Below, one piece after another: positions 1 to 64,000 of a stretch of 64,000 nt of DNA (position 1 is the stretch's first letter; each line of letters begins with the position of its first letter). The position numbers and the translations under genes are program-made. This DNA comes from Lycium barbarum (Eukaryota; Streptophyta; Magnoliopsida; Solanales; Solanaceae): positions 50,304,457 through 50,368,456 of the forward strand of contig NC_083343.1 in assembly GCF_019175385.1 (NCBI RefSeq), written 5' to 3'. A model generated the notes under the pieces. The model was not told where the DNA came from. It was given only the letters and a program-made list of their open reading frames with translations, and ran no database searches.

Positions 1-342
1 ATATGCTATGTGTTTCCTACAATAGCCCGTAGGTGGGTTAGATTACTTACGAATTCTATAGGATCATTGAATAAAGGGGGTTTTACCAGAAGAATATTGC
101 GCCTTGGAACTTTCATTTTTATATCATTGTGGTTATAGCAAATTTCCAATAGCTTACCAAAGGGTTATGAAATTCTCAAAAATTATTAAGTCTTGAATGA
201 GTCGACGAGGGACACCTACGACAAGACATCTCGGATTGAATTTAGGTAGACTCTACAGATGTAAATCAATACCATTATCATGGTCACATGGAAGAAAGAA
301 AGTGGGATAGATTTGCAAACCATGTAAGACTTAATATCATTA
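1..342. other. unassigned stretch upstream of element A pol tail
   Basis: I see no coding sequence or repeat that I can name here. In an intact relative this would be integrase sequence just before the C-terminal domain, but the translated frames do not show the expected catalytic-core wording. It may be decayed pol of element A or a small unrelated insertion or deletion join. Confidence 0.4.
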
Positions 343-360
343 TTGAGCAAGAAAAACGAT

Positions 361-852
361 CGACGAGACTTAGAGTTCCAAGTGACAAAAAAATGGGTAT
401 TCTTAAAGGTGTCACCAATGAAGGGCGTTATGAGCTTTGGCAAAAAGGGGAAGCTTAGTCCCCGATACATTGGGCCTTATGAGATTGTGCAAAAAGTAGG
501 CAAAGTGGCTTACGAACTAGATATACCTCTTGATATGGAGTCAGTTCACCCAGTTTACCATGTCTCGATGCTTCGTAAATGTGTTGGAGATCCTACGAGT
601 ATCGTTCCAGTAAATTATGTTTAAGTGATAGAAAAGTTGACTTATGAAGAAGTCCCCATTGTCATTTTAGATAGGCAAGTACGAAATCTCAGAACCAAAG
701 AGGTAGCTTCAGTTAAAGTTGTATGGAAAAATAATAATAATAGAGAGGAAATGATTTGGGAAGCCGAAGAGGACATGAAGTCCAGGTACCCGCATTTATT
801 TTCACCTTCAGAAGAGATTCAGGCAGAGACGCCATTAACCTTAGGTATGTAA
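361..852 (+). pseudogene. element A: integrase C-terminal domain and chromodomain-like tail
   Basis: This is the last part of a Tekay/Del-type gypsy polyprotein. It reads RRDLEFQV, then VFLKVSPMKGVM, GKLSPRYIGPYEIV and VHPVYHVSMLRKC, the usual integrase C-terminal (GPY/F) block. The tail includes VKVVWKNNNNREEMIWEAEE and RYPHLF, the chromodomain-like end of these chromoviruses. In the family this region holds DNA and helps direct integration. One in-frame TAA at 622-624 breaks it; the frame is otherwise open to 852. The integrase catalytic core and everything upstream lie outside the window. A's 3' LTR follows after a short untranslated stretch. Confidence 0.88.
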
Positions 853-1044
853 TGCTTTTCTTGATGTTTACTTGGTAGTGTGTGGCCATGGTTATTGTCG
901 TGTTGTTATAGCCCTGTGAGGCGATGTATTTTGGGTTGATGTATAGGATGGTAGTGCCATATTAGAGGGGAAAATCTGGCGAAATTTTTGTAGAATCCCC
1001 AAGAGTCTATCATTCGAGGGCAAATGTTTCTAAGAGGGGTAGAA
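853..1044 (+). other. element A 3' untranslated region with polypurine tract
   Basis: The sequence matches the corresponding untranslated stretch of element C on the other strand (21989-22065 joined to 35186-35318), including the GGCGAAATTTTT and AGAATCCCC blocks. A purine-rich run (AAGAGGGGTAGAA, about 1032-1044) directly before the LTR is the plus-strand priming tract. No gene is visible. Confidence 0.75.
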
Positions 1045-1947
1045 TGTTACACCTAGTAGTTTCGTCCATTGAGATTCGTTAGACGTTAGTTGTCCTAATC
1101 GCGGAAACGGGAGTTACCTTAGGATATATGAGATTACATGTTCCCATATTATGGTTATAGGGGTTTAAGAAATGAGCTATGGAAGGATTTAAGAACAAAC
1201 AAATAAATGAATTGAGTTTGTGGGAACTTTGGTAAAACTTGGCAAACTTTTCGGACAGAATTTTGGTCCAAATTGGTAGGGGAATATCTTCTAGAATATG
1301 AGGAGTTTTGGTGTGTTTATTTTGTCCAAATTGAATTTCATCGAGTCTATTTTCCAACGCAACAAATCGCTCGTCAATGTCACGTACGAGTAAAAGGTTA
1401 TGGCTATTTTACGACAGACTGTCTGAGCAGAAAATATCTGCGGACCATTTCACGGCCTGCAGGAATTTTGATGCCCCGCAGAAAATTCTGCGGTCCGTCA
1501 AATTGACACGGCCCAGCGCCAAATGGTCACAGTGACCCATATTTGACTGGGCAGTTCTAGGGACCATTTGACGGTCTGTAGGAATTTATACGGCCAGTAA
1601 AAATGGGCGCAAAATTGCCCGACGGGAGTTTAAGTTCCGCTTTATATATTTCGTTCCACTTCATTTGGACATATTATTTTACCAAACCAGATCCAAAGGC
1701 TCTCTAAAAACCCTCTCTTCCACTCCATAAATTAATCCAAGACAAAATCCAAGAGAGATTAAATATCAATAAGCAAGAATCAAGCTACCCATGTGCTAGA
1801 GGTCTTGCTAGGGTTAATAAGCTCCAAGAATTCTTTGGATATTGAAGCTAGGGCTTTCATATAAATTGATAGCTTGCTCCAAAACTCATTCTTATGAGAT
1901 AAAAGGTTAGTTTTCATACTTATTACATATTATCAAGAATGTTTATT
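1045..1947 (+). repeat. element A 3' LTR, part 1 of 3
   Basis: The LTR begins TGTTACACC right after the purine tract. Its continuation is found after removing insertion B (resuming at 18173) and insertion C (resuming at 42903), and it ends in GTCGTGACA at 43366. The summed length, about 2.57 kb, matches the roughly 2.6 kb LTRs of element C, which supports the three-part reading. This part holds U3 and the start of the transcribed region. Confidence 0.85.
1425..1650 (+). promoter_or_regulatory. element A LTR promoter: palindrome cluster and TATA box
   Basis: Imperfect copies of a GCGGTCCGTC / CGGACC / GACGGTC motif cluster between about 1430 and 1600. A TATATAT box stands at 1643-1649, just downstream. 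The same order, palindromes then TATA, recurs in LTRs C, G, H and I. The start site is inferred. Confidence 0.5.
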
Positions 1948-2139
1948 TGTTACATCCGACATTTTCGCTTATTCGAAAAATTCAAGATAAATGGACTTGT
2001 GATGAATAAGGCCACAATTGGACCTTACTTGGTATGAATGTGTAGGTCATGAATTCAATGGTGTGGAATTACGAAAGGTGGCCAAGGGCAACATTGGAAT
2101 TTTGGAAACTTGCCTTATGAATTACAAGATGTAACCACC

Positions 2140-2250
2140 AAATTGGGCTCAACAAAATTAATAAAATGAGGCCCAATAAGAGAGGCCCAACCGGCCACAA
2201 CCTTTTGACCCAAGACATGGATTAATTAATTTCCATGTGGACTTATAAGA
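2140..2250 (+). promoter_or_regulatory. element B LTR 1 promoter: GGCCCA boxes and TATA
   Basis: TGGGC at 2144-2148 and GGCCCA at 2170-2175 and 2184-2189 precede CTTATAAGA at 2242-2250. GGCCCA/TGGGCC is the known site II core bound by plant TCP factors; function here is inference. The same arrangement is in LTR 2 (TATA 8765-8773) and LTR 3 (TATA 15288-15296). Confidence 0.5.
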
Positions 2251-4626
2251 TCATACTTATCCAAAGAAGGTTCAAGAAAAATCAAAAGAAAACAAGAACA
2301 AAAGAGAAGAGCATTTCGGGTGGAAGAGAAAGAGAGAAAAAGAAAAGAAAGAAAAATTTTGGGAGCCAAATCCTTGGTTTAAAAATCAAATTTTTGTGGG
2401 AATATTACTAAGTGCAAAGCCCTCTACAACTTGGTGCAATTAGTTTGGCAAGAGGACAACTTTGTAGCAAGTGGAAAACTTGAAGAAAAGGTAAGGATTT
2501 TACCATTTTTATGCCATGAAATGTATGTATGTATGTTGTAGTGTGTGGAAATGAAAGAAAAGTATGAAAATTTTTGTGTGTTGGAAGTGCTTGTGTTTGG
2601 GCCGTGAGTATGCTTATGTTGCATGGTTTTGGTGACTTGAATTCATGTTAGAATCTAGTGTATTATGGTAGGAATTGTATTAGAAATGAAAGTGGAAGTT
2701 AAGAATTTTAAGGGGGTGGCCGTGAGCATGGTTAGTCATGGAAGGTTGATGAATTGATTTTATGTAGTAGGTTGCATGTCATTTTAATGCATGGAATGTG
2801 AATTAAATCTTGTTAGTATGTTAAGGGTGGTTATGGAAAAATGGTTATTAAGTTGTTGTAAGAAAACATACAACTTTGTTATGGTTTATGTAAAAATGGA
2901 AATGAAAGTATCAAGAGGCAAATTATGATTATTGTTGATGAATTTGGAAGATGGAAATGTATAATTAACTTGTATGTTGAAAGTTAGGAAAAATTGGATA
3001 AGTAATGGCTTAATGGAAAGTTGGTATGTTTTGCATATCTTGTGTATATTGTGTGGAAATGGTATGATATGCCTCCAACGTATGTTGTGATGATTTGATG
3101 GTTGATGAATATGAAAATGATAAGTTTGGTTTGGAAATGTAAGTTTGAAACGAAAGATGTTTCGTTATGTCGAAAGATGGCTAGTGATGCCATAGTGTAT
3201 GTTTTAATGTCTATTGTTGTTTTGATGTCATTCTGGGTTGTTGTGTTGATGAATTGAGCCGAGCTAACTCTCGGGGATGTCTTATATACAGAGGAAATGC
3301 TGCCGAAATTTCGGTAGGCAAGTATGTGTTAAGTTGGATTATTGAAAAGTTTGAAACTAACAAATGGTAAACTTGACCATTTCTAGATTTTTGACGAAAT
3401 TGGGATTGACGCCAAGCAAGCGTAAGGCGCTATCGAGGTATGTGAAGCATTCCCCTATGTTCCTAGGCATGTTCTGGATGTGGTAGGCTCGGCCGCGAGC
3501 CTTAAGTACGACTCCGTTCCCCGGAATTCGAGACGGAAAACCGCTCCAATTCCTTCAATTCAATTGAAGCTATTTTCTTACAAATTGCCTTTAAAGTGAA
3601 TTTTTGTACAAAACTTCCTTAAACGGAGTCGGAACACTTCCAAACGACTATGGATGACCTCATAAGGTCTATTAGCAATAATTTACCTATGTAGCCTCGA
3701 GTTGGTCCGAGGCGGGCCCACAAGGCCCGATATCTTCTGTAAAATTTTAAATACTTCCGTTTTGGTCCGATTTTCTCTAAAAACTTCTGGACTATTATTT
3801 TGTGTATGACATGGCTATTTTTGTGTAATTTATACAACATGATTTCTGAACATCTGAGAATCCAATTCTGATAATAATCTGTCGTGCCTTCCCAACTAGG
3901 ATATAGGCGCGTACTATGCATACTATCCGGATATTCTGATTTTGGCTCGCCGTTTGGCACCCTTCAGTTTGATTGAGTCTGTATGTTGAGTCTGTATGTA
4001 AGTAGTTTCTCATTTATCGGTTCGTGTCTGTCTCAATGCATTCTTTCACTGCGACCCGGGCCAGGTTCTGTTATCGTGCATATTTCTCTGCATTGTTTAC
4101 CGCGTCCCTCGGCGTACGGGCCGGGATCTGTATGTCTGTATCACATTATGATTTGTGTATGGGGATGGCGGCCAGGATGGCATATGATCTGATCTGATTC
4201 TGTCTGTCCACCGCGTCCCGTACTAAGAGGGCCGGGTTCTGTTACCGCGCCCCCAGACAGGGCCGGGATCTGTATGAATGTATGCGTGTGCTATCTATAT
4301 TTATATAAGCACATGCCTCTGTATGATTCTGTATGACTCTGTACTACTCTGCATGCATAATTCTGTCCGACATACTTCTGTCTGTCCGTCTGAAAGACGA
4401 CTACGTCTGTATGTCCGTATGGATTCTGATTCTGCTCGTTTGTCCGTATTATGATCCCGTTTGTCTGTCCGAACCATAATTCTGTTTACTTGTATGGAAC
4501 ACGGTTCTGTATGTCTGTCTGGATCATGACTCTGTCCGTCAGTCTGATTTATGGTTCTGTTCGTTATATTTCTGTGACTCCGGTTCGGACTATGTTTATA
4601 TCTGTTATGTTTCTGCTTTACATACT

Positions 4627-4663
4627 CGGTACATTTTTCGTACTGACCCCCGTCCTTCGGGGG
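4627..4663 (+). other. LTR double hairpin, B LTR 1
   Basis: Hairpin 1 has arms CGGTAC and GTACTG around a 7-base loop, with one G-U pair. Hairpin 2 follows one base later with arms CCCCC and GGGGG, extendable by an inner G-C pair. Confidence 0.55.
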
Positions 4664-5126
4664 CTGCGCTACATGCCCGCAGGTACCGACGCACCAGGTG
4701 ATACGCCGCCAGCGTAGGGATTCTAATTCTGCTGTTTGAAGAGCTCCTTTGATCCGGAGCGTATACTTTTGGTATATATATCTCCCGTCTTCTGTATACT
4801 CTGTATGTATGGATATTCTGGGTACGGCGGGGCCCTGTCCCGTCATATGACTCTGTATGTCTGTAGAGGCCTGTAGATAGATGTGTGGGTTACGGGTTTC
4901 GTCTGTATACTAGCCTTATCGGCTTATATGCAAATGTCTGTATGTTCAGGTATATATGTATATATATGTATGTTTGTGCGCGTGCCGTATTTGTATCGAC
5001 CTACTTTTGTAACTTCTGTTTTAAAAGGAAAAAAAAATCCGTATGATTTGAAATTCGGTCGGGTAGGTATGTACGAGTACCCAGTTAGGGTACCAGTCGC
5101 GGCCACGGGGTTGGGTCGTGACAAAG

Positions 5127-5138
5127 TGGTATCAGAGC
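5127..5138 (+). other. element B primer-binding site, unit 1
   Basis: TGGTATCAGAGC lies three bases after the LTR end. It is complementary to the 3' end of plant initiator tRNA-Met and primes minus-strand synthesis. Confidence 0.9.
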
Positions 5139-5182
5139 GGTTAGTCCTCGGTATGTCTACAGGCCGTGTCTAGTAGAGTCTT

Positions 5183-5216
5183 GTTTATCGGTGTGTTGTG
5201 CACCACATCTATAAAC
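5183..5216 (+). other. leader stem-loop with GTGCAC loop, unit 1
   Basis: The outer stem GTTTAT/ATAAAC is followed by a one-by-one mismatch, then the inner stem GGTGTG/CACATC with one G-U pair. The 8-base loop ends in the palindrome GTGCAC (5198-5203). It sits between primer site and gag. It is proposed as a dimerisation-type signal. Confidence 0.5.
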
Positions 5217-5325
5217 AGGAGGGTACAGGGCATCTAGGATGTTACCCTTCTTTGGATTCTTAGATCGTGCGATAGAACTGTATTAGTAGGATGATCCTTT
5301 CCTAACGATCTGCTATGTTTCAGTG

Positions 5326-6780
5326 ATGCCTCCGAAGAAGGCAACAGCTGCCCAGAAGGGCAAGGCGAGGATAGAGGCAGGAGAGACCAGCCGGGCCCCG
5401 AGGGTTACGAGGGCCAGTGTGCAGCCTGCATTTGAGGATGTGCCCCCGTCGTCTGGATCGGTTACACCCCCCTTGCCGGAGGATATCAGAGCAGCAGAAG
5501 CTGCTAATCGGGAGACGGCTCCACCGCAAGCTCCTGAGGTTCCAGTGCCAGAGCCTCCAGCTCCACAGGCAGGGGCGGAGGGTAGGGCCATGCGAGATGC
5601 GGTTCAGTTATTGACCACGTTGATGACGGAGCAGGTTCGCAAGCATGGATTTAGGGGTGGTCGTGCGGACAGGTATGAGAGCTCCAGGGCTCGGGAGTTT
5701 TTGACATGTAAGCCTCCAGAATTCTCCGGGACAAAACCTGAGGAGGACCCCCAGGAGTTCATTAGAAAGATGGAGAGCACACTACGATTGATTAAGGCTT
5801 CGCCGACTGAGTCTGTGGAGTTGGCTTCGTATCGATTATATGAGGTGGCGGCAAATTGGTATGAGTCTTGGCAGCTCTCCAGGGGTGACGATGCTTCCCC
5901 AGCGGTATGGGCCGAGTTTACTAAGGCCTTTCTTGACCATTTTCTACCACCAGAGCTATGGAGAGCTAGGGTTGATCGGTTCTTGAACCTGAGACAGAAT
6001 GGTAGAAGTGTTCGCGAGTACAGCCTAGAGTTTGACTCACTGGCTAGGTATGCGCCCGCCATAGTAGCCGAGATGGCCGACAGGGTGCACATGTATGTGA
6101 TGGGACTAGACTCTTATCTGATTGACGGTTGCTTGGCCATGGCTTCTCAGCCAGGGATGCATGTAGCCTGGGTACAGGCATACGCCCAGGGCATGGAGGA
6201 CCGACGTAGGGAGCGTCGGCCTGATAGGGGTTATGATAGGGGCCGACCTAAGAGAGCCAGATCGGCTGGATATTCAGGGGGATTTCAGGGTGAGCCTTCC
6301 CAGCGGCAGGGTAACAGGTATTCGTCCCAGCCAGCCTACAGTACACCCCCACAGTTCTCGGGACAGAGCTCCAGAGTCCCAGGCCCACAGGTGAGCAGAG
6401 GTCCCGGTCAGTCGAGGCCACCCATACCCCCATGTTCGTACTGTGGGAGACCCCACCCGGGGTAGTGTTATCGCGCTACGGGCGCTTGTTATTTTTGTGG
6501 GAGTCCAGACCATCGAGTCAGAGAGTGCCCGCTTAAGGGCAGTTCAGGTTCAGGTTCAGTTCAGCCTGCTGGGTCCGTTGCAGGCTCATCTTCTCCTTCG
6601 ACAGCTATACGCCCCACAGGGGGAGGAGCACCAGCACCAGCGCCAGCAGGTCGTGGCAGAGGTCGTGGCGCAGCTTCTGGTTACAGCGGTCCTTCGAACC
6701 GCGTGTTTGCTTTGACCGGCCGGCAGGACCCTGGAGCGTCTTCGAGCGCACGCCCAGGTACGCCAGCAATTCTTTTTTAG
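5326..6780 (+). pseudogene. gag: element B gag, unit 1, nonsense-broken
   Basis: This is the same gag as at 11850-13304: a nucleocapsid-type structural protein that packages element RNA. The start ATG at 5326 opens MPPKKATAAQ. The capsid-like core includes LASYRLYEVAANWYESW and SLEFDSLARYAP. A G-to-T change makes TAG at 6463-6465, just after CSYCGRPHPG, removing the second zinc knuckle, and the frame then stays open to the normal stop at 6778-6780. Several missense differences from unit 2 are present (for example LWRARV for LRRSRV). The truncated product would have 379 residues. Its function is probably lost or altered. Confidence 0.88.
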
Positions 6781-7002
6781 AGATATATGTATGGATAAGT
6801 CTGTATTTTACTGCATTACGTGATCTTATACGTCTGGGTATTAGAATTAGTAAGGTAAATGTTAACTTGGTAGATACCGAGATTCAAAAGGCGACATGGT
6901 AATTGTACGATTTAGCCGGGGATGGGACCCACTACAAAAAAAAAATCCGAAAATTTGCTAAGATCCCGATCTGCCCTAAATTACGTGACGAAGGTCGTGC
7001 GG

Positions 7003-7131
7003 GGTAGTCGACGAAATTATATTAGCCCTAACGCGTCAAAACGCATGAAAGTTTCGGAGTTAAGCGTGCTCAAGCCAGAGCAATTCTGGGATGGGTGACC
7101 CCCTGGGAAGTAATGCAAAGTTTTGCACAAG
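7003..7131 (+). repeat. 5S rRNA-like segment in element B, unit 1
   Basis: GGAGTTAAGCGTGCT and GGGATGGGTGACC followed by CCTGGGAAGT match the A-box and C-box parts of the plant 5S rRNA internal control region, in the right order and about the right spacing. The 5' third (ATTATATTAGCCCTAACGC) still aligns with the start of 5S, and GTTTTGCACAAG resembles its end. It is too diverged to be a working 5S gene. Its likely origin is an inserted 5S or 5S-derived SINE. Confidence 0.78.
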
Positions 7132-7704
7132 TGTAGGTATGATGGATATAAATGAAAATTTGGGGTAATCTAAAGGAAAAGAGAATGTGTGGAGTAATTA
7201 GTGCCTTTACAGAAGCCACACAGACCGAAGGAAAGGTGCGATACCGCTTGGGAAATTGAGCGAATTCGAATAATAGTCAGAGACGCTCGCCAGTAAGATA
7301 TTAGTAAATATATTTGTATGTGTGTATGTGTATGTGTGTGTACGCGTGTATGTATGATTTTCGTTTGGTGCCCATGCGGGTTAAGAGCCGAGTCCCGGCA
7401 ACTAACGTTGTGATAGACGAAAGGTTTTACTAAACCGAATACATGAAGCGAAGCGGGGGTGAGGACACAGATGCTGTCAAGGACTAGAAAAAAAACCCTA
7501 TCCCATTATAACTCAGTCTGGTATGACGATGTCTGAAAAGGAAAATGAGTATGGATGGTAGAAAAGACGAAAGATAAGAAATGCGAAGAAGCGGAATCTT
7601 TGAAAGAGTCGATAAGCGACACGCGAGATGAGTTGTATGATAACTTGGCTAACCAGGTTACCAATAAGGGAATTTTCCTAAAATCACTGGAGCCTTACTA
7701 AGAT

Positions 7705-8140
7705 TGATCTGATTCGGCTTCAGATTCTATCTGTTATACTTCTGCACTTCCGATCCTGATAAAGCTCTGTCTATTACGCCTCAATGCTTCTGAACTCGAT
7801 TATGTCCCCACCTGATAAATATTTGTACATCCGATTCTGAAAATGTTTCTGGTTGACCTACCCCGGTATGATTGATTCTGAATACGTTTCTGTCTGACAC
7901 ACCTCTGTATGTCTGACTCCGGATATGAATCCGTCTGATATGCTTCTGTGCGTCTAATTTCGATTGTACGCCTGTCTGATACATCTCCGTATGTCTGATC
8001 TTGATTACGACCCTATCTGGTACATTTCTGTCCGCCTGACTTTGACTACGAATCCGTCCGCCATGGTTTAGTACGTCTGCCTCCGATTACGAATCCGTCC
8101 GATATGCTTCTACGCGTCTGGTTCTAGTTCTGAATCTGTT
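7705..8140 (+). repeat. minisatellite of about 42 bp, unit 1
   Basis: Degenerate tandem units of roughly 41-42 bp are built on the phrase TACGAATCCGTCTGATATGC followed by TTCTGTNCGTCTGA. The last six or so units align well; the earlier ones are more worn. Confidence 0.7.
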
Positions 8141-8470
8141 GGTATGAAGTGTCTGGTCTGAAGTGGGATTTCGAGAACGGGGTAGGAACCTCAGGAGTGT
8201 AACAGGAAATGATATGGACTATGACGTCTGGGAAGCGTCTGTCTGTTACAAGAATATAGCTTATGGTTCGATGATTGTGTGGGGTAATAGAAAATATGTT
8301 ACAAAGGAATTTGAATCAGTGACGTGAAGAATTACCCCATAATGTTGGTAAAGAATCCATGTCCGGAAGTCCACGAAGGACAATTATAAAGAGGACCCTC
8401 CCGAAGTAGTACGACGCCCCATAAGGTCAATTTAACATTCGAGGACGAATGTTTCTAAAGGGGGGGAGGA

Positions 8471-11400
8471 TGTTACATCCGACATTTTCGCTTATTCGAA
8501 AAATTCAAGATAAATGGACTTGTGATGAATAAGGCCACAATTGGACCTTACTTGGTATGAATGTGTAGGTCATGAATTCAATGGTGTGGAATTACGAAAG
8601 GTGGCCAAGGGCAACATTGGAATTTTGGAAACTTGCCTTATGAATTACAAGATGTAACCACCAAATTGGGCTCAACAAAATTAATAAAATGAGGCCCAAT
8701 AAGAGAGGCCCAACCGGCCACAACCTTTTGACCCAAGCCATGGATTAATTAATTTCCATGTGGACTTATAAGATCATACTTATCCAAAGAAGGTTCAAGA
8801 AAAATCAAAAGAAAACAAGAACAAAAGAGAAGAGCATTTCGGGTGGAAGAGAAAGAGAGAAAAAGAAAAGAAAGAAAAATTTTGGGAGCCAAATCCTTGG
8901 TTTAAAAATCAAATTTTTGTGGGAATATTACTAAGTGCAAAGCCCTCTACAACTTGGTGCAATTAGTTTGGCAAGAGGACAACTTTGTAGCAAGTGGAAA
9001 ACTTGAAGAAAAGGTAAGGATTTTACCATTTTTATGTCATGAAATGTATGTATGTATGTTGTAGTGTGTGGAAATGAAAGAAAAGTATGAAAATTTTTGT
9101 GTGTTGGAAGTGCTTGTGTTTGGGCCGTGAGTATGCTTATGTTGCATGGTTTTGGTGACTTGAATTCATGTTAGAATCTAGTGTATTATGGTAGGAATTG
9201 TATTAGAAATGAAAGTGGAAGTTAAGAATTTTAAGGGGGTGGCCGTGAGCATGGTTAGTCATGGAAGGTTGATGAATTGATTTTATGTAGTAGGTTGCAT
9301 GTCATTTTAATGCATGGAATGTGAATTAAATCTTGTTAGTATGTTAAGGGTGGTTATGGAAAAATGGTTATTAAGTTGTTGTAAGAAAACATACAACTTT
9401 GTTATGGTTTATGTAAAAATGGAAATGAAAGTATCAAGAGGCAAATTATGATTATTGTTGATGAATTTGGAAGATGGAAATGTATAATTAACTTGTATGT
9501 TGAAAGTTAGGAAAAATTGGATAAGTAATGGCTTAATGGAAAGTTGGTATGTTTTGCATATCTTGTGTATATTGTGTGGAAATGGTATGATATGCCTCCT
9601 ACGTATGTTGTGATGATTTGATGGTTGATGAATATGAAAATGATAAGTTTGGTTTGGAAATGTAAGTTTGAAACGAAAGATGTTTCGTTATGTCGAAAGA
9701 TGGCTAGTGATGCCATAGTGTATGTTTTAATGTCTATTGTTGTTTTGATGTCATTCTGGGTTGTTGTGTTGATGAATTGAGCCGAGCTAACTCTCGGGGA
9801 TGTCTTATATACAGAGGAAATGGTGCCGAAATTTCGGTAGGCAAGTATGTGTTAAGTTGGATTGTTGAAAAGTTTGAAACTAACAAATGGTAAACTTGAC
9901 CATTTCTAGATTTTTGACGAAATTGGGATTGACGCCAAGCTAGCGTAAGGCGCTATCGAGGTATGTGAAGCATTCCCCTATGTTCCTAGGCATGTTCTGG
10001 ATGTGGTAGGCTCGGCCGCGAACCTTAAGTACGACTCTGTTCCCCGGAATTCGAGACGGAAAACCGCTCCAATTCCTTCAATTCAATTGAAGCTATTTTC
10101 TTACAAATTGCCTTTAAAGTGAATTTTTGTACAAAACTTCCTTAAACGGAGTCGGAACACTTCCAAACGACTATGGATGACCTCATAAGGTCTATTAGCA
10201 ATAATTTACCTATGTAGCCTCGAGTTGGTCCGAGGCGGGCCCACAAGGCCCGATATCTTCTGTAAAATTTTAAATACTTCCGTTTTGGTCCGATTTTCTC
10301 TAAAAACTTCTGGACTATTATTTTGTGTATGACATGGCTATTTTTGTGTAATTTATACAACATGATTTTTGAACATCTGAGAATCCAATTCTGATAATAA
10401 TCTGTCGTGCCTTCCCAACTAGGATATAGGCGCGTACTATGCATACTATCCGGATATTCTGATTTTGGCTCGCCGTTTGGCACCCTTCAGTTTGATTGAG
10501 TCTGTATGTTGAGTCTGTATGTAAGTAGTTTCTCATTTATCGGTTCCTGTCTGTCTCAATGCATTCTTTCACTGCGACCCGGGCCAGGTTCTGTTATCGT
10601 GCATATTTCTCTGCATTGTTCACCGCGTCCCTCGGCGTACGGGCCGGGATCTGTATGTCTGTATCACATTATGATTTGTGTATGGGGATGGCGGCCAGGA
10701 TGGCATATGATCTGATCTGATTTTGTCTGTCCACCGCGTCCCGTACTAAGAGGGCCGGGTTCTGTTACCGCGCCCCCAGACAGGGCCGGGATCTGTATGA
10801 ATGTATGCGTGTGCTATCTATATTTATATAAGCACATGCCTCTGTATGATTCTGTATGACTCTGTACTACTCTGCATGCATAATGCTGTCCGACATACTT
10901 CTGTCTGTCCGTCTGAAAGACAACTACGTCTGTATGTCCGTATGGATTCTGATTCTGCTCGTCTGTCCGTATTATGATCCCGTTTGTCTGTCCGAACCAT
11001 AATTCTGTTTATTTGTATGGAACACGGTTCTGTATGTCTGTCTGGATCATGACTCTGTCCGTCAGTCTGATTTATGGTTCTGTTCGTTATATTTCTGTGA
11101 CTCCGGTTCGGACTATGTTTATATCTGTTATGTTTCTGCTTTACATACTCGGTACATTTTTCGTACTGACCCCCGTCCTTCGGGGGCTGCGCTACATGCC
11201 CGCAGGTACCGACGCACCAGGTGATACGCCGCCAGCGTAGGGATTCTAATTCTGCTGTTTGAAGAGCTCCTTTGATCCGGAGCGTATACTTTTGGTATAT
11301 ATATCTCCCGTCTTCTGTATACTCTGTATGTATGGATATTCTGGGTACGGCGGGGCCCTGTCCCGTCATATGACTCTGTATGTCTGTAGAGGCCTGTAGA

Positions 11401-11647
11401 TAGATGTGTGGGTTACGGGTTTCGTCTGTATACTAGCCTTATCGGCTTATATGCAAATGTCTGTATGTTCAGGTATATATGTATATATATGTATGTTTGC
11501 GCGCGTGCCGTATTTGTATCGACCTACTTTTGTAACTTCTGTTTTAAAAGGAAAAAAAAAATCCGTATGATTTGAAATTCGGTCGGGTAGGTATGTACGG
11601 GTACCCAGTTAGGGTACCAGTCGCGGCCACGGGGTTGGGTCGTGACA
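8471..11647 (+). repeat. element B LTR 2 (shared middle LTR)
   Basis: It starts TGTTACATCC directly after unit 1's purine tract and ends GTGACA directly before unit 2's primer site. It therefore serves as 3' LTR of unit 1 and 5' LTR of unit 2, with no target duplication on either side. Length is 3177 bp. Confidence 0.93.
11150..11186 (+). other. LTR double hairpin, B LTR 2
   Basis: The arms are unchanged from LTR 1: CGGTAC/GTACTG then CCCCC/GGGGG. Confidence 0.55.
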
Positions 11648-11650
11648 AAG

Positions 11651-11662
11651 TGGTATCAGAGC
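11651..11662 (+). other. element B primer-binding site, unit 2
   Basis: TGGTATCAGAGC, complementary to initiator tRNA-Met, lies three bases after LTR 2. Confidence 0.9.
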
Positions 11663-11706
11663 GGTTAGTCCTCGGTATGTCTACAGGCCGTGTCTAGTAG
11701 AGTCTT

Positions 11707-11740
11707 GTTTATCGGTGTGTTGTGCACCACATCTATAAAC
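11707..11740 (+). other. leader stem-loop with GTGCAC loop, unit 2
   Basis: It is identical to the unit 1 hairpin: GTTTAT/ATAAAC outer stem, GGTGTG/CACATC inner stem and loop palindrome GTGCAC. A second conserved inverted repeat, AGATCGTGCGATAG, follows at 11786-11799. Confidence 0.5.
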
Positions 11741-11849
11741 AGGAGGGTACAGGGCATCTAGGATTTTACCCTTCTTTGGATTCTTAGATCGTGCGATAGA
11801 ACTGTATTAGTAGGATGATCCTCTCCTAACGATCTGCTATGTTTCAGTG

Positions 11850-13304
11850 ATGCCTCCGAAGAAGGCAACAGGTGCCCAGAAGGGCAAGGCGAGGATAGAG
11901 GCAGGAGAGACCAGCCGGGCCCCGAGGGTTACCAGGGCCAGTGTGCAGCCTGCATTTGAGGATGTGCCCCCGTCGTCTGGATCGGTTACACCCCCCTTGC
12001 CAGAGGATATCAGAGCAGCAGAAGCTGCTAATTGGGAGACGGCTCCACCGCAAGCTCCTGAGGTTCCAGTGCCCGAGCCTCCAGCTCCACAGGCAGGGGC
12101 GGAGGGTAGGGCCATGCGAGATGCGGTTCAGTTATTGACCACGTTGATGACGGAGCAGGTTCGCAGGCATGGATTTGGGGGTGGTCGTGCGGACAGGTAT
12201 GAGAGCTCCAGGGCTCGGGAGTTTTTGACATGTAAGCCTCCAGAATTCTCCGGGACAAAACCTGAGGAGGACCCCCAGGAGTTCATTAGAAAGATGGAGA
12301 GCACACTACGATTGATTAAGGCTTCGCCGACTGAGTCTGTGGAGTTGGCTTCGTATCGATTATATGAGGTGGCGGCAAATTGGTATGAGTCTTGGCAGCT
12401 CTCCAGGGGTGACGATGCTTCCCCAGCGGTATGGGCCGAGTTTACTAAGGCCTTTCTTGACCATTTTCTACCACCAGAGCTACGGAGATCTAGGGTTGAT
12501 CGGTTCTTGAACCTGAGACAGAATGGTAGAAGTGTTCGCGAGTACAGCCTAGAGTTTGACTCACTGGCTAGGTATGCGCCCGCCATAGTAGCCGAGATGG
12601 TCGACAGGGTGCACAGGTATGTGATGGGACTAGACTCTTATCTGATTGACGGTTGCTTGGCCATGGCTTCTCAGCCAGGGATGCATGTAGCCTGGGTACA
12701 GGCATACGCCCAGGGCATGGAGGACCGACGTAGGGAGCGTCGGCCTGATAGGGGTTATGATAGGGGTCGACCTAAGAGAGCCAGATCGGCTGGATATTCA
12801 GGGGGATTTCAGGGTGAGCCTTCCCAGCGGCAGGGTAACAGGTATTCGTCCCAGCCAGCCTACAGTACACCCCCACAGTTCTCGGGACAGAGCTCCAGAG
12901 TCCCAGGCCCACAGGTGAGCAGAGGTCCCGGTCAGTCGAGGCCACCCATACCCCCATGTTCTTACTGTGGGAGACCCTACCCGGGGGAGTGTTATCGCGC
13001 TACGGGCGCTTGTTATTTTTGTGGGAGTCCAGACCATCGAGTCAGAGAGTGCCCGCTTAAGGGCAGTTTAGGTTCAGGTTCAGTTCAGCCTGCTGGGTCC
13101 GTTGCAGGCTCATCTTCTCCTTCGACAGCTATACGCCCCACAGGGCGAGGAGCACCAGCACCAGCGCCAGCAGGTCGTGGCAGAGGTCGTGGCGCAGCTT
13201 CTGGTTACAGCGGTCCTTCGAACCGCGTGTTTGCTTTGACCGGCCGGCAGGACCCAGGAGCGTCTTCGAGTGCACGCCCAGGTACGCCAGCAATTCTTTT
13301 TTAG
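11850..13304 (+). CDS. gag: element B gag, unit 2, intact
   Basis: This 484-residue Gag is the only long undamaged retroelement gene here. I take the ATG at 11850 (MPPKKATGAQ), which matches the start context of gag in C, D and I. The first 100 residues are Ala/Pro-rich. The capsid-like core follows: FSGTKPEEDPQEFI, SVELASYRLYEVAANWY, FLPPELRRSRVDRFLNLRQ and REYSLEFDSLARYAP. An Arg/Gly-rich linker precedes a partial knuckle (CSYCGRPYPGEC) and a full CCHC knuckle CYFCGSPDHRVREC near residue 390, which binds RNA. Gag would form virus-like particles. The frame ends at PGTPAILF with no protease or reverse transcriptase after it, so reverse transcription would need enzymes supplied by another element. 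Confidence 0.9.
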   Translation: MPPKKATGAQKGKARIEAGETSRAPRVTRASVQPAFEDVPPSSGSVTPPLPEDIRAAEAANWETAPPQAPEVPVPEPPAPQAGAEGRAMRDAVQLLTTLMTEQVRRHGFGGGRADRYESSRAREFLTCKPPEFSGTKPEEDPQEFIRKMESTLRLIKASPTESVELASYRLYEVAANWYESWQLSRGDDASPAVWAEFTKAFLDHFLPPELRRSRVDRFLNLRQNGRSVREYSLEFDSLARYAPAIVAEMVDRVHRYVMGLDSYLIDGCLAMASQPGMHVAWVQAYAQGMEDRRRERRPDRGYDRGRPKRARSAGYSGGFQGEPSQRQGNRYSSQPAYSTPPQFSGQSSRVPGPQVSRGPGQSRPPIPPCSYCGRPYPGECYRATGACYFCGSPDHRVRECPLKGSLGSGSVQPAGSVAGSSSPSTAIRPTGRGAPAPAPAGRGRGRGAASGYSGPSNRVFALTGRQDPGASSSARPGTPAILF

Positions 13305-13525
13305 AGATATATGTATGGATAAGTCTGTATTTTACTGCATTACGTGATCTTATACGTCTGGGTATTAGAATTAGTAAGGTAAATGTTAACTTGGTAGATA
13401 CCGAGATTCAAAAGGCGACATGGTAATTGTACGATTTAGCCGGGGATGGGACCCACTACAAAAAAAAATCCGAAAATTTGCTAAGATCCCGATCTGCCCT
13501 AAATTACGTGACGAAGGTCGTGCGG

Positions 13526-13654
13526 GGTAGTCGACGAAATTATATTAGCCCTAACACGTCAAAACGCATGAAAGTTTCGGAGTTAAGCGTGCTCAAGCCA
13601 GAGCAATTCTGGGATGGGTGACCCCCTGGGAAGTAATGCAAAGTTTTGCACAAG
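13526..13654 (+). repeat. 5S rRNA-like segment in element B, unit 2
   Basis: This copy is nearly identical to the unit 1 segment; ACACGTC replaces ACGCGTC, a CpG-type change. The A-box-like and C-box-like parts are unchanged. Confidence 0.78.
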
Positions 13655-14227
13655 TGTAGGTATGATGGATATAAATGAAAATTTGGGGTAATCTAAAGGA
13701 AAAGAGAATGTGTGGAGTAATTAGTGCCTTTTCAGAAGCCACACAGACCGAAGGAAAGGTGCGATACCGCTCGGGAAATTGAGCGAATTCGAATAACAGT
13801 CAGAGACGCTCGCCAGTAAGATATTAGTAAATATATTTGTATGTGTGTATGTGTAAGTGTGTGTACGCATGTATGTATGATTTTCGTTTGGTGCCCATGC
13901 GGGTTAAGAGCCGAGTCCCGGCAACTAACGTTGTGATAGACGAAAGGTTTTACTAAACCGAATACATGAAGCGAAGCGGGGGTGAGGACACAGATGCTGT
14001 CAAGGACTAGAAAAAAACCCCTATCCCATTATAACTCAGTCTGGTATGACGATGTCTGAAAAGGAAAATGAGTATGGATGGTAGAAAAGACGAAATATAA
14101 GAAATGCGAAGAAGCGGAATCTTTGAAAGAGTCGATAAGCGACACTCGAGATGATTTGTATGATAACTTGGCTAACCAGGTTACCAATAAGGGAATTTTC
14201 CATAAATCACTGGAGCCTTACTAAGAT

Positions 14228-14663
14228 TGATCTGATTCGGCTTCAGATTCTATCTGTTATACTTCTGCACTTCCGATCCTGATAAAGCTCTGTCTATTAC
14301 GCCTCTATGCTTCTGAACTCGATTATGTCCCCACCTGATAAATCTTTGTACATCCGATTCTGAAAATGTTTCTGGTTGACCTACCCCGGTATGATTGATT
14401 CTGAATACGTTTCTGTCTGACACACCTCTGTATGTCTGACTCTGGATATGAATCCGTCTGATATGCTTCTGTGCGTCTGATTTCGATCGTACGCCTGTCT
14501 GATACATCTCCGTATGTCTGATCTTGATTACGACCCTATCTGGTACATTTCTGTCCGCCTGACTTTGACTACGAATCCGTCCGCCATGGTTTAGTACGTC
14601 TGCCTCCGATTACGAATCCGTCCGATATGCTTCTACGCGTCCGGTTCTAGTTCTGAATCTGTT
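14228..14663 (+). repeat. minisatellite of about 42 bp, unit 2
   Basis: It has the same number and order of units as the unit 1 array, with scattered base changes and no visible gain or loss of units. Confidence 0.7.
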
Positions 14664-14993
14664 GGTATGAAGTGTCTGGTATGAAGTGGGATTTCGAGAA
14701 CGGGGTAGGAACCTCAGGAGTGTAACAGGAAATGATATGGACTATGACGTCTGGGAAGCGTCTGTCTGTTACAAGAATATAGCTTATGGTTCGATGATTG
14801 TGTGGGGTATGAGGAAATATGTTACAAAGGCATTTGAATCAGTGACGTGAAGAATTACCCCATAATGTTGGTAAAGAAGCCATGTCGGGAAGTCCACGAA
14901 GGACAATTATAAAGAGGACCCTCCCGAAGTAGTACGACGCCCCATAAGGTCAATTTAACATTCGAGGACGAATGTTTCTAAAGGGGGGGAGGA

Positions 14994-17900
14994 TGTTACA
15001 TCCGACATTTTCGCTTATTCGAAAAATTCAAGATAAATGGACTTGTGATGAATAAGGCCACAATTGGACCTTACTTGGTATGAATGTGTAGGTCATGAAT
15101 TCAATGGTGTGGAATTACGAAAGGTGGCCAAGGGCAACATTGGAATTTTGGAAACTTGCCTTATGAATTACAAGATGTAACCACCAAATTGGGCTCAACA
15201 AAATTAATAAAATGAGGCCCAATAAGAGAGGCCCAACTGGCCACAACCTTTTGACCCAAGCCATGGATTAATTAATTTCCATGTGGACTTATAAGATCAT
15301 ACTTATCCAAAGAAGGTTCAAGAAAAATCAAAAGAAAACAAGAACAAAAGAGAAGAGCATTTCGGGTGGAAGAGAAAGAGAGAAAAAGAAAAGAAAGAAA
15401 AATTTTGGGAGCCAAATCCTTGGTTTAAAAATCAAATTTTTGTGGGAATATTACTAAGTGCAAAGCCCTCTACAACTTGGTGCAATTAGTTTGGCAAGAG
15501 GACAACTTTGTAGCAAGTGGAAAACTTGAAGAAAAGGTAAGGATTTTACCATTTTTATGCCATGAAATGTATGTATGTATGTTGTAGTGTGTGGAAATGA
15601 AAGAAAAGTATGAAAATTTTTGTGTGTTGGAAGTGCTTGTGTTTGGGCCGTGAGTATGCTTATGTTGCATGGTTTTGGTGACTTGAATTCATGTTAGAAT
15701 CTAGTGTATTATGGTAGGAATTGTATTAGAAATGAAAGTGGAAGTTAAGAATTTTAAGGGGGTGGCCGTGAGCATGGTTAGTCATGGAAGGTTGACGAAT
15801 TGATTTTATGTAGTAGGTTGCATGTCATTTTAATGCATGGAATGTGAATTAAATCTTGTTAGTATGTTAAGGGTGGTTATGGAAAAATGGTTATTAAGTT
15901 GTTGTAAGAAAACATACAACTTTGTTATGGTTTATGTAAAAATGGAAATGAAAGTATCAAGAGGCAAATTATGATTATTGTTGATGAATTTGGAAGATGG
16001 AAATGTATAATTAACTTGTATGTTGAAAGTTAGGAAAAATTGGATAAGTAATGGCTTAATGGAAACTTGGTATGTTTTGCATATCTTGTGTATATTGTGT
16101 GGAAATGGTATGATATGCCTCCGGCGTATGTTGTGATGATTTGATGGTTGATGAATATGAAAATGATAAGTTTGGTTTGGAAATGTAAGTTTGAAACGAA
16201 AGATGTTTCGTTATGTCGAAAGATGGCTAGTGATGCCATAGTGTATGTTTTAATGTCTATTGTTGTTTTGATGTCATTCTGGGTTGTTGTGTTGATGAAT
16301 TGAGCCGAGCTAACTCTCGGGGATGTCTTATATACAGAGGAAATGCTGCCGAAATTTCGGTAGGCAAGTATGTGTTAAGTTGGATTATTGAAAAGTTTGA
16401 AACTAACAAATGGTAAACTTGACCATTTCTAGATTTTTGACGAAATTGGGATTGACGCCAAGCGAGCGTAAGGCGCTATCGATGTATGTGAAGCATTCCC
16501 CTATGTTCCTAGGCATGTTCTGGATGTGGTAGGCTCGGCCGCGAGCCTTAAGTACGACTCCGTTCCCCGGAATTCGAGACGGAAAACCGCTCCAATTCCT
16601 TCAATTCAATTGAAGCTATTTTCTTACAAATTTCCTTTAAAGTGAATTTTTGTACAAAACTTCCTTAAACGGAGTCGGAACACTTCCAAACGACTATGGA
16701 TGACCTCATAAGGTCTATTAGCAATAATTTACCTATGTAGCCTCGAGTTGGTCCGAGGTGGGCCCACAAGGCCCGATATCTTCTGTAAAAATTTTAAATA
16801 CTTCCGTTTTGGTCTGATTTTCTCTAAAAACTTCTGGACTATTATTTTGTGTCTGACATGGCTATTTTTGTGTAATTTATACAACATGATTTCTGAACAT
16901 CTGAGAATCCAATTCTGATAATAATCTGTCGTGCCTTCCCAACTAGGATATAGGCGCGTACTATGCATACTATCCGGATATTCTGATTTTGGCTCGCCGT
17001 TTGGCACCCTTCAGTTTGATTGAGTCTGTATGTTGAGTCTGTATGTAAGTAGTTTCTCATTTATCGGTTCGTGTCTGTCTCAATGCATTCTTTCACTGCG
17101 ACCTGGGCCAGGTTCTGTTATCGTGCATATTTCTCTGCATTGTTCACCGCGTCCCTCGGCGTAGGGGCCGGGATCTGTATGTCTGTATCACATTATGATT
17201 TGTGTATGGGGATGGCGGCCAGGATGGCATATGATCTGATCTGATTCTGTCTGTCCACCGCGTCCCGTACTAAGAGGGCCGGGTTCTGTTACCGCGCCCC
17301 CAGACAGGGCCGGGATCTGTATGAATGTATGCGTGTGCTATCTATATTTATATAAGCACATGCCTCTGTATGATTCTGTATGACTCTGTACTACTCTGCA
17401 TGCATAATTCTGTCCGACATACTTCTGTCTGTCCGTCTGAAAGACGACTACGTCTGTATGTCCGTATGGATTCTGATTCTGCTCGTCTGTCCGTATTATG
17501 ATCCCGTTTGTCTGTCCGAACCATAATTCTGTTTATTTGTATGGAACACGGTTCTGTATGTCTGTCTGGATCATGACTCTGTCCGTCAGTCTGATTTATG
17601 GTTTTGTTCGTTATATTTCTGTGACTCCGGTTCGGACTATGTTTATATCTGTTATGTTTCTGCTTTACATACTCGGTACATTTTTCGTACTGACCCCCGT
17701 CCTTCGGGGGCTGCGCTACATGCCCGCAGGTACCGACGCACCAGGTGATACGCCGCTAGCGTAGGGATTCTAATTCTGCTGTTTGAAGAGCTCCTTTGAT
17801 CCGGAGCGTATACTTTTGGTATATATATCTCCCGTCTTCTGTATACTCTGTATGTATGGATATTCTGGGTACGGCGGGGCCCTGTCCCGTCATATGACTC

Positions 17901-18172
17901 TGTATGTCTGTAGAGGCCTGTAGATAGATGTGTGGGTTACGGGTTTCGTCTGTATGCTAGCCTTATCGGCTTATATGCAAATGTCTGTATGTTCAGGTAT
18001 ATATGTATATATATGTATGTTTGCGCGCGTGCCGTATTTGTATCGACCTACTTTTGTAACTTCTGTTTTAAAAGGAAAAAAAAAAATCCGTATGATTTGA
18101 AATTCGGTCGGGTAGGTATGTACGGGTACCCAGTTAGGGTACCAGTCGCGGCCACGGGGTTGGGTCGTGACA
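14994..18172 (+). repeat. element B LTR 3
   Basis: This LTR is 3179 bp and ends GTCGTGACA, followed at once by the TTATT duplication. It carries private changes (for example GGTCTGA for GGTCCGA near 16813 and a longer A-run near 18076). By eye it is about as different from LTR 1 as LTR 2 is. Confidence 0.93.
17674..17710 (+). other. LTR double hairpin, B LTR 3
   Basis: Both stems are intact despite nearby private substitutions in this LTR. Confidence 0.55.
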
Positions 18173-19387
18173 TTATTTGTTTAACAACTTGGGTAGAAAG
18201 AAAAAAGTGGAAGATGAGTTCTAAATGTAGTTTTTATGAGGTTTTTGAGTAGTAAGCTAACTTGAGTTATGATTCTTAGTATAATATGGGTATAATATTG
18301 CTATGGAAAATAATAATGGTGATGAAGACGCATTATATGAAAATGTGCAAAAATGGGTATGAAGTTTCTACAATAAGTTGAACATGAGGATGAATTTTGA
18401 AGGCTGAATCGAATGGGAATACTTGATTATGATATTGTGGATATTATGGTGGTTGTTTTGGAGTTATTTTGTGATGTAGTGGAAGTTGACGAAATAGGGG
18501 AAATGCTGTCCAATATTTTCTAGCTTTAGTCATGTATGCTAAGCTATCGATTTTCTAATGATAGTATAACTCTAATGAAGGTAGAAACGTGAGCATTGAA
18601 GGAGAACGTGCAAGTGATAGAATAGTTGAACGGAAAGGTATGTAAGGATAACCTTTCTTTCATAAGGCATGGTTCTTTGGCCAAATATCTAATCTTCTAT
18701 GAGCCTATGATGTCCTCCAAATGATGCTATCTCCAAAAGCTACTAAAGTCATGATTTTCGATATGTTACGATTGTACTAAATTCCTCATATGACGAGTAA
18801 TCCTCTAAGGATAGATCTAATGAACGACAATAGTAATGATGCTAAAGATGCTTATGAGCTTTTATGTATATGTGTCTATGTATGACTATTATGAAACCCC
18901 GAGCTTATATGGCCGGGTAGAATATATATGTATTGTGCGCGCACCATTGCAGTCTGGTACGGATAACCTGTGCCTTGGTAGGGCCAGGTATGTGTAACCT
19001 TGAGCCTTGGTAGGGCCAGGTATGTATAATCACCGAGCCTAGCCATGATTGGGTACGCGAAACACTGAACCTTCGTGGTCGGGTATGTTATGTAAATGAA
19101 ATGTATATGAATATGAATATGTATATGAATATGATTGCGGATACGAAATGTAAATGAGTACGGATACGAGTACGGATACGGATATGGATGTATGTACACA
19201 ATCACGCATTAGAAATGGAAAGTCCCTATGAAAAGCAAGTAAGTATCTATGACATTGGATCTACTACCTCCCATCTTATGCTATTTCTTATGTTTCTTAT
19301 TATGCTTCCATAATGATGTTGATTATTCTTTACATTCTCAGTACATTCTTCGTACTGACGTTCTTTTGTTTGTGGACGCTGCGTCAT
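18173..19387 (+). repeat. element A 3' LTR, part 2 of 3
   Basis: After the TTATT duplication the sequence resumes A's LTR. It has AAATGCTGTCCAATATTTTC near 18505, AAAGGTATGTAAGG near 18632, GGTAGGGCCAGGTATGT repeats near 18977-19025, and a GGATAC/GAATAT-rich run at about 19098-19190. It stops at insertion C, where GTCAT at 19383-19387 is the first copy of C's target duplication. No gene is seen. Confidence 0.8.
19339..19378 (+). other. LTR double hairpin, element A
   Basis: Hairpin 1 has arms CAGTAC/GTACTG. Hairpin 2 has arms CGTTC/GGACG, with a U-G pair where relatives have C-G. Confidence 0.5.
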
Positions 19388-21988
19388 TGTCACGACCCAG
19401 CGAGGGGCCACAACGGGTACCGGGGCTAGCCACCGAGCACCACTCATTCTACTACTCATCTTACTCATTTAGCTCTTTTATCACATTTATACTCAAATTG
19501 TAGGAAAATCATATTTCATATAGAAGCATAAATACTTTCATATACATATGCCTCTCGGCCATCAAAATAATATATATACATAGTAACAATCTCGTGAGAC
19601 CATCTAACCCACACTGCGTATCTACGAGCCTCTATTGGAGTGCTAACATGAAGACGGGACAAGACCCCGTCATGCCAAAATACATATACATGAATATACA
19701 CAAAAGGATAATCAAGCACCTCCGGAACAAAGGAGTGCTTTCAATCGGCTGACAGCTACTACGAATCTGGGTCAAGCTCTCCTCCCTGTCTACCTGTGGG
19801 CATGAACACAGTGTCCAAAGAAAACGGACGTCAGTACGAACATTATACTGAAAATGAGAGGCATAAACAATGAAATAAGATAATGATACAAAGGAATTAT
19901 CAATATGAAACATCTACATCTGACTGTCAAGTACAAAGGAGATAATGCATGCTGGCTTACTCATAATCATCATCATGTCATGTATGCATAAGTATATATA
20001 AGTTGCCCGTCCATATAGGTACGGTGTGATAGTGTATAAACTGCCCGTCCATATTGGATCGGTGTGACAATCATAACATTAGCCTACGTCCAGGCCTCCC
20101 GCGTCCGGGGTATCATCTCATGCCACCCCACTAGTGGTGTTTGCCCATGCCATCTGGCCATGGTGTATACGCTGCCCGCCTAAGCGGTGACTGCCTGGCC
20201 ATATAAGCGCGGTGTTATATCATCATCATAACATTCTCAACATAATATGCCCATCATAGTATGCTTATCATAATATACTTATCATAATATGTTTATCATA
20301 GTACATGCATAGGGCTCAAGAACAACTACACTTTATCGGGGTGACGTAAGGTCGTGGTCCCCCGATTTCACTATGGAGCATTCATTGACATTCTGCCTCA
20401 CCTTGAAGGAACTAACATATAAGGTGAGTGTGAGTAATAATTAACATCATTATCATTATAGGATCATCATATCATGTCTCTTATCTTATATAGCAATAAA
20501 TAACATCATTAACGTTATAAGATCATCATATCATACATTTTTAAATCTCTATACTTTGACTCATCATCATCATTATGGGACTCATAACATATCTCTTATC
20601 TCGTCTAGCTACTCATGGACATAGACTTTTAGATTTTCGGAATGTAGGAATTCATGAAGAGGAAAGAAGGGTCATGATATAGGATTCATGCCATTAGAAA
20701 GAAAGGGACCAGCCTCACATACCTTTGTCATTTACTAATCTATCGCTTGCTTGTTCTCCTTTAGTGCGCATGTTCTACCTTCAAGAGAATTTGTATCGAC
20801 ATTAGCTAGCGATTTTAAAAATAGCTTACTAACGCTAGAGAAGATTGGACAACATTTCCTTTTGTTTATGCAACTCTTCCCCTATTCTATATCAACTCTC
20901 AGGCGTTCATAACAACATTCTCAATATGATAGACAACACTCATTATTCATTTACAATATCCGTATTTCACAATTTGTCTTCAATTTCTCCATAATCATGT
21001 CCATGGTTCATTGTTGCATTTTCTCACATAGGATACTTATTCCATGTTCTAAATGTCATTCATAACATTTTTATAATCACAAATTATCAATGATCATGGC
21101 TCAATTCAAACCTTTACTCAACAATGCTACTATTCACACTTTCATGACCCATTTCTTATATCCTTCTATAATCCAAGTGTTTCAACTCTTCCATACCCTA
21201 TATAACATGTAAATGCCATAAAACTTACCTTAGATGTTGTAGGAACAAGCCTTGAGTGGCATTACTCTTCTTGCACCAAAACCCTAGTTTACTTCTCTTG
21301 AAATTTCTTAACTTGGATGAACTTTGATGAGTTTCATACACTTGATTCACTTGGATTCTTGATATTGATCTTTGATTTCCTCTGTTTTCTTGTAGATGAA
21401 GAGTGGACAATACTCTAGAGGTTTCTAGAGAGAAGTAACGTGGAAATGAAATGAATTAATGAGCTTGGGTCTCCTTTTTAATGACTTAAAATCTGATCCG
21501 AAATGAACAGTAGCTGAAGTGTACAGTGGTCGTAAACGCAGTTTACGGTTCGTATTCTGTGGACGTATTAAAGCATAACAGAACCAGAAAGTCAGGCTGA
21601 GGACATGGTGGTTTACGACTCAGTTTACGGGCCGTATTTCAGTTTACAGTCTATATTTCAAGTCGTTTTTAACCATTCAAGTCTATGGCAGAAAGTTGAA
21701 GTTTTGTAAATTGAAATAAGACATGGTAGTTTACGGGCCGTATATCACTTTACGGTCCGTATTTCATTTTACGACCAACTGGGCCAAAATGCAAATCTGC
21801 AACTTTTTTACATTTTCAAAACCTATGATTAGTCATTGTGGAGCATAACCTATCTCTTATTGCAATTGCCATTGAAATCTTACTTAGGGTCATCAAATGG
21901 CATCCCCTTCTTATTAAAGCATCGTATACTCGTCCTCTTCGTTAGTCTATTCATTGTATGTTCACGGGCAAATTACCGAGGTGTAACA
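19388..21988 (-). repeat. element C 3' LTR
   Basis: On the minus strand it starts TGTTACACCTCGG and ends GGGTCGTGACA. Palindromic TTTACGG(G/T)CCGTA motifs lie at about 21535-21770, immediately upstream of an A/T-rich TATA-like stretch near 21478. Minus-strand AAAGGTATGTGAGG is near 20725. Confidence 0.9.
19811..19850 (-). other. LTR double hairpin, C 3' LTR
   Basis: On the minus strand hairpin 1 has CAGTAT/GTACTG (one mismatched end). Hairpin 2 keeps GTCC/GGAC, with its outer pairs lost by one mutation relative to the 5' LTR. Confidence 0.45.
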
Positions 21989-22065
21989 TTCTTCCCCCCT
22001 TTTGGAACATTCGTCCTCGAATGTTAAGTCATAGGGGATTCTAGAAAAATTTCGCCAGAGTTTCC
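21989..22065 (-). other. element C polypurine tract and 3' untranslated end
   Basis: Minus-strand AAAAGGGGGGAAGAA abuts the LTR. The inverted-repeat motif CATTCGAGGACGAATG lies just before it, as in B and D. TTTCC at 22061-22065 is the first copy of D's target duplication. Confidence 0.8.
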
Positions 22066-25000
22066 TGTCACGACCCAACCCTGTGGGCCATGACTAGTGC
22101 CCGAGATGGACACCCATACACGCTTACTTACCAAATCAGCATATCAATGACTTATCCATATCCAACATATATTAATTATCACAGATATTAAGGGCAGATG
22201 TTGTCTTAAGCGGTCGCATATATCAAACACATCATACAGGAGCCACCGGGGCTGTAGTAGAACATATCGTCCAAAGCATGTACATAAGTATATATATACA
22301 TACAAGCCGCTAAGGCTGTCATAGCAAATAGGACCGCTTAGACGCAAATCACAGACATAACCGAACAGTGACGACCCATGACCCACATATATGTCTACAG
22401 GCCTCTAACAAACACAACAGAATCATATGACGGGACAGGGCCCCGCCGTACCCCTGAATATACATATACATACATATATATAACGGAAGAGTCTGTACTA
22501 AAATATGGGCTCCAGAATAAGAGAGCACTCCAAGGCAGCAGAACAGATAGCCTAAGCTGTCGGGTCACTCACACGAACGTCTGTTCCTCCGGGCATGAAA
22601 CGCAGCCCCCGAAGGAAAGGGGGTCAGTACGGAATATGTACTGAGTAAGTAAAGCATAGAGTAATATGAACGGAATCATAAGCGGAATAAATAGTACAGA
22701 AGATTAGTACAGAAAGTAAGCACGATATGCAAAATAATAAAAACAACTTACTGGAAACACAAACCATGCATGCCAAGAACGGTATCCGGTCCTTTGCGGG
22801 ACCTGAGGAACTTGGCGCCACCCTAACTTTGGCGCCACACACACATAATAATCCAGAAGATTTGCTCTGTAATCTCCGTCACACATAACATATCATAACA
22901 TATACACGGTACCCGGGAACCGGACATATATACACGAGAACCCGGGAACCGGACACATCATACTCCATAATATATACATGGTAACCGGGGGTCAGACACA
23001 TATACACGGTACCCCGGAACCGGACACATCATACTCCGGAATATATATACATGGAACCCGGCCCTTAAGAAAGGGACTCGGCGAACCATACACACGATAC
23101 ACACCGGCCCGGGACTCGGCAGAAGTAATGACACATGCACGAGCAGAGTAGTGAGAAACTAAATGCACATAAATCAAGACTCGATGGATAAGTATACTTA
23201 CCGACCTTTGAAGGCTCAGAAACGAGTTTCGGGTCAATCCGACTTAGTATGAGAAGGTTACGAGCGTTTGAAGTACAGAACGTTCTATAAGCGTTTCCGA
23301 AGCCATTCTTGGAAAATCAAGGTCATAATCATGTCAAGAACCTTTCGGATATCGTTATGGATTAAATCAGGTAGAGCTTTTAAACCATATGTACGTATCA
23401 AAACATATCAAAAACTCAACGGGATAATCGAACATACTAGCATTTGGAAATCAAAATTTTAGTCATATCAATTATCTTTCGAATGCCATTCGGAAACATA
23501 TCAAATAGATCTTCGGACATCATAGGCACACATCAAAATCATGTGAAACAACTTATGGAAATCAAGAACGTTAGCCATCCTAGTGGCTCTAAGAATGAGA
23601 GTTTCTTTGAAATCATACATATACTTCATTTGCTCGTTTCACAAAGATCATGCCAAAAGAAAGAAAGGGTAAGCCTTACATACCTCGCCCGCTTTCTACG
23701 CTAACCCGAACTTAAGTCTTTGGCTTCGTAAGATCTACAACAATATTCACACATACCAAACATTAGTCATAAACACTTAAGAGTCCCATTTCTAAACCAA
23801 CACTTAATCTACAGAAATTTCGGCAGCATTTCCCCTGTAAATACTACCATCCCCGAGAATCCAACTCGGCTATATCATCAACAACAAATCCGAGAATTTA
23901 ACTCGGCCAAAATATCAACAACAATACCAACAATTACTCTAGAAATATCCACAATCGATTCAAAACGCATACTAACATTAGCAACTTCTTTCTACAAACT
24001 TTGATGACTTTCCATTTACGTTCAATTCATAATTGCATACACATTCAAGTTTTAATCCGAAACCATTCAAACAATATTCAAGAACACTTCAACAATCCAT
24101 TCTACATTCCAAACGGCCAAGCCAACATACTACCCAAAAACCTTTCAAATTCAACAAGAACAACAATAATACATTTTCTTCTTCCAAATTCATGAACTAT
24201 ACCAACAATTCACATGCTAGCAACATTGTCTTCCATAAATACAAGAAATAATATTATGGTCACATTGGCTTCCATAACCACTCTCCAACACTTACAACTT
24301 CAACTAGAATCATCAACCTTTCATTATCAACATAGAATCCACAACAACAACAACTAAAACACCAAATAAAATAATTGAATCATTGTTCCTACACACCACA
24401 CATATACACGGCCACAACCTAGGTTCCCTATTTTCATGAATTTCATCCACTTTTACATACTACAACATACATAATCATCCATAACATATAAAAGAAGATT
24501 AATTCTTACCTTTTTCCACTTATCTTCCTTCTTGGCTAAAATTGCTCCTTGCAAGAATAGATGTTTTTCTTGCCCCAATAATTATACCACGTTAAAGAGG
24601 ACCCTTGAATTAGTAGGAATACTAGAAGAAAATATTTTTTTGGATCAAATTTGGAAGCTTCAATTTTCTCCCTCACTTGGCCGAATAGGCCTCTCTTTCT
24701 TTCTCTCAAAGCTTCTTGAATTTTCTTATGTTGAAGATGATAAAATAATAATGGATCAACCCTTTTTATTTACTAGCATTAAGTCCCCAAGTGGGCCTTG
24801 GCCCATCCAAGGTGGCCGGCCACACTTGGGCTTTTTACTTAAGTCCAACTTTTTTTTTTTTTTTGGTTTTGCAATTCATGGAAATTTTATTCTCCAAATT
24901 CCAAATTTTCCCTTAGCTCTCTTCATTATTACCATGAACCATCTTGTGAAATTCCCTTTTTACCCCTATCCTTCCTTAATATTTTCACTTCGAAAACTTT

Positions 25001-25103
25001 CATGAACAACTTGTGTGCTAAACAAAATCAAAATATAACCTTGTCCTTAACTTCCCGCGATTATCTTGAGTTATCCGAATGTACAAAATAGCGGGATATA
25101 ACA
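22066..25103 (-). repeat. element D 3' LTR
   Basis: It is 3038 bp, from minus-strand TGTTATATCCCGC to GGTCGTGACA. It is longer than its partner LTR, mainly through extra units of a GGTACCCGGGAACCGG-type repeat at 22905-23060. A long frame antisense to it (24532-25005) is not a gene. Confidence 0.9.
22606..22643 (-). other. LTR double hairpin, D 3' LTR
   Basis: Both stems are perfect: CAGTAC/GTACTG and CCCCC/GGGGG. Confidence 0.55.
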
Positions 25104-25117
25104 TCATCCCCCCCTTT
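25104..25117 (-). other. element D polypurine tract
   Basis: Minus-strand AAAGGGGGGGATGA directly precedes the 3' LTR. Confidence 0.8.
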
Positions 25118-25189
25118 AGAACATTCGTCCCCGAATGTTGAATTAGTCCCATGGGGTATTATAATACTTCGGGGAGGTCTCCTTTGTGG

Positions 25190-25400
25190 AAGGCTGGATG
25201 TACCGTCTCTAATTCGGAGGCGACTCCGATTCATGGATGATTTTGTCAATACTACGGACAATTTGATAAGGCCCACTATATCTCAGATTGAGCTTTCCCT
25301 TCCTGCCAAAGTCTTATTATACCTTCCATAGGTGACGTCTTCAGGAATAGCCATTCACCAACCTGGAATTCTAAGTGTCGACGTTAATTTTTTCGGTCTT
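25190..25400 (-). pseudogene. element D integrase C-terminal remnant
   Basis: The minus strand reads RRHLEFQVGEWLFLKTSPM, then after a one-base shift GRKGKLNLRYSGPYQIV. This is the GPY/F block of gypsy integrase, as in A and C. No integrase core or reverse transcriptase is found further upstream in D, so this is a relic of an internal deletion or replacement. It shows that D descends from a pol-bearing element. The frameshift and stops rule out function. Confidence 0.75.
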
Positions 25401-25851
25401 TAAGTATTCTTCTTTTCTCGCTCCTCGTTGCCTTGCTAATGGGAAATTACTTTTCTCATATATGGCATATTCTTTATCCCCAAGTATCACGGGGGTGGAG
25501 CCTCTTCTATGAGTACCTCGTGAGGGGGTGCGGTGCCCTCACTTCGGTACGCTTTTCGAGCTTTCCTCTAAATCTTATGTTCTCAGTGTTTATCCAATCA
25601 TGACTTTGTCGCTAACAAGAATAATGATTATATTCCTTATTTCCTTCCCTCACATCCCTCAATGCCAGTATACTTGTCTGTAACTTCCTTGGATTGGTGA
25701 TCGTTCCGTCAATCGTTATTCCTTATTGGCTCTCCGGCGTGGACCTCTTATAATTATAATTGGGCATGGCTTCACATTAGCGGTCCATGTAATTCCCTAG
25801 TGTAGGTTCTCATATTTAACATAGTTAGCAGTCCATGAACTACTCTCTACC
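25401..25851. other. element D noncoding internal sequence left of insertion E
   Basis: I recognise no gene or repeat here. It should be decayed internal sequence of D. CTACC at 25847-25851 is the first copy of E's target duplication. Confidence 0.5.
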
Positions 25852-27874
25852 TGTTATATCCCGCATTTTACGTATTCGGATAATTCAAGATAATTGCGAG
25901 AAGTTAAGAGCAAAGCTATATTTTTGATCTTGTTTGGAATATAAGTTGGTTATGAAAATTTTGATGTGGAAATATTAAGAATGGCTAAGGGAAAATTTGG
26001 AAATTGGAAAATAATTTTTCAAAAAAAAAAGGGGGGGAAAGATTGGTCTTGAAATAAATGGGCTTGAAAAAGAAAAAAAAAAGAGGCCCAAGTGTAGCCG
26101 GCCAAGTGGTATGGGCCAAGCCCACATGGGAGTTTAATATATGTAAGTAAAAAGATGATAAATGCATCTTCAACTTAGAAGAGTCAAGAAAATTTGAGAG
26201 AAGCAAGGAAAGCCCTCCATATTCGGCCAAGCTTGGGAGAGCAAGAACCTTGGAAACAAATTGCTCAAAAATTATTTTCTACTAATTGGAAGGTCCCTAG
26301 CAAGGTGAAGTAGTCATTGGAGCAAGTAGAACATTTATTCTTGCAAGCTACAAATTCTAGCCAAGTGAGAAGTTAAGTGGAAAAGGTAAGAATCAATCTT
26401 CTTTTATATGTTATGGATCATTGTGTATGTTGTAGTGTGTAGAAATGAGTGAAATTCATGAAAATATGGGCATAGTGTTGTGGCCGTGTGGTGTTTATGT
26501 GGTATAGAAGAGAATGAATCAATTTCTCTTAGTATTTTGATTGTTATTGTCATGAATGCTATGTTGGTAATGAAAGTTTGATGATTCAAGTTGAAGTCGG
26601 AAGTGTTGGAAAGTTATTTTAGAAACTAATGTGATGTTAGAAGCCATTTCTTATATTTATGGAAAACAATGTGTTAGTGTGTGAATTGTTGGTGAAGTTC
26701 ATGAGATTGAAGGAAGAAAATGCGTTGTTATTGTTCTTATTCCATTTGGAAGATTTCGGGTGGCATAGCATATGGGTTGGATTATTGTGAATATTGTACG
26801 GATTGTTTGAAGTATTCCTGAATATTGTTTGAATGGTTTCGGATTAATACTTGAATATGTGAGCAAATATGAATTGAATATAAGTGAAACGTCGTTGAAG
26901 ATTGTAGGAAGAAGTTGTTAATGTTAGTATGCGTTTTGAATCGATTGTGGATATTGTTAGAATAATTGTTGGTATTGTTGTCGATATTTTGGCCGAGTTA
27001 AATTCTCGGATTTGTTGTTGAATGTTTGGCCGAGTTGAATTCTCGGGGATGTTGCATTTTCAGGGGAAATGCTGCCGAAATTTCTGTAGATTAAGTGTTG
27101 GTTTAGAATTGGACTCTAAGTGTTTATGGCTAATGTTCGGTATATATGAATATTGTTGTAGATCTTGCGAAGCGAAAGACTTAAGTTCGGATTAGCATAG
27201 AAAGCGGGCAAGGTATGTAAGGCTTACCTTTCTTTCTTTTGGCATGATCTCTATGAAACGAACAAATGACGTATATGTATGATTGCAAAGAAATTCCTAT
27301 TCTTAGAGCCACTAGGATGGCTAACGTCCTTGATTTCCATAAGCTGTTTCATATGATTTTGGTGCGTATCTATGTTGTCCGAAGATCTACTTGATATGAG
27401 TATTGCTTCGATTTTCCGAAAATGGCTTCTGAAATGTTCGTAGAAGGTTCTGTACTTCAAACGCTCATAACTTTCTCATACTAAGTCGGATTAACCCGAA
27501 ACTTGTTTCGGAGTCTTCGGGTGTCGGAAAGTATACGTGTTCATCGAATCTTGGAATTAACACATTATGATATATGGATCGGGCCGTACATTCCACGACA
27601 TTATATTAACACCTTATGATATATGGATCGGGCCGTACGTTCCACAGCATTATATTGATACATGACTTTCAGTTTTGATCTATGCTGATGACATACATGA
27701 TTTCCGTTATAAGAAGGCAAGTGCTTTGATGTTTTTAAAGATCATGTTGATTCTGGTAAATCTCTGTTTCAGTTATGATCCTCAAGTGTCAATTTGTGCA
27801 CCTATCTATCGAGTCTTGATTTATATGCATATAGTTTCTCACGACTCTGTTCGTGCAAGCCTTAATATGTCTAT

Positions 27875-28350
27875 TCACCGAGTCCCGGGCCGGGTATGTT
27901 ATCGTGCGCACTCCACTGCATTGTTCACCGAGTCCCTCAATAGAGGGCCGGGTACGGTATATGCATATGATGATGTGATATGATGATGATGATGATGTGT
28001 TATGGTGGCCAGGAGGGCATATGATGATTTGATTCACCGAGTCCCTCACTAGAGGGCCAGGTACGGTATGTATATGATATACGATGTTCACATGCATGAT
28101 TCTATTTACCGAGTCCCTTAATGGGCCGGGTACGGTATGACTTCATTCACCGAGTTCCTCACTAGAAGGCCGGGTACGGTATATATATGTATATGTATAT
28201 GTATGCATGATGATATGAAAGTATGATGATATGATTTTGTTCACCGAGTCCCTCACTAGAGGGTCGGGTACGGTATATGTATACATGTATTCATGATGAC
28301 ATAATGACATGATTTCATTCACCGATTCCCATAATGGGCCGGGTACGGTA
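27875..28350 (+). repeat. hairpin-forming repeat module in LTR E
   Basis: About seven copies of CACCGAGTCCC, a short spacer and GGGCCGGGTACGGTAT occur at irregular spacing. Several spacers make CCCTCACTAGAGGG, a small stem-loop. Fewer or altered copies occur in LTRs B, D and J. Confidence 0.7.
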
Positions 28351-28479
28351 CGCGATATGAAAATGTTCGATTCTGTTCTGTATTACACAGGTACAGTGGT
28401 TTCCTTATTATTATACTTGACTCCTGGAATCTCTATTTTAGTTATGATCCTTTCAGTTGTATTTCATGCCTTACATACT

Positions 28480-28516
28480 CAGTACATATTCCGTACTGAC
28501 CCCCTTTCTTCGGGGG
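28480..28516 (+). other. LTR double hairpin, element E
   Basis: Both stems are perfect: CAGTAC/GTACTG and CCCCC/GGGGG with 7-base loops. GCCCGCAGGTA follows. Confidence 0.55.
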
Positions 28517-29055
28517 CTGTGTTTCATGCCCGCAGGTACAGACGTTCGTGTGAGTGACCCGACAGCTTAGGCTATCTGTTCTGCTGCCTTGGAGTGTTCC
28601 CTTGTTCCGGAGCCCATATTTTGTTACAGACTCTTCCGTTATATATATGTATGTGTATATTCAGGGGTACGGTAGGGCCCTGTTCCGTCATATGATTCTG
28701 TTGTGTTTGTTAGAGGCCTGTAGACATATATGTGGGTCATGGGTCGTTAATGTTCGGTTATGTCTGTGATTTGCGTCTAAGCGGTCCTATTTTCCATGAC
28801 AGCCTTAACGGCTTGTATGTATATATACTTATGTATATGCTTTGGACGATATGTTCTATGACAGCCTTGGCGGCTCCTGTATGATGTGTTTGATATATGT
28901 GACCGCTTAAGATAACATCCGCCCTTAATATCTGTAATAATTAATATATGTTGGATAAATTATGGATAAGTCATTGATATGCTGATTTGGTAAGTAAGAG
29001 CCTATGGGTGTCCATCTCGGGCACTAGTCACGGCCCACGGGGTTGGGTCGTGACA

Positions 29056-30109
29056 CTACCGTTCGGTGGGCTCTTTATTTTTCCATTCATAAGGGCAGTG
29101 TTCTTCTTTTCTTCGAGAAATTATCAACTACCGACCGTTGTTACTTCGTTATGACAGTCGTCATCCGAAATGTCTTTGTGAATTTAACCTGTATACCTTT
29201 CTTGCTCTCTTTATCGCCCTCTTCTGGAACTCAGATCATCATAATTCGTTTCAAATCTAGTATGTTCTCCCCTTCACCCCCCCCCCCCTTATTAAGAGGG
29301 TATATATGTGCCTATGCTCTCTCTCTAAGTAATCATCTCCTTCCGCGATCTTCTTACAATTGAAATTACTTCATCGCGGAGCTTATCCTGCCTATCTCCT
29401 TGCTAACTACGTTCTCGTATTTGATCGGTTTGCTGTTACCAACTTATTAGAGTATCCTTCGTACTCCCATATGCTTGTCCTATTTTCACCGTTAACCTCC
29501 TTTAGGTTTATTCCTCTTTTTGTCCTATACTATCACATTTTAGTCCTTTTACAGACCTGTCCTTCAAGGTTCTACGCCAATAGTTTCATGCCTTGCCCGT
29601 CGGCTCTTTTGGAGGCCTTGCTTGATCATTTTTACCTTTCACTTTTTCTGGCATTTTGATCTCCTTGCCTTCCATTTACTCACTCTCTTTCCTTTCCAGA
29701 TATCGTCGTATTAGGATTTTCCAATCTTAATCTGTAGTGAAATCAGTATCAGTCTATTTCATAACATCTGTATCATACCTTTCGTTTCGTCTCTTGAATT
29801 CCGTCTAGTTAATGTCTTCCATATGTCGCAACCCTGGTTGCTAGGTTTCACCTATCGATCGATATAGTCATAGATGGAATATTATATGCATACATATATA
29901 TTTATTACCATTTCACTTACAGAATATTTCCAAATGCTAGTCAAACTTACTTTGATCCCAGAGCTGCGTTGCGCTTCTTTTTTTTTCATCGGTCTGGTCC
30001 GCCCTAGCCTACGCGACTCCTTTAAGGTTCCTAACCACTCCGCATATTCTAATTTCCTGCAGGTTACCCCAATTTCCATTTGTCTCTTATATCTGCATTT
30101 GTGGAAAAA
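29056..30109 (-). other. element D region between 5S-like segment and insertion E
   Basis: The part next to the 5S-like segment aligns on the minus strand with element B after its 5S segment (TTGGGGTAA then ATATGCGGAGT, against TTGGGGTAA then ATGTGTGGAGT). The rest is A/T-rich and I recognise nothing in it. No pol frame is seen. Confidence 0.55.
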
Positions 30110-30223
30110 ACAATTTGTACACTTCCCAGGGGGTCACCCATCCCAAAATTGCTCTGGCCCTAGCACGCTTAACCTCAAAACTTTAATGTATTTCGATACG
30201 TTAATGCTGGTATAATTGCACCA
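30110..30223 (-). repeat. 5S rRNA-like segment in element D
   Basis: This is the most complete of the three copies. The minus strand begins GGTGCAATTATACCAGCA, like the 5' end of 5S rRNA, continues with GTTAAGCGTGCTAGGG and GGGATGGGTGACC, and ends CCTGGGAAGT. It is thus near full length, with A-box-like and C-box-like parts kept. Its place after gag is the same as in B. Confidence 0.82.
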
Positions 30224-30452
30224 ACTTCCCCGCACGACCTTTTTCACACCATCTAGGGCAAGTCGGGGTCTTAACAATTTTCGAAAAGTTCTCGTAACGG
30301 GTCCCACTCCGATCTAGAGAGGGTCTTTTATTTTTCTGATTATGCGATTACCGTATTAGCCTTCTAAATCTTCAATATTCACCTTTCATTTACATGTATG
30401 GCTACCTCAAGCGGTTCCATCAATTCGGGGTTTGTCCCAATTCTATTAGTAA

Positions 30453-31982
30453 CTAGGAGGGGAAAATATACCACAAAATAGAGCCTAGACCTGTCAATGC
30501 ATATACATTTCGGGAAAAGAACAATAATATACCTGTATCAGCGGTTGGTGGCGCCTCCGGGTCCTGTCGACTAGCCAAGGCATAGATGCGGTTCGAAGGA
30601 CCGCTAGAACTGGAAACTCCGCCGCGGTCTCTACCGCGGCCTGCTGGTGCCGGCATGCCCTGCCCCGTAAGGCGCATAGCTACAGAAGAAGATGAACCGG
30701 CAACCGACCCCGTGGGCTGAGCTGCACCACCGGAACCACCCAGCAACGGGAAATCTCTCATGATATGGCCTTGACGGCCGCAAGAAAAACAGGCACCTGT
30801 GGCACGATAACACTCTCCAGGGTGATGCCTCCTGCAATGAGGACATCGAGGTATGGGTGGCCCCGTCTGACCGGAACCTCTGTCCACCTGTGAACCCTAG
30901 GCCCTGGAACTCTGGCCTACTTCTGTGTGCCCAGTACTATCAAATCGCCTACCCGTAAACCGTGGAGGCGTACTGCGGGCTGGCTGAGAGAAATATCCGC
31001 TATGCTGCTGCTGAGGCTGCCCGCCTCGAAACTCCCCAAAATAGCCAGCTGATCTAGCCCTCTTGGGCTGCCTCCTATCACGCTCTCTATCGGGCTGACG
31101 CCCTCTATGTCGGTCTTTCATTGCTTGTGCGTACGCCTCCAAACGAGCGATGTCCATTCCTGACTGGGAAGCCATTACCAGGCAGCTATCAACCAAGTAA
31201 TGATCCAGCCCCATCACGTACCGATGCATCCTGTCAGTCATATCGGCTACAATAGTGGGTGCGTATCTAGCCAAAGAGTTAAACTCTAGGCTGTACTCCT
31301 GAACGCTCCTGCCCCACTGTTTCAGCTGTAGAAATCTGTCAACTCTGGCTCGCCGCGCCTCGGGAGGCAGGAAGTGGCCAAGAAAGGCCTCCATAAACTC
31401 GGCCTATACTGCTGGAGGAGCATCCTCGCCCCTAGACAGTTCGCAGGACTCATACCAATTTATAGTTATACCACGCACCGATATGAAGCCAGCTCGACAA
31501 AATCGGTCTCAAAAGCCCTGACTAATCTCAGCTTACGTGCATCTGTCGAATAAAGTCCTGGGGATCCTCCTCGGGCTTTGACCCGTAGAACTCTGGGGAA
31601 TTACAAGTCAAAAAGTCACGAACTCTCAGGCTGTCATGTCTGTCCACATCATCACCCCCAGTCCGTGTCTGCGAGCCTGCCCCGCTACTAGTCTAGTCAG
31701 CAACTGGACCGCATCTCTCATGGCCCTATCCTCTGCCCCTGGTTGTGGAGCTGGAGGCTCTGGTACTGGAACCCCGGGAGCTAGTGGTGGGGCCGCCCCC
31801 TGGTCGGCAGCTACTGCTGCTCCAATATCCTCTGGTAATGGCGGTGTAGCAGAACTGGCTAACGGGGGCAAATACTCAGGTACAAGCTGAGCACGGGCCC
31901 TGGTAACTCTCTGGGCCTGGCTAGTCTCTCCAGCTGCCGCTGACTTGCCCTTCGGGGCAGCTGTCGCTTTTCTCTGAGGCAT
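30453..31982 (-). pseudogene. gag: element D gag, broken
   Basis: The minus strand starts MPQRKATAAPKGK at 31982, homologous to B gag. An N-terminal Pro/Ala-rich part ends near 31626. The next roughly 230 bp contain stops and shifts. The capsid part then reads LGHFLPPEARRARVDRFL and SLEFNSLARYAP (31394-30897). After a further stop the C-terminal part has CPHCRRHHPGEC and CFSCGRQGHIMRDF, in which the last zinc-binding Cys is Phe. It ends in a worn protease start (VYALTGLGSILWYI). At least one stop, one shift and the lost Cys make it non-functional. It is a structural protein relic. Confidence 0.85.
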
Positions 31983-32092
31983 CGCTGAAAACATGACAAT
32001 TCATTAGGAAGAAATCATCCTAATAATACAGCTCTATCGCACGATCTAAGATAAGAAGGAAGGGTAACATCTTAAATGTCCTGTAGCCTCTT

Positions 32093-32126
32093 GTTTATGG
32101 ATGTGGTGCACCACACACCGATAAAC
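32093..32126 (-). other. leader stem-loop with GTGCAC loop, element D
   Basis: On the minus strand the stems are GTTTAT/ATAAAC and GGTGTG/CACATC, with the loop palindrome GTGCAC (32106-32111). The downstream inverted repeat AGATCGTGCGATAG is at 32033-32046. Confidence 0.5.
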
Positions 32127-32170
32127 AAAACTCTACTAGACATGACCTGTAGACATTCCGAGGACAAACC

Positions 32171-32182
32171 GCTCTGATACCA
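32171..32182 (-). other. element D primer-binding site
   Basis: Minus-strand TGGTATCAGAGC, complementary to initiator tRNA-Met, lies four bases from the 5' LTR. Confidence 0.9.
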
Positions 32183-32186
32183 CTTT

Positions 32187-35180
32187 TGTCACGACCCAAC
32201 CCCATGGGCCATGACTAATGCCCGAGATGGACACCCTTACACGCTTACTTACAAAGTCAGCATATCAATGACTTATCCATATCCAACATATATTAATTAT
32301 CACAGATATTAAGGGCAGATGTTGTCTTAAGCGGTCGCATATATCAAACACATCATACAGGAGCCACTGGGGCTGTAGTAGAACATATCGTCCAAAGCAT
32401 GTACATAAGTATATATATACATACAAGCCGCTAAGGCTGTCATAGCAAATAGGACCACTTAGACGCAAATCACAGACATAACCGAACAGTGACGACCCAT
32501 GACCCACATATATGTCTACAGGCCTCTAACAAACACAACAGAATCATATGACGGGACAGGGCCCCGCCGTACCCCTGAATATACACATACATACATATAT
32601 ATAACAGAAGAGTCTGTACCAAAATATGGGCTCCAGAACAAGGGAGCACTCCAAGGCAGCAGAACAGATAGCCTAAGCTGTCGGGTCACTCACACGAACG
32701 TCTGTTCCTGCGGGCATGAAACGCAGCCCCCGAAGGAAAGGGGGTCAGTACGGAATATGTACAGAGTATGTAAAGCATAGAGTAATATGAACAGAATCAT
32801 AAGCGGAATAAATAGTACAGAAGATTAGTACAGAAAGTAAGCACGATATGCAAAATAATAAAAACAACTTACTGGAAACACAAACCATGCATGCCAAGAA
32901 CGGTGTCCGGTCTTTTGCGGGACCCGGGGAACGTGGCGTCACCCTAACTTTGGCGCCACACACACATCATACTCCAGAAGATTTTCTCTGTAATCTCCGT
33001 CACACATAACATATCATAACATATACACGGTACCCGGGAACCGGACACATCATACTCCATAACATATACACGGTAACCGGGGGCCGGACACATATACACT
33101 GTACCCCGGAACCGGACACATCATACTCCGGAATATATATACATGGAACCCGGCCCTTAAGCAAAGGACTCGGCGAACCATACGCACGATACACACCGGC
33201 CCGGGACTCGACGAAAGAAGTAATGACACATGCACGAGCAGCGTAGTGAGCAACTAAATGCACATAAATCAAGACTCGATGGATAAGTATACTTACCGAC
33301 CTCTGAAGGCTCAGAAACGAGTTTCGGGTCAATCCGACTTAGTATGAGAAAGTTACGAGCGTTTGAAGTACATAACGTTCTATAAGCGTTTCCGAAGCCA
33401 TTCTTGGAAAATCAAGGTCATAATCATGTCAAGAACCTTTCGGATATCGTTATGGATTAAATTAGGTAGAGCTTTTGAAACCATATGTACGTATCAAAAC
33501 ATGTCAAAAACTCAACGGGATAATCGAATAAATCAAAACTTTAGTCATATTAATTATCTTTCGAATGCCATTCGGAAACATATCAAATAGATCTTCAGAC
33601 ATCATAGGAACACATCAAAATCATGTGAAACGGCTTATGGAAATCAAGAACGTTAGCCATCCTAGTGGCTCTAAGAATGAGAGTTTCTTTGAAATCATAC
33701 ATATACTTCATTTGCTCGTTTCACAAAGATCATGCCAAAAGAAAGAAAGGGTAAGCCTTACATACCTCGCCCGCTTTCTACGCTAACCCGAACTTAAGTC
33801 TTTGGCTTCGCAAGATCTACAACAATATTCACACATACCAAACATTAGTCATAAACACTTAAGAGTCCCATTTCTAAACCAACACTTAATCTACAGAAAT
33901 TTCGGCAGCATTTCCCCTGTAAATACTACCATCCCCGAGAATCCAACTCGGCTATATCATCAACAAAAAATCCGAGAATTTAACTCGGCCAAAATATCAA
34001 CAACAATACCAACAATTACTCTAGCAATATCCACAATCGATTCAAAACGCATACTAACATTAGCAACTTCTTTCTACAAACTTTGACGAGTTTCCATTTA
34101 TATTCAATTCATAATTGCATACATATTCAAGTATTAATCCGAAACCATTCAAACAATATTCAAGAACACTTCAACAATCCATTCTACATTCCAAACGGCC
34201 AAACCAACATACTACCCGAAACCTTTCAAATTCAACAAGAACAACAACAATACATTTTCTTCTTCCAAATTCATGAACTATACCAACAATTCACATGCTA
34301 GCAACATTGTCTTCCATAAATACAAGAAATAATATTATGGTCACATTGGCTTTCATAACCACTCTCCAACACTTACAACTTCAACTAGAATCATCAACCT
34401 TTCATTATCAACATAGAATCCACAACAACAACAACTAAAACACCAAATAAAATAATTGAATCATTGTTCCTACACACCACACATATACACGGCCACAACC
34501 TAGGTTCCCTATTTTCATGAATTTCATCCACTTTTACATACTACAACATACATAATCATCCATAACATATAAAAGAAGATTAATTCTTACCTTTTTCCAC
34601 TTATCTTCCTTCTTGGCTAAAATTACTCCTTGCAAGAATAGATGTTTTTCTTTCCCCAATAATTATACCACGTTAAAGAGGACTCTTGAATTAGTAGGAA
34701 TACTAGAAGAAAATATTTTTTTGGATCAAATTTGGAAGCTTCAATTTTCTCCCTCACTTGGCCGAATAGGCCTCTCTTTCTTTCTCTCAAAGCTTCTTGA
34801 ATTTTCTTATGTTGAAGATGACAAAATAATAATGGATCACCCCTATTTATTTACTAGCATTAAGTGCCCAAGTGGGCCTTGGCCCATCCAAGGTGGCCGG
34901 CCACACTTGGGCTTTATACTTAAGTCCAACTTTTTTTTTTTTGGTTTTGCAATTCATGGAAATTTTATTCTCCAAATTCCAAATTTGCCCTTAGCTGTCT
35001 TCATTATTACCATGAACCATCTTGTGAAATTCCCTTTTTACCCCTAGCCTTCCTTAATATTTCCACTTCGAAAACTTTCATGAACAACTTGTGTGCTAAA
35101 CAAAATCAAAATATAACCTTGTCCTTAACTTCCCGCGATTATCTTGAGTTATCCGAATGTACAAAATGCGGGATATAACA
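32187..35180 (-). repeat. element D 5' LTR
   Basis: It is 2994 bp, in the same orientation as the copy at 22066-25103 and very similar to it, but with fewer CCGGGAACCGG-type units. Its outer end abuts TTTCC. Confidence 0.9.
32727..32764 (-). other. LTR double hairpin, D 5' LTR
   Basis: CCCCC/GGGGG is intact. One base in the hairpin 1 arm is changed (minus strand CTGTAC for CAGTAC), weakening that stem. Confidence 0.45.
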
Positions 35181-35318
35181 TTTCCCCTGTAATATGGCTC
35201 TACCATCCTATCATATCAACCCAAAATATCATTGCCTCACAGGGCTACTTCACAATATCAACATATCTTTGGCCACACACGACCAAAAGCATGAAAAGTA
35301 AGCATATATATACCTTAT
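35181..35318 (-). other. element C 3' untranslated region next to insertion D
   Basis: This stretch joins pol to the rest of the untranslated end at 21989-22065 once D is removed. It matches element A 870-990. Confidence 0.75.
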
Positions 35319-36700
35319 ATCGTTGGCGTTTCATCTTGAATCTCTCCTGGGGGTTGAAATAAATGCGGGTACGTGGATTTTATCTTCTCTTCCGCCTCCC
35401 AAGTTATTTCTTCCTGGTTGTTGTTTCGCCATAAGACCTTGACTGAGGCTACTTCCTTATTTTGAAGTCTTTGTACTTGCCTATCTAGAATAGGAATAGG
35501 CACTTCTTCATAGGTTAGCTTTTCTGTTACTTGCACATCATCTATCGGGACAATCTTTGTGGGATCTCCAATGCACTTGCGGAGCATCGAAACGTGGAAG
35601 ACTGGATGGACTGATTCAAGCACCGAAGGCAAGTCCAATTCATAGGCGACATGACCCACCTTGCGGATAATTTTATAGGGTCCAATATATTTAGGACTTA
35701 ACTTCCCTCTCTTGCCAAATCTCATCACCTTTTTCATTGGCGACACTTTCAAAAATACCCAATCATCAACCTGGAATTCCAAGTTTCATCGACGATTGTC
35801 CGCATAAGACTTTTGGCGACTTTGGGCTTTCATCAATCGATCTTGGATCATCTTTACTTTTTTCCACCGCTTGCAGAATCAATTCGGGGCCTACTAGCTG
35901 TACTTCTCCTATTTCAAACTATCCGATTGGGGATTTGAATTTCCTCTCATATAAAGCTTCATACGGAGCCATGTGGATACTGGAATGGTAGCTATTGTTG
36001 TAAGCAAACTCAATAAGGGATAAGTGATCATCCCAGCTACCACCAAAGTCTAATATACATGCCCGTAGCATATCTTCCAAAGTTTGAATAGTACGCTCGC
36101 CTTGTCCATCAGTCTGTGGATAAAATGTCGTGCTAAGCTTCACTTGAGTGCCTAGACCTTCTTGAAAGGACTTCCAAAACTTGGCTGTAAACTGTCCTCC
36201 TCTATCTATGATAATAGATAATGGTACACCATGGAGTCGCACAATTTCTTTGAGATACAACCTCGCATAGTCTTCTGCTAAGTACATGGTTCTAACTGGA
36301 AGAAAATGGGCCGCTTTCGTCAATCTATCCACGATCACCCATATAGAATCATACTTGCCACGGGAACGAGGTAACCCCACAATAAAATCCATGTTGATCA
36401 CTTCTCATTTCCAAGTAGGGATTTCCACCGCTTGTAATAAGCCTCCTGGCTTTTGATGTTCAATCTTTACTTTTGGCAATTTGGACATTGGGCTACAAAT
36501 TTTGCTATATCTCTCTTCATACCGTCCCACCAATATATCTGTTTGAGGTCACGGTACATCTATGTTATACTTGGGTGAATAGAATACCAGGAACAATGTG
36601 CTTCTTCTAGAATTCGTTGGCGCAATTCTGCCACATTCGACACACATAACCTACCTCGGTATCTAAGAATTCCATCCCTAGAAACTTCAAATGAAGACTT
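35319..36700 (-). pseudogene. element C integrase with chromodomain-like tail
   Basis: This is integrase of the polyprotein, which inserts cDNA into chromosomes. The HHCC zinc finger reads EEAHCSWYSIHPS and then FVAQCPNC, with one internal stop. The core reads MDFIVGLPRSRGKYDSIWVI, the second Asp block is IIIDRGGQFTAKF, and the Glu block is DGQGERTIQTLEDML, with Gly where relatives have Ala. The C-terminal part has WVFLKVSPMKKVMRFGKRGK and GPYKIIRKV, and the tail has VKVLWRNNNQEEITWEAEE. A stop or shift separates the core (36401-35919) from the C-terminal part (35782-35319). Confidence 0.88.
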
Positions 36701-37019
36701 TTATTTTCCATAAGATGTGTCTCTATAATGACAAAATTTAGGATCCTCGTATTGGTGCTCTTTCACTTCTATATTCAAAGATGAAATTGTAGGATCGTTA
36801 ATGCCAATCCCTGCACTACCTGAATCAATTACACGCACTCCAAGATTAGCTAGTTGACGGAGCTCATGAACCATCTCTTTCTTTTTCGGAGGAACTTCGC
36901 ATAAACTGCCCATTGATCGGCGGCTAAGTATATCGGCTACTACATTCTCTTTTCCGGGGTGGTACGAAATGCTAACATCATAGTCCTTCAGTAATTCTAA
37001 CCATCACCTTTGTCGCAGA

Positions 37020-37390
37020 TTCAACTCCTTCTGTTTGAAAATATATTGAAGACTCTTGTGATCTATATAGATATCAGCATGCACACCATACAATTAATGT
37101 CTCCACATTTTCAGTGCATGAATAACCGCGGCCAATTCGAGATCATTAGTCGGATAGTTCTTTTCATGTTTCCGCAACTGCCTCGAAGCATATGCAATAA
37201 CTCTACCATGTTGCATTAAGACACATCCTAATCCCACATCGGAAGCATCACAATACACCACATAGCCATCTGACCCTTCTGGAAGTGTTAAGATCGGAGC
37301 TGAGGTCAATCTGTCTTTCAACTCCTGGAAGCTGCGTTCACAAGCATCGCTCCATTGAAATTTAGCCGACTTGTGGGTTAGCTTCGTCAA
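37020..37390 (-). pseudogene. element C RNase H domain
   Basis: The minus strand has [55 protein letters not shown] and [15 protein letters not shown], the standard Ty3/gypsy RNase H that removes RNA from the RNA-DNA hybrid. The DAS, E (YPTNDLE) and downstream acidic sites begin normally. The frame breaks at about 37094, after MWRH. Confidence 0.85.
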
Positions 37391-38239
37391 GGGGGCTGAA
37401 ATAGATGAAAAGCCCTATACGAATCTTCTATAATAACCCGCCAAACCCAGGAAACTACGGACTTCTGTAGGTGTCGAGGCCTTGGCCAAGTCTTCACAGC
37501 TTCAATTTTCTGAGTGTCGAGTCGAATACCATCATCTGAAATAACATGGCCCAGAAATGTTACAGAATTTAGCCAAAACTCGCACTTTGAAAATTTTGCA
37601 TATAACTCTCGGGCTCGAAGAATGCCAAGAACGATACGTAAATGATCTGCATGTTCTGATTCTGTGCGAGAGTACACCAGAATATCATCAATGAATACTA
37701 TCACGAACAAATCCAAGAGTGGCTTGAAAACATTATTCATCAAATTCATAAACACGGCCGGAGCATTAGTTAATCCAGACGACATCACCCGGAATTCATA
37801 GTGGCCATATCTCGTTCTGAAAGCTGTTTTGGGAATATCTTCCTCTCTAATTCTTACTTGATGATAACCCGACCTCAAGTCTATTTTTGAAAACCATTTG
37901 GCACCCTGTAGCTGATCAAATAAATCATCGTTTCTTGGAAGAGGATATTTATTCTTATCGTCACTTTGTTCAACTACCTGTAATCAATGCACATTCGTAC
38001 GGAGCCGTCTTTCTTTCTCACGAACAAGACTGGGGCTCCCCACGGTGATGAACTGGGTCTAATAAACCCCTTCTCAAGCAAGTCTTTTAGCTGTGCTTTT
38101 AGCTCTTTCAGTTCTGCCGGAGCCATTCGATACGGAGGAATAGAAATAGGCTTGGTGTCCGGCAACACATCAATAGCAAAATCAATTTCTCTTTCTGGAG
38201 GAAGACCTAGAAGTTCATCTGGAAATTCATTCACTACCG
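37391..38239 (-). pseudogene. element C reverse transcriptase
   Basis: The minus strand carries [60 protein letters not shown] and [16 protein letters not shown]. The FIDD box supplies two catalytic aspartates and FVRKKDGS precedes the third-Asp region. A TAG after MCIDYR and frameshifts near 37880-37970 and 37430-37500 break it. The order protease, reverse transcriptase, RNase H, integrase is that of Ty3/gypsy. Confidence 0.88.
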
Positions 38240-38719
38240 GGACTGATTAGAAAGTTGGCGACTTTGCCTCAGTGTCATCAACTCGGACTAGATGATAAAT
38301 ATAGCCCTTAGCTATCATCTTTCTTGCCTTAAGGTAGGAAATAAACCTACCTCTTGGAGTTGCCGCATTACCTTTCCATTCAAGTACGGGCTCTACCAGA
38401 AATTGGAATCGAACTACTTTCAATCGGCAGTCAACATTAGCATAACACTAGGCCAACCAATCCATACCCATAATTATATCGAAATCTAACATTTCCAATT
38501 CAATCAAATCAGCTTTGGTCTGGCGATCACATATCACAATTACACAACTTTTATACACTTGTTTTGCTATCACGGGATCACCAACCGGAGTAGACACCTC
38601 AAACGGTTTAATTGGCTCAGGTTTCACCCCAATACAACCAGCAACATATGGAGTAATATAAGAAAGAGTAGAACCCGGATCTATCAGTGCATATACATCA
38701 CGGGAGAATATAGACAATG
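38240..38719 (-). pseudogene. element C aspartic protease and linker
   Basis: The minus strand reads DVYALIDPGSTLSYITPYV, with the active-site box as DPGS where relatives have DSGS, then KADLIELEMLDFDIIMGMDW, typical of gypsy proteases that cut Gag-Pol. A stop at about 38448 follows MDWLA. The linker [20 protein letters not shown] leads into reverse transcriptase. Confidence 0.85.
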
Positions 38720-40093
38720 TACCTGTAACCACATCCGAGGAGGACTCAAGATCCTGCCATCCGTCTAAAGCATATACACGGGGCTGAGTGGCACCTGAAG
38801 TAGATGATGCCCCTCTACCTCTACCTCGACCTGCCGATATCTGAGGAGTATTCCCTACCGGGCGCGCTGAGAAAGAACCAGCTGCTGAACCTGTAGGCTG
38901 AACTCCAACTCTACCACTCATCGACGGGCAATCTCTCATCATTTGCCCAACCTGGCCACAAGTATAACATGCATCCGAACCCGGCGACACTGTCCGAAAT
39001 GTAATCTACCGCACTGGCTGCATCGCGGTACAGGGGTCTCCTCTGGCTATAATATTCCCTGAACTGGGAATCTGAGGCCCTCGAACTCTGGCCCTGTCCT
39101 GAACGGAAGGAGCGATCAAATCTCCTACCTGCGAATCGAGGAGGTGCACTTGTCACCGACTGGCCGGAGTACCTAGAATATGTCTGTCTTGATCCCCCTC
39201 TATAATCACTGCCCGCTCCCATAGATCTAGCTCTCTTGCTTTGCCTTCTGTCACTGTCACGATCACTTCTTTATGGTTGTTGTCGCCCCTCTAGATTCTG
39301 GGCATGAGCCTGTATCCGGGAAATATCCATCCTATCTTGTAGTGAAGCTGTCAAGCAATCATTGAATAAATATGGCCCTAAGCCGCTCACGAATCTATGT
39401 ACCCGGTCTCCCATGTCGGCCACCATAGTCGGGGCATACCTAGCCAATGAATTAAATTGAAGGGTATATTCCCGGGCACTCATATTTCCTTGCCTCAAAT
39501 TTAGGAATCTATCCGCTCTAGCTCGGCGGACCTCGGGAGGCAAATAGTTTCGAATAAAAGCATCCACGAATTCTTGCCAAGCCGGAGGAGGCGCATTTTC
39601 TCCTCTCGATAATATCCAGTTATTATACTATAAGACTGCCACGTCCCGGAGTTTATAAGATGCCAATTCCACGGATTCAGTTTTGGAGGCACGGACAATC
39701 CTCAACGTCCTCAACATCTCATCTATGAAACCTTGCGGGTCTTCATCCGGCTTTGACCTGAAAAACTCCAGAGGATTTAGACTCATAAAATCACGGGATC
39801 TGGTACTTGCCGCCTGATCACTTGGGACCGTATTCTGCCGCTGCCTGAGCGGCAACCAACTGTGTCTATAGGTGTATAGCCTCGGTCATTAGTTGAGTCG
39901 AAGCAACTGGTGGAGGAATTGGAACTAGAGCTCCTCCTTGTTCTTCCACATTAGGCGGGGTGGAGGAAGTATTAGATAGGGCCTCATTATATGACTCGCC
40001 CTCTTCTACATTCGTCGGAGACTCCCTTTCTACTCACCTCTTTGTCGTAGTCTTGCCCTTCTGGGCGGCTGTAGCTTTTCCCTTTGGCGGCAT
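38720..40093 (-). pseudogene. gag: element C gag, broken
   Basis: The start MPPKGKATAAQKGK at 40093 matches element I and B gag. A TGA at about codon 20 replaces Trp. The N-terminal third has further stops and a deletion relative to element I. The core is readable as FMSLNPLEFFRSKPDEDP, VELASYKLRDVAVL, YLPPEVRRARADRFLNLRQ and DRVHRFVSGLGPYLF. A CCHC knuckle CYTCGQVGQMMRDC has Gln where the His is expected, so zinc binding is doubtful. Gag and protease appear to have shared one frame. Confidence 0.87.
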
Positions 40094-40204
40094 TTCTGGA
40101 ATCACAACACACTATTAGGGAGGATAAAACCTTATACACGGCTCTATCGCACGATCTCATAAGAAGAAAGATGGTCATTTTTCCTAAATACCCTGTAGCC
40201 TCTT

Positions 40205-40237
40205 ATTTATTGATGTGGCGTGCAACACACCATAAAC
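40205..40237 (-). other. leader stem-loop, element C
   Basis: On the minus strand the stems are GTTTAT/ATAAAT and GGTGTG/CACATC. The loop has GCACGC, one CpG-type change from the GCGCGC palindrome of element I. AGATCGTGCGATAG follows at 40143-40156. Confidence 0.45.
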
Positions 40238-40283
40238 AAGACTTTACTAGACACGGCTCGTACACACTTCCTAGGACTGAACT

Positions 40284-40295
40284 GCTCTGATACCA
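40284..40295 (-). other. element C primer-binding site
   Basis: Minus-strand TGGTATCAGAGC lies four bases from the 5' LTR. Confidence 0.9.
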
Positions 40296-40299
40296 CTTT

Positions 40300-42902
40300 T
40301 TTCACGACCCAGCCAGGGGCCGCGACGGGTACCCGGGGCTGGCCACCGAGCACCACTCGTTCTACTACTCATCTTACTCATTTAGCTCTTTTATCACATT
40401 TATACTCAAATTGTAGGAAAATCATATTTCATATGGAAGCATAAATACTTTCATATACATCAAAATAATATATATACATAGTAACAATCTCGTGAGACCA
40501 TCTAACCCACACTGCGTATCTACGAACCTCTACTGGAGTGCTAACATGAAGACGGGACAAGACCCTGTCATGCCAAAATACATATACATGAATATACACA
40601 AAAGGATAATCAAACACCTCCGGAACAAATGAGTGCTTTCAATCGGCTGACAGCTACTACGAATCTGGGTCAAGATCTCCTCCCTGTCTACCTGTGGGCA
40701 TGAACACAACGTCCAAAGAAAACAGACGTCAGTACGAACATTGTACTGAGTATGAGAGGCATAAACAATGAAATAACAAAATGATACAATGGAATTATCA
40801 ATATGAAACATCCGTATCTGACTGTCAAGTACAAAGGAGATAATGCATGCTGGCTTACTCATAATCATCATCATGTCATGTATGCATAAGTATATATAAG
40901 TTTCCCGTCCATATAGGTACGGTGTGATAGTGTATAAACTGCCCGTCCATATTGGATCGGTGTGACAATCATAACATTAGCCTACGTCCAGGCCTCCCGC
41001 GTCCGGGGTATCATCTCATGCCGCCCACTAGTGGTGTCTGTCCATGCCATCTGGCCATGGTGTATACGTTGGCCACCTTAGCGGTGACTGCCCGACCATA
41101 TAGGCATGGTGTTATATCATCATCATAACATGCTCAACATAATATGCCCATCATAGTATGCTTATCATAATATACTTATCATAATATGTTTATCATAGTA
41201 CATGCATAGGGCTCAAGAACAACTACACTTTATCGGGGTGACGTAAGGTCGATCCCCCGATTTCATTATGGAGCATTCATTGACATTCTGCCTCACCTTG
41301 AAGGAACTAACATATAAGGTGAGTGTGAGCAATAATTAACATCATTATCATTATAGGATCATCATTTCATGTCTCCTATCTTATATAGCAATAAATAACA
41401 TCATAAACGTTATAAGATCATCATATCATACATTTTAGAATCTCTATACTTTGACTCATCATCATCATTATGGGACTCATAACATATCTCTTATCTCGTA
41501 TAGCTACTCATGGACATAGACTTTTAGCTTTCCGGAATGTAGGAATTCATGAAGAGGAAAGAAGGGTCATGATATGGGATTCATGCCATTAGAAAGAAAG
41601 GGACCAGCCTCACATACCTTTGTCGTTTACTAATCTATCGCTTGCTTGTTCTCCTTTAGTGCGTACGTTCTACCTTCAAGAGAATTTGTATCGACACTAG
41701 CTAGCGATTATAAAAACAGCTTACTAACGCTAGAGAAGATTGGACAACATTTCCTTTTGTTTATGCAACTCTTCCCCTATTCTATATCAACTCTCAGGCG
41801 TTCATAACAACATTCTCAATATGATAGACAACACTCATCATTCATTTACAATATCCGTATTTCACAATTTGTCTTCAATTTCTCCATAATCATGTCCATG
41901 GTTCTTTGTTGCATTTTCTCACATAAGATACTTATTCCATGTTCTAAATGTCATTCATAACATTTTTATAATCACAAATTATCAATGATCATGGCTCAAT
42001 TCAAACCTTCACTCAACAATGCTACTATTCACACTTTCATGACCCATTTCTTATATCCTTCTATAATCCGAGTGTTTCAACTCTTCCATACCCTAAATAA
42101 CATGTAAATGCCATAAAACGTACCTTAGATGTTGTAGGAACAAGCCTTGAGTGGCATTACTCTTCTTGCACCAAAACCCTAGTTTACTTCTCTTGAAATT
42201 TCATAACTTGGATGAACTTTGATGAGTTTCATACACTTGATTCACTTGGATTCTTGATATTGATCTTTGATATCCTTTGTTTTCTTGTAGATGAAGAGTG
42301 GAGAATACTCTAGAGGTTTCTAGAGAGAAGTAACGTGAAAATGAAATGAATTAATGATCTTGGGTCTCCTTTTTAATGACTTAAAATCTGATTCAAAATG
42401 AACAGTAGCTGAAGTGCACAGTTGTAGTAAACGCAGCTTATGGTCCGTATTCCAGTTTACGGTCCGTATTCAGTGGACGTATTAAAGCATAACAGAACCA
42501 GAAAGTCAGGCTGAGGACATGGTGGTTTACGACTAAGTTTACGGGCCGTATTTCAGTTTACGGTCCGTATTTCAAGTCGTTTTTAACCATTCAAGTCTTT
42601 GGCAGAAAGTTGAAGTTTTGTAAATTGAAATACGACATGGTAGTTTACGGGCCGTATACCACTTTATGGTCCGTATTTCATTTTACGACCGACTGGGCCA
42701 AAATGCAAATCTGCAACTTTTTTACATTTTCAAAACCTATGATTAGTCATTGTGGAGCATAACGTATCTCTTATTGCAATTGCCTTTGAAATCTTACTTA
42801 GGGTCGTCAAACGTCATCCCCTTCTTATTAAAGTATCGTATACTCATCCTCTTCGTTAGTCTATTCATTGTACGTTCACGGGGAAATTTCTGAGGTGTAA
42901 CA
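40300..42902 (-). repeat. element C 5' LTR
   Basis: It is 2603 bp. Its inner terminal TGACA has decayed to TGAAA (plus strand TTTCACG at 40300). Palindromic TTTACGGTCCGTA-type motifs lie at about 42430-42690 and the outer end abuts GTCAT. It is highly similar to 19388-21988. Confidence 0.9.
40709..40748 (-). other. LTR double hairpin, C 5' LTR
   Basis: On the minus strand hairpin 1 is CAGTAC/GTACTG and hairpin 2 is ACGTCT/GGACGT, kept by one U-G pair. Confidence 0.5.
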
Positions 42903-43366
42903 GTCATGCCCGCAGGTGGCCAGGGAGACAGACTTGATCCATAGCTTTATTACTCAGGGACTACATAGCGGAGCTCCATTTCATTCGGAGCTACAGCTTT
43001 TGGTATATATTCTTTTGTGTACATATTTATGGGCATAGTGGGGTCCTGTCCCGCCTATATGATATGACATACTCTCCTTAGAGGCTCGTAGACATGTGTA
43101 TATGGTTAGATGTATTTGGCCTTGTCGGCTAGTCTTGTGTATATCATTTTGTTAGCCTCGTCGGCTTATGTACATTGATATGGGCATTGTTATTGATGGT
43201 GATATATATATATGTATCGTTGCCCAATGGGATTAGTATGAATAATGAATGGAAAGTATGAATTAGCTATTTGGCTCACCAAGATGTAAATGTGAAAGTA
43301 TGATAAGAGGTGCCCGGGTGGGTTAGCACCGGGTACCCGTCGTGGCCCTCCGGTTGGGTCGTGACA
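42903..43366 (+). repeat. element A 3' LTR, part 3 of 3
   Basis: After the second GTCAT the text continues GCCCGCAGGTGGCCAGGGAG, which every family 2 LTR has just after its hairpins. It ends GGGTCGTGACA at 43366. ACAAA at 43367-43371 is the candidate target duplication of A; its partner would lie outside the window. Confidence 0.85.
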
Positions 43367-43371
43367 ACAAA

Positions 43372-43909
43372 GGTCTCGATCACTCGGGAAAAAAGAATCG
43401 AGAGTTACGTGTCAGAGGGATCCATTTCCTTCAGTGATGCTTTGGCAATTTCTGTCCTCATTAATAAATCTTACGTTAAGCGTATTTTGATTGATCCAGG
43501 TAGTTTAGCCAATATTATCCATTGGAAAGTGGTAGAGTAGCTAGGACTGTAGGACCAAATTGTGTCGGCAGCTCGGGTCCTCAACGGAATCAATATGGCA
43601 TGTGAAACTATAAAGGGAGAAATTGCTTTACCGGTGAACACCATCGGGACTATTCAACAAACAAAGTTTTACGTTATTGAAGGTGAGATGAGATACAATG
43701 CATTTGGCAGACCGTGGGTGCACAATATGAGGGCAGTACCCTCGACATTGCACCAAATGTTTAAATTTCCAACCTCGGAGGGTGTAAAAACGGTTCATGG
43801 GGAACAACCAGCGGCAAGGGAGATGTTTGCAGTTGAAGAAGCAGCTCCAGTACCAAAGGCTGCATTAAAGGCTGTAGAGGAGTCGGTGAAAGGCAAAGAT
43901 GTTAAATAG
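43372..43909 (+). pseudogene. element F (Tat-type) protease region
   Basis: The frame reads ISFSDALAISVLINKSYVKR, ILIDPGSLANIIHW and, after two in-frame TAGs (43538-43540 and 43550-43552), LNGINMACETIKGEIALPVN, KFYVIEGEMRYNAFGRPWVH and AVPSTLHQMFKFPTSEG. This is the Tat-lineage protease and the conserved segment after it; the DPGS box is usual for Tat. Gag and earlier pol lie on the far side of element A, outside the window. Confidence 0.85.
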
Positions 43910-44079
43910 CAATCACATGACTCGAGCCCAATCATCTCGAAGAAAAGATAAACTTTGAGGAAGAAGATTTCGGTATTCCTAGGTCGTTCGTGCTGCTGAA
44001 TGATTCGGACGCAACCAAATCAACTATGGATGAATTAGAACAAATTATTTTGTTCGTGCATTTACCGAATAGAAAGTTA

Positions 44080-44861
44080 TACTTGGCACATGGTTAACTC
44101 GAGAGCTCAGGCGTAAATTAATTAAATTTCTTCAAGCAAACGCCGATTGTTTTGCACGGTCCCATTTAGACATGACATGTATAACATCGGACGTGATGGC
44201 TCACAAGCTAAGTCTCGATCAAAATTTCCCCCTGGTGAAGCAGAAAAGGAGACCAATGGCCGAAGTTAAGCATAAGTTCGTCAAAGCGGAAGTAACAAAG
44301 CTTTTAAAAATAGATTCCATCGGGGAAGTCAAATACCCGGACTGGTTAGCTAACGTAGTAGTTGTGCCTAAGAAAGACAATAAGTTCCGAATGTGCATAG
44401 ATTATACGGACTTAAATAAAGCATGCCCAAAGGATTCGTTTCCTTTGCCCCATATTGATCGAATGATTGATGCGATGGTAGGGCATGAAATGCCAAGTTT
44501 TCTTGACGCTTACTCCGGGTACAACCAGATTCAGATGGATCCAAAGGAACAAGAGAAAACTTCTTTTATAATTAGATATGGGACATATTGCTACAATGTA
44601 ATGCCATTCAGACTAAAAAATGCTGGAGCAACTTATCAACGCCTAGTTAACCGGATGTTCGAAGAACAAATAGGGAAAACAATGGAAGTCTATATTGATG
44701 ATATGCTAGTTATGTCCCTAGAAACAGAGGACCATCTAAAGCATTTGCAGGAAACCTTCAACATACTTCGCAAATACAACATAAAGTTGAATCCGAAAAA
44801 TTATGCCTTTGAAGTAGCCTCTTGCAAGTTCTTGGACAGAGATCAACCCGAACAAAATTAA
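44080..44861 (+). pseudogene. element F reverse transcriptase
   Basis: The frame has LRRKLIKFLQANADCFARSH, HKLSLDQNFPLVKQKRRPM, WLANVVVVPKKDNKFRMCID, LPHIDRMIDAMVGHEMPSFL, DAYSGYNQIQMDPKEQEKTS and MEVYIDDMLVMS. The YIDD box and the DAYSGYNQI block give the catalytic aspartates, and the wording is Tat-type. It is open for 229 residues from 44172. After SCKFL the thumb is shortened by a deletion and the frame shifts near 44837, so the enzyme would be inactive. Confidence 0.88.
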
Positions 44862-44871
44862 AGCCATCGAA

Positions 44872-45470
44872 ATGGCCGATAGCATGAAAGCGATACAAAG
44901 GTTAACCGGGAGCATTACGGGTTTGAACAAGTTTATCTATCGGTCTTCGGATAAAAGTCATCGGTTCTTTTCACTATTGAAAAAGAAGAATGACTTCGTA
45001 TGGACACCGGAGTGTCAACAAGCTTTGAAAGAGTTGAAACAATACCTGTCGAGCCTACCTTTACTGCATACACCAAAGTGGGACGAACAGTTGTTTTTGT
45101 ACCTAGTAGTATCTGAGGTTACGGTAAGTGGTGTTTTGGTTTGAGAAAAAGAAGGTACGCAATTCCCAATTTATTACGTAAGCAAAACTTTTAGGGGTGC
45201 AGAAACCTGATATACCTATTTGGAAAAATTGGCTCTAGCTTTGTTAAGTGCATCTAGAAAGCTGAAACCTTATTTCCAATGTCATCCTATATGCGTCTTA
45301 ACCACATACCCATTAAAAATGTCATGCATTAGCCGAAATTATCTGGTAGGTTAGCAAAATGGGCAGTAGAAATTAGTGGTTATCACATTGATTATAAACC
45401 CAGAATGGCTATAAAGTCTCAAATTTTAGCATACTTCATAGCAGACTTTACACCCGTAATGGTTCCTGAG
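44872..45470 (+). pseudogene. element F first RNase H domain
   Basis: The frame has LTGSITGLNKFIYRSSDKS, FVWTPECQQALKELKQYL and LFLYLVVSEVTVSGVLV, then a stop at about 45144. IYYVSKTFRGAET and LALALLSASRKLKPYFQ follow between further stops. This is the standard retroviral-type RNase H after reverse transcriptase. The first catalytic Asp seems lost (LYLVVSE where relatives have LYLAVSD or similar). Confidence 0.75.
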
Positions 45471-45505
45471 GTGGAAAAAGAACTTTTGTTAGCCTCAGAA
45501 AAACT

Positions 45506-45811
45506 TTGGGGGTCTGGACCTTACACACGGATGGAGCATCGAACGTGAAAGGGTTTGGACTGGGAATCGTACTTAAGGCTCCCGCAGGCGATATTATTCG
45601 GCAATCCATAAGGACTTTAAAATTGACTAACAATGAAGCCGAGTATGAGACTATGATTGCAGGTTTAGAGCTGACCAGAAGTTTGGGGGATAAAGTCATC
45701 GAAGCAAAAGGTGACTCGCTTCTAGTCGTGAACCAAGTTAACGGGGTTTTCGAAGTAAAAGATGAAAAGATGCAGAGGTACTTGGAAAACATCCAAGTGA
45801 TTTTACATTGA
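45506..45811 (+). pseudogene. element F second (archaeal-type) RNase H domain
   Basis: The frame reads WTLHTDGASNVKGFGLGIVL, IRTLKLTNNEAEYETMIAGL, IEAKGDSLLVVNQVNG and FEVKDEKMQRYLENIQ. The D, E and D catalytic residues (TDGAS, NNEAEYE, KGDSLLV) are in place. A second RNase H of this type between the first RNase H and integrase is the established mark of the Tat lineage. The domain itself is uninterrupted, but the surrounding pol is broken. Confidence 0.88.
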
Positions 45812-46045
45812 TTCAAGGAATGGACCATGCAACATGTACCATGAGAACAAAATAATGAGGCGCATGCGTTGGCCAATTTGGGTTCATCACTAGGAGAGAA
45901 AGAGTTCAACTCCGGTACAGTCATTCAACTAATGAACTCTGCGGTAGAAAACGGTCATGCCAAGGTAAACACAACAAGTTTGACTTAGGACTGGAGCAAT
46001 AAGTATATAGACTATCTTCAAGATGGGAAGTTTCCAACGGACCCT

Positions 46046-47226
46046 ATGGAGTCAAGAGCTCTTCGGACCACAGCGGCGACAATTTGCTTGATCGAAGGCC
46101 AATTATATCGTAGATCTTTTTATGGCCCTTTGGCTAGATGCTTGGGGCCTGGAGAAACAGATTATGTGATGCGCGAAGTCCACGAGGGACTTGTGGCAAT
46201 CATTCTGGAGTGGAGTCATTGGTCTGAAAGCTAATCAGGGCCGGTTATTAGTGTAACCAGATAGAAAAAGATTCAAAGAATTTCGTCCGGAAGTGCGACG
46301 AGTGTCAAAGGCAGGCACCGATGATACCCCAATCGGGGAAATTGATGCATCCGGTCCTATCTCCATGGCCATTCATGAAATGGGGAATGGATATAGTCGG
46401 ACCTTTGCCTTGGGCTCCTGGTAAGGTACAATTCATTTTATTTATGACTGACTATTTTTTTAAAGGGGTTGAAGCGCAGGCCTTTGAAAAAGTCAGAGAA
46501 AAGGAGGTCATTAACTTTATTTGGGATCACATCATCTGTCGGTTTGGTATTCCCACCGAGATAACGTGCGATAACGGTCGACAGTTCAATGGCAATTAAG
46601 TTAAAAATTTCCTCGAAGGCTTGAAAATTAAGAAGATTTTGCCAACTTCGTATCACCCAAGTGCGAATGGGAAAGCAGAGTCAAAAAATAAGACCATTAT
46701 TCAAAATCTAAAGAAGAAGTTGAAAGAATCAAGCGCAAGCGGAAGGAAGTTTTTCCGGAAGTTCTTTGGGTGTATAGAACGACCTCGAAGTCAAGCATTG
46801 GTAAAACACCATTTTCTCTAGTTTATGGTGCGGAGGCCTTAATTCTTGTAGAAGTCAGGGATCCGAGCTTAAGATTCTAGTAGGCAACGGACGAATCGAA
46901 TGATAAGGCTATGGCAATGAAGCTTGATTTAATAGATGAACTTCGCGAGACTGCGTTGGTCCGTTTAGCAGCCCAGAAGCAATGGATGGGAAGATATTAC
47001 AATCGAAGAACGAATCTTCAAGACTTCAAAGTTAGGGACTTAGTTCTACAGAACTTTGTTCAACGGAAAGTTACCCTTCACACCAAAAATCCCAATAATG
47101 GGAAGTTGGGTCCAAATTGGGAAGGACCGTACAGAGTAATTGGAATAAATGGTAAAGGCTCGTATCAACTAGAATCTGAAGATGGCCAATAAATGCAAAA
47201 CAATTGGAACGTGGTACACTTGAAAT
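46046..47226 (+). pseudogene. element F integrase
   Basis: The N-terminal part has ICLIEGQLYRRSFYGPLARC and VMREVHEG, followed by a worn Cys pair (KCDECQR in another frame near 46297). The core has MKWGMDIVGPLPWAPGKVQ, EITCDNGRQFNGN, a TAA at about 46597, then [18 protein letters not shown], which supplies the D, D and E residues. The C-terminal part has RVGPNWEGPYRV-like wording (KLGPNWEGPYRVIGINGKGS) and WNVVHLK. Stops and shifts separate these blocks. Each block is clear, but the gene is dead. Confidence 0.87.
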
Positions 47227-48025
47227 GATATTATTGCTAAGGTATAGATCGCTAACCCTTTGTGAGTTTTTTAAAGTAGCTTTAGTCAGTTTATATTTAC
47301 AGGTACAGACCGGAACAAAATTCAAGAGGTTATAATTAGGTCTGAAAACATGTGTTGCACTCGTTTTCCCTTAGCTCGATTTTGTCCCGAAGTGGGTTTT
47401 CCAGCAAGGTTTTTAATGAGGCCACAACGTACAATGTGTTACTTTCATATTGAAGACCAACTGAGCATTGGGGAATGGGGACTACCCAGCATTGACTTTT
47501 ATAGTGTTTGACTTCTCATGCTTCGAACACAAACACTAAGGGAATGCCATACCCTCGACAAGTTCGAGGTAGCTCAAAGAAGCTAGATATTTTTTCCACT
47601 TTCTGCACTAGGATCTGTTGTAAGGGACAAACGATCGAATGAATCGTATCCGGCTAGTTTATTTGCTACGGCAAAGGCACTAAAGTGGAAAGGAGTCTTG
47701 CCTTAGTTGTTTGTATGAGACAAATGTTTGAGATGAGAAGAATACTTCGATTAAAATTCGTGTCAATTATACTCTTGCATGAATATTCACTTAACATTCC
47801 TAAGTAATTAATCTTTGAAACTCACGGGCTACCCTAGACTGGGGACTATCGTCACAAAATAGTCGAAACAAAACGAAGGCATTAAAGTCATAATGAACTG
47901 AGCCTAATTTGTAAAGACTTGAAATAGTCTAAAAAGATTTGAAGTAATTAAAACTTCAACCCATATGCTCGAAGTGATTTGGGGACGTCCGAATTCATAA
48001 GCAAAAAAGTAAGTCCCTTACATAT
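47227..48025 (+). other. element F untranslated region after integrase
   Basis: No gene is seen. GGGTTTTCCAGCAAGGTTTT near 47394 and two TGGGGACTA phrases (about 47479 and 47841) resemble the stretch that follows integrase in Tat and Athila elements. CATAT at 48021-48025 is G's target duplication. Confidence 0.55.
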
Positions 48026-48408
48026 TGTCACGACCCAGCTAGGGGCCGCGACGGGTACCTGGGGCTAACCACCGAGCACCGCTCGCTCTATGACTTATTC
48101 TACTAATTTAATGCTCTTTTAATCAATTTATATTCAAATCATAAAGAAATCATCTTTCGCTTGAAACATAAATGCTTTCATAAACATAAGCTATCAAAAT
48201 AATATGCACGTATATGTATATAACTTTGGGAGACCCCATAACCCACACTACGTATCTACGAGCCTCTACTGGAGAACTAGACATATACAAATATATACAA
48301 AAGCATAGCCCGACTGGCACCTCCGAAATAGTGGAGTGCTCCTGTAAATCTGTTGATAGCTCTTATAGGTCTGCGCCGCCTCTCTGTCTACCTGTGGGCA
48401 TGAACACA

Positions 48409-48448
48409 ACGTCCAAAGAAAACGGACGTCAGTACGAATATTGTACTG
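48409..48448 (-). other. LTR double hairpin, element G
   Basis: Both stems are perfect: CAGTAC/GTACTG and ACGTCC/GGACGT. This is the best family 2 example. Confidence 0.55.
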
Positions 48449-48615
48449 AGTATGTAAGGCATAACAATGGAAATACATCAATGAGATAAAGGAAACATCA
48501 ATAAGGATGAACTGTATGTGACTGTCTCGTATAGAAGAAATAGCACATGCTGACTTACTTCATATCCATCATCATATCATATATTGCTGCGGAACGTGCA
48601 GCCCGATCCATGTAT

Positions 48616-48619
<4 letters not shown>

Positions 48620-48680
<61 letters not shown>
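48620..48680. repeat. TA microsatellite in LTR G
   Basis: It is an uninterrupted TA run of about 30 units. Confidence 0.95.
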
Positions 48681-48683
<3 letters not shown>

Positions 48684-50259
48684 GTTAGTGTCGAGGAACG
48701 TACGGCCCGACCCATAAATAATATAGTATGTTAGTGTCGAGGAACGTACGACCCGATCCATCACCCATATACCCCGCGTCCGGGCACCCCGCGTCCGGGA
48801 TGAAATCATGATACGCTAGCTGTACAGGTGGCTATGCGTCTATAGCGCCTCACCTTTCCCCACTTCCCCTGAAAACATTTTCATATCATATATATCTATA
48901 TACATACATAATATACGCAGCATGCATGAGAGCCCAAGGAGAGTTGTGTTCCTATCGGAGTGACGTAAGGTCGAACACCTCCGATTATATTATGGATTAA
49001 TCATGATCGTCATGTCTCGCCTTGAAGGGACAATCATCATAAGGAGGGACTATCAACGAAATCAAATATAAAAAGAACAGAAAGTAGGGTCACCATCTTG
49101 TAAGAAGTCACTTCGTATACTTTTGGAAATCTTAAGGGAAGTATAGTCGTCATCCATGAATAAAATTTAGAAATCAAGAAATAGCTCGATATTCTTATAT
49201 CGTTATTGAAAACATAAACTTGGAACCTTTAAACCCGGAATCATCATCATCATAATCAAATAGGAAAATAGTCTCGTCTTGACATCATATTTGTCATTGC
49301 AAAAGCGTGTCCATCATTATGATCATAAAATCTTACGAAACCATAAACCTTCATTTTGGAAAGACACAAACATTTTGGAAAACATTCACGGGTTATCAAG
49401 AGAGGAATCATAAACGTTTAGCTTTGGAAAATGAGGAAGCTATGGAAGAATTCATGAAGTCGTAACATTGGAGTCATGCCTTTGAAGGAAAGGGACAAGC
49501 CTTAACATACCTTGTTTGCTTAGCTAAATATCATTCACTTGCTCTTCTTCAATATCGCGTCGCTACCTTCATAAGGGAATTCGAATTATCATTAGTTGAT
49601 GGACTATAAGAACGCGTCGCTATTTCTAAAGAAAATTGGGCGGCACTTCCTTTGTTTATGCTACTTTTCCCATGTTCTATATCAACATCCAACATTCACC
49701 ACAATATCACAATCAACAAACATCATTTACATACCCTTATCACATTCCACCAATTTCCTCCAATTTTCCCCATATTTATCCATATAGCTTATTATCGTGT
49801 TTCCGCACCTTTAATACTTATTTCATGATAAAAGCAGCATTGCTAGCATATTCATAACTATAACACCTCACTTCCATGATTTAGTTCCATCATTATTCAC
49901 TAGTGGCACTATTCACCCTTTTAAGACCCATTTTCCATGTCTTTCTACAATTCAAGCTTTCCTTAGTCTTCTAACACTTAAATAACTTGATAAAGTCATG
50001 AAACATACCTTGGATGGTGATTGAACAAACCTTGAGTTGAAATACTTCACTTTCACAAAACCCTAGTTCCACCATCTAGGGAATTTCTTGGCTTAAATGA
50101 ACAATGAGGAGTTCCACACTCTTAATTTCTCTAATTTGGTTGTTATTGATCTTGATTCTTACTTGAATTCTTGGTTTAGAAGTGTGTGGAAGGTTCTAGA
50201 GAGAGAGAGGATCGTGTAGGAGAAAATGGGAAATGAAAAATGAAACTTTGGATCATATT

Positions 50260-50620
50260 TTTATAAAACACACTTCAGTCCCGATGTCATTATACGGTCC
50301 GTATAAATTTATACGGTCCGTATAACTGACCGTAAAATGGACTCAGTGATCGCCCCTCTCTGTGACCATTTGACGATCCATTTGACGGGCCGTATAATCG
50401 TTATACGGTCCGTATAATTCACCGTAAAACTGACCTTCTCTCAACCTCATTCTGTGACACTTTGACGATTCATTTTACGGACCGTCAAACCGTTATACGG
50501 TCCGTATAGTACACCGTAAAACTCACCCTTCAGTCAGTCTCTTCTGTGACGCTTCTGCGGTCCATATAATGGACCGTAAAACACTTTTACGGTCCATATA
50601 ATGGACCGTATACTCCCAGT
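50260..50620 (-). promoter_or_regulatory. palindrome cluster and TATA-like box of LTR G
   Basis: Four perfect ATACGGTCCGTAT palindromes and several one-arm or mutated copies (TTTACGGACCGTC, TTATGGACCGTA) lie within about 340 bp. On the minus strand they come just before TTATAAAAATATG (about 50258-50270). Confidence 0.6.
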
Positions 50621-50810
50621 TCACTGAATCCTATTTTCTTTACTTTGTTTCATTTCCGATCCTTATGGAACCTTCTTAAAAGTTGTTCAACTCCTCGATA
50701 CCAATCTACGGGACCTTATTACTTGCCTTCGAAATGCCACACACACATTTTATCCTTATTAGCCTATTTTGCACTTGCTAACGGAAAAATTTCCGAGGTG
50801 TAACACATAT

Positions 50811-51184
50811 GTCTTCAAAAGACAATCACCGGCAGAAAAAGGCACGGTATAAAGCGAACCTAAAACTTTCAAGTTCTCATAGTTAAGTTGGTTCAAAATT
50901 TCGTTAAGGCAAAAACTTCTTTAAAGATTTACTCAAGGTCGAGCCTAGTTCATATTCGGACAGCATAACATTAGTAATGTTATCCGATTCAAAAGTCGTT
51001 CATTTAACTTAAATCCTATTTGGTTATGTATTGAAAGCAGAAAAATGTTTGAAAAGCAAACACCGACGGAATAAAGTAGAACCAAAGCTTCCATTTCATA
51101 TAAACAAAAGGTTGGAGATTGACCTTGACAAATTTACAAATAAGTCAAAAGAAAAGAAAATACAAAGGCTTTCTAAAAGCCTAT
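50811..51184 (+). other. element F sequence between insertion G and the antisense gene
   Basis: I see no gene or repeat here. It is A-rich and holds only short frames. Confidence 0.5.
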
Positions 51185-53681
51185 CTAATCCTCCGAAGAG
51201 AAATCAGAGCCAGAACCTTCGGGATCATCCTTCGAGCTATCACCAAGGAGTAATTTCTGTGCTTTATCCTCGGCTACCCTCGCTTGCTAGATCTTGGCAG
51301 CAATATCCTCAATGCCACTCCGAGCTTCTTCCAAAATACGCCTCCAGAAATTCCATCTCATGTGCTCGACCATTAGCACAGGCCGAGCCCTAGCCTTGTC
51401 AACGTCAGCACAGGCCTGCTCCCGTTCAGCCAAAGCTTACTGTAGTTGGGTCGACAATTCAGTGTTTCTTTGGCTTAGGGTGTCGAGGGTATGGGTAGAA
51501 GTTTCAAGCTCACCCCTGAGCTCCTCGTTAACTTTGGACCGATTTTCTGCCTTTTCCTGGGCCACCTTTAAGATCTCTTTCTCGGAGGCCTTCTCAGCTT
51601 CCATCCGGGTAAATCTATCCTCGATGTTGACAACCTTAACCTTGAGAGAGTCTATTTCTTACCTCAGTTGGGCGATGGTTGCCTCTTGCTCCTCAAACTG
51701 CTTAGCAAAGGCGGAGGCATCCTAGACGAGCTTGTTGATGTCTACCTCAAGGACCTCATTTTTCTCAGTCATATGCTTGAGGTCATTCTTGACTCGGAGA
51801 ATTTCCTTTTTAGCCTCATTAAGCTGAACTCTGAGGACTGAAGGATCACTAATTTGCTACAGGAGAAGTTTGAACTTCTTAGTTTCTCAGCCTTGGGCGT
51901 CCAATTGTCCCTATAGATCGTCCATCTCCCGCATAACTTGAACGAAATCTTCATTCTCAAGTACGATACACTACAAAGGGAAAATGAAGTTAAAAATTAG
52001 CAGACCGTGAAAATTACTCAAAGCAAATAAAACTTTTTAAAAAAATGGAATGATTACTCGGTTGGCAGCGTGAATGCTCTCATTGAGGAGGCGTTGCCAG
52101 GAGACTCGCCCCATCTTCTCCCTATCAGATTCTGACACAAGGGGTTAAAAATAGTTGGCTACCTTGACATGCTGGGACAAGAAACTAGTATCCTCGGGGA
52201 TGGTGATAGTGGCTGACCTCATCCTATTAGGACCAACGCTCGGAGCCGTGAAGGTGCCCATGAGTATTGATCGCGAACCAAAGTCGGATTCCTTAGGGGA
52301 CCTCCTTGGCAGTTGTGGAATAGTTAGATGGCCAAACTCGGAGGCACCCGCCATCACAGCGGATGTGGTAACAACCCCTTCATCGGGGAAAATATTATCA
52401 AAATCTTCCTGCCCGAAGGTATGGGCAGGAGGTGAAGAAGGAGTTGTCACAGTTTGCTTGGCCTCTAGGCCGCAGGCTCCTCTTCCGAAGATGTGCTATA
52501 CTCAACGATGACAGTATCTGTTTCAGGTATGAGGAACTTTACTGGAGCAAGATGCTGGAGAGGTTCGACGATGGGGTCCATAAGATTTTTAGCCGTGTCA
52601 TCAGTAATGGGTCCGGTCAAACCATCCATGACATTCAGTAATGGGTCCGGTCAAACCAGCCATGACATTCTTCCTCAAAATATCAATCGGAGCGGGATCC
52701 GCCTCGGCACAGTAGCAGTGGTGGCACCTGTTTTGAATTTCGCTATTAAAATATCATCATATGAGAAGTCTCTTAAACCCCAAAATTGTGAAGGGCCACC
52801 AGCAGCCTTGGAACTTTTCTTTCTTTTTTTACCCACTGAAGGTGACTTCGGGGGCTTGGAGGATTTGGTGTTCTTTCTCCTCAGCAATGAGCCGTGTTGA
52901 GTCCGATGGATCAAACACCAAACTTGGCACGGGAGAGGCATCTGTTGGTTCGGGCCTTGGGATTGATGAACCCTTCAGTAGGCCTGAGAAAGATAATGTT
53001 AAAGTTAGGAAATGGGATGAAAAAAAAAACACGAAGAAAAATAGGAAAAATATCTACTTACCATGATTATTTTCTATCCATTTCTCATCGGACAACTCTT
53101 TCCATATGCGTAGTTGGTGTAGGTATTGGCATATGATGCTCTCTACCCAGTGGAAGTTTTTTATTTCATCCGGATCCACTCAACAGCTAAAGTATAAGAG
53201 AGTTAGATGAATAATTGAAAGCATATGGAGAAAGTAAATGTTCTATGATGCTTACGTTTCTTGTTCCACTGCTCGGGGAATAGCATGGATCCCGCTGGGA
53301 TTATCTTTGCAGTTTCAACCCTGACAAAATATTCCACCCAGCCTCGATATTTGTTCTCATCAATGCTGGAAAGGATAGGGTTTTTTGCTCATTTCAAGAG
53401 CTTTACAACCCCACCGTGAAAAAACCACGAACTGTATAGCCGGATCAAATGGTGTAGAGTAAATTCTGAGTTGACATTATTCACCAAAAAGCGGAGGCAA
53501 GTTACAGTCTGCCAGACGAACGGACCAATTTGTGCGAGGCATAAGTTGTACGTTCTGCACATCTCGAGGATGACTTAGGGGGAGTTTGAAGGTGAAGGGA
53601 TAGGTGTATACGTTTGAGTATCCATCCCTGAATATGGTAATGTCATTTTCCGAACCCGGAATGACGATCTCGAAAAGTTGT
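51185..53681 (-). pseudogene. element F antisense extra gene (Tat aORF), with introns
   Basis: Downstream of pol and antisense to it, fragments read GYSNVYTYPFTFKL, then, one frame over, LCLAQIGPFVWQTVTCLRFL, FTLHHLIRLYSSW, AGSMLFPEQWNKK, EKMGRVSWQRLLNESIHAAN, a long Lys/Glu-rich coiled-coil stretch (about 51960-51290) and the end GSGSDFSSED with stop at 51185-51187. This resembles the extra antisense frames described in Tat elements (putative gypsy-type transposon, Transposase_28-like). Its function is unknown. Canonical introns are visible at 53187-53255 (GTAAGC...TTTAG) and 52984-53061 (GTAAGT...CTCAG). Several stops and shifts break it, and LTR H cuts off its 5' end. Confidence 0.75.
52602..52669. 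repeat. 34-bp tandem duplication in the antisense gene
   Basis: Two adjacent copies of CAGTAATGGGTCCGGTCAAA plus 14 bp differ at one base. The copy adds 34 bp, which shifts the reading frame. Confidence 0.9.
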
Positions 53682-54901
53682 TGTTACACCCTGTACCTTA
53701 TACATTGAGTTTTGTCGTAGGTTACCCGTTATGGGGTTAGGAATTGAAGTTTATGTCAAGGTCATATGGGGTTCTACATGTTCATTCTATGTGTATGAGA
53801 GTTTAAGTTCTGTCTAACAAGTATCGGGAAGATTGGAGGCTGAACGAACCAAAAGAAACTGAATATGACAATTGGGAAACTCAATGCCCATCTTGACGGA
53901 CCATAGAAGGTCGGCGGCCCGTCAATCCCCATCGTCAAACCACCATCAGAGAGTCAGCCTTGATTAGGCAGCTTGATGCCACCACTCAACGTTTGTCGAG
54001 CAGATCGACGGTCCATTGAGTTGACCATCGAAGTGGAGAAGGTGGAAAATTTCCTTTTCTTATAAATTAAAGGCACCATGAACTTGGGTCAAAATTTTCA
54101 CCAAAATTAGATTCTTCTAAACCTTTCAAGCTCTCTCCACCATCTTTAATCCTCCATAAACATCTTAAGCTAATTCAACTGAAGATCAAGCTTTAAAACC
54201 CTAAGCTAGTTCATGGAAGATGATTGTTCTTGCTTTTAGTTGAAGTTGTGGTGGATTTGGGTTTGAAGCAATATTATGTGAGTTGATTTTCTTCAAGTAT
54301 AAGGTATGTTCTTCCCTTTATTACTTGTATTGAGTTGATTTGGAGGATAGTAAGTAATAAAGGTGAAGAGAATCATGCTAGGAAAGGTCATAAAATATTG
54401 TGTTATGGTTGTTGACTATGAATGGAATTTAAAAGGAAGTTTTGGATTGATTTGAGCGTAATTTGAATATAATCTCATGATTATGGAATTTTTGCCATTG
54501 TTATTAACGTTTTGGTGTTGTTTAGAAGATTGGTGGAAGTAGAAGATATAAAGGAAATGTTGTCCGATTTTCGTTAGCTCATTTATTAGTTTAGTACCTT
54601 ATGAGAGTTTCAATGGCTTGACCTTGGTATAAATTATCTTGAATGTAGATTTGCAAGTTCGGGAGGATAGACGTTAAGTAGTTAAGGAGAGAACAAGGTA
54701 TGTAAGGCTATCCCTTTCCCTCTTTTGGCATGATCCTTGTGAACCAAACGTACACATAACATTAATCCATAATGGTTCTCCTCTTAGAGTTAGGGATGAC
54801 CCATTTGATTCATGTTCCACAATGTATCCTCAGAAAGTCTTCTTTCAGATTCAGTATAATCTTTAGAGTTACTTATACTCTTATCATGTCTTGCATTGCA
54901 T

Positions 54902-54936
<35 letters not shown>

Positions 54937-55418
54937 GGACGGTGACGGCGTTATATACGCACTACCAGCTGATTAGCTGGTCCTATAATGATTACAATGA
55001 TGATGATGACGATGTCCTCAGAGGCCGATACGACACGCTGGGATGCCCACAGAGGCTTGACAGGCGTTATAAATGCATAGATATATGTATGACTTCGTGC
55101 ATGCATGCATAGCAACTATGCACAGTATTTATGTACAACATTGATCTACAAAAGCAGGTCAGATACACAAGATGCATCCTCTATATTTTGTATTCTCATA
55201 TGTCTCTTTCTTATTATTCTCATGCCTTACATACTCAGTACTTTGTCCATACTGACGTCCTTTTGTTTGTGGATGCTGCGTTCATGCCCGCAGGTAGACA
55301 GAGAGACTTTATAGATTCTTAGGCTGCCATTTCAGCGTTGGCGAATGAGCACTCCACTTGTTCCAGAGTTGCAGGTCAGCTAGGTATGATCCTTTTGTGT
55401 ACATTTGGCCATGGCGGG
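53682..55418 (+). repeat. element H LTR, 5' portion
   Basis: It begins TGTTACACCCTG after GTTGT (53677-53681, the candidate target duplication). It has GACGG motifs at about 53890-54030, TATAAATTAA at 54061-54070, AAGGTATGTAAGG at about 54696, a TA run at 54905-54934 and the double hairpin. It breaks off after GGCCATGGCGGG at insertion I, where relatives continue GTCCTGTCCCGCC. Whether H is solo or complete cannot be seen. Confidence 0.78.
55236..55275 (+). other. LTR double hairpin, element H
   Basis: Hairpin 1 is CAGTA/TACTG. Hairpin 2 is CGTCC/GGATG, kept by a G-U pair. Confidence 0.45.
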
Positions 55419-57171
55419 TGTTACACCTCGGAAATGTTTCATGAGCCAACAATGAATAGACCAACGAAGGGCATGAGTGTGCGATGTTTTACTAAGTAAG
55501 GGATGACTATTTATGAACTTTGGAAATAAGAAAGTTGCAGAATTTCATTTCAGCCCAGTGGTCGTAAAATGGAATACGGCCCGTAAAGTGATTTACGGAC
55601 AGTAAAGTGCCATCGTCCTTCAATATTCCAAAATTTCAACTTTCTATCAAATGCATCAAATGGTTAAACACGACTTGGAATACGGACCGTAAATTGAAAT
55701 ACGACCCGTAAACTGAGTCGTAAACTGCCATGATCTTCAGCCTACCTTTCTGGTTATGATATGCTTAAATACGGTCGTGGAGGACGGACCGTAAACCAGT
55801 ATACGGCCCATAAAGTGGGGTTTACAACCACTGTACACCTCGACTGCTATTCATTAAAAATTAGATTTTGAGTTATTAAAAAGGGACCCTAAGCTCATTT
55901 TATTTCATTTCTCACCTACACAGTTCAAGAACTCTCTAGAGTAATCCAAAACACTTCATCCACAAGAATTTAAGAGAATCAAAGGGAGATCAAGATCAAC
56001 CACATTAAATCCATGAAACAAAGTGTGTGAAAATCAAGTGAAGTCCATCCAAACCAAGAAGTTCCAAAAGAAGTGAAGTAGGGTTTTAGTGCTAAAGGAA
56101 GAACTCCACTCTAGGCTTGTTCCACCACCATCCAAGGCAAGTTTCGTGACTTTATCATGTTGTTTAAGGTATTGGAAAGCTAAGATTCTTGAATTGTAGA
56201 AAGACATGGAAAATGGGTCTTGAATGGAAGAATAGTGTCATAATTGAATGGTAGTCGAATGGAACCATAAACGTTGATGTGCCATGATTATGAATATGTT
56301 TTAAATGATGTTTAGACCAGGAAATAAGCATTATATATGAGAAAATGCGATAACGAACTATAACCATAAATGTGGGAAAAATGGTGGATCGTGGCCCTTG
56401 TATATGAATGATGATTGTTGATTGCTATATTGTAATTGTTGTTGTGGGTGTTGGAAGTTGACATGAAATAGGGGAAAAGTAGTATAAACAAAGGAAGTGC
56501 CGCCCAAATTTTCCCTAGAGTTAGTAACGCGTTCTTATAGTCGATTAACTAATGTAAATGCGAATTCTCTTTTGAAGGAAGAAACGCGCTATCGAAGGAG
56601 AGCAAGCGAGCAATAGTTCAGTTAAACGCCAAAGGTATGTGAGGCTAGACCTTTTCATTCTATGGCATGAATCCCATGATATGATTTTTCTTCCTTTCCA
56701 TGATCCTCCTATATTCCGGAAAGCCAAGAGCCTAAGATCATGAATAGCTACATGAGTCAAGAGATATGATATGACGTTCTTATAAAGTAAATGATGTCGT
56801 TCCTTGTATACACTCACCTTATGTACAAATCCCTTCAAGGTGAGGCGGAATGTTCATAAATGTTCATAATGGAATCGAGGGTTCACGACCTTACGTCACA
56901 TCGATAAAATATAGTTATTCTAGAGGCCTTATGCATGTACGATGATAAGCATATTATTATAAGTATTTTATGATGAGCATGTTATAATCATATTACACCG
57001 AGCCTAGTAGGCCGGGCAGTCACCGCGAAAGCGGGCAGCTTATACGATACACCATGGCCAGTTGGCATGGGCAGACACCACTAGTGGGCGGCATGAGATG
57101 GTACCCCGGACGTGGGAGGCTTGAACGCGAGCTAATGTTACTGATTATCACACCGCACCTATATGGTCGGG

Positions 57172-57176
<5 letters not shown>

Positions 57177-57232
<56 letters not shown>
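57177..57232. repeat. TA microsatellite in LTR I
   Basis: About 28 TA units stand exactly where LTR C has only AGTATATATAAG (about 19991), between GGGCA(G/A)(T/C)TTAT and the ATGCATACATGA phrase. Confidence 0.9.
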
Positions 57233-57236
<4 letters not shown>

Positions 57237-57379
57237 ATGCATACATGAGATGATAATAAGCTTAAAAGTAAGTCAGCATGCATTACTTTTCATGTAATTC
57301 TCAGTCAGGTACAGTTGCTCCATACTTGATGCCTCCCTTATTTCCTTGATGTATTATTATTGTTCATGCCTCTCATACT

Positions 57380-57398
57380 CAGTACAATATTTGTACTG
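57380..57398 (+). other. LTR hairpin 1, element I
   Basis: CAGTAC/GTACTG is perfect. The second stem is not formed in this copy (ACATCGG against GGACGC). Confidence 0.45.
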
Positions 57399-57848
57399 AC
57401 ATCGGTTTTGTTTGGACGCTGTGTTCATGCCCACAGGTAGACAGGGAGGTGAGCTCGATCCAGATTCTTAGTAGCTGCTAGCTGATTGCGAGCACTCCAT
57501 CGTCCGGAGATGCTCATGATTATTCTCTTGGTATATGTATATTTTGGGCATGGTGGAGTCTTGTTCCACCTATATGTATAGTATGTCAGTACAGGCTCGT
57601 AGATGCGCAGTGTGGGTAAATGGTCTCACAAAAGGCTTTTATGTATACGTATATATTATTTTGATGGCCGAGAGGCTTATGTATATAAAAGTATTTTTAT
57701 GTTCTCAAATGAAAAGATGATTTTCTTATGTCCTAAGCATGAATTGATAAAAGAGCATTAAATGGGTAAGGTGAGTAGCAGAACGAGTAGTGCTCGGTGG
57801 CTAGCCCCCGGGCACCCGTCACAGCCCCTAGCTGGGTCGCGACAAAAG

Positions 57849-57860
57849 TGGTATCAGAGC
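57849..57860 (+). other. element I primer-binding site
   Basis: TGGTATCAGAGC lies four bases after the LTR end. Confidence 0.9.
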
Positions 57861-58359
57861 AGTTCGGTTCTAGGAAGTGCCTACGAGCCGTGTCTAGTAG
57901 AGTCTTGTGTTATACCCCACATTTTCAGAGTATGAGCGTGACACGCACTTCCTCAAAATTGATAATCATGTTGTTGCCACATAATTTAAACTCACGTTGA
58001 TAATGTTGTATTCCGTACTTTTGTACGTCGGATTATTCATAAGCTGAGGTGAGGCCCACACGTCGAGATTTTTTTAGGACACATGACAAGTTATATGAAG
58101 CACATATGTGAAGTTGAACACAACTCAAGAAGGACCCTTGAGCCGAATCAAAGTGGAAGTCCTCCAAACAAATATTTTTAAGTAACGTTTTCGGGTGATC
58201 TGAATTCGAGGGGCAAAAACGGTATTATAAGTTTGGAATTTGGAAACATATCAAGATGTAGACGTTGTAGAGATTTGAATTAGCTTTCCAACCATAGGTC
58301 GTAGGTCCACAGGTGACGTCGGAATAAGGAGATATGGATGTTTTAAGGCAGAAAGGTCA

Positions 58360-58418
58360 GTGGGCTAGGCCCAATCCGAGCCCAACCGGGTTAGGCCCAT
58401 TACCCATGTCTTTATAAG
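58360..58418 (+). promoter_or_regulatory. LTR J promoter: GGCCCA boxes and TATA
   Basis: TAGGCCCAATC, GAGCCCAACC and TAGGCCCATT stand within 45 bp upstream of TTTATAAG, the same plan as LTRs B and E. Confidence 0.5.
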
Positions 58419-60606
58419 TGAAAATTTCGGCCTTCCTCCTCATTTTAAGACCAGGAACGCCCAGAAAATTCTGGGGAGAGAGAGAAAAAGTGTCTTGGAG
58501 AAGAAAAACCAATTTTGATCGAAATTTTAGCCTCGAATCCCGAAGCTCATGAAGAGAAAAGTGTTGTACGTCGCGTTGTCTTCAATTTGAACTAAATATC
58601 AACCAAAAAGAATAGGGTGGGCATAGTGGCTGCACACTTGAGGTAAGATTAAGGTTCCTTTTCATTGCTAGCAAGTTTATTTAGAGTTTTAACGAACTAG
58701 AACGGAGAAAATAGTGTGATAAATTCATTTATCGGTGTGGTTGGATTATGGTTTGAGGCGTGAGGAGAATTTTGGATAAAATGTATATTTATTTATTTAT
58801 ATTGTAGGATGTAAGTATTGATGTTATTGGTATTAACTTCGACGTCTTTACGGAAATAAAAATTATGAAATAGCTATATCGCAATTATGGTTGGTTGAGA
58901 AATTTAGAAAACAGTGTACGGGCTGTTTTATGGCATACGTCAGTATTGGAAATGATGTTAGTATTATTGGTATTGTTGTTGATGTTTTTGGTTGTTAAGT
59001 TGGAATCTAGGGCTAGGCATATAAACAAGAGAGATGTTGCCCGATTTTCGGTAGAATATAAAAGAGTTTAAATTGAAACTTGGGATTGTATGTGACTAAA
59101 TTGAATGTAAATGAAATGTCGTCGGATTATGTAAAAGGAGTTACTAACGTTAGAATGCATTTTGAATTAATTGTTGAAGTTGTTAGTGTGGTTGTTCGTA
59201 TTGTTGTTGATAATTTGGCCGAGTTGAATTCTCGGATTGTTGTTGATAATTTGGCCAAGTTGGATTCTCGGGGTTGGTTGTATTTACAGGGGAAATGCTG
59301 CCGAAATTTCTGTAAATGAAGTGCTAGTTTAGGATTGGACTTCTAAGTATCTATAGCTAATGTTGGTATCTATTAATATTGTTGTAGATCTTGCGAAAGC
59401 CAAAGACTTAAGTTCGGATTTGCTTAGGAAGCGGGCAAGGTATGTAAGGCTTACCCTTTCTTTCTTTTGGCATGTCCTAGATGTAAGTAAGAGACGATAT
59501 GTACCTTGGGGTAACTCTATTCTGTAATTTCGGGCTTGTTTATGATTCTTATTCACTTCTTGATTTGAGTATACTTAGCATTGTTGAACTCGTAGTATGA
59601 TCGCACCTTGAGCAAAGCATAAAGAGTTCGTGTCCCTAAAAGGGTTCTGTAAGTATTAATGTCTCTAACTTTTGTATACAGTCTCGGATTGCTTTGAAAC
59701 GTTCGTAGAGGTTCTGTAGTAAAAGTGTCCATAACTTTCTCATACTAAACTGGATTGACTTGAAACGTGTTTATGATCCTCAAGTGTCGATTAGTGTACT
59801 TATCTATCGAGTCTTAAAAATTGATTTAAATTGCATTTAGTTTCTCACGTCTCTGCTCGTGCATATGGCTGTTACATCTTTCGCCGAGTCCCGGACCGGT
59901 ATGTATCGTGCGTATGGTTCACCGAGTCCCTTGCTTGAGGGCCGGGTTCCATATATATATTCCGGAGTTATGATGTGTTCATGGTTCACCGAGCCCCTTG
60001 CTAAAGGGTCGGGTTCTATATATATGTGTATTCTGATGTTATGGTGTGTTACGGAGATTACAGAGCAATCTTCTGGTGTATGATGTGTGTGGCACCAAAG
60101 ACGGGGTGGCGACCACGTTCCCCGGGTCCCGCAAGGGACCGGACACCGTTCCTGACATGCATGATTTGTGTTTCAAGTAAGCATATTGATATTTTGCATA
60201 TCGTGCTTAGTTTCTGTACTTCTTGTTCCGGTTATGATTCTGTTTCCAGTACTTCATGCTTTATGTGTATATACATTCTGGAGTATGATGTGGTATATAC
60301 ATTCTGGAGTATAATGTGTTCCGAAGTATGATGTGTTATGGCGCCAGTGAAGGAGGGGCGACCATGTTTTGTTCACCGAGTCCCATAATGGGCCGGATAT
60401 GACATGCATGATTGCGTTTTAAAAGTAAGCATTTTGGTATTCTGGATGATTTACTTACTTTCAGCACTTCTTCTGACATGTGACATCGGCATACATGATT
60501 TGTGTTTGGGAAAATAAGCATTTTGGTATTATGGATAATGTACTTACTTTTTGTACTGCTTGTTTCGATTATGGTTCTGTTTTCTGTATTTCATGCCTTA
60601 CATACT

Positions 60607-60644
60607 CGGTACATATTCCGTACTGACCCCCTTTCCTTCGGGGG
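60607..60644 (+). other. LTR double hairpin, element J
   Basis: Hairpin 1 is CGGTAC/GTACTG with one G-U pair. Hairpin 2 is CCCCC/GGGGG. GCCACGCAGGTA follows. Confidence 0.55.
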
Positions 60645-61073
60645 CTGCGTTTCATGCCACGCAGGTACACACAAATGAGTAGAAGACATTGTTAGAGACG
60701 TTCCAGCGGGATTGGCGAGCTCCACTTTCTTCCGGAGTGTTGCCGAGTCAGAGTATACATGTTATGATTTTTCTTGATTGGTGTTAGAGACTTTGCAGAA
60801 AGAGTCATGGGTATAGAAAGTCAATCTTGTAAGCGGCTCTGTAAGCCGACGTACCATTATGCTTTATGTTATAAATTTCATATGATCACCGGTTTTACTT
60901 AACTTAAGAACGACGAAAAGAATGTTTCTGAAAGCCTTTATTATGTATTTCATTTTTATTTGATTTAAGAGTCCAAAGAGATTATGCTTGGAATAAGAGT
61001 CAGCGGGTTCGCTCGGCCCTAAATAAGGGTCGAGTGCCCATCATGCCCTAACAAGATTAGGGTATGACATCTT

Positions 61074-61106
61074 GTTTATGGTGTGTTGCGCGCCACATCA
61101 ATAAAC
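61074..61106 (+). other. leader stem-loop with GCGCGC loop, element I
   Basis: The stems are GTTTAT/ATAAAC and GGTGTG/CACATC with a bulged A. The loop holds the palindrome GCGCGC (61088-61093). AGATCGTGCGATAG follows at 61153-61166. Confidence 0.5.
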
Positions 61107-61215
61107 AGGAGGCTACAGGGCATTTAGCAAAAATGACCATTCTTCTTCTATGAGATCGTGCGATAGAGCCATGTGTAAGATTTTATCCTCCCTAATAGTG
61201 CGTTACGATTTCAAA

Positions 61216-62600
61216 ATGCCGCCATAGGGGAAAGCTACAGCCGCCCGGAAGGGCAAGACTACGACAAAAAGGTGGGTAGAAAGAGAACCTCCAATGAATA
61301 TAGAAGAAGGCGAATCGCATCGAGGCCTTGTCCAATACTTCTTCTACCCGCCCAATGTGGGAGAGCAAGGAGGAGCTCCAGCTCCAATCCCTCCGCCGGC
61401 TGCTTCGGGTCAACAAATGACCGAGGCCATTCAGCTATTGACACAATTGGTTGCCGCACAGGCACAACGGCAAAACGTGGGTTCAAGCGATCGGGCAGCG
61501 AGTACAAAGGCCCGTGATTTTATGAGTTTAAATCCTCCAGAATTCTTCGGGTCAAAGCCGGATGAAGATCCGCAAAGCTTCGTAGATGAGATGTTAAGGA
61601 CATTGAAGATTGTCCATGCCTCCGAGACTGAATCCGTCGAGTTGGCATCTTATAGACTCCGGGATGTGGCGGTGTTATGGTACAACAATTGGATGTTATC
61701 AAGAGGAGAGAACACGCCTCCTCCGATTTGGCAAGAGTTCGTAGATGTTTTTATTCATCACTATTTGCCACCCGAGGTCCGCCGAGCTAGAGCGGATAGA
61801 TTTCTGAACCTGAGGCAAGGAAATATGAGTGCCCGGGAATATAGCCTCCTATTTAATTCCTTGGCAAGATATGCCCCGGCTATGGTGGCAGCAATGGGGG
61901 ACCGGGTGCATAGATTTGTGAGTGGCCTAGGGCCCCATTTATTCAGAGATTGTTTGACGGCTTCCTTGCAAGACGGGATGGATATTTCTCGGATACAGGC
62001 CCATGCCCAGAATTTAGAGGGGCGACAACAACAACAAAGGGGTGATCGCGACAGTTATAGAAAACAAAGCAAAAGGGCTAGGTCTATGGGCACAGGCAGT
62101 GATTATAGAGGGGGATCAAGGCAGACATATTCTGGGTACTCAGGCCAGTCAATGACGAGTGCACCTCTTCGGTTCGCAGGTAGGAGATTTGATCGCTCCT
62201 TCCGTTCAGGTCAGGGCCAGAGTTCGAGGGCTTCAGGTTCCCAGTTCAGGGAAGATTGTAGTCAAGGGAGACCCCCAGTGCCACGATGCAACCAATGCGG
62301 CAGACTACATTCCGGACAGTGTCGTCAGGGTTTGGATGCCTGTTATACTTGTGGTCAGGTGGGGCATATGATGAGGGATTGCCCGTCGATGAGTGGAAGA
62401 GTTGGAGTTCAGCCTACAGGTTTCGCAGCTGGCTCTTCATCAGCACGCCCGATAGGGCAGACCCCCCAGATGATAGCAGGCCGAGGTAGAGGCTGAGGGG
62501 CAGCATCTACTTCAGGTGCCACTCAGCCCCGCGTATATGCTTTAGCCGGACGACATGAGCTCGAGTCCTCTCCAGATGTAGTTACAGGTATATTATCTAT
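61216..62600 (+). pseudogene. gag: element I gag, two nonsense mutations
   Basis: The ATG at 61216 is homologous to C gag's start, but codon 4 is TAG (MPP then stop, where C has MPPKGK). The frame is then open from 61228 to a TGA at 62494-62496, an apparent CGA-to-TGA change in an Arg/Gly stretch. Core blocks are FMSLNPPEFFGSKPDEDP, VELASYRLRDVAVLWYNNW, YLPPEVRRARADRFLNLRQ and DRVHRFVSGLGPHLF. The CCHC knuckle CYTCGQVGHMMRDC is intact. After the TGA the same frame continues into protease, so gag and pol were one polyprotein. An internal ATG at 61294 could start a shortened protein. Confidence 0.88.
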
Positions 62601-62963
62601 ATTTTCTCGTGATGTGTATGCATTGATAGATTCGGGTTCTACATTCTCTTATATTACCCCATATGTTGTTGGTTGTATTGGGGTGAAACCCGAGTCAAAT
62701 AAACCCTTTGAGGTACTCACTCCGGTTGGTGATCCCGTGATGGCAAAACAAGTGTACAAAAATTATGTCGTCGTGATATGTGATCGTCAGACCAAAGCTG
62801 ATTTGATTGAGCTGAAAATGGTAGATTTCGATGTAATCATGGGTATGGATTGGTTGGCGTCGTGCTATGCTAATGTTGATTGCCGCACAAAAGTGGTTCG
62901 ATTCCCATTTCCGGGAGAGCCCGTGCTTGAATGGAAAGGTAATGCAGCATCGCCAAAAGGGTA
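62601..62963 (+). pseudogene. element I aspartic protease
   Basis: The frame reads RDVYALIDSGSTFSYITPYV, with the active-site DSGS box intact, then [20 protein letters not shown] and the downstream [16 protein letters not shown]. It follows gag in frame after the TGA at 62494. A one-base shift near 62960 (ASPKG then stop) separates it from reverse transcriptase. It would cut the Gag-Pol polyprotein in an active relative. Confidence 0.87.
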
Positions 62964-63736
62964 GGTTTATTTCCTATCTCAAGGAAAGAAAGATGATAGC
63001 CAAGGGTTATATGTACCACTTAGTTCGGGTTCATGACACAGAGGCAAAGCTGCCAACTTTCCAGTCAGTTCCGGTAGTGAATGAATTCCCAGATGTGTTT
63101 CCGGATGAACTTCCAGGTCTTCCACCAGAAAGAGAGATTGACTTCGCCATAGATGTGTTACCGGACACCAAGCCCATTTATATTCCTCTTTATCGAATGG
63201 CCCCGGCGGAATTGAAAGAGCTAAAAGCACAGCTGAAAGATCTGTTTGACAAGGGGTTTATCAGACCCAGCTCATCGCCGTGGGGAGCACCAGTCTTGTT
63301 CGTGAGAAAGAAGGACGGATCCTTACGAATGTGTATCGACTACAGGCAATTGAACAAAGTGACGATAAAGAACAAATATCCTCTTCTAAGGATTGATGAT
63401 TTATTTGATCAACTGCAAGGTCCTAAGTGGTTTTCTAAAATAGATTTGAGGTCGGGTTATCATCAAGTGAGAGTTAGAGAAGCAGATATTCCCAAAACAA
63501 CTTTCAGAACGAGATATGGCCACTATGAATTCCAAGTAATGTCGTTTGGGCTAACTAACTCTCCAGCCGTGTTCATGAATCTGATGAATAATGTATTCAG
63601 GCAGCTCTTGGATTTGTTTGTCATAGTATTTATTGATGACATTCTAGTATATTCTCGCACAAAATCAGAACATGCAGATCATTTGAGAATTGTACTTGGC
63701 ATTCTTCGAGCCCGAGAATTTTATGCAAAATTTTAA
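62964..63736 (+). pseudogene. element I reverse transcriptase
   Basis: The frame carries [19 protein letters not shown], then [76 protein letters not shown] and [16 protein letters not shown]. The FIDD box and [10 protein letters not shown] hold the catalytic aspartates, so the domain looks complete. The frame is open from before 62964 but is shifted relative to protease, and ends at TAA 63734-63736 where relatives have a Ser codon (KFSKCEF). Confidence 0.9.
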
Positions 63737-64000
63737 AAGTGCGAGTTTTGGCTAAATTCTGTAACATTTCTGGGCCATGTTAATTCCAATGATGGCATTC
63801 GATTCGACACTCAGAAAATTGAAGCGGTGAAGACTTGGCCAAGGCCTACGACGCCCACGGAAGTCCGTAGTTTTCTGGGTTTGGCAGGCTATTATAGAAG
63901 GTTCGTAGAGGGCTTTTCATCTATTTCAGCCCCATTGACGAAGCTAACTCAGAAGTCCGCTAACTTTCAATGGAACGATGCATGCGAGCGTAGTTTCTAA
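63737..64000 (+). pseudogene. element I reverse transcriptase thumb and RNase H start
   Basis: After the TAA the same frame resumes [55 protein letters not shown] and [11 protein letters not shown], the connection and start of RNase H. The window ends here. The last codon reads TAA where relatives continue with Gln. Confidence 0.85.

Follow-up and report, generated by a model that had tools for sequence, protein, structure and literature searches.

A candidate RNA dimerization-initiation hairpin in the leader of a plant chromovirus family

The closest described systems are leader hairpins of retroviruses and of a few retrotransposons. In HIV-1, the DIS has GCGCGC, GUGCAC and GUGCGC as its prevalent loops, and the alpha-retrovirus L3 and betaretrovirus Pal stem-loops likewise carry palindromic loop hexamers that drive dimerization, according to the sections of PMC5874298 used here. 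In the yeast Ty3/gypsy element Ty3, deletion of DS/PAL6 abolishes dimerization in vitro, as reported in the relevant part of PMC11381356. The barley elements BARE1 and BARE2 are said, in the portion of PMC3735527 cited here, to have kept ‘dimerization and packaging signals’, even in a gag-deficient parasite. Our search of open-licence papers found no dimerization hairpin in a plant chromovirus, and little on dimerization of plant LTR retrotransposons apart from the BARE statement. Here we describe a leader hairpin in a chromovirus family which, judged from sequence comparison, is probably the dimerization-initiation element of the genomic RNA. Its loop has remained self-complementary while the letters changed, which suggests that two RNA copies pair there, as they do in HIV genomes.

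The window, a 64,000-nucleotide stretch of Lycium barbarum DNA, contains the hairpin at five places, in element copies termed B (two units), D, C and I. A preliminary description had reported a stem-loop of 33–34 nt with an outer stem, an inner stem and an 8-base loop, the loop hexamer being GTGCAC in both B units and in D, GCACGC in C and GCGCGC in I; we found the structure and the hexamers as described in all five stretches. The features are located as follows:

5127..5138, plus strand: primer-binding site of B, TGGTATCAGAGC
5166..5233, plus strand: leader rod of B unit 1 (lower, outer and inner stem with 8-nt loop)
5183-5188/5211-5216, plus strand: outer stem of B unit 1
5198..5203, plus strand: loop palindrome GTGCAC of B unit 1
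5323..6465, plus strand: gag ORF of B unit 1 (Retrotrans_gag match)
11690..11757, plus strand: leader rod of B unit 2, not independent of B unit 1
11722..11727, plus strand: loop palindrome GTGCAC of B unit 2
32076..32143, minus strand: leader rod of D, with loop GTGCAC inside a 14-nt palindrome
32106..32111, minus strand: loop palindrome GTGCAC of D
32171..32182, minus strand: primer-binding site of D
35318..35785, minus strand: integrase C-terminal piece of C with chromodomain match (24.5 bits, Pfam cut-off 25.1)
40188..40254, minus strand: leader rod of C
40218..40223, minus strand: loop GCACGC of C, one CpG-type transition away from GCGCGC
40284..40295, minus strand: primer-binding site of C
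61074..61106, plus strand: leader hairpin of I, a copy without upstream leader and primer site
61088..61093, plus strand: loop palindrome GCGCGC of I

In B, D and C, the LTR end is followed by a TGGTATCAGAGC primer site, then after about 45 nt by the hairpin, and after about another 110 nt by the gag ATG. It is therefore placed between primer site and gag, as is characteristic of a retroviral-type dimerization hairpin. This leader position had been claimed for every copy; it stands for these three but not for I, which retains neither LTR nor primer site and whose homology begins 4 nt upstream of the hairpin. We take the B primer site to be of the initiator tRNA-Met type. Copy C has matches to Retrotrans_gag, RVP_2, RVT_1, rve, SH3_Tf2-1 and Chromo, each in a separate open piece, with rve (30.8 bits) and Chromo both slightly below their Pfam cut-offs. 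The integrase piece ends with the chromodomain match, in support of assigning the element to the Ty3/gypsy chromoviruses, and LTR lengths of 2.6–3.2 kb are compatible with the Tekay/Del clade. Window copies B and D, both with GTGCAC, lack an RT match, but GTGCAC is not a mark of pol-less elements, since the GTGCAC leaders L179 and L180 have one. A known Rfam element was rejected for the B leader (5120-5330), where no family scored above its cut-off.

The fold is conserved. When folded in isolation, both B units and I form a hairpin of 6+6 bp with an 8-nt loop, as described. The loop stem of D is longer because TGTGGTGCACCACA is a 14-nt palindrome, and the described fold of C appears only when longer context is included. 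The stem also runs on below the described hairpin, which is the tip of a rod of about 68 nt. Across 10 chosen representatives, z-scores ranged from -1.4 to -5.0 for the hairpin and from -2.4 to -7.3 for the rod. In context folding of 181 entries, mean pair probability was 0.81 for the inner, 0.86 for the outer and 0.78 for the lower stem, and the loop was unpaired with probability 0.90. Within the 8-nt loop, two bases precede the hexamer (TT, AA, TA, AT, TC, TG or GT) and none follow it.

A core pattern matched 36,780 times in the window's own genome, against 8 for the reversed control, and a hairpin-blind pattern anchored on the primer-site flank matched 8688 times, against 0 when reversed; these controls and the tree-aware nulls given below reject a chance origin of the hairpin. 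GCGCGC is the loop in 11,338 of the 36,780 core-pattern matches, and the first loop base is other than G in 1324. The leader was also sought beyond this genome in viral contigs and genome contigs, with 0 matches. Covariation was computed by our own scripts rather than R-scape, the alignment comprising 180 distinct leaders, and copy I was added in the tally (181). Leaders L001 and L002 come from the two B units of the window, and the main counts (181 leaders) are free of such duplicates; L030 and L031, identical in leader context, were both retained. All leaders come from one genome, and recombination between elements blurs their tree.

Of the 181 distinct leaders, 116 have a perfectly palindromic loop hexamer, as do 64 of the 90 in the hairpin-blind sample (the other 26 being non-palindromic). 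Five palindromes recur among the 181: GCGCGC (58), GTGCAC (29), GCCGGC (16), GACGTC (7) and GTCGAC (5). In none of the other 6-mer windows, six gap-column windows being skipped, did a second palindrome reach three rows. A restriction of loops to palindromes, as anticipated earlier, is thus borne out in the switching among five forms but not in the remaining 65 leaders, about one third, whose imperfect loops speak against dimerization. Most of these (55 of 65) need a single change to become palindromic, whereas 14% of random non-palindromes would be expected to; this near-palindromic state fits decay after insertion. Small groups share some of them: GTGCGC (3 leaves), GCACGC (4) and GCCCGC (3 and an intermediate node). 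Two further observations weigh against dimerization. GTGCGC, the wobble form, and GCGCAC are equally frequent (7 each among distinct leaders), although RNA self-pairing would tolerate only the former; and in the hairpin-blind sample, haplotypes seen at least twice (8 of 11 palindromic) show no significant excess of palindromes over singletons (20 of 40; p = 0.31). An amplified non-palindromic ACGCGC subfamily was considered and not borne out by its background subfamily of 3746 copies: among the matches listed, about three quarters by eye had GCGCGC and only two ACGCGC. Twenty copies picked for the loop ATGCAC were spread over several backgrounds, the largest pure clade having five members.

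When 2278 column pairs were ranked by APC-corrected G, the top four were loop 3-4, inner stem 27-40, loop 2-5 and outer stem 20-47. The G of either loop pair was reached in 0 of 500 runs of tree-aware nulls, which preserve the number and type of changes, and the palindromic fraction of 0.639 compares with null maxima of 0.356 (0/2000) and 0.483 (0/600). The stem covariation sought in the 180 leaders was present in parts of the stem: for 6 of 17 tested loop and stem pairs (two loop, four stem) less than 5% of null runs attained the observed G, but most single stem pairs showed no significant covariation, which counts against the dimer reading. So do two properties of the hexamer: its pair 1-6 is almost always G-C and gives no covariation signal, and positions 3 and 4 are adjacent, so that one dinucleotide mutation could mimic covariation, an objection that does not apply to pair 2-5. 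Reconstructed ancestors were palindromic at 93 of 96 nodes with at least four leaves. Of 63 hexamer changes at tips, 48 destroy a palindrome, 41 of these by a single base, while 5 replace one palindrome by another through two changes. By covariation and tree-aware nulls, the loop has thus stayed self-complementary under sequence change, the behavior that marks a dimerization hairpin. The selection for self-pairing proposed in the preliminary description is supported by the recurrent palindromes, the loop covariation and the nulls, and neither contrary outcome it had named, loops drifting off palindromes or a stem without covariation, was seen in the leader alignment.

The hairpin might instead be conserved for translation, Gag binding or reverse transcription, its palindromy stemming from ancestry and G+C-rich composition only. 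Every recurrent loop is indeed G+C-rich or contains CpG, most copies have recent common ancestors, and the tree holds only four shared palindrome switches. Yet a matched palindrome is the endpoint of all four, including one that passes through a non-palindromic intermediate node, the observed palindromy lies beyond the nulls, and neighboring 6-mer windows behave otherwise; we consider this explanation improbable.

The ratio of G-U to A-C cells bears on whether the palindrome acts as RNA or as DNA. It was 285 to 43 in 147 distinct hairpins, and an excess of this size points to sense-strand RNA. The skew is present on tip branches (60:36) as well as shared ones (12:3), which detracts from the dimer reading. 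A DNA site for a homodimeric protein, such as a transcription, integration or silencing factor, with an incidental stem, would not predict this excess or the partial stem covariation, and five different palindromes would require several specificities. Palindromic DNA is nevertheless often a protein target, self-complementarity by itself cannot separate RNA from DNA, and GACGTC includes an ACGT core, as in plant bZIP sites; on balance such a site is very improbable. That the loop pairs with the primer tRNA, or with another part of its own RNA, has next to no probability even though long-range contacts are common in retroviral leaders, for each hexamer is its own complement, one fixed tRNA would not match five hexamers, and a second copy of the own hexamer, sought from -300 to +500 nt as far as loci reach, turned up a single time among 117 palindromic entries, of which two are duplicates, so that a recurrent partner site in this range is rejected. 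The observations are best explained by pairing between two RNAs, since loop bases 3 and 4 are neighbors that cannot pair within the hairpin and no second hexamer recurs nearby. Computed dimer energies do not discriminate, as they favor the dimer even with the non-palindromic C loop.

We propose that the rod in the 5' leader presents, in its apical loop, two bases and the self-complementary hexamer, through which two genomic RNAs would make contact by loop-loop (kissing) pairing of six bases. The kissing complex might later convert into an extended duplex, and the paired RNAs would probably be packaged together in a virus-like particle. We infer that loop pairing takes place in cells, where it may drive packaging and may be promoted by Gag (nucleocapsid).

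The hairpin persists in relatives without a gag match. Among leaders L001-L098, assigned to their nearest palindrome, downstream gag similarity was found in 24 of 26 of the GTGCAC type (including the two B leaders of the window) and 49 of 52 of the GCGCGC type, against 0 of 5 of the GTCGAC and 0 of 4 of the GCCGGC type, both of which have the central pair flipped, with CG in place of GC. The palindrome could conceivably serve as a self-recognition tag, a hexamer switch altering the partners for dimerization and co-packaging, but we regard this as rather unlikely. If true, subfamilies would be partly isolated in packaging and recombination, and gag-less parasites partly isolated from gag-encoding helpers. 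More generally, pairing decided by the loop would, if true, have consequences for recombination and for parasitism by non-coding elements. With tens of thousands of copies, a single genome offers a natural mutagenesis record that includes several palindromes, and paired-genome packaging by plant elements, as well as any choice of partner by loop sequence, is now directly testable.

By analogy, the design is of the dimerization-initiation type already known from retroviruses, Ty1 and Ty3. With HIV-1 SL1/DIS the chromovirus shares a leader hairpin and a six-base self-complementary loop, with GCGCGC and GTGCAC the commonest chromovirus forms; it differs in being a plant element with five recurrent palindromes in one family. 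Purines flank the HIV-1 hexamer in the account given by the cited sections of PMC5874298, whereas the chromovirus loop has two bases before it and none after, and falls outside a strict definition by purines on both flanks. L3 and Pal, as covered in the same sections, resemble it as hairpins with a palindromic loop hexamer but belong to animal retroviruses. In Ty3, too, a short hairpin close to the 5' end of the RNA bears a palindrome at its apex; in the relevant part of PMC11381356, however, this palindrome (CUGCAG) is located within the gag ORF and backed by biochemistry, whereas the chromovirus palindrome lies in the untranslated leader and is backed by covariation. BARE1 and BARE2 are plant elements as well, but of the copia superfamily, and the cited portion of PMC3735527 gives no covariation test. 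Ty1 is a copia-type element, unlike the chromovirus. The model in the cited part of PMC5454406 places kissing loops at the 5' end of Ty1 RNA, a retrotransposon likeness to the arrangement proposed here. New in the present case are the evolutionary evidence from a plant chromovirus and the persistence of the hairpin in those relatives that lack a gag match.

The window (G000:C7:50304457-50368456, within a 1.67-Gb genome whose composition suggests a plant) is made up of nested LTR elements, and copies B, D, C and I are laid out as follows:

about 1948-5123, 8471-11647 and 14994-18172: the three near-identical LTRs of B
22066-25104 and 32187-35181, minus strand: the LTRs of D
19387-21997 and 40299-42911, minus strand: the LTRs of C
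from about 61070: I, a 5'-truncated relative of C

C matches gag, protease, RT, integrase and a C-terminal chromodomain, spread over separate open pieces and with the rve and Chromo matches slightly below Pfam cut-offs; given this domain set, the family is, by predicted protein content, a chromovirus. B (1948-18172) is a tandem LTR-internal-LTR-internal-LTR array whose units of about 6523 nt are 99% identical, and relatives elsewhere in the genome likewise occur as groups of two or three, spaced by a few kb. In the internal region of B (5124-8470, 3.3 kb), matches cover gag and some of the protease piece, with none to RT, and B looks pol-less. The stretch between the LTRs of D (25105-32186) has the same two matches, again without RT, together with a weak match to the chromodomain piece of C (30% over 86 residues); D is probably pol-less too. 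RT is present in other GTGCAC-loop copies, L179 and L180. A 5S rRNA-like stretch lies in the internal region of D (30105-30223, minus strand; Rfam 39.3 bits, cut-off 38) and in that of B (7012-7126, plus strand; 32.1 bits, below the cut-off of 38). Cassandra TRIMs carry their 5S sequence in the LTRs, whereas in the gag-bearing B and D elements it is internal.

The stem and loop described at five places in the window were found at all five. Their placement between primer site and gag holds in B, D and C, where the order is LTR end, TGGTATCAGAGC, hairpin, gag, and fails in I, which retains the hairpin and has lost the primer site. A second conserved leader box, GATCGTGCGATAGA (5262-5276 in B), accompanied by the imperfect palindrome ATCGTGCGAT, lies ahead of gag, about 45 nt 3' of the hairpin in B, and occurs in all four elements.

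Leaders were collected from the same genome with a hairpin-blind pattern whose anchors were the primer site and a box further downstream; it matched 4339+4349 copies (reversed control, 0+0); 90 were taken from the first 100 listed. We added eight loci near B, including the window's own two B leaders, 20 relatives each of loci L028 and L021 chosen by similarity, and 40 of 100 listed copies matching a subfamily pattern, which has 648 copies and also catches GCGCGC loops. Together with the window's five leaders this gave 183 entries (181 distinct loci) from one genome, part of them picked by similarity. Copy I, lacking a 5' flank, entered the tally only, and the aligned set comprises the other 180 distinct leaders; 26 loci (L179-L204) stand outside it. 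A core pattern fixing part of the stem and no loop base matched 18279+18501 = 36,780 copies (control, 5+3), of which 11,338 have GCGCGC and 1324 a first loop base other than G.

A lower stem extends the hairpin into a longer rod. Its columns, GTGTCTnGTAG/CTACnGGGCA, form standard pairs in 92-99% of 182 entries, a low variation partly imposed by the search anchors, which overlap much of this stem. When 181 entries were folded in context (one with an aberrant 5' flank was left out), mean pair probability was 0.78 in the lower, 0.86 in the outer and 0.81 in the inner stem, and the loop was 0.90 unpaired. Ten chosen representatives gave rod z-scores between -2.4 and -7.3.

The preliminary description had pointed to self-complementary loops that differ in sequence, and the larger sample bears this out: five palindromes recur, and 116 of 181 distinct leaders carry a palindromic hexamer (GCGCGC 58, GTGCAC 29, GCCGGC 16, GACGTC 7, GTCGAC 5, AACGTT 1), as do 64 of the 90 in the hairpin-blind sample. 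A single change, in many cases a CpG transition, separates 55 of the 65 non-palindromes from a palindrome; among random non-palindromes the share is 14%. Elsewhere in the segment, four 6-mer windows each have a single palindrome that reaches at least three rows (ATCGAT 8, TGCGCA 3, ACATGT 3, TTATAA 61); no window has two, the six that span a gap column being left out. A further palindrome, GGCGCC, occurs once among the core-pattern copies whose letters were displayed (G000:C1:2735945-2735979, with a GGTATG stem and outer arm GTTCAT); among these same copies the CCTACTTAT background has GTGCAT twice and GTGCAA once.

Parsimony on a tree built from the flanks, which are short and noisy and come from elements that may have recombined, places a palindrome at 93 of the 96 nodes having at least four leaves. 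Shared switches run from GCGCGC to GTGCAC (50 leaves), GTGCAC to GACGTC (21), GCGCGC to GTCGAC (8) and GCGCGC through GCCCGC to GCCGGC (25); a non-palindrome is common to each of three small groups (GTGCGC 3 leaves, GCACGC 4, GCCCGC 3). Of the 63 hexamer changes on tip branches, 48 abolish a palindrome, 41 of these through a single base, and five pass straight from one palindrome to another. The changes depict active elements that retain the palindrome and dead copies in which it is lost. A side test on haplotypes lends this no support and weakens it: those seen at least twice were palindromic in 8 of 11 cases versus 20 of 40 singletons (p = 0.31).

Covariation, proposed as a check on the hairpin, was found in both variable loop pairs and four stem pairs. 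The top four of 2278 column pairs by APC-corrected G are loop 3-4, inner stem 27-40, loop 2-5 and outer stem 20-47. Against a null in which each column's changes were put on random branches of the flank tree, hairpin excluded, the observed G was reached in 0 of 500 runs for each loop pair, and in 2, 4, 6 and 14 of 500 for inner 27-40 and outer 18-49, 20-47 and 19-48. For the remaining 11 of 17 loop and stem pairs, several of them nearly invariant, G was not significant. Compensation is clearest in the stems GGTATG/CATAC, GGTACG/CGTACC and GTTCAT/ATGAAC. As an omnibus statistic, the palindromic fraction (0.639) exceeds the maximum of 2000 free-null runs (0.356) and of 600 runs in which tip and deep changes each stayed at their own level of the tree (0.483). 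Five recurrent palindromes appeared in none of either set, and once in 600 in an earlier run that included two duplicate leaders.

Stems of 147 distinct hairpins contain 285 G-U and 43 A-C cells, and events from Watson-Crick pairs give G-U:A-C ratios of 12:3 on shared branches (binomial p 0.035) and 60:36 on tips (p 0.018). This excess favours a structure in the sense RNA, with a contrast that is not clean because the skew occurs on tips too. In the loop, GTGCGC and GCGCAC occur equally often (7 of each), which speaks against an effect of wobble there. Because bases 3 and 4 of the loop are neighbours, their being complementary can serve only contacts between separate molecules, or duplex DNA. 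A search for a repeat of each locus's hexamer from -300 to +500 nt, or over as much of this span as the locus covers, found one case among 117 palindromic entries, which include two duplicates. Given both observations, the simplest reading is a kissing contact of two RNAs at this loop. In isolated 20-nt hairpins, dimer energy exceeds twice the monomer's in 10 of 10; these energies do not discriminate, since the non-palindromic C copy also favours the dimer.

We classed L001-L098 by nearest palindrome and compared their downstream sequence with the window's gag proteins. Gag similarity follows 24 of 26 GTGCAC-type leaders (two being the window's B), 49 of 52 of GCGCGC type and 6 of 8 loci intermediate between them. 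It follows 0 of 5 GTCGAC, 0 of 4 GCCGGC and 0 of 3 other leaders (L021, L047, L096), a comparison that diverged gag would escape, and is also absent in GCGCGC-type L018, L046 and L066. Downstream of the leader, GTCGAC copies are alike among themselves, as are GCCGGC copies. Neither kind has a long open frame there: over 730 nt, the longest open stretch has a median of 60 codons for GTCGAC and 65 for GCCGGC, against 240 for GTGCAC and 186.5 for GCGCGC. In single 4.6-kb stretches, L183 (GCCGGC) matches neither gag nor pol, and the sole match of L184 (GTCGAC), to gag at 35-37%, lies about 4 kb downstream and perhaps in a different element. L024, L030, L183 and L184, all of these two types, keep the hairpin and have no long open frame; the primer site is seen in L024 and L030. 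Two lineages that look non-coding, in small numbers, have thus retained the hairpin, which would be the expected behaviour of a signal acting in cis in replication.

No description of a hairpin of this kind in a plant chromovirus came up in the literature searches; for BARE, dimerisation and packaging signals are said to be conserved (PMC3735527, in excerpt). As far as the excerpted sources describe them, the HIV-1 dimerisation site has the same layout and two of the same palindromes (PMC5874298), and Ty3 PAL6 (PMC11381356) and Ty1 (PMC5454406) follow the same principle. By analogy with these systems, the hairpin appears to work like a dimerisation initiation site, a functional likeness that does not imply homology to the retroviral one.
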